Below, piece after piece: positions 1 through 32,727 of a stretch of 32,727 nt of DNA (position 1 is its first letter; each line of letters begins with the position of its first letter). Source of the DNA: a virus; the IMG/VR virus record IMGVR_UViG_3300007640_000130, positions 1-32,727 of that record, one strand, 5' to 3'. Below the pieces are notes generated by a model. The model searched no databases. It saw only the letters and a list, made by a program, of their open reading frames with translations, and was not told where the DNA came from. Both the position numbers and the translations under genes were made by a program.

Positions 1-2
1 AC

Positions 3-50
3 GCCGCCATCGACGCCCAGGAGATGAATGAGATGATGGCAGACCTCTGA
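3..50 (+). CDS. C-terminal end of an unidentified gene (5' truncated)
   Basis: An open frame enters from the left edge and ends at a TGA, leaving 15 codons that read AAIDAQEMNEMMADL. The codons are GC-rich (GCC, GAC, CTC), like the next three genes. The tail is acidic and methionine-rich. No function can be given from this fragment. That it is a real gene end is inferred from the codon use and the short gap to the next start. Confidence 0.45.
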   Translation, partial: AAIDAQEMNEMMADL

Positions 51-88
51 CCATCGCCCCCCTTTCCAAACCAAACCAACATCCTACC

Positions 89-256
89 ATGACCCGCGAC
101 CTTGCTACCGCTCTCCTGAACCGTGCCGCTGACGGAACCCAACTGCTGGCAATCCTGGACACCATCGCCACCGATCTGGAAACTCAGGGCATCGAAGAGA
201 CTGCCGCCCATTATGCTGCCATCTCTGCTCCGACTGCCGACCCGATCGCTTTCTGA
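89..256 (+). CDS. Small conserved phage-type protein, 55 aa, unknown function
   Basis: A 55-codon frame starts MTRDLATALLNRA and contains the helix-like stretch LLAILDTIATDLE. It resembles short conserved proteins of cyanophages that share a pattern like 'GdeiLaILDtia' (recalled, not searched). The first half is probably a short helical hairpin; the alanine-rich tail HYAAISAPTADPIAF looks disordered. There is no clear Shine-Dalgarno sequence; the leader is C/A-rich. The codons are strongly G/C-ending, unlike the AT-rich genes after position 1,070. No function is assigned. Confidence 0.6.
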   Translation: MTRDLATALLNRAADGTQLLAILDTIATDLETQGIEETAAHYAAISAPTADPIAF

Positions 257-267
257 AGTTTTGTGAC

Positions 268-311
268 TGGCCCCCGATCCTGCCGCCCGATGCTGTAGGA
301 TATGGGGGTCA
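268..311 (+). promoter_or_regulatory. Strong imperfect RNA hairpin between two small genes
   Basis: TGGCCCCC (268-275) pairs with GGGGGTCA (304-311), with one G-U pair. Inside it, ATCCT (277-281) pairs with AGGAT (297-301) across a 1x2 internal loop. That makes a 13-bp stem with a 15-nt loop. It starts 12 nt after the stop of the 55-aa gene and ends 15 nt before the HicA-like start. No U-run follows, so it is not a classical terminator. It could be an RNA 3'-end, a processing site or a translational control element. Confidence 0.45.
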
Positions 312-325
312 ACGCAACGGACGCC

Positions 326-508
326 ATGTCCCCACGAAAGGAACTCCGCCTGATTATGTCCCGCCATGGGTTCTCCATCCATCGGCAATCCAAGCACCTC
401 ATCTGGCGCAACGAAGCAGGACAGACCATCACCACCAGCAGCACCCCATCAGACGGCAATGCCCTGAGGCAGATTGAGCGGCAGGTCCGCCGCCTTGCCG
501 TCGCCTGA
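326..508 (+). CDS. HicA-like small protein, 60 aa
   Basis: The 60-aa product has the sequence pattern of HicA/YcfA-type proteins: a short helix (KELRLIMSRHGF), a strand, a central Ser-Lys-His (QSKHLIWRN) where HicA toxins carry their catalytic His, a second strand (GQTITTSSTPSDG) and a C-terminal helix (ALRQIERQVRRL). HicA toxins are dsRBD-fold mRNA interferases paired with HicB antitoxins, but no HicB-like frame is adjacent, so toxin activity is not claimed; many solitary phage homologues have no known role. I chose the ATG at 326 over the one at 302 because 302 lies inside the hairpin stem and adds eight unrelated residues. The protein is strongly basic and GC-rich in codon use. Confidence 0.55.
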   Translation: MSPRKELRLIMSRHGFSIHRQSKHLIWRNEAGQTITTSSTPSDGNALRQIERQVRRLAVA

Positions 509-511
509 TTC
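503..511 (+). promoter_or_regulatory. Extended -10 promoter-like element (TGCTACAAT)
   Basis: TGC followed by TACAAT is an extended -10 hexamer. It lies across the stop codon of the HicA-like gene and 38 nt before the next ATG. A weak -35 candidate (TTGCCG, 485-490) has only a 15-nt spacer. It is probably a sigma70-type promoter for the 142-aa gene, judged from sequence only. Confidence 0.4.
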
Positions 512-548
512 GTGCTACAATACCAAAGCAACCGACAGACACCGACTC

Positions 549-977
549 ATGACCATCGCTGCCCTGACCTCTGCCGACGCCGCCGCCCTGGAGTTCTACC
601 AGGAGAACGTTGCCTACGTTGATGGGTTTGGTCTGACCAACCTGGACCGCCCTGAGCGTCTCCTCTTTAAGAAGGGACGCCAACTGATGGAGGCAGCACT
701 TGCCGCCGCTAAGGCACCCACCCGCGAACTCTACTCCGATGCAGAGGTCGTCTTCTTGGTTCAGACCTACCTGGCATCGGGTGCCGACATGCAGGCAACC
801 CGCTCCGCCTACTTCCGCCAGTTCCCTGAGGCAACCCACTCTGCTTCCTCCGTCTGGATGAAGGTCTCCCGTATCCGCACCCTGGACACGGAGTTCGCCA
901 CCGACACCGAGTGGCAGGTTGACCAGCAGGTTGCTTCTGTCTGCCGTGCCCTGGATGCAGACCGCTTCGGGTTCTGA
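549..977 (+). CDS. Conserved phage-type protein with a helix-turn-helix-like region, 142 aa
   Basis: The start MTIAALTSADAAALEFYQ is chosen at the ATG at 549. An upstream TTG at 474 would add 25 residues that overlap the HicA-like gene and read through the promoter-like element. The N-terminal half is helical. Residues of about 65-110 (LYSDAEVVFLVQTYL ... THSASSVWMKVSRIRTLD) look like a tri-helical HTH/SANT-like unit with a Trp and a basic recognition-like helix. Similar proteins occur in cyanophages as hypotheticals (recalled, not searched). DNA binding is an inference. Codon use is GC-rich. Confidence 0.6.
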   Translation: MTIAALTSADAAALEFYQENVAYVDGFGLTNLDRPERLLFKKGRQLMEAALAAAKAPTRELYSDAEVVFLVQTYLASGADMQATRSAYFRQFPEATHSASSVWMKVSRIRTLDTEFATDTEWQVDQQVASVCRALDADRFGF

Positions 978-1000
978 TTCGTTCGTGGATCAGCAGTTCC

Positions 1001-1029
1001 CGGGTGCCCCCCTTCGGGGGCGGTGCCCG
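1001..1029 (+). terminator. GC-rich stem-loop after the 142-aa gene, possible terminator
   Basis: GCCCCC (1006-1011) pairs with GGGGGC (1016-1021) around a 4-nt loop. An outer CGGG/CCCG pair (1001-1004 with 1026-1029) extends it. It lies 24 nt after a stop codon, as a terminator would. It lacks a U-run, so it may be Rho-independent only in a loose sense. It also marks the exact edge of the GC-rich block. Confidence 0.5.
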
Positions 1030-1131
1030 CCGTGTATATAAAAACGCCTAACTACCCTAACCTACAAAGTGTTACGGAAGGCATCTATAAATTCCTCTCA
1101 TTATAAAAATTTTTTTCGCTATATAAAAACA

Positions 1132-1326
1132 ATGGTAGAGTTCGAAGAGATGCAAAAAAATCCGGAGGAAAATTTTACGACTGTAGAGGTCGATACAGTG
1201 ACTGGCGAGTATTATATAAACTTGCCAGAGTGGGTACTAAATGATTTTGGATGGTACGAAGGCACACAAGTAAATATGGAGGTTGAGGGAGACTGCATTG
1301 TGATAACGGAAGTCAAGGGAGATTGA
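1132..1326 (+). CDS. AbrB/SpoVT-like small protein, 64 aa
   Basis: The core TTVEVDTVTGEYYINLPEW, followed by a Trp-Tyr turn and a final VEGDCIVITEV strand, matches the two-strand, swapped-hairpin layout of AbrB/MazE-type DNA-binding domains. Similar 50-65-aa proteins are common in cyanophages (recalled). I prefer the ATG at 1132. A GTG at 1069 would add 21 residues from a very AT-rich leader, and the ATG at 1150 is also possible. The leader has several TATAAA-like runs, including TATAAATT at 1086-1093. The protein is acidic, which is unusual for a direct DNA binder, so a regulatory role is a guess. This is the first gene of the AT-rich region. Confidence 0.6.
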   Translation: MVEFEEMQKNPEENFTTVEVDTVTGEYYINLPEWVLNDFGWYEGTQVNMEVEGDCIVITEVKGD

Positions 1327-1351
1327 CGTTACATAGATAATACTGTATGAT
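1323..1351 (+). promoter_or_regulatory. sigma70-type promoter for the glycosyltransferase gene
   Basis: TTGACG (1323-1328) and TATGAT (1346-1351) are separated by exactly 17 nt, giving near-consensus -35 and -10 boxes. The -10 box ends 22 nt before the next ATG. The -35 box overlaps the TGA stop of the AbrB-like gene. Host-polymerase promoters of this kind drive early genes in T4-like cyanophages, so this gene may be expressed before the structural genes after it. Confidence 0.65.
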
Positions 1352-1373
1352 ACTGAAGTAATTACACTCTATT

Positions 1374-2132
1374 ATGGCTAAAGGATTTACCGTAAAGGCA
1401 AAGGCACCCACACCGTCGCAAAGCACTGCAGAGTGGGACTATGAGAAAGCAAAGGAGATGATCAAAGGTAAATCGATCGTCTTTTGTCTTCCTGGGAGAG
1501 GTGTTTCATATACATATCTGAAACATTTTGTGCAATTGTGTTTTGATATTGTGCAAGCAGGAGCAAGCATTCAGATTTCTCAAGATTATAGTTCCATGGT
1601 GAACTTTGCACGTTGTAAGTGTTTGGGTGCGAATGTACTGAGAGGACCCGATCAGATTCCCTGGGACGGTCGTTTAAACTATGATTATCAGTTATGGATT
1701 GATAGTGATATTGTTTTCAATACTGAGAAGTTCTATCAGTTAATTCTGATGGACAAGGACATTGCAAGTGGATGGTATTGTACCGAAGACGGTCGTACCA
1801 CAAGTGTTGCACACTGGTTAGATGAAGATGACTTCAAGAACAATGGTGGTGTCATGAACCACGAAACACTGGAAAGTATTCAGAAGCGTAAGGAACCATT
1901 TACTGTTGACTATGCAGGATTTGGATGGATCATGATTAAACACGGAGTTTTTGAGCATCCTGATATGAAGTATCCATGGTTTGCTCCTAAGATGCAAGTT
2001 TTTGATTCTGGTGCAGTACAGGATATGTGTGGAGAGGATGTATCGTTCTGTCTGGATGCAAAGGAAGCAGGTTTTGAAATTTGGTGCGATCCTCGTATCA
2101 GAGTCGGGCACGAAAAATCAAGAGTGATTTGA
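1374..2132 (+). CDS. Glycosyltransferase-like protein (GT-A type), 252 aa
   Basis: The protein looks like a short GT-A glycosyltransferase. It has a nucleotide-sugar-type first strand (SIVFCLPGRGVSYTYL, about 34-49), a DxD metal-binding motif in LWIDSDIVF (DSD at 110-112), a central AGFGWIMIKHGVF segment, and a C-terminal GEDVSFCLDAKEAGF motif (220 onward). The last of these fits the acidic catalytic/ED motif and is followed by a late His in VGHEK. Its acceptor is unknown: virion proteins, phage DNA or host surface glycans are all possible. It is not a known T4 core gene but such genes are common in cyanomyoviruses. It has its own sigma70-type promoter and lacks a clear Shine-Dalgarno. The next gene starts 1 nt after its stop, so they are probably cotranscribed. 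Confidence 0.7.
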   Translation: MAKGFTVKAKAPTPSQSTAEWDYEKAKEMIKGKSIVFCLPGRGVSYTYLKHFVQLCFDIVQAGASIQISQDYSSMVNFARCKCLGANVLRGPDQIPWDGRLNYDYQLWIDSDIVFNTEKFYQLILMDKDIASGWYCTEDGRTTSVAHWLDEDDFKNNGGVMNHETLESIQKRKEPFTVDYAGFGWIMIKHGVFEHPDMKYPWFAPKMQVFDSGAVQDMCGEDVSFCLDAKEAGFEIWCDPRIRVGHEKSRVI

Positions 2133-2133
2133 C

Positions 2134-2313
2134 ATGGCTGACGAATTTTACAATATTTTTTGTAAAGGACGTAAATTGTATTCCAACTTGACACAGGAGG
2201 AATATTTCGATATTATGGAGGACCTGTCGATAGAGTATTATCAGACCGGTTCTCCAAGACCTGAAGATCTTGAAACTGAAATTATTAGGAGATTAAACAA
2301 TGGCAATGCGTAA
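2134..2313 (+). CDS. Conserved small acidic phage protein, 59 aa
   Basis: The frame runs from MADEFYNIFCKGRKLYS to RRLNNGNA. The middle, NLTQEEYFDIMEDLSIEYY, is predicted helical and acidic, followed by a TGSPRPEDLETEII segment. The pattern is familiar from T4-like cyanophages as a hypothetical protein (recalled, not searched). It starts 1 nt after the glycosyltransferase stop, and its last 14 nt overlap the start of the next gene in a different frame. No function is assigned. Confidence 0.65.
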   Translation: MADEFYNIFCKGRKLYSNLTQEEYFDIMEDLSIEYYQTGSPRPEDLETEIIRRLNNGNA

Positions 2314-2437
2314 AGGTGGCGGTTATGTGGAGGGTGCTCCGAAAAAAACTCGTCAAGGAAAAGGTGTGAATACCAAGTATGCCGCGTCTTCTCGCAATAA
2401 AGCAAAGAAGAAGTACCGTGGTCAAGGTAAAGGTTAA
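2300..2437 (+). CDS. Conserved small highly basic phage protein, 45 aa
   Basis: The product is MAMRKGGGYVEGAPKKTRQG followed by a Lys/Arg/Ser-rich tail ending KKKYRGQGKG. It carries about 14 Lys/Arg and almost no acidic residues, so it probably binds nucleic acid or another acidic partner. Very similar 40-50-aa proteins are widely conserved in cyanomyoviruses (recalled). A good Shine-Dalgarno (AGGAGA, 2287-2292) lies 7 nt upstream, inside the previous gene, and the 14-nt overlap suggests translational coupling. Confidence 0.7.
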   Translation: MAMRKGGGYVEGAPKKTRQGKGVNTKYAASSRNKAKKKYRGQGKG

Positions 2438-2440
2438 ATA
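2435..2440 (+). promoter_or_regulatory. Late-promoter-like TAAATA on the stop codon of the basic protein
   Basis: TAAATA here includes the TAA stop codon of the 45-aa gene as its first three bases. It lies 25 nt before the 218-aa gene. It matches only the 3' six bases of the T4 late box TATAAATA, so it is weaker than the others. The support is its position, which repeats that of the stronger boxes. Confidence 0.35.
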
Positions 2441-2459
2441 AGACAGTCAATAAAATCTC

Positions 2460-3116
2460 ATGAGTTGTCTCATCACCAACCTCCCATCAGTAGAAGTATG
2501 GGTTCGTAAGGAATATCTTACAGATCATCAGAGTGGACACGGTGAATTTGTTAAGGGCGTTTGGGTTTCGGCAAAGTCGATTCCTGGACGCGCTTTTTAT
2601 TTTGAGACATATTTACCAGAATATGCGGCAATGTATGATAAACTGCCGATTAGCGCGTTTGTCTCGTCGCCAAAAACACCTGATCCTGATATGAACCTAC
2701 CAAACCTACAGTTTTGGAACTGTATGGACTATGGTGTGGTGAGTATTGACAAGAAATTCATCGGTAGTATGGATTTTGAGTGCTATACACGGGACTTTGG
2801 CATTCAAAAAGGCACTTATGTCTGTACAATTGACAATTATCACCGTGATCCTGACATGGTAGACTGGGCAACGAGTGAAAATCCTGCCGAACACAAGTCT
2901 CATAACCTCATTGAACTTGAAAATGGTCAATATGCACTGTATCCAAATAATAGATTACGTATTTTTGACAATAGTCTGACACCTGTCGAACCAAAAATGC
3001 CTGATTTCAAGGTTTCGACTCAATATTATCAGGTAGAATGTGGTTATGATCGTCTTGGTATGGGTGATGAGGATGAATATCACTGGAAAACCGCTCAAGA
3101 ACGTGAAAATAAATAG
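2460..3116 (+). CDS. Conserved cyanophage protein of unknown function, 218 aa
   Basis: The protein starts MSCLITNLPSVEVWVRKEYL and has runs such as FVKGVWVSAKSIPGRAFYF, LPNLQFWNCMDYGV and DFKVSTQYYQVECGY. The aromatic- and Trp-rich layout looks like a compact globular protein. No signal peptide or membrane segment is visible. Homologues sit upstream of gene 25 in T4-like cyanophages (recalled, not searched). A role in virion formation would fit the position but is inference. The last codons and the stop overlap a late-promoter-like AATAAATA. Confidence 0.65.
   Translation: MSCLITNLPSVEVWVRKEYLTDHQSGHGEFVKGVWVSAKSIPGRAFYFETYLPEYAAMYDKLPISAFVSSPKTPDPDMNLPNLQFWNCMDYGVVSIDKKFIGSMDFECYTRDFGIQKGTYVCTIDNYHRDPDMVDWATSENPAEHKSHNLIELENGQYALYPNNRLRIFDNSLTPVEPKMPDFKVSTQYYQVECGYDRLGMGDEDEYHWKTAQERENK
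3108..3115 (+). promoter_or_regulatory. T4-type late-promoter-like box AATAAATA
   Basis: This box matches TATAAATA at 7 of 8 positions. It overlaps the TAG stop of the 218-aa gene (3114-3116). It lies 57 nt upstream of the 72-aa gene. The single mismatch is at the first base. Confidence 0.4.
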
Positions 3117-3146
3117 CGTTAAGGGATAGCAACCCCTCTAAAAGTT

Positions 3147-3167
3147 CTGATTTTAACGAATCAGGAG
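3147..3167 (+). promoter_or_regulatory. Stem-loop touching the Shine-Dalgarno of the 72-aa gene
   Basis: CTGATT (3147-3152) is perfectly complementary to AATCAG (3159-3164) around a 6-nt loop. The AG of the Shine-Dalgarno AGGAG (3163-3167) is part of the 3' arm. The ATG at 3173 follows after 5 nt. Folding would partly hide the ribosome-binding site, so a translational switch is possible. A 6-bp stem can also arise by chance. Confidence 0.4.
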
Positions 3168-3172
3168 CTAAA

Positions 3173-3391
3173 ATGGGAAATCATCACCAGGTTGATAAGG
3201 GAGAACTGTTCATTGAACAAGGAATGACCCTTATTACAGAAGTAGAAAGTGAAAAATATCTTAGAAAAGCATCAAAACAGAGAAAAATTACTCAAAATGA
3301 GGAACTCTATCCAATTCCAGACGATCGTTTAGAGCGTCAATGTGGTGGTGCTCATGGTTTTGATGATTTTGTTGAAAGATGGCATGAGTAA
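3173..3391 (+). CDS. Conserved small cyanophage protein, 72 aa
   Basis: The product starts MGNHHQVDKGELFIEQGMTL and ends CGGAHGFDDFVERWHE. The middle is charged and probably helical (KYLRKASKQRKITQNEELY). The sequence pattern is familiar from T4-like cyanophages (recalled), and no function is known. The start is supported by AGGAG 5 nt upstream. It ends 1 nt before a TATAAATA box that serves gene 25. Confidence 0.65.
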   Translation: MGNHHQVDKGELFIEQGMTLITEVESEKYLRKASKQRKITQNEELYPIPDDRLERQCGGAHGFDDFVERWHE

Positions 3392-3392
3392 A

Positions 3393-3400
3393 TATAAATA
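3393..3400 (+). promoter_or_regulatory. T4-type late promoter TATAAATA before gene 25
   Basis: This is an exact match to the T4 late-promoter -10 box read by gp55-type sigma factor. It begins 1 nt after the stop codon of the 72-aa gene. The box ends 22 nt before the gene 25 ATG. Late transcription of the wedge genes from here is likely. Confidence 0.7.
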
Positions 3401-3422
3401 AAATCAAGAAAACTCTATACTA

Positions 3423-3824
3423 ATGGCAGAACAAAGGGTATCCAGATCATTTAAAGACATCAGTTTATCCTTTGTTCCACATCCAGTGACAAAGGATCTT
3501 CAAATATTAAAAAATGAGAACGCGATTCGTAGATCCGTAAGAAATATTGTTGAGACCATCCCCACTGAAAGATTTTTCAACTCATTGTTAGGATCTGATG
3601 TAAGGGATAGTCTGTTTGAATTTGTGGATTTTGGTACTGCATCTGTTATACAGAGTCAGATTTTGGTTGCAATAGAAAACTTTGAACCAAGAGTTGATAA
3701 TGTAGTTGTTGAAGTGGATCCTCAACCAGACCAAAATTCATTTAATGTGACTGTTATTTTTGACATTATTGGGCAAGAGTTTCCGACACAAGAGTATACG
3801 TTCCTATTAGAGGCAGCAAGATAA
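3423..3824 (+). CDS. 25: Baseplate wedge subunit gp25
   Basis: At 133 aa it is close to T4 gp25 (132 aa). The N-terminal segment VSRSFKDISLSFVPHPVTKD, the helix NAIRRSVRNIVETIPTERFF and the C-terminal strand pattern ending EYTFLLE fit the gp25/lysozyme-like wedge family, which joins gp6 and gp53 at the wedge core and seeds the sheath. In T4 gene 25 lies elsewhere, while cyanomyoviruses place it just before gene 6, as here. The following gene begins 1 nt after the stop, so the two are probably translated together. A late promoter is 22 nt upstream, and there is no strong Shine-Dalgarno. Confidence 0.9.
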   Translation: MAEQRVSRSFKDISLSFVPHPVTKDLQILKNENAIRRSVRNIVETIPTERFFNSLLGSDVRDSLFEFVDFGTASVIQSQILVAIENFEPRVDNVVVEVDPQPDQNSFNVTVIFDIIGQEFPTQEYTFLLEAAR

Positions 3825-3825
3825 G

Positions 3826-5802
3826 ATGCCCTTTACAAAATTTACGAATTTAGATTTTGATCAGATAAAGACTTCAATCAAAGATTATCTTCGCGCTAAT
3901 TCAACATTTAGCGACTTTGATTTTGAAGGATCAAATTTTTCTGTCTTAATTGATACGTTAGCATATAATACTTATATTACGGCATTTAACTCGAACATGA
4001 TTGTTAATGAGTCCTTCTTGGATTCGGCAACTCTTCGAGAAAATGTTGTTTCTCTTGCAAGAAATATAGGATATGTACCACGCTCAAGAACGGCAGCAAG
4101 GGCAACGATATCCTTTACAGTATCAACTACCGAAGATACTCCTACACTAACCTTACAGAGGGGTCTGGTGTGTGTAGGGACCGCAAATGATACGACATAT
4201 ACTTTCTCAATACCAGAAAACATCACTGCCACCGTTGTTAATGGCGTGGCATCCTTCGATAATATTTCTGTCTATCAAGGAACATATCTGACAAAGAGAT
4301 TTGATTATGATGGATCTCTTGATCAGAGATTTATTCTTAATAATTCTTATATCGATACTTCTACATTATCAGTTTATGTTAGAAAAACTTCGGAGAGTGG
4401 ATTAGGAATTGAGTACGGTGCGATTGATAATATTTTAGGAACAACATCAGATTCTAGAATTTACATTCTACAGGAAGTCCAAGATGAGAAATATGAAATA
4501 AAGTTTGGTGATGGAATTATTGGAAAGAAACTTGGAGATTATGTTGGTGGAGATGGAACCGTAGTTACTGCCAACTATATTATTACAGATGGAGAAGAAG
4601 GTAATGGTGCCAGTGTTTTCTCCTTCTCTGGAAGTATTGTTACTGCCTCCAATATATTAATTGATTCAGGAAACGTTACTATAACGACCAACCAGGCATC
4701 TCAAAACGGATCTAGTATAGAACCAATAGATTCAATCAAATACTATGCTCCAAGAGTCTATTCGGCGCAGAATAGAGCAGTTACATCTAGAGATTATGAG
4801 GCAATTATAAAAAGAATATATCCAGAAACAGAATCTGTTGCCGTTGTTGGCGGAGAAGAATTGGATCCACCAGAATATGGAAATGTCATATTGAGCATCA
4901 AACCAAAAAATGGAAGTTTTGTTTCTGATTTTAATAAGTCAAGAATTTTAAGTCAGTTAAAACAATATACAGTTTCTGGAATTAATCCAAAGATCATTGA
5001 TCTCAAATCTCTTTATGTTGAAATTGATTCATCGGTATACTACAACAGCACTCAAGTTTCTAGTGCAGACTCTCTGAAGACTAATGTATTGAATAGTATA
5101 ACCAAATATTCTAAATCACTAGATCTGAATAAGTTTGGAGGTAGATTTAAGTACAGTAAAGTCCTGCAGGTAATTGATACCACAGATTCTGCAATTACTT
5201 CTAATATTACTAAAGTCAGAATTAGAAGAGATTTGAAGGCATCTTTAAATCAATTTGCACAGTATGAATTGTGTTTTGGTAATAAGTTCCATGTGAACCC
5301 ATCAGGACTTAATATCAAGTCTACTGGATTTAAAATTTCTGGAGAGTCTTCTACAGTATACTTGACAGATACTCCTACCATTACTACTGGTAACAGTGCT
5401 ATTACAAGTGCCACTGCTGCCAGCCAAGTTTTTCTTACTAGACCAAGACAAATCTCCGCAAAGACAGGTGTTCTTTCGATAGTTAAAATCGATTCTAGTG
5501 GCAATAGTATCGTTGTTGCCAAAGACGTTGGAAAAGTTGACTACGTTAAAGGAGAGATTACTATAGGAACAATAAACATTACAGAAACATCTATTTCTGG
5601 TGGCATTATAGAAATTCAAGCATTCCCAGAATCCAATGATGTCATTGGATTGAAAGACTTATATTTGTCCTTTGATATTTCTAAAAGTACAATAAATATG
5701 GTAAGGGATGTAATCGCTTCTGGTGATGAAATAACAGGAAATGTGTTTACTAGAGATTACTATACATCAAGTTACTCAAACGGGAATTTAGCAAGAAACT
5801 AA
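3826..5802 (+). CDS. 6: Baseplate wedge subunit gp6
   Basis: At 658 aa it matches T4 gp6 (660 aa). Recognisable parts are the N-terminal helical region with NMIVNESFLDSATLRENVVS and GYVPRSRTAARA (about 60-95), the KFGDGIIGKKLGDYVGGDGT loop (about 225-245), and the central RAVTSRDYEAIIKRIYPE motif (about 320-337), a gp6/baseplate-J-like signature. gp6 forms the continuous ring that holds the wedges around the hub. The gene lies 1 nt after gene 25 and 1 nt before the giant gene 7, consistent with a translation-coupled wedge operon. The C-terminal 150 residues are Ser/Thr-rich and resemble the modules of the next protein. Confidence 0.9.
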   Translation: MPFTKFTNLDFDQIKTSIKDYLRANSTFSDFDFEGSNFSVLIDTLAYNTYITAFNSNMIVNESFLDSATLRENVVSLARNIGYVPRSRTAARATISFTVSTTEDTPTLTLQRGLVCVGTANDTTYTFSIPENITATVVNGVASFDNISVYQGTYLTKRFDYDGSLDQRFILNNSYIDTSTLSVYVRKTSESGLGIEYGAIDNILGTTSDSRIYILQEVQDEKYEIKFGDGIIGKKLGDYVGGDGTVVTANYIITDGEEGNGASVFSFSGSIVTASNILIDSGNVTITTNQASQNGSSIEPIDSIKYYAPRVYSAQNRAVTSRDYEAIIKRIYPETESVAVVGGEELDPPEYGNVILSIKPKNGSFVSDFNKSRILSQLKQYTVSGINPKIIDLKSLYVEIDSSVYYNSTQVSSADSLKTNVLNSITKYSKSLDLNKFGGRFKYSKVLQVIDTTDSAITSNITKVRIRRDLKASLNQFAQYELCFGNKFHVNPSGLNIKSTGFKISGESSTVYLTDTPTITTGNSAITSATAASQVFLTRPRQISAKTGVLSIVKIDSSGNSIVVAKDVGKVDYVKGEITIGTINITETSISGGIIEIQAFPESNDVIGLKDLYLSFDISKSTINMVRDVIASGDEITGNVFTRDYYTSSYSNGNLARN

Positions 5803-5803
5803 T

Positions 5804-8800
5804 ATGATACAGACTGGTTTTGAATCTAGAGTTAAGGTTCAGCAGATTATTGAGAGCCAACTTCCAAGTTTTATATTGGATGAAAATCCAAATGCCTCCG
5901 AGTTTTTAAAGCAATATTACATATCTCAAGAATATCAAGGTGGTCCGATAGACATTGCGGAAAACCTTGATCAATACTTAAAGTTAGAAAATCTTGTACC
6001 AGAAGTAGTTGTTGATAGCACTACGCTGTCTTCCAACATTAGTTCAAGTGCAACTAGCATTTCTGTATCAAGTGTCAAAGGTTTCCCAAATAAGTATGGT
6101 CTTTTGAAAATTGGTGATGAAATTATCACCTATACTGGAATATCTGGAACAACATTTACAGGGTGTGTTCGTGGATTTAGTGGTATTACCGATTACCATC
6201 AAGATTTAAATCAGGAAGAACTTACATTTTCCACCTCCTCTGCGGCAGAACACTCTTCTGGTGCTAGTGTACAGAATTTAAGTTCTCTGTTTTTAAAAGA
6301 ATTTTATCAAAAATTAAAATATACTATTGCACCAGGTTTAGAAAAGACTGATTTTACAACAAGTCTGGATGTTGGAAATTTTCTAAGCGAAGCAAATTGT
6401 TTCTACAAAGCAAAAGGAACGGACGAATCGTTCAGAATTCTATTTAATGTTCTTTATAATGAAACTCCAAAAATTATAAATTTAGAACAATATCTGATTA
6501 AACCATCTTCTGCAGAATATGTAAAGCAAGAAGTAGTAATTGCAGAGTCGATTTCTGGGGATAATCCTCTCAATCTTGTAGGTCAGACTATAAAAAAATC
6601 CACAGATGAATCTACTAGTGCATCTGTATCTTCAATAGAAACTTTTAATAGAAACTCTCAACAGTATTATAAAATTTCTTTGTTTGTTGGAAATGATGAA
6701 TTTCCTGCGATTGAGGGTAATTTTACAATTACTCCAAATACAAAAACAACTAATACGGCATCTACATCTTCATCAGTAATTACCGTCGATTCTACCATAG
6801 GATTCCCTGATAGTGGAACTTTTGTATGTGGAAATAACACCGTTACTTATACCAGTAAGTCAATCAATCAATTCTTGGGATGCTCTGGTATCAGTGAAAG
6901 CATAGGGAAGAACGCACTGATCAGAAATAATGAAATATATTTTGGATATGAAAATGGTGATATCACTAAAAAAGTAGAATTTAGAATTCTTGGAGTATTA
7001 TCAAGTTTTGTACCAACTTCAGAAGACATCAATGTTTCTGAAAACGATATTATAACCATCAAAAATGTTGGCGATTTAATTAAGAATCCACAACAAAATA
7101 AAACATACAAACAAACATTTGCAAATTCTTGGATTTATAATACTGCTGCAAGATATCAGGTATCAGAAATTGGTTCTAACTATGTCTTGTCTAGCAATAT
7201 TGATAGATCTAGTTTAAAAGTTGGCGATAGAGTTGAGCTATTAGAAAGAGATACTGAGATTTTAGCAACAGAAAGTGATAATCCACATATTGCAGAAATT
7301 ATTTCTAGTAATACGATAAGATTAGAAGGTTCTTTTACAGTAGATTCTAGTAAAGAATATGATATAAGAAGAAAGATTAATACTGCAAGTAGTTCTGCTG
7401 TTCCAATTGAATATGGAAATGATTTAATTACTTCAGATGTACAGAATCTTTATAGCGACAAAGATGACTTTGCATATGTTGCATCAAATTCATTACCATC
7501 CTCCGCAATTTCTGGATTTACTCACACGTACAGATATAATGTAACGAGTAATATTAAAAGTGCTACTCTATCTTCACAAAATGATCTCTTTGATTCCGAT
7601 TCTGATGGAAATTATGGAACCATAGGTTTTTCTAATAACGCTCCATTTTTAACTGGCGATAGAATATATTATCAACCAAATTCAACACCACTGGTTGGTC
7701 TAGAAACTGGTAGTTACTACGTTGAGGTACTTCCATCTAATAATAAAAGAATAAGACTTTATTCTTCAAGATCTTTTATCGATGGTTCTAGTTTCTTAAA
7801 ATTCAGCGTACCAGAATCTGGATTTGATACTCAGACTTTTACTTTATATTCGCATAGATCTGGAGAAATTGGAGTACAAAAGGTACTTAAAAAGTTTCCT
7901 CTTCAAGCAAAGATAGAAAGTCCAGGAGAAGAGACAATTTCTGGAACAACTGGAATGTTAATCAATGGAGTTGAAATTAGTAACTATAAGTCTCTGGATA
8001 AAATTTACTATGGACCATTACAATCTATTGATGTATTGAATGGCGGAGAAGATTATGATGTAATTAACCTTCCCACACTGACAATTTCTTCGGGTTCCTC
8101 AAATGCTTTGGCACAACCTGCTATTGGTGGATCAATTAAAGAAGTTTACATAGATTCTCAAGATTATGATATTGAAAAAGTTGTTTCTGTTGACATTGTA
8201 GGTGGAAATGGATCTGGTGCTGTACTAGAACCTGTTGTTAGCAAAAGAGTTAGAGATATACTATTTGATGGTAGAACTGCAGCAAATGGTGGTGGAATAA
8301 GCACAACTGGAAACAGAATTTCGTTCTTAACTGATCACAATTTAAATAATGGAGATCAAGTAGTATACAATTCAAATGGAAATTCTCAAGTTGTAATTGG
8401 ATCTGGTTCTTCGACTCTTATTACTAACACATCATACTTTGTAAAAATTGAGAACAATACTACAGTCAGTTTGTTTAAGTCTTTATTAGACTACACAAAC
8501 AATACAAATGTAATAGGATTTTCAACTGGAACTCAAGGAGTACATAAGTTTAGTACAATTGTACCGAAAAATACTATTTCTGAAATTAAAGTAATAGATG
8601 GTGGAAGTGGTTATACTAATAGAAAACTCATTGTAAAAGGTTCTGGAATATCAACAGTTAGCGATTCTGTCAATTTTACCAATCATGGATTTAATACTGG
8701 CGAATTAGTTACATATGACTTCCAAACCAGTGCTATTTCCGGTCTTTCAACATCTAATCAGTATTACATCTTAAAGATCAATGATGATTCTTTCAGATTA

Positions 8801-11800
8801 TGTAATGCTGGTATTGCCGGAACAGATACCTCAGAATTTGATAGAAAAGATTATGTCAAATTCTCAAATACTGGATCTGGATATCAATATTTTGCGTATC
8901 CATCTATTTCAGTTTCAGTAAAATATAATCCAGTTGGTTTTAGTACTGGAACTCAATCCTATCAAGAGATCGTAGCAACTCCAGTCGTAAGAGGAACTAT
9001 TCAAGATGTATATCTTTATGAGCAAGGAACTGGATATGGTTCTACAGTATTAAATTATCAAAACAATCCTACTATAACAATTAAAAATGGAAAGAATGCT
9101 TCCATAATTCCAAATATATCAAATGGTCAGATTATTTCTGTAAATATTCAATATAGTGGGGACGAATATTATTCATCTCCAGATTTGATTGTCACAGATT
9201 CTTCTGGTTCTGGATCTGGAGCAAAACTTAGACCAGTAATTTCTGGTGGCAAAATAACTGATGTTAAAATTATAAACGCTGGAATTGGTTATTCAAGCAC
9301 ATCTACATCTATTTCTGTAAGATCTGCAGGTATCAATGCTCTTCTGAGTCCAAAAATTAGAGAGTTGACAGTAAATAATAATATTAAATTTGGAAATGAA
9401 GTTTTACTAGAGTCAGACAATAAGATAAAGTATACTGTTTCTGCATATTTTGAAGATCTAAGAGACTCCTTTGGAGAAAATAGTGGAAATATATCAGGAA
9501 TAATTGGATGGGCTTATGATGGAAATCCAATTTATGGACCTTTTGGATATTCTGATCCTAAAAATTCATCATCATCAATAACTCGAATGTCATCGGGATA
9601 TGTTTTAGATACTTCTTACACCGATAGACCTTCTGGATTCTCTTCTGGTTTCTTTGTAGAAGACTACAAATTTACAAATTCTGGTACTTTAGACAGATAC
9701 AACGGTAGATTCTGCAAAACTCCAGAATTTCCAAACGGTGTTTATGCGTACTTTGCATCTATAAATTCATCGGGAGATCCATCATTCCCATACTTTATTG
9801 GCAATGATTACAGATCTAAACCACTAGATGAAAATACAACATTAAATCAGTCTTTCGATTTTTCAAATTCAAATCTACTTCGCAACACTTTGCCATATAA
9901 GGTAGCAGATAAGAATGCTAAGTATGACTTCATCTCCGAAATAGATGATATTACTCAACAGCAAATAATTATTGAATCTGTTACTCGTGGAGGAGTAGAA
10001 AGATTTGACATTAAAAACTCTGGATCAAATTACAAGGTCAATGATATTTTAGATTTCAACAATAATGGAACTAGTGGTGGTGGAGCATATGCTACTGTCT
10101 CTTTTGTTGAAGGTAAAAATATTACTGAAGTAAACACGACAGTAACCGCTTATGAAAATTCTATATTTACGTGGGACAATGGCAAAAAAGTAAAAGTATC
10201 AATTTTGCCAAATCATGATCTAAATGATGGTGATTATGTAACTATTTCTGGTTTTTCAACCAACCTCTCCACTCTTAATGGGACACACAAGATAAAAGTT
10301 GATACTAAAAATTCAGTTGCTATTTCTACTATTCCTTCAACTGCAAGTATTGGTGGAACTGAGATTTATGTTTCCAGAATTCCCGAAAATATTTCTGTTG
10401 GAAGTAGCGTTGGAGTAGGAACAGAAACCCTGAGAGTTTTAGAACTCTTCAGAAACCAAAATATCATTAGAGTAGAAAGAGGTGTAACTGGAACATCACA
10501 TGATGCTAATTCTGCACTGTCGTTTACACCAGATTCATTTACTATTGACAGCACTGTTGACTTTTTTGATTCTAAGGTAAATGATAAAATTTTCTTCAAT
10601 CCAACAGAATCTGTAGGATTTGGAACAACTCCAGGCAACTCTTACTTGGCAACATTTGATTTTGGAGACAAGATTGGCGTACAAAGAAGTATACCTACCA
10701 AGTCAATTTACATTGAAAATCACCCATTTAATAATAATCAACAAGTTACATACACTGCTAATGGAACAAATGTTTCTATTTCTACAGATGGCGTAAATGT
10801 CAGCACTCTACCATCCACACTCTTCATTATTAACAAAGGTTCAAATCTGATTGGTCTAAAAACTAGTTTAAATTCTGAAGAGTTATTCTACCATAGTGGT
10901 GGATCTAACAGCGACTTGTATTCCTTTGAATCATCATATACACAAGTACTTGGAAAAGTTGAAAAGATAAAGACTACTGTATCTGTATCTACTTCTCATC
11001 AGATGTCTGTAAATGATACAGTAGAATTGGTAGTAAAACCAAATCTTTCTGTAGGAATCGGAACATCTACAGCAGTAAGAATTGCAAGAAACACAACAAC
11101 AGGAAACTTATTAATCAACCCCATAGGTTTCAATTCCACAGGAATTAATACAAACAACAATTCAATTACTCTCAATAATCATGAATTAAACACTGGAGAT
11201 AAAATTTATTATTCTTCCGATAGTGTTGCATCTGGATTAAGCACTGGTCATTACTATGTTTTCAAGGTTGATTCTAATACTATCAAACTCTCAGAGACAT
11301 ACACAGATTCTCTAACCATTCCACCAACAGTGGTAAGTATTGCGGGAACAGGTGGCATTTCTCAGACAATATCCCCAATCAATCCAAAATTAGAACCTGT
11401 AAAGAATAACAACTTAGTATTTGATTTAAGCGATTCTTCTTTATCTGGATATAAATTCAAAATTTACAGAGATAATCAGTTTAAGGATGAATTTGTTTCT
11501 ACTGGATCAACATCCACATTTAATATAAGTGGTGTTGGAACTATTGGTGTATCGACTGATGCATCCTTAACGATCAATCACAGTGTTAACATACCAGAAA
11601 AACTATACTACAATTTGGAAAAATCTGGATATATTAGCACCGCAGACACGGATGTAAAAGACTATTCGGAAATATCTTTCATCGATAGTGTATATAATAG
11701 AAAATATAGTGTTGTTGGAGTGGCAACAACATCATTTGATTTAGTTCTCAATAAAGTTCCTGAAGATACATCATATGCTCAAAGTGATTGCGATGAGTTG

Positions 11801-14800
11801 AAATATACAACATCATCTACGACTGCAAGTGGTGGAATTAGTAAACTCAAAATCGTTTCTAATGGATATGGATATAAAAATCTTCCAGTTGTAGATGATA
11901 TTACTACAAAAAATGGTAAAGATGCTTATATACTTGCCAAATCCAATCAAATTGGCAATGTAAAACAATCAAGAATCAAAAATGAAGAGTTTGAGTACTC
12001 CTTTGATCCTACTCTAAATCCAACTGCTTACATATCTCCAAATATTGTTACAAAGAATTCAAATACTTTAGAATCTGTATCAGTCAATAATCGCGGAAGA
12101 GGATATACTCAAGCACCAGACATTATAATTGTAAATCCAGATACCAATGAAAAAATTGAATCTGGACTTTTAACGGCAAATTTAATCGGAGAATCAATTC
12201 AGTCGGTAACAATAGAAGAAAATCCAAAAGGTCTTCCAGAAGATTCTGTTAGATTATTGACCATCAACAATACAAATGGAATTAGTATTCAAAGAGTAGA
12301 GTCCAGTTCTACTGGTATATTCACTTGTGCAATAACCGTACCCACATCAGGGTTTACAACTTTCCCGTTTGCCTCTGGAGATGCGGTATTCGTTGAAGGT
12401 ATACAGAAGTTTAGTTCCACTGGTTCTGGATTTAATTCTGAAGATTATGGATATAAATTGTTTATTGTCGATAGTTACATTGAAGCATCTCCATATCATA
12501 AAGTTGTATTTGACTTATCTGATGTTTCTAATGGTGGACTGACCACTAACACTGGTATTGCCAAAACAATACAAGATGGTTATGGTTCTTTGATCCATGA
12601 AGATGATTATCCAACTTTTGAAGTTACACAAACTAGACTTCAATTCAATATTGGAGAGCAACTTGTTTCAGATAACACCGCAAGAGATTTGTTTGTCTCT
12701 GACTATGAAGGTACAATATTGAAAGTTTCTGGAACATATGAATTAAGTCTAAATGAAGTTATAACCGGAAGAAATTCTGGAACTGTAGCAACTATTAATG
12801 AAATAGAAGTTAATTCTGGAGTCTTTAGAGTATCCTATTCTATTTCAAAAAATATAGGATGGTCTGATGAGATTGGTAAACTAAATTCTGATACTCAGGT
12901 TGTTCCTGATAATGATTACTATCAAAATCTTTCATATTCTATAAAGAGTAGCAAAGAATATAAGGAAGTAGAGTCAAAAATCAAACCAATTTTACACACT
13001 AGCGGTTTGAAAGATTTTGCTGATACTGGAATTACTTCCACTTCTGATGCATACGCATCAGAAACATTTAACGGAATCGATGGAAGCACTGTTATCAGAG
13101 ACTTTGTAGATGATCTTAGAGTTGATACAATTTATGATTTTGATTTCGCTCAAGACATTGATATCAACCCAACCACAGGAAATTCCAAGTATCTAAAATT
13201 ACTGAATACCAAGTTAACAGACTATACAAAAAATATTGGAAATGATGTCTTACCAATAGACGATATTAGTAGTCAGTTTTCATATTTTGAAGATGATCCT
13301 AGCACATATTTAAATCTTATTAAATTAGATCCTTCAATTACCTATGATAATTTCTTAATTAGAATTACAAATAGCGATAATAGCGAAATTCAATTTACCG
13401 AAGTCGTTTTACTAAATGATGGAAGTAATAATTATTTGGTAGAGAAAGGAAGTTTAGTCAACGTTGGTGTTGGTACTGCACATGAAATTGGCGAACAATA
13501 TGGAAGTGTTTCTATAGTAGTTGATGCATTTAATGACAGTTATTTGAGATTTATTCCTGTTGATGCATATGATACAGACTATGATCTGAAAATCGTAAGA
13601 AACACATTTACATCTTCTGCAGCAGGAGTAGGAACAACTTCTATTGGATTTACAAATCTTGTAAGTTCTACTGGAGTTACAACTTCTGGAGTGACTACCA
13701 GCATAGCATCGTTTAGCGTAAGCGAATTTGAATCTCTATATGCAAATGTTGAGATAATCAATGATACTACAAACGATATAAACTTTGTAGAGTTGTATGT
13801 AGGAACTGATGGCACTAATACCTATCTTTCAGAATATTACTTTGACTCAGAAAGCGATACACCTCTCTCTAATAATTTTATAGGTACGTTTGGAGCAGAT
13901 CTTTCTTCGGGTGTTGTTTCTCTGAACTACACAAACACATCATCATATAATAATACATATAGAGCAAAGGTTGTTGGTTTTGGCACAACGTCAACTGGTG
14001 TTGGAACCCCCTATAGATTTAAGTTAAGCAGACAACCTGCAGGTTCTGAAAGAACCGTACTGTATCAATCTGACTTTACTGTCGGTGTTGGAACAACTAG
14101 TATTGTATCGATAGACAAAACATTATTCAACTCCGTAAAATCTTTGGTAGAAGTAAGTATTGGTTCTACTAAGGCTCTTCATCAGGTAATGATGATACAA
14201 GATAGTAGCGATGTTTATGTTCAGCAATCAGCATTACTGAGTATAAGTGGTGATTCTCCTTCTGATAGTGCCTTAGGTATAGGAACATTTGGTGGAAACA
14301 ATTCTGGATCTAACTTAGAATTGGAATTCTATCCAGATTCGGATTATTCTACAGATAATATTGTCTTATCTGCATTTAGTCAATGCTTCTACAACGATTT
14401 AGACGTTGCAAATGTACCTCCAGACCTCGAATATGGAAAGGTTGAGGAATCTGTTGATTTAAAATTCTACAATTCAATAAATGGAGATAGAATTAATAGG
14501 ACCAATTTTACATTAACATCCGAAGGAACACCAATCTTTGTTAAGGTATTTGATCCAGAGAATACTGATGCATTAATTGCAACCACTGGCAAATTTACTA
14601 TTAGAAATCACTTCTTTAAAGATGGAGAGGAGTTAATCTATACTCCAAAATCATCAATTGTTGGAATTGCAACTACTGCTATGACATACAGTAATGTATC
14701 CAGTGGCGTCTCTGATCTTTTACCATCCACAGTTTTTGCTGTTGTTAGCGATCTAAATTATGATGAGTTTTTCATATCGACAACAAGAAGTGGAACTGCA

Positions 14801-17452
14801 GTAACATTTACTGATCTTGGTGGTGGTAATGTTCATCAATTTGAAATGTCCAAGAAGAATGAAAAATCAATCATCGTAATTGATGATCTTATTCAGCATC
14901 CTTTGATTTTCACCAGCGTATCACATACGCTTTCGGGATCAATTGGAACTACAACTACAACTTTAAGTCTTAGCGGTATTTCTTCTATTAATCCATCAGA
15001 CATTCTGAAGATTGATGATGAATATATGCGAGTTAATAATGTTGGTTTAGGAACTACTAGTGTTGGACCAATTACAAATAGTGGATCGTTTAATTTAGTA
15101 GATGCTGAAAGAGGATTTGTAGGGACGATAGCAACTTCACATAGTTCTTCAACACAAATTGATGTTTACAGAGGAGCATTTAATATTGTAGAAAATGAAA
15201 TACATTTTGCAGATGCTCCTAGAGGAAATCCACAGATCGATAAAACTAAGTTCAATCTTGACTATGAGACATCAGAGTTTAATGGTAGAGTGTTCTTGAG
15301 ATCTGACTATACCTCAAATAAGGTATATGATGATCTGTCAGAAGAGTTTAATGGTATAGGTAGAACCTTTACATTGAAGGTTGGCGGAGCAGATACAACT
15401 GGAATTGGAACAATAGGTGCCAGTGGAATAGTTCTTATAAATGGAATATTCCAACAACCAACTACTACAAACAATCCAAGAGGAAACTTTGAAATACTCG
15501 AAGACACTAGTGCAGGAATTAGTACAATTATATTCTCTGGAATTACAAAACCAGATACTGATCCATTAGAGTATGTAATATCAGATTATGATGTAAATCA
15601 AAATGAAACTCCTAGGGGTGGAATTGTAGTTTCACTAGGATCAACAACTGGTCTTGGTTTTGCACCTCTTGTAGGCGCTTCTGTTACTGCCGTAACAGGT
15701 GCAGGAGGATCTATTACGGGTATTACCACAGGAATTCCTGGAGGATCTTTTGGATCTGGATACAATGGATTAACTTCAATCGGAGTTACAGTTTATGATT
15801 CCACTCAAGATGCTGGTGGAGATCCTGCAAGTATTACTGCAATTGTTGGTGCTGGTGGTTCCCTTTCCTTTAGTATTGGAGCTGGTGGAACTGGATATAA
15901 TAATCCACAAATATACGTATCATCGCCAACTTATGAAAATCTTTCAGTAACAGGTGTTTCTAGACTTGGTATCGGAGTTACAACACAAACAGGTATTGGT
16001 TTATCAATTAGTTTAAAAGTAGGAAATGTTGGAGCAACTGGAATAGGATCAACACATTTTGGAGTTACTGAGTTTGATATTACTAGAAATGGTTATAGTT
16101 TCCGAAGAGGAGATGTATTAAAACCAGTCGGACTGGTTACGGATGCAAGATTAGCATCTCCAATATCAGAATTTGAACTAACTGTTCTTGAGACTTATTC
16201 TGATAAGTTTGCATCATGGGAATTTGGTCAACTTGATTTCATTGACTCTATTAAAGATTATCAAGATGGATCAAGACGAACATTCCCATTATTCTACAAT
16301 GGAGATCTGATTAGTTTTGAACAAGATCGTGACTCCAGAACAACTCTGCAAAATTGTCTTTTGATTTTCATCAATGGTGTGCTTCAGGAACCTGGAGTTG
16401 CTTATGAATTTGGTGGAGGAACATCCTTCATATTCACAACGGCACCAAAAATAGAAGATAGCATTTCAATTTATTTCTACAAAGGAACACCAGCAGACAT
16501 TCAGATTGTTACTAACGTTTCAGAAACAATCAAGAAAGGAGATACTGTCCAGGTATTGAAATATAATTCAAAACCCAATATTTCTGGTCAAGATAAGAGA
16601 ACTGTAACAGATTTATCTTACTCAGATAAATTTGAAACAGACTTGTATTCTGGTCAAGGCATCAGCACAACTTTCAGACCATTAAGTTGGACTAAGCAAA
16701 AGTCTGATAAGAAAATAAATGGAGAGATTGTTTCAAAATCAAGGGATTCCATCGAATCTTTAATATTCCCAACTGCAAATGTTATAGGAGACTTGTCAAC
16801 TACAGATACTGAAGTATTCATTGATAGTGTTGAACTGTTTAAGTACGAAGATCCAGACCTAGCTTCTTTTGATTGTTTGGTAATTGGTGGAATATCAACT
16901 GCTGCTATATCCACTGTTACTGGAAATGACTCTATTGAACTTATATCTAATTTCACAACAATTCAAGGAGACTCTGGTGCCATTGTTGGTATTGCAACAA
17001 CAAGTACTCCAAACCTTGCAATAGAATTTACTTTAGATTCTTTGGTTACTTCCAATTTACAAGTTGGTTATCCAATTTACATTTTTGACACGCTGGTTGG
17101 AAATGGAGTTACATCCATTATCTCTTCAGATTCCGAAGTTGTTGGAATAGGAACTACTCGTGTTGATAATATCTACAGTGTAACTGCATTAGATAACGCA
17201 AGTGGTGTTATAACCTGTAGAGTCCACTCTGCTTCTGATATAGTTGGAATTAACACTACAGGATCTACTGATTATCCTGTTGGAAGATATTCCTGGGGAA
17301 GAATATCCAATACTTCTGGTTTGGTTAGATCTGGAAATCCAATTTCGATTGGGGTAACAGGAAATATCGTATCTGGATTGGCAACATATCCAGTGGTCCA
17401 AAGAAGAAACGTTGGTATAAGGTCTACTGGCGCTCTTCCTAAACTGTTATAA
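5804..17452 (+). CDS. 7: Giant baseplate wedge protein gp7 (wedge initiator), 3,882 aa
   Basis: Position between genes 6 and 8 identifies it as the cyanophage counterpart of T4 gp7, but T4 gp7 is 1,032 aa; this is nearly four times longer. The N-terminus (LPSFILDENPNASEFLKQYY) and the C-terminus (YPVGRYSWGR ... VQRRNVGIRSTG) look like conserved ends. Between them is an array of short modules: an 'IGDEIITY...RG' unit (about 100, 1537, 3067), about seven 'NHxxNxGdxVxY' units (about 618, 839, 957, 1465, 1636, 1788, 2933), about ten 'GxGY' units, a YHYH-type domain (about 1232-1340; GWAYDGNPIYGPFGY), three tandem copies of a domain of about 130 aa (2516-2868), and 'NGvlQxP' units (about 3210, 3519). 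There is no internal stop. It is probably an extended, surface-exposed wedge arm. The stop codon lies inside a late promoter. Confidence 0.8.
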   Translation: MIQTGFESRVKVQQIIESQLPSFILDENPNASEFLKQYYISQEYQGGPIDIAENLDQYLKLENLVPEVVVDSTTLSSNISSSATSISVSSVKGFPNKYGLLKIGDEIITYTGISGTTFTGCVRGFSGITDYHQDLNQEELTFSTSSAAEHSSGASVQNLSSLFLKEFYQKLKYTIAPGLEKTDFTTSLDVGNFLSEANCFYKAKGTDESFRILFNVLYNETPKIINLEQYLIKPSSAEYVKQEVVIAESISGDNPLNLVGQTIKKSTDESTSASVSSIETFNRNSQQYYKISLFVGNDEFPAIEGNFTITPNTKTTNTASTSSSVITVDSTIGFPDSGTFVCGNNTVTYTSKSINQFLGCSGISESIGKNALIRNNEIYFGYENGDITKKVEFRILGVLSSFVPTSEDINVSENDIITIKNVGDLIKNPQQNKTYKQTFANSWIYNTAARYQVSEIGSNYVLSSNIDRSSLKVGDRVELLERDTEILATESDNPHIAEIISSNTIRLEGSFTVDSSKEYDIRRKINTASSSAVPIEYGNDLITSDVQNLYSDKDDFAYVASNSLPSSAISGFTHTYRYNVTSNIKSATLSSQNDLFDSDSDGNYGTIGFSNNAPFLTGDRIYYQPNSTPLVGLETGSYYVEVLPSNNKRIRLYSSRSFIDGSSFLKFSVPESGFDTQTFTLYSHRSGEIGVQKVLKKFPLQAKIESPGEETISGTTGMLINGVEISNYKSLDKIYYGPLQSIDVLNGGEDYDVINLPTLTISSGSSNALAQPAIGGSIKEVYIDSQDYDIEKVVSVDIVGGNGSGAVLEPVVSKRVRDILFDGRTAANGGGISTTGNRISFLTDHNLNNGDQVVYNSNGNSQVVIGSGSSTLITNTSYFVKIENNTTVSLFKSLLDYTNNTNVIGFSTGTQGVHKFSTIVPKNTISEIKVIDGGSGYTNRKLIVKGSGISTVSDSVNFTNHGFNTGELVTYDFQTSAISGLSTSNQYYILKINDDSFRLCNAGIAGTDTSEFDRKDYVKFSNTGSGYQYFAYPSISVSVKYNPVGFSTGTQSYQEIVATPVVRGTIQDVYLYEQGTGYGSTVLNYQNNPTITIKNGKNASIIPNISNGQIISVNIQYSGDEYYSSPDLIVTDSSGSGSGAKLRPVISGGKITDVKIINAGIGYSSTSTSISVRSAGINALLSPKIRELTVNNNIKFGNEVLLESDNKIKYTVSAYFEDLRDSFGENSGNISGIIGWAYDGNPIYGPFGYSDPKNSSSSITRMSSGYVLDTSYTDRPSGFSSGFFVEDYKFTNSGTLDRYNGRFCKTPEFPNGVYAYFASINSSGDPSFPYFIGNDYRSKPLDENTTLNQSFDFSNSNLLRNTLPYKVADKNAKYDFISEIDDITQQQIIIESVTRGGVERFDIKNSGSNYKVNDILDFNNNGTSGGGAYATVSFVEGKNITEVNTTVTAYENSIFTWDNGKKVKVSILPNHDLNDGDYVTISGFSTNLSTLNGTHKIKVDTKNSVAISTIPSTASIGGTEIYVSRIPENISVGSSVGVGTETLRVLELFRNQNIIRVERGVTGTSHDANSALSFTPDSFTIDSTVDFFDSKVNDKIFFNPTESVGFGTTPGNSYLATFDFGDKIGVQRSIPTKSIYIENHPFNNNQQVTYTANGTNVSISTDGVNVSTLPSTLFIINKGSNLIGLKTSLNSEELFYHSGGSNSDLYSFESSYTQVLGKVEKIKTTVSVSTSHQMSVNDTVELVVKPNLSVGIGTSTAVRIARNTTTGNLLINPIGFNSTGINTNNNSITLNNHELNTGDKIYYSSDSVASGLSTGHYYVFKVDSNTIKLSETYTDSLTIPPTVVSIAGTGGISQTISPINPKLEPVKNNNLVFDLSDSSLSGYKFKIYRDNQFKDEFVSTGSTSTFNISGVGTIGVSTDASLTINHSVNIPEKLYYNLEKSGYISTADTDVKDYSEISFIDSVYNRKYSVVGVATTSFDLVLNKVPEDTSYAQSDCDELKYTTSSTTASGGISKLKIVSNGYGYKNLPVVDDITTKNGKDAYILAKSNQIGNVKQSRIKNEEFEYSFDPTLNPTAYISPNIVTKNSNTLESVSVNNRGRGYTQAPDIIIVNPDTNEKIESGLLTANLIGESIQSVTIEENPKGLPEDSVRLLTINNTNGISIQRVESSSTGIFTCAITVPTSGFTTFPFASGDAVFVEGIQKFSSTGSGFNSEDYGYKLFIVDSYIEASPYHKVVFDLSDVSNGGLTTNTGIAKTIQDGYGSLIHEDDYPTFEVTQTRLQFNIGEQLVSDNTARDLFVSDYEGTILKVSGTYELSLNEVITGRNSGTVATINEIEVNSGVFRVSYSISKNIGWSDEIGKLNSDTQVVPDNDYYQNLSYSIKSSKEYKEVESKIKPILHTSGLKDFADTGITSTSDAYASETFNGIDGSTVIRDFVDDLRVDTIYDFDFAQDIDINPTTGNSKYLKLLNTKLTDYTKNIGNDVLPIDDISSQFSYFEDDPSTYLNLIKLDPSITYDNFLIRITNSDNSEIQFTEVVLLNDGSNNYLVEKGSLVNVGVGTAHEIGEQYGSVSIVVDAFNDSYLRFIPVDAYDTDYDLKIVRNTFTSSAAGVGTTSIGFTNLVSSTGVTTSGVTTSIASFSVSEFESLYANVEIINDTTNDINFVELYVGTDGTNTYLSEYYFDSESDTPLSNNFIGTFGADLSSGVVSLNYTNTSSYNNTYRAKVVGFGTTSTGVGTPYRFKLSRQPAGSERTVLYQSDFTVGVGTTSIVSIDKTLFNSVKSLVEVSIGSTKALHQVMMIQDSSDVYVQQSALLSISGDSPSDSALGIGTFGGNNSGSNLELEFYPDSDYSTDNIVLSAFSQCFYNDLDVANVPPDLEYGKVEESVDLKFYNSINGDRINRTNFTLTSEGTPIFVKVFDPENTDALIATTGKFTIRNHFFKDGEELIYTPKSSIVGIATTAMTYSNVSSGVSDLLPSTVFAVVSDLNYDEFFISTTRSGTAVTFTDLGGGNVHQFEMSKKNEKSIIVIDDLIQHPLIFTSVSHTLSGSIGTTTTTLSLSGISSINPSDILKIDDEYMRVNNVGLGTTSVGPITNSGSFNLVDAERGFVGTIATSHSSSTQIDVYRGAFNIVENEIHFADAPRGNPQIDKTKFNLDYETSEFNGRVFLRSDYTSNKVYDDLSEEFNGIGRTFTLKVGGADTTGIGTIGASGIVLINGIFQQPTTTNNPRGNFEILEDTSAGISTIIFSGITKPDTDPLEYVISDYDVNQNETPRGGIVVSLGSTTGLGFAPLVGASVTAVTGAGGSITGITTGIPGGSFGSGYNGLTSIGVTVYDSTQDAGGDPASITAIVGAGGSLSFSIGAGGTGYNNPQIYVSSPTYENLSVTGVSRLGIGVTTQTGIGLSISLKVGNVGATGIGSTHFGVTEFDITRNGYSFRRGDVLKPVGLVTDARLASPISEFELTVLETYSDKFASWEFGQLDFIDSIKDYQDGSRRTFPLFYNGDLISFEQDRDSRTTLQNCLLIFINGVLQEPGVAYEFGGGTSFIFTTAPKIEDSISIYFYKGTPADIQIVTNVSETIKKGDTVQVLKYNSKPNISGQDKRTVTDLSYSDKFETDLYSGQGISTTFRPLSWTKQKSDKKINGEIVSKSRDSIESLIFPTANVIGDLSTTDTEVFIDSVELFKYEDPDLASFDCLVIGGISTAAISTVTGNDSIELISNFTTIQGDSGAIVGIATTSTPNLAIEFTLDSLVTSNLQVGYPIYIFDTLVGNGVTSIISSDSEVVGIGTTRVDNIYSVTALDNASGVITCRVHSASDIVGINTTGSTDYPVGRYSWGRISNTSGLVRSGNPISIGVTGNIVSGLATYPVVQRRNVGIRSTGALPKLL
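13349..14407 (+). repeat. Triplicated domain of about 130 aa inside gp7
   Basis: Three related segments begin near residues 2516, 2645 and 2780. Each has a strand-rich start ('NVEIIND', 'LVEVSIG'), a middle 'DgsnxYlxe' element, an 'iGtf/iGe' turn, and a 'Y/F-x-P/T-x(4)-Y' end. Two of the joins carry GVGTTSI (residues about 2608 and 2761). The copies are diverged at the protein level, so the duplication is old. The boundaries are read by eye. Confidence 0.5.
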
Positions 17453-17455
17453 ATA
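17448..17455 (+). promoter_or_regulatory. T4-type late promoter TATAAATA before gene 8
   Basis: This is an exact late box. The TAA stop codon of gene 7 (17450-17452) lies inside it. The box ends 19 nt before the gene 8 ATG, so it fits a dedicated late promoter for gene 8 and the following giant gene. Confidence 0.7.
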
Positions 17456-17474
17456 TCTAAAAAACTATGTTAAT

Positions 17475-19001
17475 ATGGCTGCTGTCGTAACAGATCAATT
17501 TAGAATACTGAATGCTAATAATTTTGTCGATTCCGTTCTAGATAATAATAATTCATATTATGTGTTTTTAGGTTTGCCGAACTCATCGGTTACTGGATTT
17601 GGCAGAACGTCTACTTGGAGTACCGCATCCAGTGGTCCTCCAAGTCCTACTGATAATTTACAATACTTGTCTCATTATAGAGACACTGGATTGTTTGGAA
17701 AAAGAATTACAAGCACTAATATTAGAAGAGTAATAAGAAAAGTTCAGTGGACGACAAATACTGCCTATGACATGTATAGGCATGATTATAGTTCTTCTAA
17801 TCTTACACCAAATTCTGGAACAAGTAGATTATATGATTCAAATTACTATGTAATTAATAGTGATTTTAGAGTCTATATTTGTATTGATAATGGTTCTTCT
17901 GGAACTAATGTAAAAGGAGAAAGATCTAAATTTGAACCAACATCCACAGATTTGCAACCATTTTCTGCAGGATCTGACGGATATTTGTGGAAATATTTGT
18001 TCTCCATTTCACCAAGTGATGTAATTAAGTTTGACTCCACAGAATATATTGTGGTTCCAAACGATTGGGACATTTCAACAGACACACAAATTCAATCTGT
18101 TAGAGAAGCAGGAGATTCTGATACAAATAACAATCAGATTAAAAAAGTTTATATTGAAAGTGGTGGAACTGGATATTCTAATGGAACATATGATATTTTA
18201 GGTGATGGAAGTGGCGGCAGAGTTTCTATTACAGTTGACAGTAATGGAACTATTACTTCTACTAGTGTTGTTACTGGAGGAAAAGGATATACTTTTGGAA
18301 TCGTTGATTTGGAAAGAACCGGAACCATTTCAAGCGCAGCAAATCTTATTCCAATCATTCCACCATCTAAAGGACATGGTTATGATATTTACAGTGAACT
18401 TGGAACTGATAGAGTTTTAGTTTATTCTAGATTTGATGATTCAACTAAAGATTTCCCCGTCGATACAAAGTTTGCTCAAGTTGGAATTGTAAAAAATCCT
18501 AAGGAATATGCTGGTGTTTCCACGTTTACAGGATCAACTTATTCTGGATTGTATGCATTAAAACTTGATGCTGGATATACTGGTACACCTACAGTTGGAG
18601 AAACTGTGTCGCAAACACAATCTTCGACAGATATTGCAAAGGGATATGTAGCTTCATATGACAGCACTACAAAAGTTTTGAAATATTTCAAAGATAGATC
18701 TTTATTCCTTACAAATGGTGTAAATCAAGAGGATAGAACAACCATTGGCGTAAACTCCAAAGTTGTTGAATTTAATAATAGCGATAGTATAACCTTCACC
18801 ACAGCATCTAGCACCACTGTATCTGCAGGATTTACTGGAAGTTCAGTAAATGGAACAAATTTGGGAATTACTTTCACAGGTGGTCTTGCCAATCCAGAGA
18901 TAAATAAAAAGACGGGGGACATTATCTACATTGATAACAGACCCGAGGTTGAAAGAAATCTTAGGCAAAAAGAAGACGTTAAAATCATTCTGGAATTCTA
19001 A
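17475..19001 (+). CDS. 8: Baseplate wedge subunit gp8
   Basis: The 508-aa product has the gp8-type start (ITD-like VVTDQFRILNANNFVDS, then YYVFLGLPNSS) and the strong signature DGYLWKYLFSISPSDVIKF (about 169-187) followed by YIVVPNDWD. T4 gp8 is 334 aa and forms wedge dimers that bind gp7 and gp10. The extra length is explained largely by a GxGY module insert (about 220-285: SGGTGYSNGTYDILGDG and VTGGKGYTFG). The C-terminus (IIYIDNRPEVERN) matches the expected gp8 end pattern. The stop is followed after 5 nt by the next giant gene. Late expression from the box at 17448 is likely. Confidence 0.85.
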   Translation: MAAVVTDQFRILNANNFVDSVLDNNNSYYVFLGLPNSSVTGFGRTSTWSTASSGPPSPTDNLQYLSHYRDTGLFGKRITSTNIRRVIRKVQWTTNTAYDMYRHDYSSSNLTPNSGTSRLYDSNYYVINSDFRVYICIDNGSSGTNVKGERSKFEPTSTDLQPFSAGSDGYLWKYLFSISPSDVIKFDSTEYIVVPNDWDISTDTQIQSVREAGDSDTNNNQIKKVYIESGGTGYSNGTYDILGDGSGGRVSITVDSNGTITSTSVVTGGKGYTFGIVDLERTGTISSAANLIPIIPPSKGHGYDIYSELGTDRVLVYSRFDDSTKDFPVDTKFAQVGIVKNPKEYAGVSTFTGSTYSGLYALKLDAGYTGTPTVGETVSQTQSSTDIAKGYVASYDSTTKVLKYFKDRSLFLTNGVNQEDRTTIGVNSKVVEFNNSDSITFTTASSTTVSAGFTGSSVNGTNLGITFTGGLANPEINKKTGDIIYIDNRPEVERNLRQKEDVKIILEF

Positions 19002-19006
19002 AAAAG

Positions 19007-22000
19007 ATGGCACAAAAAACAGACTTAAATATCAACCCCTATTTTGATGATTTCGATTCGGGTAAAAACTTTTACAAAGTCTTATTTAAGCCAGGATATC
19101 CAGTTCAGGCACGAGAACTAACGACGTTACAATCAATATTACAAAATCAAATCGAATCTTTTGGAAGTTATACTTTCAAAGAAGGAACAGTTGTAATTCC
19201 AGGTAATATTGCATATGATAGTCAATTCTATGCGGTAAAACTAAATTCAACTACTTTTGGTGTTGATGTAGCTCTTTACATCGACAAATTTATTGGCAAG
19301 AAGATAACGGGTCAAACATCAGGAACTACGGCAACTATTCAATATGTCGCTCTTCCAGATGGATCAAATGTAGAAGACACTACGATTTATGTAAAATACG
19401 TAGATTCTAACGACAATTTTGTTTTTGATCAGTTTGAAGATGGCGAATCTTTATATGCTGATGAAAACGTAACTTATGGTAACACCACGATCAATTCTGG
19501 AACTCCATTTGCATCTTTAATTAGTTCCGATGCAACTTCTATCGGATCTGCTGCATCAATAGGAGAAGGGGTTTACTTTATTAGAGGATATTTTGCTAAT
19601 GTTTCTAAACAAACAATAGTATTAGATCATTACACAAATACACCATCATACAGAGTAGGATTAACAATACAAGAACTTCTTGTAAATGCTAAGGATGATT
19701 CTTCTTTATATGATAACGCAAAAGGATTTACAAACTTCTCTGCACCAGGTGCAGACAGACTGCAAATTAATTTAACATTAACCAAGAAGTTACTAACTGA
19801 TACTAACGATACAGACTTTGTAGAACTTCTTAGAGTAGAAGATGGTAAAATAAAGAAAATTGAGAATAAAACTCAACTTAATAGACTTGGAGATTATATT
19901 GCAGAAAGAACTTATGAAGAGTCTGGTCACTATGCACTAGAGAATTTCAAATTATCATTACATAATTCTTTAAATGATAAATTGGGTAATGATGGTTTAT
20001 TTTTCAACAATCAATCAACAGAGCAATTGAACACTCCATCAGAAGATCTGATGTGTGTAAAAGTTTCTTCTGGAGAGGCATATGTTGGAGGATATAATGT
20101 TGAAAAGGTTGCAAATACGATTCTTGACGTAGAAAAACCAAGAGATACTGCAACAGTATCAACAACAAATATTCCCTTTGAAATGGGAAATCTTCTAAGA
20201 GTTAATAATGTATCTGGTGCTCCAAAACAAAAAGAATCTATTGATCTTTATAATCAATTTGCTGGTGGTGGAACACAGATTGGTGATGCCAGAGTCTATA
20301 CATTCAACTTAACTGGTTCTGCATATCAGGATGCATCTACAAATTGGGATCTATATCTTTATGATGTTCAGACTTATACATCTCTTACACTAAACACACC
20401 AGTAGCACCTTTAGGTCTTATAACCTCTTCTTATATTAAAGGAAAGAGTAGTGGTGCTAGTGGATATGCCGTTTCTTCTGGATCTGGAAGCACAGTAAGT
20501 ATTAGACAGACTTCTGGAACTTTTGCTGTAGGAGAGCAACTCATTATTAATGGAATAGATGCTTCTGCTACAGTTGCATCAGTTATCGTATATGGAACTA
20601 GAGATATCAAGTCAGTTTCTCAGTCTGGTGTTTCTGGATTCCCATCATTTACTGCAGATTCTTTACTAGATTCTACCAATCTTCCAAATGGTGTTATTGG
20701 TGGAACCATCAGTGGTGGAAATACTCTTGTAAGTCCAGGAAAAGTGTTCACAGGCGTTAAAGTCGGTGACATTATCAGATATCAAACTGCCTCTGGCGAT
20801 GAAACTTTCAACAGAGTTACAGCAAACAATACAACATCTTTAACAATCGCAGCGTCTACAACTGTTTCTGGTGTTCATGTAGGAACAGTTTCTAATGGAA
20901 CATATTCGCAAATCAAACTTGGCGTTCCAGCACTGAGAAATCAAGATAAAGGATATCTCTATGCAGAACTTCCTGATTCGAACATCGAATCAGTAAATCT
21001 TTCTGGATCAACTTTAAAAATATCGGAACAGATTACTGGAGAAAGTACAGATTCATCTGGAGTATTAACTTTTGATCTTTCATCAATTAGTGGAATTTCT
21101 AGTGCGTTTTTCGATCCATTCGATGAAGAAAGATATTCTGTACACTATACTGGTGGTGGAATTGGTACAGTAACATCCGATGCGTTTTCAATTAGTGGCA
21201 ACACAGTAACCATTAATGGTTTGACCGCATCGCAGTCTAGTATTGTTGTTAATACTTCTTTGACCAAAAATGGAATTCAAAGTAAGATAAAAGATTACAC
21301 AAGAAGTTCTACAGTAGACGTTGTTTACTCTAAGTATGGACAGTCTGGTGTTGGTGTTAATACATCAATTAATGATGGTTTAACTTACAATACAAATTAT
21401 GGTTTAAGAGTTCAAGACGAAGAAATTTCTTTGAATTGGCCAGATGTAGTAAAAGTTCTCGCTGTTTTCGAATCTTTAGACGAAAATGCGCCAACTTTGG
21501 ATCAAATTCAATTCTTTGATACTGCAGTTGTAAGCAATGCTATTATCGGAGAAAATATAGTAAGTTCATCAAGCAACGCCATAGCAAGAGTTGTTGCTAA
21601 ACCATCTTCACTTGTTTTATCCGTTGTCTATTTAAATCAAGACAGATTTATTAACGGAGAAACGGTAACACTTGAAGAGTCTAATAACACTGCTCCAATT
21701 CAGTCTCTAACAAAAGGTTCCTATAAAAATATAACATCATCTTTTGTCTTAGATAAGAGTCAGAAAGATCAGTACTATGATTATTCAAGACTTATCAGAA
21801 GTGTAAATACTCCTGTTCCATCCAGAAGATTGAAAGTTGTATTTGATCATTATACAATTCCTGCTTCAGATAATGGAGATGTATACACAGTTTTAAGTTA
21901 TGGCGAGGATAGATTTGCCGAAGATATTCCTTCCATTGGACCAAGAAAGGTAAGATCTACAGATACACTTGACTTTAGACCAAGAGTATCTCAGTTTACT

Positions 22001-25000
22001 GTAACGGATAAATCTCCATTTGACTTCGACTCAAGAAGTTTTGGAACATTACCAAAACTTATCTTAAAACCAAAAGAAAGTTCACTTATTGGATATAATT
22101 ATTACTTACCAAGAATCGATAAAATTTATCTTGATACTTTTGGAAACTTTATTGTTCAAAAAGGTATTTCTGGTGTAAATCCAAAAGTTCCATCAAATAA
22201 CAATCCAGATGGTTTGATGGATCTGGGAACAATTTCTCTCCCAGCATATCTTTATGATCCTAGCGATGCAGAAATTTCTCTTGTAGATAATAGAAGATAT
22301 ACAATGAGAGATATTGGAAATCTTGAAGATAGAATTGAAAATCTTGAACGTGTAACATCTCTCTCGCTCTTAGAAGTTAACACTCAAACTCTTCAGGTTC
22401 AGGATGCATCTGGAAATAACAGATTCAAGACAGGTTTCTTTGTTGATGATTTCAAGAACAACTCTTTGATTAACCTGGATATATCTTCCATAGAGGTAAA
22501 TACTGACACTCAAGAATTAACAACGATTGTTAGCGATAATTCTCTCAAGGGACAAATCGCACCTTCAACAGACATTACTGATGAGAATTTAGATATTTCT
22601 ACAAACTTTGATCTATTAGATTCTAACGTCCAAAAGACTGGAAGTGCTATTACTTTAAAATATACAAATGTTGGATGGATCGAACAACCATTAGCAACAA
22701 GAGTAGAAAATGTAAATCCATTCCATGTTGTTTCATATAATGGATTTGTAAAACTATCTCCATCTAGCGATAGTTGGGTTAGAACAGTTAGACTTCCTGA
22801 GTCAAATTCAACTATAACAAGAAACGTTCCAGATCCAAATCGTGCGGGAACGACTGGAACTTTTGTTACCTCCAGAGATGTTGTTGTATCTTCTGGTAGA
22901 GATGCATACATGCGTTCCAGAAATACACAGTTCTATGCAAATAACTTAAAACCACTTACAAGATTCTATCAATTCTTTGATGGAAATGGCAGTGTTGATT
23001 TTATTCCAAAATTACTTGAAATTGCCAATGATAGCACTTTGGCAAATTATGGATCAGTAGGAGCATTTGAAGTAGGAGAAACTGTAATTGGTTATAATGA
23101 TGGTGAGTCTGTAATTTCTTTCAGACTTTCATCTGGAAATCATAAAGAAGGCGCATTTAATTCTCCATCAAAAACTTTCAATATAAATCCATATGCAAAG
23201 TCAGAGAATTTATCTGTTTCATATAGTCAGTCAACTAAAGTTCTGAATGTTGATACATTTGCACTGTCTGAAGAAGCACAAGGTAAGTATTTTGGATATG
23301 TCAAAATTGGAACAAAACTAGTCGGTCAGACTAGTGGCGCTGTTGCATACGTCAAAGATCTTCGCTTGATTAGTGATAATTATGGAGATCTTTTAGGTTC
23401 ATTCTTCTTGAGAAATCCATTAGAAGTTCCAGCTCCAGCGGTTAGAATTACCACAGGAACTAAGACATATAAGTTGACAAACAGTTCTACAAACGCTGCT
23501 CCTCTTCCTGGAAGTAAGTTACAATCTACTGCAGAAGCAGCATATAAGTCTGAAGGTAGATTTGAAGTTCGTCAACGTCAAACTACAAGAGTAACTGCTA
23601 ATTTCTATGATCCATTAGCACAATCATTCAGTGTAGGTGGAACAATTGATGCGCCAGATTTAAATGGTCAGAATAGCGATGCAAATGGTGCTTTCTTAAC
23701 AGCAGTTGATCTCTTCTTTGCTAACAAACCATCTGGTAATGATCCAGTAAGAATTGAAATTAGAACTGTTGAATTGGGAACTCCAACCAGAACTATTATT
23801 GGAAGTCCTGCGGTATTGAGACCTAGTGACATTACAACTTCAACAAATGGTGCGACAGCAACAAGAGTAACATTTGATTATCCAATTTTCCTGGCACCAG
23901 GTCAAGAATATGCAATCGTTGCTGTAGCAGAAACTACAGACGAATATGAACTTTGGATAGCAGAAATGGGAGAGAAGACTGTAAGCACACAATCTTTACC
24001 TGATGCAGAAGCAGTCGTATATTCCAAACAATTTGCTCTTGGAAGTCTGTTTAAGTCTCAAAATGGATCTATTTGGACTGCTAACCAGTATCAAGATCTT
24101 AAGTTCAAACTTTATAAAGCAAACTTTACGTCAACAACTGGAACGGCATTCTTCTATAATCCAACATTAGATGAAAGCAACGGATATGTTAAAAAATTAA
24201 ATAATAATCCAATCACAACTTTACCAAAAACAGTAACTCTTGGAATCACAACTACAACTGATACCAATGCTATTGGAATTTTAACGACAGGAAGAAAAAT
24301 TGCTGGTTCCAATCAATTTGGTTATGGTTACATCATAGGAACTGGAAGTTCTGTCGCAAACGTTTCTATTACTGATGGTGGAGAAAACTATGTAACTGCA
24401 TCCAATTTAGAAACTACATCTATTGTTGGTAGTGGTTCTGGACTTAGACTTAGTATTACCGCAGCAGACGGTGTTATTACTGGAATTGCTGGAACAACAG
24501 TTACAGGAAATGGATATCAAGTTGGCGATGTTGTTGGCATCGTAACAACTCTTGGTAGAGATGCTAGAATTACAATTGATTCTATTACCGGATTAGATAC
24601 TCTCTATCTTTCTAATGTACAAGGCGAAAAAGGAACATCTAAGACTTTCAAAGTTGGTGCTGCAGTAAGTTACTATAATGATTCTGGAACGGTTGTTTCT
24701 CTTGCAAGCACGACGATTACCGATAGAACATCTGAAGGTGGAGGATTAAATTCCGGAAATTACTTGAGAATAAATCACTTTGATCACGGAATGTATTCCT
24801 CTACTAACAAAGTAGTAATTTCCGATGTTGAACCAGATGTTCCTTCCACTACATTATCTTCTAATTTGACAATAGATGAAACAGCAACTATAAGCATTGC
24901 TAGCACTGCAAACTTTGGAACCTTTGAAGGTCAAACAGTATCAGGATCTTATCTTGGATACGCAAAGATTGGCGATGAAATTATTTCTTACAGTGCTGTT

Positions 25001-26095
25001 GGTAGTGGAACTCTTACCATAAGTTCAAGATCAGTAGAAGGAGTTGTTCAACCACATTCCTCTGGTTCTTTGATTACCAAGTATGAACTAAATGGAGTAT
25101 CTCTTAGAAGAATTAATGGCGTAACACATGATGTAAGTTCTTTATCTAACGATATAGATCAATATCACGTCCAAATTGACATGTCAACCAATGGTTCCGA
25201 TAGATCTAATGATGGAGATACGTCTGGCACTCCTCAACTGTCCTTCAATTCCGAAGCATCGGTAGGTGGAGAAAACTGCAAAGCAACCGAGAACATCCAG
25301 TTTAATGAAATTGTTCCTAACTATGATATCTTAACTCCAGGATCTTCAACATCGGTAACTGCTTCTGTAAGAACAACTACAGGAACAAGCGTAGACGGAT
25401 CTGAAACATCATTTGTTGACAATGGTTTTGAAAGTGTTGAACTCAATGAGGTTAACAGATTGAATTCTGTCAGACTTGTAGCATCTAATATTAATGAAAC
25501 AACAAGTCTTACAACTCTTCCAAGAAATAAGTCATTTACGACTGGTATTACTTTAAATACAGAGGACTCTAATCTTTCTCCAATCATTTATACCGATACG
25601 GCGTTTACCGAGTTTAGAATGAATAGATTGAATAGTCCTATTTCGGATTATACCTCTGATAATAGAGTAAATTCTCTTCTATTCGATCCACATGCAGCAG
25701 TTTATGTTTCAAATACAGTAAATCTTGCACAAGAAGCTTCCTCTCTCAAAGTAATACTTGCTGCTTATAGACACGAATCTGCTGATTTCAGAGTTCTCTA
25801 CAGTTTAATTAGGGCAGACTCTAGTGAAGTAACACAAGAGTTTGAGTTGTTCCCTGGTTATGATAACTTGACCATAGGTGCTGATGGAACAATTACTCCT
25901 GTTGATGCATCAAAGAACAGTGGAAGACCAGATACATTTGTTCCAGCAAGTCTGGAAGATCAGTATCTTGAGTATGAGTTTACAGCAGATAATTTAGATT
26001 TGTTTACTGGATATACCATTAAAATCGTAATGTCTGGTACTGATCAGGCACATGCTCCAAGGATTAAAGACCTTAGAACTATTGCGCTGAGATGA
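19007..26095 (+). CDS. DUF4815-type giant baseplate/tail structural protein, 2,362 aa (gene 9-10 position)
   Basis: The N-terminus is typical of DUF4815 phage structural proteins: NPYFDDFDSGKNFYKVLFKP, then PVQARELTTLQSILQNQIES and a TFKEGTVVIPGN strand. A mid-protein short coiled coil follows RRYTMRDIGNLEDRIENLER (from about 1095). Near 1535 there is YDPLAQSF and then a VDLFFANKP ... VRIEIRTVE region. An 'AKIGDEIISY' module sits near 1986, shared with gp7. In T4 this position holds genes 9-12; here one large protein seems to take much of that role, probably linking wedge to fibres. I do not give it a T4 number because direct homology to gp9 or gp10 is not visible. Its stop overlaps the start of the next gene (ATGA). 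Confidence 0.75.
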   Translation: MAQKTDLNINPYFDDFDSGKNFYKVLFKPGYPVQARELTTLQSILQNQIESFGSYTFKEGTVVIPGNIAYDSQFYAVKLNSTTFGVDVALYIDKFIGKKITGQTSGTTATIQYVALPDGSNVEDTTIYVKYVDSNDNFVFDQFEDGESLYADENVTYGNTTINSGTPFASLISSDATSIGSAASIGEGVYFIRGYFANVSKQTIVLDHYTNTPSYRVGLTIQELLVNAKDDSSLYDNAKGFTNFSAPGADRLQINLTLTKKLLTDTNDTDFVELLRVEDGKIKKIENKTQLNRLGDYIAERTYEESGHYALENFKLSLHNSLNDKLGNDGLFFNNQSTEQLNTPSEDLMCVKVSSGEAYVGGYNVEKVANTILDVEKPRDTATVSTTNIPFEMGNLLRVNNVSGAPKQKESIDLYNQFAGGGTQIGDARVYTFNLTGSAYQDASTNWDLYLYDVQTYTSLTLNTPVAPLGLITSSYIKGKSSGASGYAVSSGSGSTVSIRQTSGTFAVGEQLIINGIDASATVASVIVYGTRDIKSVSQSGVSGFPSFTADSLLDSTNLPNGVIGGTISGGNTLVSPGKVFTGVKVGDIIRYQTASGDETFNRVTANNTTSLTIAASTTVSGVHVGTVSNGTYSQIKLGVPALRNQDKGYLYAELPDSNIESVNLSGSTLKISEQITGESTDSSGVLTFDLSSISGISSAFFDPFDEERYSVHYTGGGIGTVTSDAFSISGNTVTINGLTASQSSIVVNTSLTKNGIQSKIKDYTRSSTVDVVYSKYGQSGVGVNTSINDGLTYNTNYGLRVQDEEISLNWPDVVKVLAVFESLDENAPTLDQIQFFDTAVVSNAIIGENIVSSSSNAIARVVAKPSSLVLSVVYLNQDRFINGETVTLEESNNTAPIQSLTKGSYKNITSSFVLDKSQKDQYYDYSRLIRSVNTPVPSRRLKVVFDHYTIPASDNGDVYTVLSYGEDRFAEDIPSIGPRKVRSTDTLDFRPRVSQFTVTDKSPFDFDSRSFGTLPKLILKPKESSLIGYNYYLPRIDKIYLDTFGNFIVQKGISGVNPKVPSNNNPDGLMDLGTISLPAYLYDPSDAEISLVDNRRYTMRDIGNLEDRIENLERVTSLSLLEVNTQTLQVQDASGNNRFKTGFFVDDFKNNSLINLDISSIEVNTDTQELTTIVSDNSLKGQIAPSTDITDENLDISTNFDLLDSNVQKTGSAITLKYTNVGWIEQPLATRVENVNPFHVVSYNGFVKLSPSSDSWVRTVRLPESNSTITRNVPDPNRAGTTGTFVTSRDVVVSSGRDAYMRSRNTQFYANNLKPLTRFYQFFDGNGSVDFIPKLLEIANDSTLANYGSVGAFEVGETVIGYNDGESVISFRLSSGNHKEGAFNSPSKTFNINPYAKSENLSVSYSQSTKVLNVDTFALSEEAQGKYFGYVKIGTKLVGQTSGAVAYVKDLRLISDNYGDLLGSFFLRNPLEVPAPAVRITTGTKTYKLTNSSTNAAPLPGSKLQSTAEAAYKSEGRFEVRQRQTTRVTANFYDPLAQSFSVGGTIDAPDLNGQNSDANGAFLTAVDLFFANKPSGNDPVRIEIRTVELGTPTRTIIGSPAVLRPSDITTSTNGATATRVTFDYPIFLAPGQEYAIVAVAETTDEYELWIAEMGEKTVSTQSLPDAEAVVYSKQFALGSLFKSQNGSIWTANQYQDLKFKLYKANFTSTTGTAFFYNPTLDESNGYVKKLNNNPITTLPKTVTLGITTTTDTNAIGILTTGRKIAGSNQFGYGYIIGTGSSVANVSITDGGENYVTASNLETTSIVGSGSGLRLSITAADGVITGIAGTTVTGNGYQVGDVVGIVTTLGRDARITIDSITGLDTLYLSNVQGEKGTSKTFKVGAAVSYYNDSGTVVSLASTTITDRTSEGGGLNSGNYLRINHFDHGMYSSTNKVVISDVEPDVPSTTLSSNLTIDETATISIASTANFGTFEGQTVSGSYLGYAKIGDEIISYSAVGSGTLTISSRSVEGVVQPHSSGSLITKYELNGVSLRRINGVTHDVSSLSNDIDQYHVQIDMSTNGSDRSNDGDTSGTPQLSFNSEASVGGENCKATENIQFNEIVPNYDILTPGSSTSVTASVRTTTGTSVDGSETSFVDNGFESVELNEVNRLNSVRLVASNINETTSLTTLPRNKSFTTGITLNTEDSNLSPIIYTDTAFTEFRMNRLNSPISDYTSDNRVNSLLFDPHAAVYVSNTVNLAQEASSLKVILAAYRHESADFRVLYSLIRADSSEVTQEFELFPGYDNLTIGADGTITPVDASKNSGRPDTFVPASLEDQYLEYEFTADNLDLFTGYTIKIVMSGTDQAHAPRIKDLRTIALR

Positions 26096-26289
26096 TACGA
26101 GTTGAAGGTCATAAAAATCTCTATAGAGATGAAAAAAGTGGTGCCATAGTAAATTGTGACACCACTTCATATAATCAATATGTCAACTCTTTAAATTATA
26201 AAGACTTGCAAAGACGGGAATTGGATAAAATGAAGGAAGATATTGATGAGATAAAATCTCTATTGAAAGAGATGCTAAATAAGAAATAA
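26092..26289 (+). CDS. Conserved small coiled-coil phage protein, 65 aa
   Basis: The product begins MIRVEGHKNLYRDEKSGAIV and continues with DTTSYNQYVNSLNYKD. The C-terminal half (ELDKMKEDIDEIKSLLKEML) has a clear heptad pattern and should form a coiled coil. Its ATG overlaps the stop of the giant gene in the ATGA arrangement, implying translational coupling and perhaps a shared complex. Similar proteins lie at this place in cyanomyoviruses (recalled). It could be an assembly chaperone or a small tail part; neither is proven. Confidence 0.7.
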   Translation: MIRVEGHKNLYRDEKSGAIVNCDTTSYNQYVNSLNYKDLQRRELDKMKEDIDEIKSLLKEMLNKK

Positions 26290-26308
26290 TTTGGAAGCGT
26301 AGTATCAA

Positions 26309-26316
26309 TATAAATA
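26309..26316 (+). promoter_or_regulatory. T4-type late promoter TATAAATA before the fibre genes
   Basis: This is an exact late box in the 55-nt gap between the coiled-coil gene and the 112-aa gene. It ends 28 nt before the next ATG. It probably starts the transcript for the fibre-neck-terminase run, where all later genes are separated by 12 nt or less. Confidence 0.7.
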
Positions 26317-26344
26317 TCTAAAGGAATACTAATCGTTTGAAATA

Positions 26345-26683
26345 ATGGCAATTTATGTATCCAATATTGTAATTGAGCAAGGATATGATTTTGACACTTC
26401 CTTTCAATTGGAGGATACTAGATCAAATTCTTATTTGGACTTAACTGGATCATCAGTCTCAGGACAAATCAGGAAACATTATGGAGCATCTACATCTGTA
26501 TCCTTTGGATCAACAGTAACTGATGCACTATTGGGAATTATATCTATTTCTCTAACTGCTAGTCAATCGGCAGACTTGAAACCTGGTAGACATGTATACG
26601 ATTTAAAAATAATTTCTGCTGCTGGTAAAGAGTTTAAAGCGGTGGAAGGATCAGCATTAGTAAGAGCAGGGGTAAGTAGGTAA
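26345..26683 (+). CDS. Virion-type small beta-rich protein, 112 aa
   Basis: The protein starts MAIYVSNIVIEQGYDFDTSF and has alternating strand patterns (LDLTGSSVSGQIRKHYG, LLGIISISLTASQSADLKPG, HVYDLKIIS). This resembles the small beta-sandwich seen at the N-terminus of phage baseplate-upper/fibre-adaptor proteins, a fold-level impression only. It precedes the fibre gene and overlaps it by 1 nt (TAATG), which suggests that the two products act together, for example as a fibre connector. It is conserved in cyanophages (recalled). Confidence 0.65.
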   Translation: MAIYVSNIVIEQGYDFDTSFQLEDTRSNSYLDLTGSSVSGQIRKHYGASTSVSFGSTVTDALLGIISISLTASQSADLKPGRHVYDLKIISAAGKEFKAVEGSALVRAGVSR

Positions 26684-28059
26684 TGACTAATCTAAACGAT
26701 AGAATAGGTTCGCAGAACGTAATTCGCGTATTATCCAACGCTTCTGCACCACCATCACGATTAGTCAACTTAACAGATGTAAATTCATCTTTAAAGGCAA
26801 AGGATGGTTTAATCTTAGTTTGGAATGCTTTGGATGAAGTATTCTACATGACGGATACAATTGATTCGTCATCTTTAATTGCAACAGGAATAGTAACATT
26901 CTCAAACACCACAGAATCAACTTCAACAACTACTGGTGCAGTAATTGTTAGTGGTGGAGTTGGAATTGCCAAAAATTTAAATGTTGGTGGAGATGCAAAA
27001 ATAGTCGGTGTCGTAACATTTGGCACTGGCACTATAGTTGTTGATGGAACTAATGAGGTAATAACAGTTGGTTCTTCCGTAACTATAAGTTCGGCAGATG
27101 GAATTACAACACCATCTATAACTGTTTCCGGAAATTTAAATGTTGCGGGTGTAACTACACTCGCCTCTTCTGGCGGAATTACAACTACTGGCGGTAGTCT
27201 CTTTGTAAATAACAATCTAACCGTTGGTCGAAACTTAAAAGTAGATGGCACTTCAGAATTTATAGGTGTTGCCACATTTAGAGGTGGGACCATAAATCTT
27301 GGCGATGCCGCCAGCGATGATATCAACGTAGGTGGCGAATTTGTATCAAACTTAACTCCAAATGATGATGCAACCTATGATTTAGGTATTGAAGGGAAGC
27401 GTTGGAGAAATGCAAGATTTTCTGGTCTTGTAACAACAACAGATTTATATGTTTCTGGAGTATCGACATTTATTGGTGATATTAATATTGATGGTGGAGT
27501 TGATGTTGATGGCGATTTAGAGATAGATAATCTTAATGTTTCTGGTCTTTCCACATTTACTGGCGCTGCAGATTTTAATGGCGACATTGATGTTGATGGT
27601 CATGCAGAACTAGATAATCTTAATGTTTCTGGAGTTGCAACATTTGCCCAAAATGTTGAGATTACTGGAAATCTTACTGTCAATGGAACTCAAACTGTTA
27701 TAAACACCAATATACTTGAAGTTGAGGATATTAACATTGGTATTGCTTCTGCAACACCAAAATTAAGTGATGCCGCACTAGATGGTGCAGGTATTACTAT
27801 TCATGGTCTTGCTGGAGATAAGACTCTCACTTGGGATAATTCAAACTCTCGTTTAGCATTTAATACTGACGTTTATGCACCAAATTATTATGCAGGAACA
27901 TTTGACGGTCCAAATGGAATTGCGTACTTTGACGATACTGGAAAACTTGTTGGTGCAGCAAGCACACAGTCTGGTGTAACCACCACTAACTACATTCTGA
28001 CTACAAATGCCAGCGGACTGCCGGTTTGGACGACAACCATTGATGGAGGAGAGTACTGA
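26683..28059 (+). CDS. Tail fibre-like repeat protein, 458 aa
   Basis: The N-terminus (LNDRIGSQNVIRVLSNASAP, then LVNLTDVNSSL) is probably the attachment part. Residues of about 75-330 are low-complexity beta repeats: GGVGIAKNLNVGGDAKI, LYVSGVSTF, LNVSGLSTF, LNVSGVATF, with 29-aa spacing between the last two units. Such repeats form trimeric beta shafts. The end (NGIAYFDDTGKLVG ... PVWTTTIDGGEY) is a typical cyanophage fibre C-terminus. No S74 chaperone domain is visible. Start and stop overlap the neighbours by 1 nt each (TAATG and TGATG). The product is probably a short fibre or a whisker-like fibre; receptor binding is inferred. Confidence 0.75.
   Translation: MTNLNDRIGSQNVIRVLSNASAPPSRLVNLTDVNSSLKAKDGLILVWNALDEVFYMTDTIDSSSLIATGIVTFSNTTESTSTTTGAVIVSGGVGIAKNLNVGGDAKIVGVVTFGTGTIVVDGTNEVITVGSSVTISSADGITTPSITVSGNLNVAGVTTLASSGGITTTGGSLFVNNNLTVGRNLKVDGTSEFIGVATFRGGTINLGDAASDDINVGGEFVSNLTPNDDATYDLGIEGKRWRNARFSGLVTTTDLYVSGVSTFIGDINIDGGVDVDGDLEIDNLNVSGLSTFTGAADFNGDIDVDGHAELDNLNVSGVATFAQNVEITGNLTVNGTQTVINTNILEVEDINIGIASATPKLSDAALDGAGITIHGLAGDKTLTWDNSNSRLAFNTDVYAPNYYAGTFDGPNGIAYFDDTGKLVGAASTQSGVTTTNYILTTNASGLPVWTTTIDGGEY
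27500..27673 (+). repeat. 87-nt tandem repeat in the fibre gene (two units)
   Basis: The 13-mer at 27500-27512 recurs at 27587-27599. A 22-nt block at 27524-27545 recurs exactly at 27611-27632. Both offsets are 87 nt, that is 29 codons, so the reading frame is kept. This is a recent in-frame duplication within the shaft. Confidence 0.7.
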
Positions 28060-28898
28060 TGGCAAAACCAAGCACAAGACAGGGACTGATTGATTATTGC
28101 CTAAGAAGACTTGGTGCTCCAGTTTTGGAAATAAATGTCTCTGATGAACAAATTGATGACTTAGTAGATGATGCTATTCAGTATTTCAACGAACGGCATT
28201 TTGATGGCGTCGAAAAAATGTACTTAAAGTACCAAATAACTAGTGATGACCTTGCTAGAGGCAAGGCTAGTGGAACAAGTGGTGTTGGAATTGTAACTAC
28301 AACAGGAACTTCTACGATTGTAGGAGCAGCAACTACTTTTAGTTTTTATGAAACTTCAAATTACATACAAGTTCCAGATTCTGTTATTGGTATTGAAAAG
28401 ATATTCAAATTTGATACCAGTTCCATTTCTGGTGGAATGTTCAGTATAAAATATCAACTATTTTTGAATGATTTGTACTATTTTAATTCCGTAGAATTAC
28501 TTCAGTATGCTATGGTCAAATCTTACTTGGAGGATATTGATTTCTTATTAACAACAGATAAACAAGTACGATTTAACAAGAGACAAGATAGACTTTATTT
28601 GGATATTGATTGGTCAGCACAAGCAGCAGGAGACTTTTTAGTTATCGAATGTTACAGAGCACTGGATCCAGCATCTTTCACTCAAGTTTACAATGACAGT
28701 TTTGTTAAGCAATATCTTACCGCACTTATAAAGAGACAGTGGGGTCAAAACTTGATAAAATTCCAGGGCGTAAAACTTCCTGGAGGAACAGAGTTAAATG
28801 GAAGACAATTGTATGAGGATGCATTAAGAGATCTTGATGAAATAAAACAGAGAATGTCTTCTGAATATGAATTACCACCAATGGATCTAATTGGATAA
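28059..28898 (+). CDS. 13: Neck protein gp13
   Basis: The 279-aa product (T4 gp13 is 309 aa) has the conserved neck start RQGLIDYCLRRLGAPVLEIN and DLVDDAIQYFNERHFDGVEK, a central YYFNSVELLQYAMVKSYLED helix and a late LTALIKRQWGQNLIKFQG motif. gp13 and gp14 seal the filled head and bind the tail. An insert of about 30 residues rich in Gly/Ser/Thr (ASGTSGVGIVTTTGTST, about 70-90) looks like material from the fibre and gp7 modules. The start overlaps the fibre stop by 1 nt, and gene 14 begins 2 nt after the end. Confidence 0.88.
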   Translation: MAKPSTRQGLIDYCLRRLGAPVLEINVSDEQIDDLVDDAIQYFNERHFDGVEKMYLKYQITSDDLARGKASGTSGVGIVTTTGTSTIVGAATTFSFYETSNYIQVPDSVIGIEKIFKFDTSSISGGMFSIKYQLFLNDLYYFNSVELLQYAMVKSYLEDIDFLLTTDKQVRFNKRQDRLYLDIDWSAQAAGDFLVIECYRALDPASFTQVYNDSFVKQYLTALIKRQWGQNLIKFQGVKLPGGTELNGRQLYEDALRDLDEIKQRMSSEYELPPMDLIG

Positions 28899-28900
28899 TC

Positions 28901-30328
28901 ATGACATTAAATCCCTTCTTTCTTCAAGGATCAGCTGGCGAACAGTTCCTTATTCAGGATCTGATAAATGAGCAGTTGAAAATATATGGCATTGAAGTAT
29001 ATTATTTGCCAAGAAAAATTTTTAAAACTGATGATATTATCAGAGAAATACAATCATCCAAATTTGACGATTCTTTCATAATTGAAGCATATCTGAATAA
29101 TTATGATGGATATGCTCCTGGAAGCGACTTGATGACCAAATTTGGATTGAAATTGCAAAACGAAATTAGTTTAACAATTTCAAAAGAGAAATACGAAGAA
29201 TTTATTGCTCCATTTTTGGAAGGTATTAGTGCTGGTATTAGAGAGGGTAGAATTACAGAATATACTTTTGCAGATTTAATTACTAGACCCAAAGAAGGAG
29301 ATTTAATTTATTTTCCACTTGGAGAAAGGTTATTTGAAATCAAAAGAGTAGAACATGAAAAACCTTTTTATCAATTGGGTAAAAATTATGTTTATGAGTT
29401 AAGTTGTGAACTTTATGAATATGAAAATGAACTTATTGATACATCCATCGATGAAGTTGATTATGCTGTAAGTGATGAGGGATATAGTACAACCCTTAGA
29501 CTTGTTGGTAGTGCAACCACAGCAACGGCGACCATTAGTGGAATATCTACATCTACATCATCTATTGGTAGAATTGTTTTATCAGATGATGGAAATGGAT
29601 ATACAAGCACACCTACGGTAACAATTTCTGCGCCAACTTCTGGTACAACTGCAACTGCAGTAGCGATAACAACATCTGTGGCAAATGTTCAATCCATAAA
29701 AGAAATAAGATTAACTAATGCTGGTTCTGGATATACATCAACAAATCCACCAACAGTAACGATTAGTGGGGGTGGAGGATCTGGAGCTGCAGCTACTGCA
29801 GTTGTCACTTCTGGAGGAATTTTAGGATTCACAATAACAGAATCCGGAGTTGGATATTATGGATCTGTCCCAACAGTAGCAATTAGTACATCACCAACGG
29901 GTCAAAATGCATCTGCAACTGCCGTCGTTTCTGGTGGCAAACTGACCGCAATTCAAATTACAAATGCTGGTTCTGGATATACATCAATACCAACGGCAAC
30001 CATTTCTTCACCAACATCTGGGATTGGAACATTTGTTTATAATGAACTAGTTACTGGGCAATCTTCTGGTGTAACCGCAAGAGTTAGAAACTTTACCAGA
30101 AGAACTAGTATTGAAAATACTCCAATAGACATGGAAGTATCTATAAATACTGGTAATTTCTTGGTTGGAGAAACCATTACTGGTAGTATATCAACAACTG
30201 CATCATTTATAGTTCAATCTTATAATAGAGAAAGTTTTGATAATCCATATGATGTCAATGAAGAGATAGAAACTGAAGCAGATAGTATTTTAGACTTTAC
30301 AGAGTCTAATCCATTCGGAGATTATTAA
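28901..30328 (+). CDS. 14: Neck protein gp14 with a large repeat insert, 475 aa
   Basis: The first 190 residues are a typical gp14 (FFLQGSAGEQFLIQDLINEQ, LKIYGIEVYYLPRKIF, RLFEIKRVEHEKPFYQLGKN). T4 gp14 is only 256 aa. The extra length begins near 195: four GxGY units (about 226, 269, 309, 351), each with a strand-rich 'PTVTIS' and a Gly/Ala-rich turn, followed by an 'LVTGQSSGVTARV' segment (about 378). The protein then returns to an acidic tail (NPYDVNEEIETEADS). The insert probably decorates the neck, perhaps as collar material; this is inference. It ends in TAATG, overlapping gene 15 by 1 nt. Confidence 0.85.
   Translation: MTLNPFFLQGSAGEQFLIQDLINEQLKIYGIEVYYLPRKIFKTDDIIREIQSSKFDDSFIIEAYLNNYDGYAPGSDLMTKFGLKLQNEISLTISKEKYEEFIAPFLEGISAGIREGRITEYTFADLITRPKEGDLIYFPLGERLFEIKRVEHEKPFYQLGKNYVYELSCELYEYENELIDTSIDEVDYAVSDEGYSTTLRLVGSATTATATISGISTSTSSIGRIVLSDDGNGYTSTPTVTISAPTSGTTATAVAITTSVANVQSIKEIRLTNAGSGYTSTNPPTVTISGGGGSGAAATAVVTSGGILGFTITESGVGYYGSVPTVAISTSPTGQNASATAVVSGGKLTAIQITNAGSGYTSIPTATISSPTSGIGTFVYNELVTGQSSGVTARVRNFTRRTSIENTPIDMEVSINTGNFLVGETITGSISTTASFIVQSYNRESFDNPYDVNEEIETEADSILDFTESNPFGDY
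29570..30025 (+). repeat. Four GxGY modules in gp14, with a 25-nt direct repeat
   Basis: Four units of about 41 aa are spaced evenly. An exact 25-nt block at 29717-29741 recurs at 29963-29987, both coding for NAGSGYTS. The identity at DNA level suggests recent duplication or gene conversion. The outer boundaries are estimates. Confidence 0.65.
30142..30149 (+). promoter_or_regulatory. Exact TATAAATA inside gene 14, possible internal late promoter
   Basis: The 8-mer is an exact late box. It lies inside gene 14, 178 nt upstream of the gene 15 start. In AT-rich coding DNA such a match can be random, so it is listed only as a candidate promoter for genes 15-16. Confidence 0.25.
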
Positions 30329-31131
30329 TGTTAGGAACTTACTTTTATCACGAAATAATAAGAAAAACCATCATCGGGTTTGGAACATTATTCAACAACA
30401 TTTACATCCGCCACTCAAAAGATAATGGAACTGTCTTAGATGAGACTAAGGTTGGGATTTCTTACGGTCCCATGCAAAAGTTCCTGACAAAAATTCAGGA
30501 GCAAGCAAATCTTAATAAAACTGTTGCAATTACTTTACCTCGAATGTCTTTTGAAATGATATCTATGCAGTATGATCCAACAAGAAAGTCGGGTGTAACT
30601 CAAACTTTTAAGGTAACAGATGGAACAAACTTGAAAAAAGTTTACATGCCAGTTCCTTATAATATTGGTTTTGAACTTAATATTTTTAGTAAATTGAATG
30701 ATGATGCTTTGCAGATAGTAGAACAAATCCTACCATTTTTCCAACCATCTTTCAATTTAACGATTGATTTAATTGATTCTATCGGAGAAAAAAGAGATAT
30801 TCCTATAATTTTAGACAGTATTGATTTTCAAGATGATTATGAGGGAGATTTTAACACAAGAAGAGCATTAATATATACTTTAAGATTTACTGCCAAAACA
30901 TATCTCTTTGGTCCTGTTGCTGAAACAACTGATGGACTTATTCGTAAGGTTCAGGCAGACGTTTATAGCGACACTAATACAGCAACTGCAAAACGTGAAA
31001 TGAGGTATACAGTAACTCCAGATCCAGTCAGTGCCGACCCAGCTGCTGGAGATGATTTTGGATTTAGCGAAAACTGGGAGTTCTTCACAGATTCCAAGTC
31101 TTATAGTCCTACACAACAACAAGACATTTAG
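30328..31131 (+). CDS. 15: Tail completion and sheath stabiliser protein gp15
   Basis: The 267-aa product is close to T4 gp15 (272 aa). The start MLGTYFYHEIIRKTIIGFGT and NNIYIRH are characteristic. Other conserved points are VAITLPRMSFEMISMQYDP and the ALIYTLRFTAKTYLFGP strand pair. gp15 caps the finished tail tube and sheath as a hexamer and then docks to gp13/gp14. The ATG overlaps the stop of gene 14 by 1 nt. The last 50 residues are acidic and Ser/Pro-rich, and are more variable than the core. Confidence 0.9.
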   Translation: MLGTYFYHEIIRKTIIGFGTLFNNIYIRHSKDNGTVLDETKVGISYGPMQKFLTKIQEQANLNKTVAITLPRMSFEMISMQYDPTRKSGVTQTFKVTDGTNLKKVYMPVPYNIGFELNIFSKLNDDALQIVEQILPFFQPSFNLTIDLIDSIGEKRDIPIILDSIDFQDDYEGDFNTRRALIYTLRFTAKTYLFGPVAETTDGLIRKVQADVYSDTNTATAKREMRYTVTPDPVSADPAAGDDFGFSENWEFFTDSKSYSPTQQQDI

Positions 31132-31137
31132 TAAATT

Positions 31138-31563
31138 ATGAATGATAATTATGATGCTATAGATGACGCTCTCAATGTAGAGAGTAGTATTGTGAAACCA
31201 GAAAAAGTTTCATCAGAAATTCAGAGTGTAAAACCAAAAGGTCCTGATATTGAAAAAGACTATGAGTACACTCGTGCTAATTTATATTCTTTGATTGAAA
31301 AAGGACAAGAAGCAATCAATGGAATTATGGAACTTGCAGGTGAGGGTGGTAGTCCAAGAGCATATGAAGTTGCTGGACAATTGATTAAGAGTGTTGCCGA
31401 CACGACAGACAAATTGATTGATTTGCAGAAAAAACTCAAAGAAGTTGAGGACACTACGGTTAAAACAACTAACAATAATGTTACCAATAACGCCGTGTTT
31501 GTTGGATCAACCACAGAGTTACAAAAACTACTCAAACAAGGTTTTCTAAATAATAAAGAGTAA
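31138..31563 (+). CDS. 16: Small terminase subunit gp16
   Basis: The 141-aa product (T4 gp16 is 164 aa) has a disordered acidic N-terminus (about 1-40) and a conserved helical core: YEYTRANLYSLIEKGQEAIN, then SPRAYEVAGQLIKSVADTTD and KLIDLQKKLKEVED. The core is the ring-forming coiled-coil hairpin of T4-type small terminases. The ring regulates the large terminase gp17 during headful packaging. It starts 6 nt after gene 15, as expected. Gene 17 does not follow directly; a different open frame starts 12 nt after the stop. Confidence 0.88.
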   Translation: MNDNYDAIDDALNVESSIVKPEKVSSEIQSVKPKGPDIEKDYEYTRANLYSLIEKGQEAINGIMELAGEGGSPRAYEVAGQLIKSVADTTDKLIDLQKKLKEVEDTTVKTTNNNVTNNAVFVGSTTELQKLLKQGFLNNKE

Positions 31564-31575
31564 ACTTTTTTCCCA

Positions 31576-32727
31576 ATGGGTTGGTCTGAAAAATATAAAA
31601 AATCAATTGATTGTGGCAACCCAAAAGGTTTTAGTCAACGTGCCCATTGTCAGGGTAGAAAGAAAAAAATGTCAGAAGAAAAGAAAGATCACGAATACTC
31701 AATGGCACGGTCTGAACTAAAGACCGTTACTAATGCTGTAAAGCGTCTTCAAAAGAAAATGGGTAAAAAGGGTGAAGGTAATTTAGAAGCATGGGTACAA
31801 TCTAAAATTACTAAGGCGGCAGATTATATTGATACTGCCGCAGATTATGTAACTAATGAAGAAACTAAATCTGGAGATGAAGGTCTTCGTGATTGGTTTG
31901 GTAAATCCAAATCTTCTGATGGTAAAAAGGGGTGGGTTCAACTTGGCGGTAAGTATGCGGGCAAACCTTGTGCCAGACAACCAGGACAAACTTCTACACC
32001 AAAATGTGGAAGTTCCAAAATGGCAGCAAATTTGAGTGATGAGGAAGAAGAAAGAGCGAGAAGAAGAAAAAATCGTCAAGATCCAAATCAACCAGAAAAA
32101 ACTGGTGGCGCAAAACCAACTAATGTTAAAACTGAAGAAATGAACATTCAAGAGGTAAAAGATAAACCAGGCAAGGGTAGTGGCAAGAAAGATGCTTGCT
32201 ACAATAAAGTCAAGTCTCGTTATTCTGTATGGCCAAGTGCATATGCATCAGGAGCACTTGTAAAGTGCCGCAAGGTTGGTGCTGCCAACTGGGGTAATAA
32301 ATCTGAGAATTATGACTTCTCAAACTGGAGAGAAGATTTTAAAGCACTTGAAATTGAGACAGTAAACCTGATTGAACCAGAACCAATTAAAGGTGGTCAA
32401 TCCATTGATGAAAAATGTTGGGTTGGATACAAGCAACTTGGTATGAAAAAGAAAGGGAACAAAATGGTTCCAAACTGTGTGAAAGAAGGTGAAGAAATAA
32501 ATGAAATCCATGGTCAGGCACATACACCACATGAAGTGCCATCTGGTAATATCAAAAAATTAGTAAAAAAAGCAGTTAAAAGAATTGATACTGATGCTGA
32601 TGGTGATGTTGATAATAACGACAAAGCAAAAGGGGAACTTGGAGAATTTATTCCTGGCGTAGGAAATAAAAGACTCTATAGTATGACTAGACCCAAAACT
32701 GCAAAAGAAAATTTCTCAAATTGGAGA
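31576..32727 (+). CDS. Modular cysteine-rich DUF5872-like protein, 3' end beyond the window (at least 384 aa)
   Basis: The frame is open from the ATG at 31576 to the last base. Modules in order: residues 1-32 with a C-x11-C unit (NPKGFSQRAHCQGRKKK); about 101-150 with LRDWFGKSK, GWVQLGGKYAGKPC and a second C-x11-C; about 206-240 with ACYNKVKSRYSVWPSAYASG and a second Cys 23 positions later; FSNWRED (about 248); about 280-300 with CWVGYKQLGMKKKGNKMVPN plus Cys; a 12-residue EF-hand-like loop DTDADGDVDNND (about 337-348); and a second FSNWR at the right edge. The second module matches DUF5872-type proteins of marine viruses (recalled). Basic linkers suggest nucleic-acid contact. Role unknown. 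It occupies the slot next to gene 16 where T4 has gene 17. Confidence 0.7.
   Translation, partial: MGWSEKYKKSIDCGNPKGFSQRAHCQGRKKKMSEEKKDHEYSMARSELKTVTNAVKRLQKKMGKKGEGNLEAWVQSKITKAADYIDTAADYVTNEETKSGDEGLRDWFGKSKSSDGKKGWVQLGGKYAGKPCARQPGQTSTPKCGSSKMAANLSDEEEERARRRKNRQDPNQPEKTGGAKPTNVKTEEMNIQEVKDKPGKGSGKKDACYNKVKSRYSVWPSAYASGALVKCRKVGAANWGNKSENYDFSNWREDFKALEIETVNLIEPEPIKGGQSIDEKCWVGYKQLGMKKKGNKMVPNCVKEGEEINEIHGQAHTPHEVPSGNIKKLVKKAVKRIDTDADGDVDNNDKAKGELGEFIPGVGNKRLYSMTRPKTAKENFSNWR

Follow-up and report, generated by a model that had tools for sequence, protein, structure and literature searches.

The modularity of phage proteins is already established. Homologous domains recur in phage proteins that belong to different functional classes, among them those of the tail, baseplate and neck, and ongoing shuffling has been stressed, above all for receptor-binding proteins, endolysins and polymerases (PMC10684548). 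In T4, residues 178-256 of gp14 bind residues 203-245 of gp15 once the tail is joined (PMC12270204). Among the Kyanoviridae, the gp7, gp8, DUF4815 (VrlC) and gp14 clusters of S-SKS1, S-SRM01 and P-SSM2 have a gene order identical to that of the DNA analysed here, and they carry copies of three modules described below (GxGY, IGDE and GQxSG) at homologous sites.

The DNA (hereafter the window, the whole analysed stretch of 32,727 bases of IMGVR_UViG_3300007640_000130) is a fragment of a T4-like cyanomyovirus. It holds a structural cluster in the order gp25-gp6-gp7-gp8-DUF4815-...-gp13-gp14-gp15-gp16, completed by a small tail-fibre-assembly-like ORF and a repeat ORF, with full-length homologues in cyanophages. 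Four of these genes carry the shared modules:

5804-17452: ORF, gp7 (3882 aa)
17475-19001: ORF, gp8
19007-26095: ORF, DUF4815 protein (2362 aa)
28901-30328: ORF, gp14

Matches to gp7 numbered 465 phage records. The closest named relatives were S-SKS1 and S-SRM01, which shared 51-58% amino-acid identity across gp7 aa 1-2000 and the DUF4815 protein; gp14 was closest to that of the marine single-cell virus AG-345-L05 (63%), and gp15 matched the T4 gp15 Pfam family. With 3882 aa, gp7 was shorter than most of the unsplit references, which ranged from 3001 to 5195 aa. Some relatives carry IGDE in gp15, whereas the gp15 of the window does not. The window is an ordinary member of its group. In the references, the gp7 and DUF4815 genes of the S-SKS1 record (L163) were split into several ORFs, being either interrupted or affected by sequencing errors, and S-SSM7 (L174, 1-18656) had two large genes annotated as gp7 (SSSM7_101 and SSSM7_103) that flank a gp9-like connector gene.

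Several other features were observed in the window. The GC content was about 60% in positions 1-1030 and then fell abruptly to about 42%, with a GC-rich hairpin-like sequence at about 1000-1030. Short stretches on both sides (1-72 and from about 1036) matched cyanophage genomes; for the ORFs tested in the interval (about 72 to 1036), no PHROG match was obtained. The repeat ORF (26683-28059) contained an 87-base tandem duplication at 27449-27622 (74% identical). Its PHROG matches were to head decoration and baseplate proteins, so a further shared module may be present in it. In gp7, a YHYH domain (PF14240) was found within aa 1230-1320 (9491-9763), and by eye another repeat type, 'NSDNSEIQFTEVVLLNDGSNNYLVEKG', was seen in about three copies at about aa 2490-2790 (about 13270-14170).

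Iterated profile HMMs were built for GxGY, IGDE, GQxSG and HGF on the window and 11 cyanophage references. HGF (E1_FCCH-like), with six copies in gp7, is a fourth module that was absent from an earlier note on this DNA. None of the four HMMs gave any match when these proteins were shuffled or reversed. Together with profile-profile comparison (hhalign), they placed the following modules in the window:

6026-6187, plus strand: IGDE, first copy in gp7 (aa 75-128), HMM i-E 1.3e-21
6749-6898, plus strand: IGDE, second copy in gp7 (aa 316-365), HMM i-E 5.4e-11
7634-7816, plus strand: HGF in gp7 (aa 611-671), HMM i-E 1.2e-13
8012-8098, plus strand: GxGY in gp7 (aa 737-765), HMM i-E 6.6e-6, also by hhalign
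8327-8539, plus strand: HGF in gp7 (aa 842-912), HMM i-E 1e-13
8672-8881, plus strand: HGF in gp7 (aa 957-1026), HMM i-E 6.6e-19
8984-9358, plus strand: GxGY modules in gp7 (aa 1061-1185), hhalign to the gp14 block E 2.2e-9, HMM copy at aa 1149
10706-10870, plus strand: HGF in gp7 (aa 1635-1689), HMM i-E 6.4e-9
11165-11353, plus strand: HGF in gp7 (aa 1788-1850), HMM i-E 3.3e-17
11816-12286, plus strand: GxGY modules in gp7 (aa 2005-2161), hhalign E 2e-7, HMM copy at aa 2088
14597-14827, plus strand: HGF in gp7 (aa 2932-3008), HMM i-E 3.5e-9
15641-16126, plus strand: GxGY modules in gp7 (aa 3280-3441), hhalign E 9e-6
18126-18293, plus strand: GxGY modules in gp8 (aa 218-273), hhalign E 5.7e-7
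19277-19444, plus strand: GQxSG in the DUF4815 protein (aa 91-146), HMM i-E 1.7e-19
23291-23413, plus strand: GQxSG in the DUF4815 protein (aa 1429-1469), HMM i-E 1.2e-10
24320-24547, plus strand: divergent GxGY pair in the DUF4815 protein (aa 1772-1847), hhalign E 1.3e-5 and 2.2e-5, 1.7e-5 with separate alignments
24854-25042, plus strand: IGDE in the DUF4815 protein (aa 1950-2012), HMM i-E 2.1e-17
29561-30022, plus strand: four GxGY copies in gp14 (aa 221-374), HMM i-E 9.7e-4 to 2e-12, predicted all-beta with pLDDT mostly above 80
30032-30184, plus strand: GQxSG in gp14 (aa 378-428), HMM i-E 2.7e-16

The earlier note had counted GxGY about ten times in gp7, twice in gp8, about twice in the DUF4815 protein and four times in gp14. 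Strict motifs numbered 8 in gp7 (1.4 expected from shuffles), 3 in gp8 (0.23 expected) and 4 in gp14 (0.21 expected). One of the gp7 motifs, at aa 1024, is part of another module, and about three further gp7 copies are degenerate, so that 'about ten' was a fair estimate. The 2 motifs of the DUF4815 protein (0.62 expected) were not above chance, as 129 of 1000 shuffles reached 2, and it was profile-profile comparison that confirmed this weak pair. The presence of GQxSG in both the DUF4815 protein and gp14 was borne out by HMM matches and cross-protein detection.

The homology of modules between proteins was seen in several comparisons. HMMs trained on a single protein found GxGY, IGDE and GQxSG in other proteins, although these tests were not fully independent, since the training copies had been gathered with the joint profile. 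The GxGY HMM trained on gp7 found 32 copies in gp14. For IGDE, detection was strong from the DUF4815 protein to gp7 (2e-7) and weak in the other direction (two matches, best 7e-3). Profile-profile comparison of the gp14 GxGY block, which is free of this joint copy collection, gave 4e-11 with gp7, 6e-7 with gp8 and 1e-5 with the DUF4815 protein (aa 1782-1837; 1.7e-5 with a separate pair of alignments), against 0.85 for gp15 and 0.93 for reversed gp7 as controls. Independently, the block was matched by PHROG profiles of several virion proteins, among them gp7, gp8 and tail fibre. GxGY is thus common to gp7, gp8, gp14 and, by profile-profile comparison, the DUF4815 protein; IGDE is common to gp7 and the DUF4815 protein, and GQxSG to the DUF4815 protein and gp14. 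Judged by these profiles, which do find each other across proteins with clean controls, the modules of the wedge, DUF4815 and neck proteins appear to be homologous and to form shared families of the kind known as domain mosaicism.

Pfam returned nothing for GxGY, IGDE or GQxSG even at E 5. PF16190 (E1_FCCH) resembled gp7 aa 1466-1510 (E 7.5e-6, 26.4 bits) and, weakly, an HGF copy (E 0.012, 16.1 bits), both under the curated cut-off of the family (29.5 bits).

We placed the module copies of 12 phages, the window and references spanning a dozen genera, on window coordinates via orthologue alignment. The positions of IGDE, HGF, most GQxSG and the gp14 GxGY copies were conserved in almost every one of the 12, and the GxGY sites of gp7 were patchier. 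The nearest neighbour of a copy was the same site in another phage for IGDE in 38 of 38 cases, GQxSG in 47 of 50, GxGY in 88 of 101 and HGF in 70 of 74. Close reference pairs (S-SM2/Bellamy and ACG-2014f/S-CAM7) favour same-site matches, so every genome pair was also counted: the best match was the same site in 343 of 355 tests for IGDE, 449 of 456 for GQxSG and 638 of 803 for HGF. The corresponding figure for GxGY, a short module that is poorly resolved in site clustering, was 483 of 724, with another protein returned in 91 of 724. Copies of IGDE and GQxSG therefore group by protein family across phages, as do those of GxGY for the most part; clustering by genome was not observed, within the limited resolution of GxGY. 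For four of the 101 GxGY copies, the nearest neighbour lay in a different protein of another phage, and the copy at aa 3706 of P-TIM68 gp7 resembled gp14 of other phages; some old transfer of GxGY between proteins is therefore likely, judging from these similarities.

Exchange inside a genome was looked for in both protein and DNA. When two proteins were compared, their copies were no more similar within one genome than between genomes (P 0.35 for GxGY, 0.35 for IGDE and 0.32 for GQxSG), in a test that would miss single old transfers. At the DNA level, the IGDE match between 6107-6132 and 24965-24990, noted earlier by eye, was exactly 21 of 26 bases (KIGDEIITY and KIGDEIISY), and it was explained by the shared peptide and codon usage (21 observed against 21.6 expected, of 27; P 0.79). 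With codon resampling, the gp7-gp14 GxGY match was unremarkable (P 0.16) and GQxSG showed no excess (P 0.77). Two gp14 repeats shared more bases than expected (P 0.004), a pair that was picked after the fact; across 80 gp14 genes, concerted evolution of the repeats was not found, the same-genome excess being small and of mixed sign. With neither a same-genome excess nor a DNA signal beyond the peptide, exchange inside the genome was not detected.

Gain and loss were seen in the gp14 of S-SSM7, with an extra GxGY copy and a LamG-like insert, and for IGDE in gp15, where most of its copies across the phage collection were found. It was present in gp15 of S-SM2, Bellamy, P-TIM68, S-SSM7, AG-345-L05 (L175, 7284-8330) and metagenomic relatives (L132, L108 and L151), and absent from the window, P-SSM2 and others. 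The gp15 genes of P-SSM2 and DSL-LC03 kept similar flanks from which IGDE was gone. A quick gp15 tree required four to five gains or losses, a count that is approximate because one relative, L159, was scored negative by the threshold although, judging from its sequence and length, it probably has a diverged copy. The gp15 copies were mostly nearest each other, with a tie with a gp7 copy for L151. This pattern fits one old insertion followed by losses, or transfer between gp15 genes.

The positions of the inserts were compared with T4. Residues 3-181 of the window gp14 aligned with T4 gp14 (E 6e-23), and the core is common to both (PDB 9mkb, 9lu4-9lu7); the window protein has, between this core and a short C-terminal tail, about 250 module residues that T4 gp14 lacks. 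The N-terminal core was poorly modelled, yet matched T4 gp14 by sequence and by a PDB fold search. The block was predicted to be all-beta with pLDDT mostly above 80, and so was the DUF4815 segment with GxGY and IGDE (mean pLDDT 88). By approximate mapping, the gp14 block starts at about aa 195 of T4 gp14, and the gp15 IGDE insertion lies at about aa 243 of T4 gp15, which places both inserts near the head-tail joint. As judged from this alignment, the gp14 block interrupts the C-terminal region that binds gp15 in T4, and it and the gp15 IGDE copies probably lie around the joint. Decoration of the virion surface by the modules is plausible from the same positions.

The PDB sequence search returned T4 gp14 for gp14, one DUF4815 chain (9euf) for the DUF4815 protein and nothing for gp7; AriA matches to gp14 (E 0.76) were taken as chance. 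The PDB fold search returned nothing significant for the modules themselves. In BFVD, the gp14 model matched many predicted phage proteins, some of them through the neck core. Literature searches found no cyanomyovirus structure showing these modules, and no binding data.

We consider it probable that the modules are old homologous beta domains of T4-type core proteins, inherited in place with occasional gain and loss, and acting as spacers or contact surfaces. Small beta-rich domains would have been built into gp7, gp8, the DUF4815 protein and gp14 by duplication or acquisition before the sampled cyanomyovirus genera split, and would since have been inherited at mostly fixed sites, with gain or loss at a few. 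On this reading they would be rigid beta spacers in an enlarged baseplate and neck, and would provide contact surfaces there.

A glycan-binding role, in which the modules are weak adhesins that attach baseplate and neck to polysaccharide of the cell surface or the environment, is unlikely as the main explanation, but it is compatible with inheritance in place and could coexist with it. Beta-rich modules are commonly adhesive in phages, for example as carbohydrate-binding modules in lactococcal 936 phage virions (PMC6669499). The gp14 of S-SSM7 (L169, 30704-32992), a neck protein of 762 aa with an extra GxGY copy, has, within its GxGY block, a nested LamG/concanavalin-like domain that at 26.6 bits is just under the Pfam cut-off of 27.6. 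The modules themselves, however, matched no carbohydrate-binding family even at E 5 and no PDB fold significantly.

The same nested domain is a candidate accessory insert, as are the lineage-specific inserts of gp7. Length differences of gp7 concentrated at aa 3326 and aa 3706 (about 15780 and 16920 in the window), where references carry inserts of 63-839 aa and 49-374 aa, respectively; their clustering near GxGY copies is a lead only, as alignment software may favour repeats when placing gaps. On a speculative reading, to which we give little credence, GxGY and IGDE would together make up a platform common to the head-tail joint and the C-terminal part of gp7. Accessory domains would be inserted into it by individual lineages, giving matched adhesive surfaces on neck and baseplate.

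The earlier note had proposed that the shared modules are exchangeable and spread by recombination inside the genome. The sharing stood, by HMMs and profile-profile comparison; the exchangeability did not. An active cassette system, in which recombination copies modules between virion genes of the same genome and diversifies the virion surface, would agree with the sharing among several virion proteins, with the coming and going of IGDE in gp15 between related phages, with the few GxGY copies nearest another protein and with the inserts at two gp7 sites near GxGY copies. Against it, copies group by site across genera with no same-genome excess, DNA similarity is accounted for by the peptide, gp15 IGDE copies are mostly nearest one another, and in the loci examined no other protein of the same genome contained a relative of the lineage-specific inserts. 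We regard this reading as largely refuted and very improbable. It is just as improbable that short glycine/serine/threonine-rich beta repeats are merely alike through composition: the motifs are short and biased, and the DUF4815 GxGY count does not exceed shuffles, but profile-profile E values of 4e-11 to 1e-5 against controls near 0.9, the absence of matches in shuffled or reversed proteins of equal composition and detection by single-protein profiles all oppose it.

The modules help to explain the much greater size of cyanophage baseplate and neck proteins compared with their T4 counterparts, and profiles are now supplied for three modules missed by Pfam. Besides these profiles, what is new here is the evidence that the sites are mostly fixed and that inserts lie near the gp14-gp15 joint. 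Shared modules need not imply ongoing shuffling, and site-wise orthology can tell old construction parts from active cassettes; by their sequences, those of the window look like the former, with no sign of still being swapped. As in the domain mosaicism described for phages (PMC10684548), proteins of different function in the window have domains in common; the difference is that its modules sit mostly at fixed sites, where no recent shuffling was seen.
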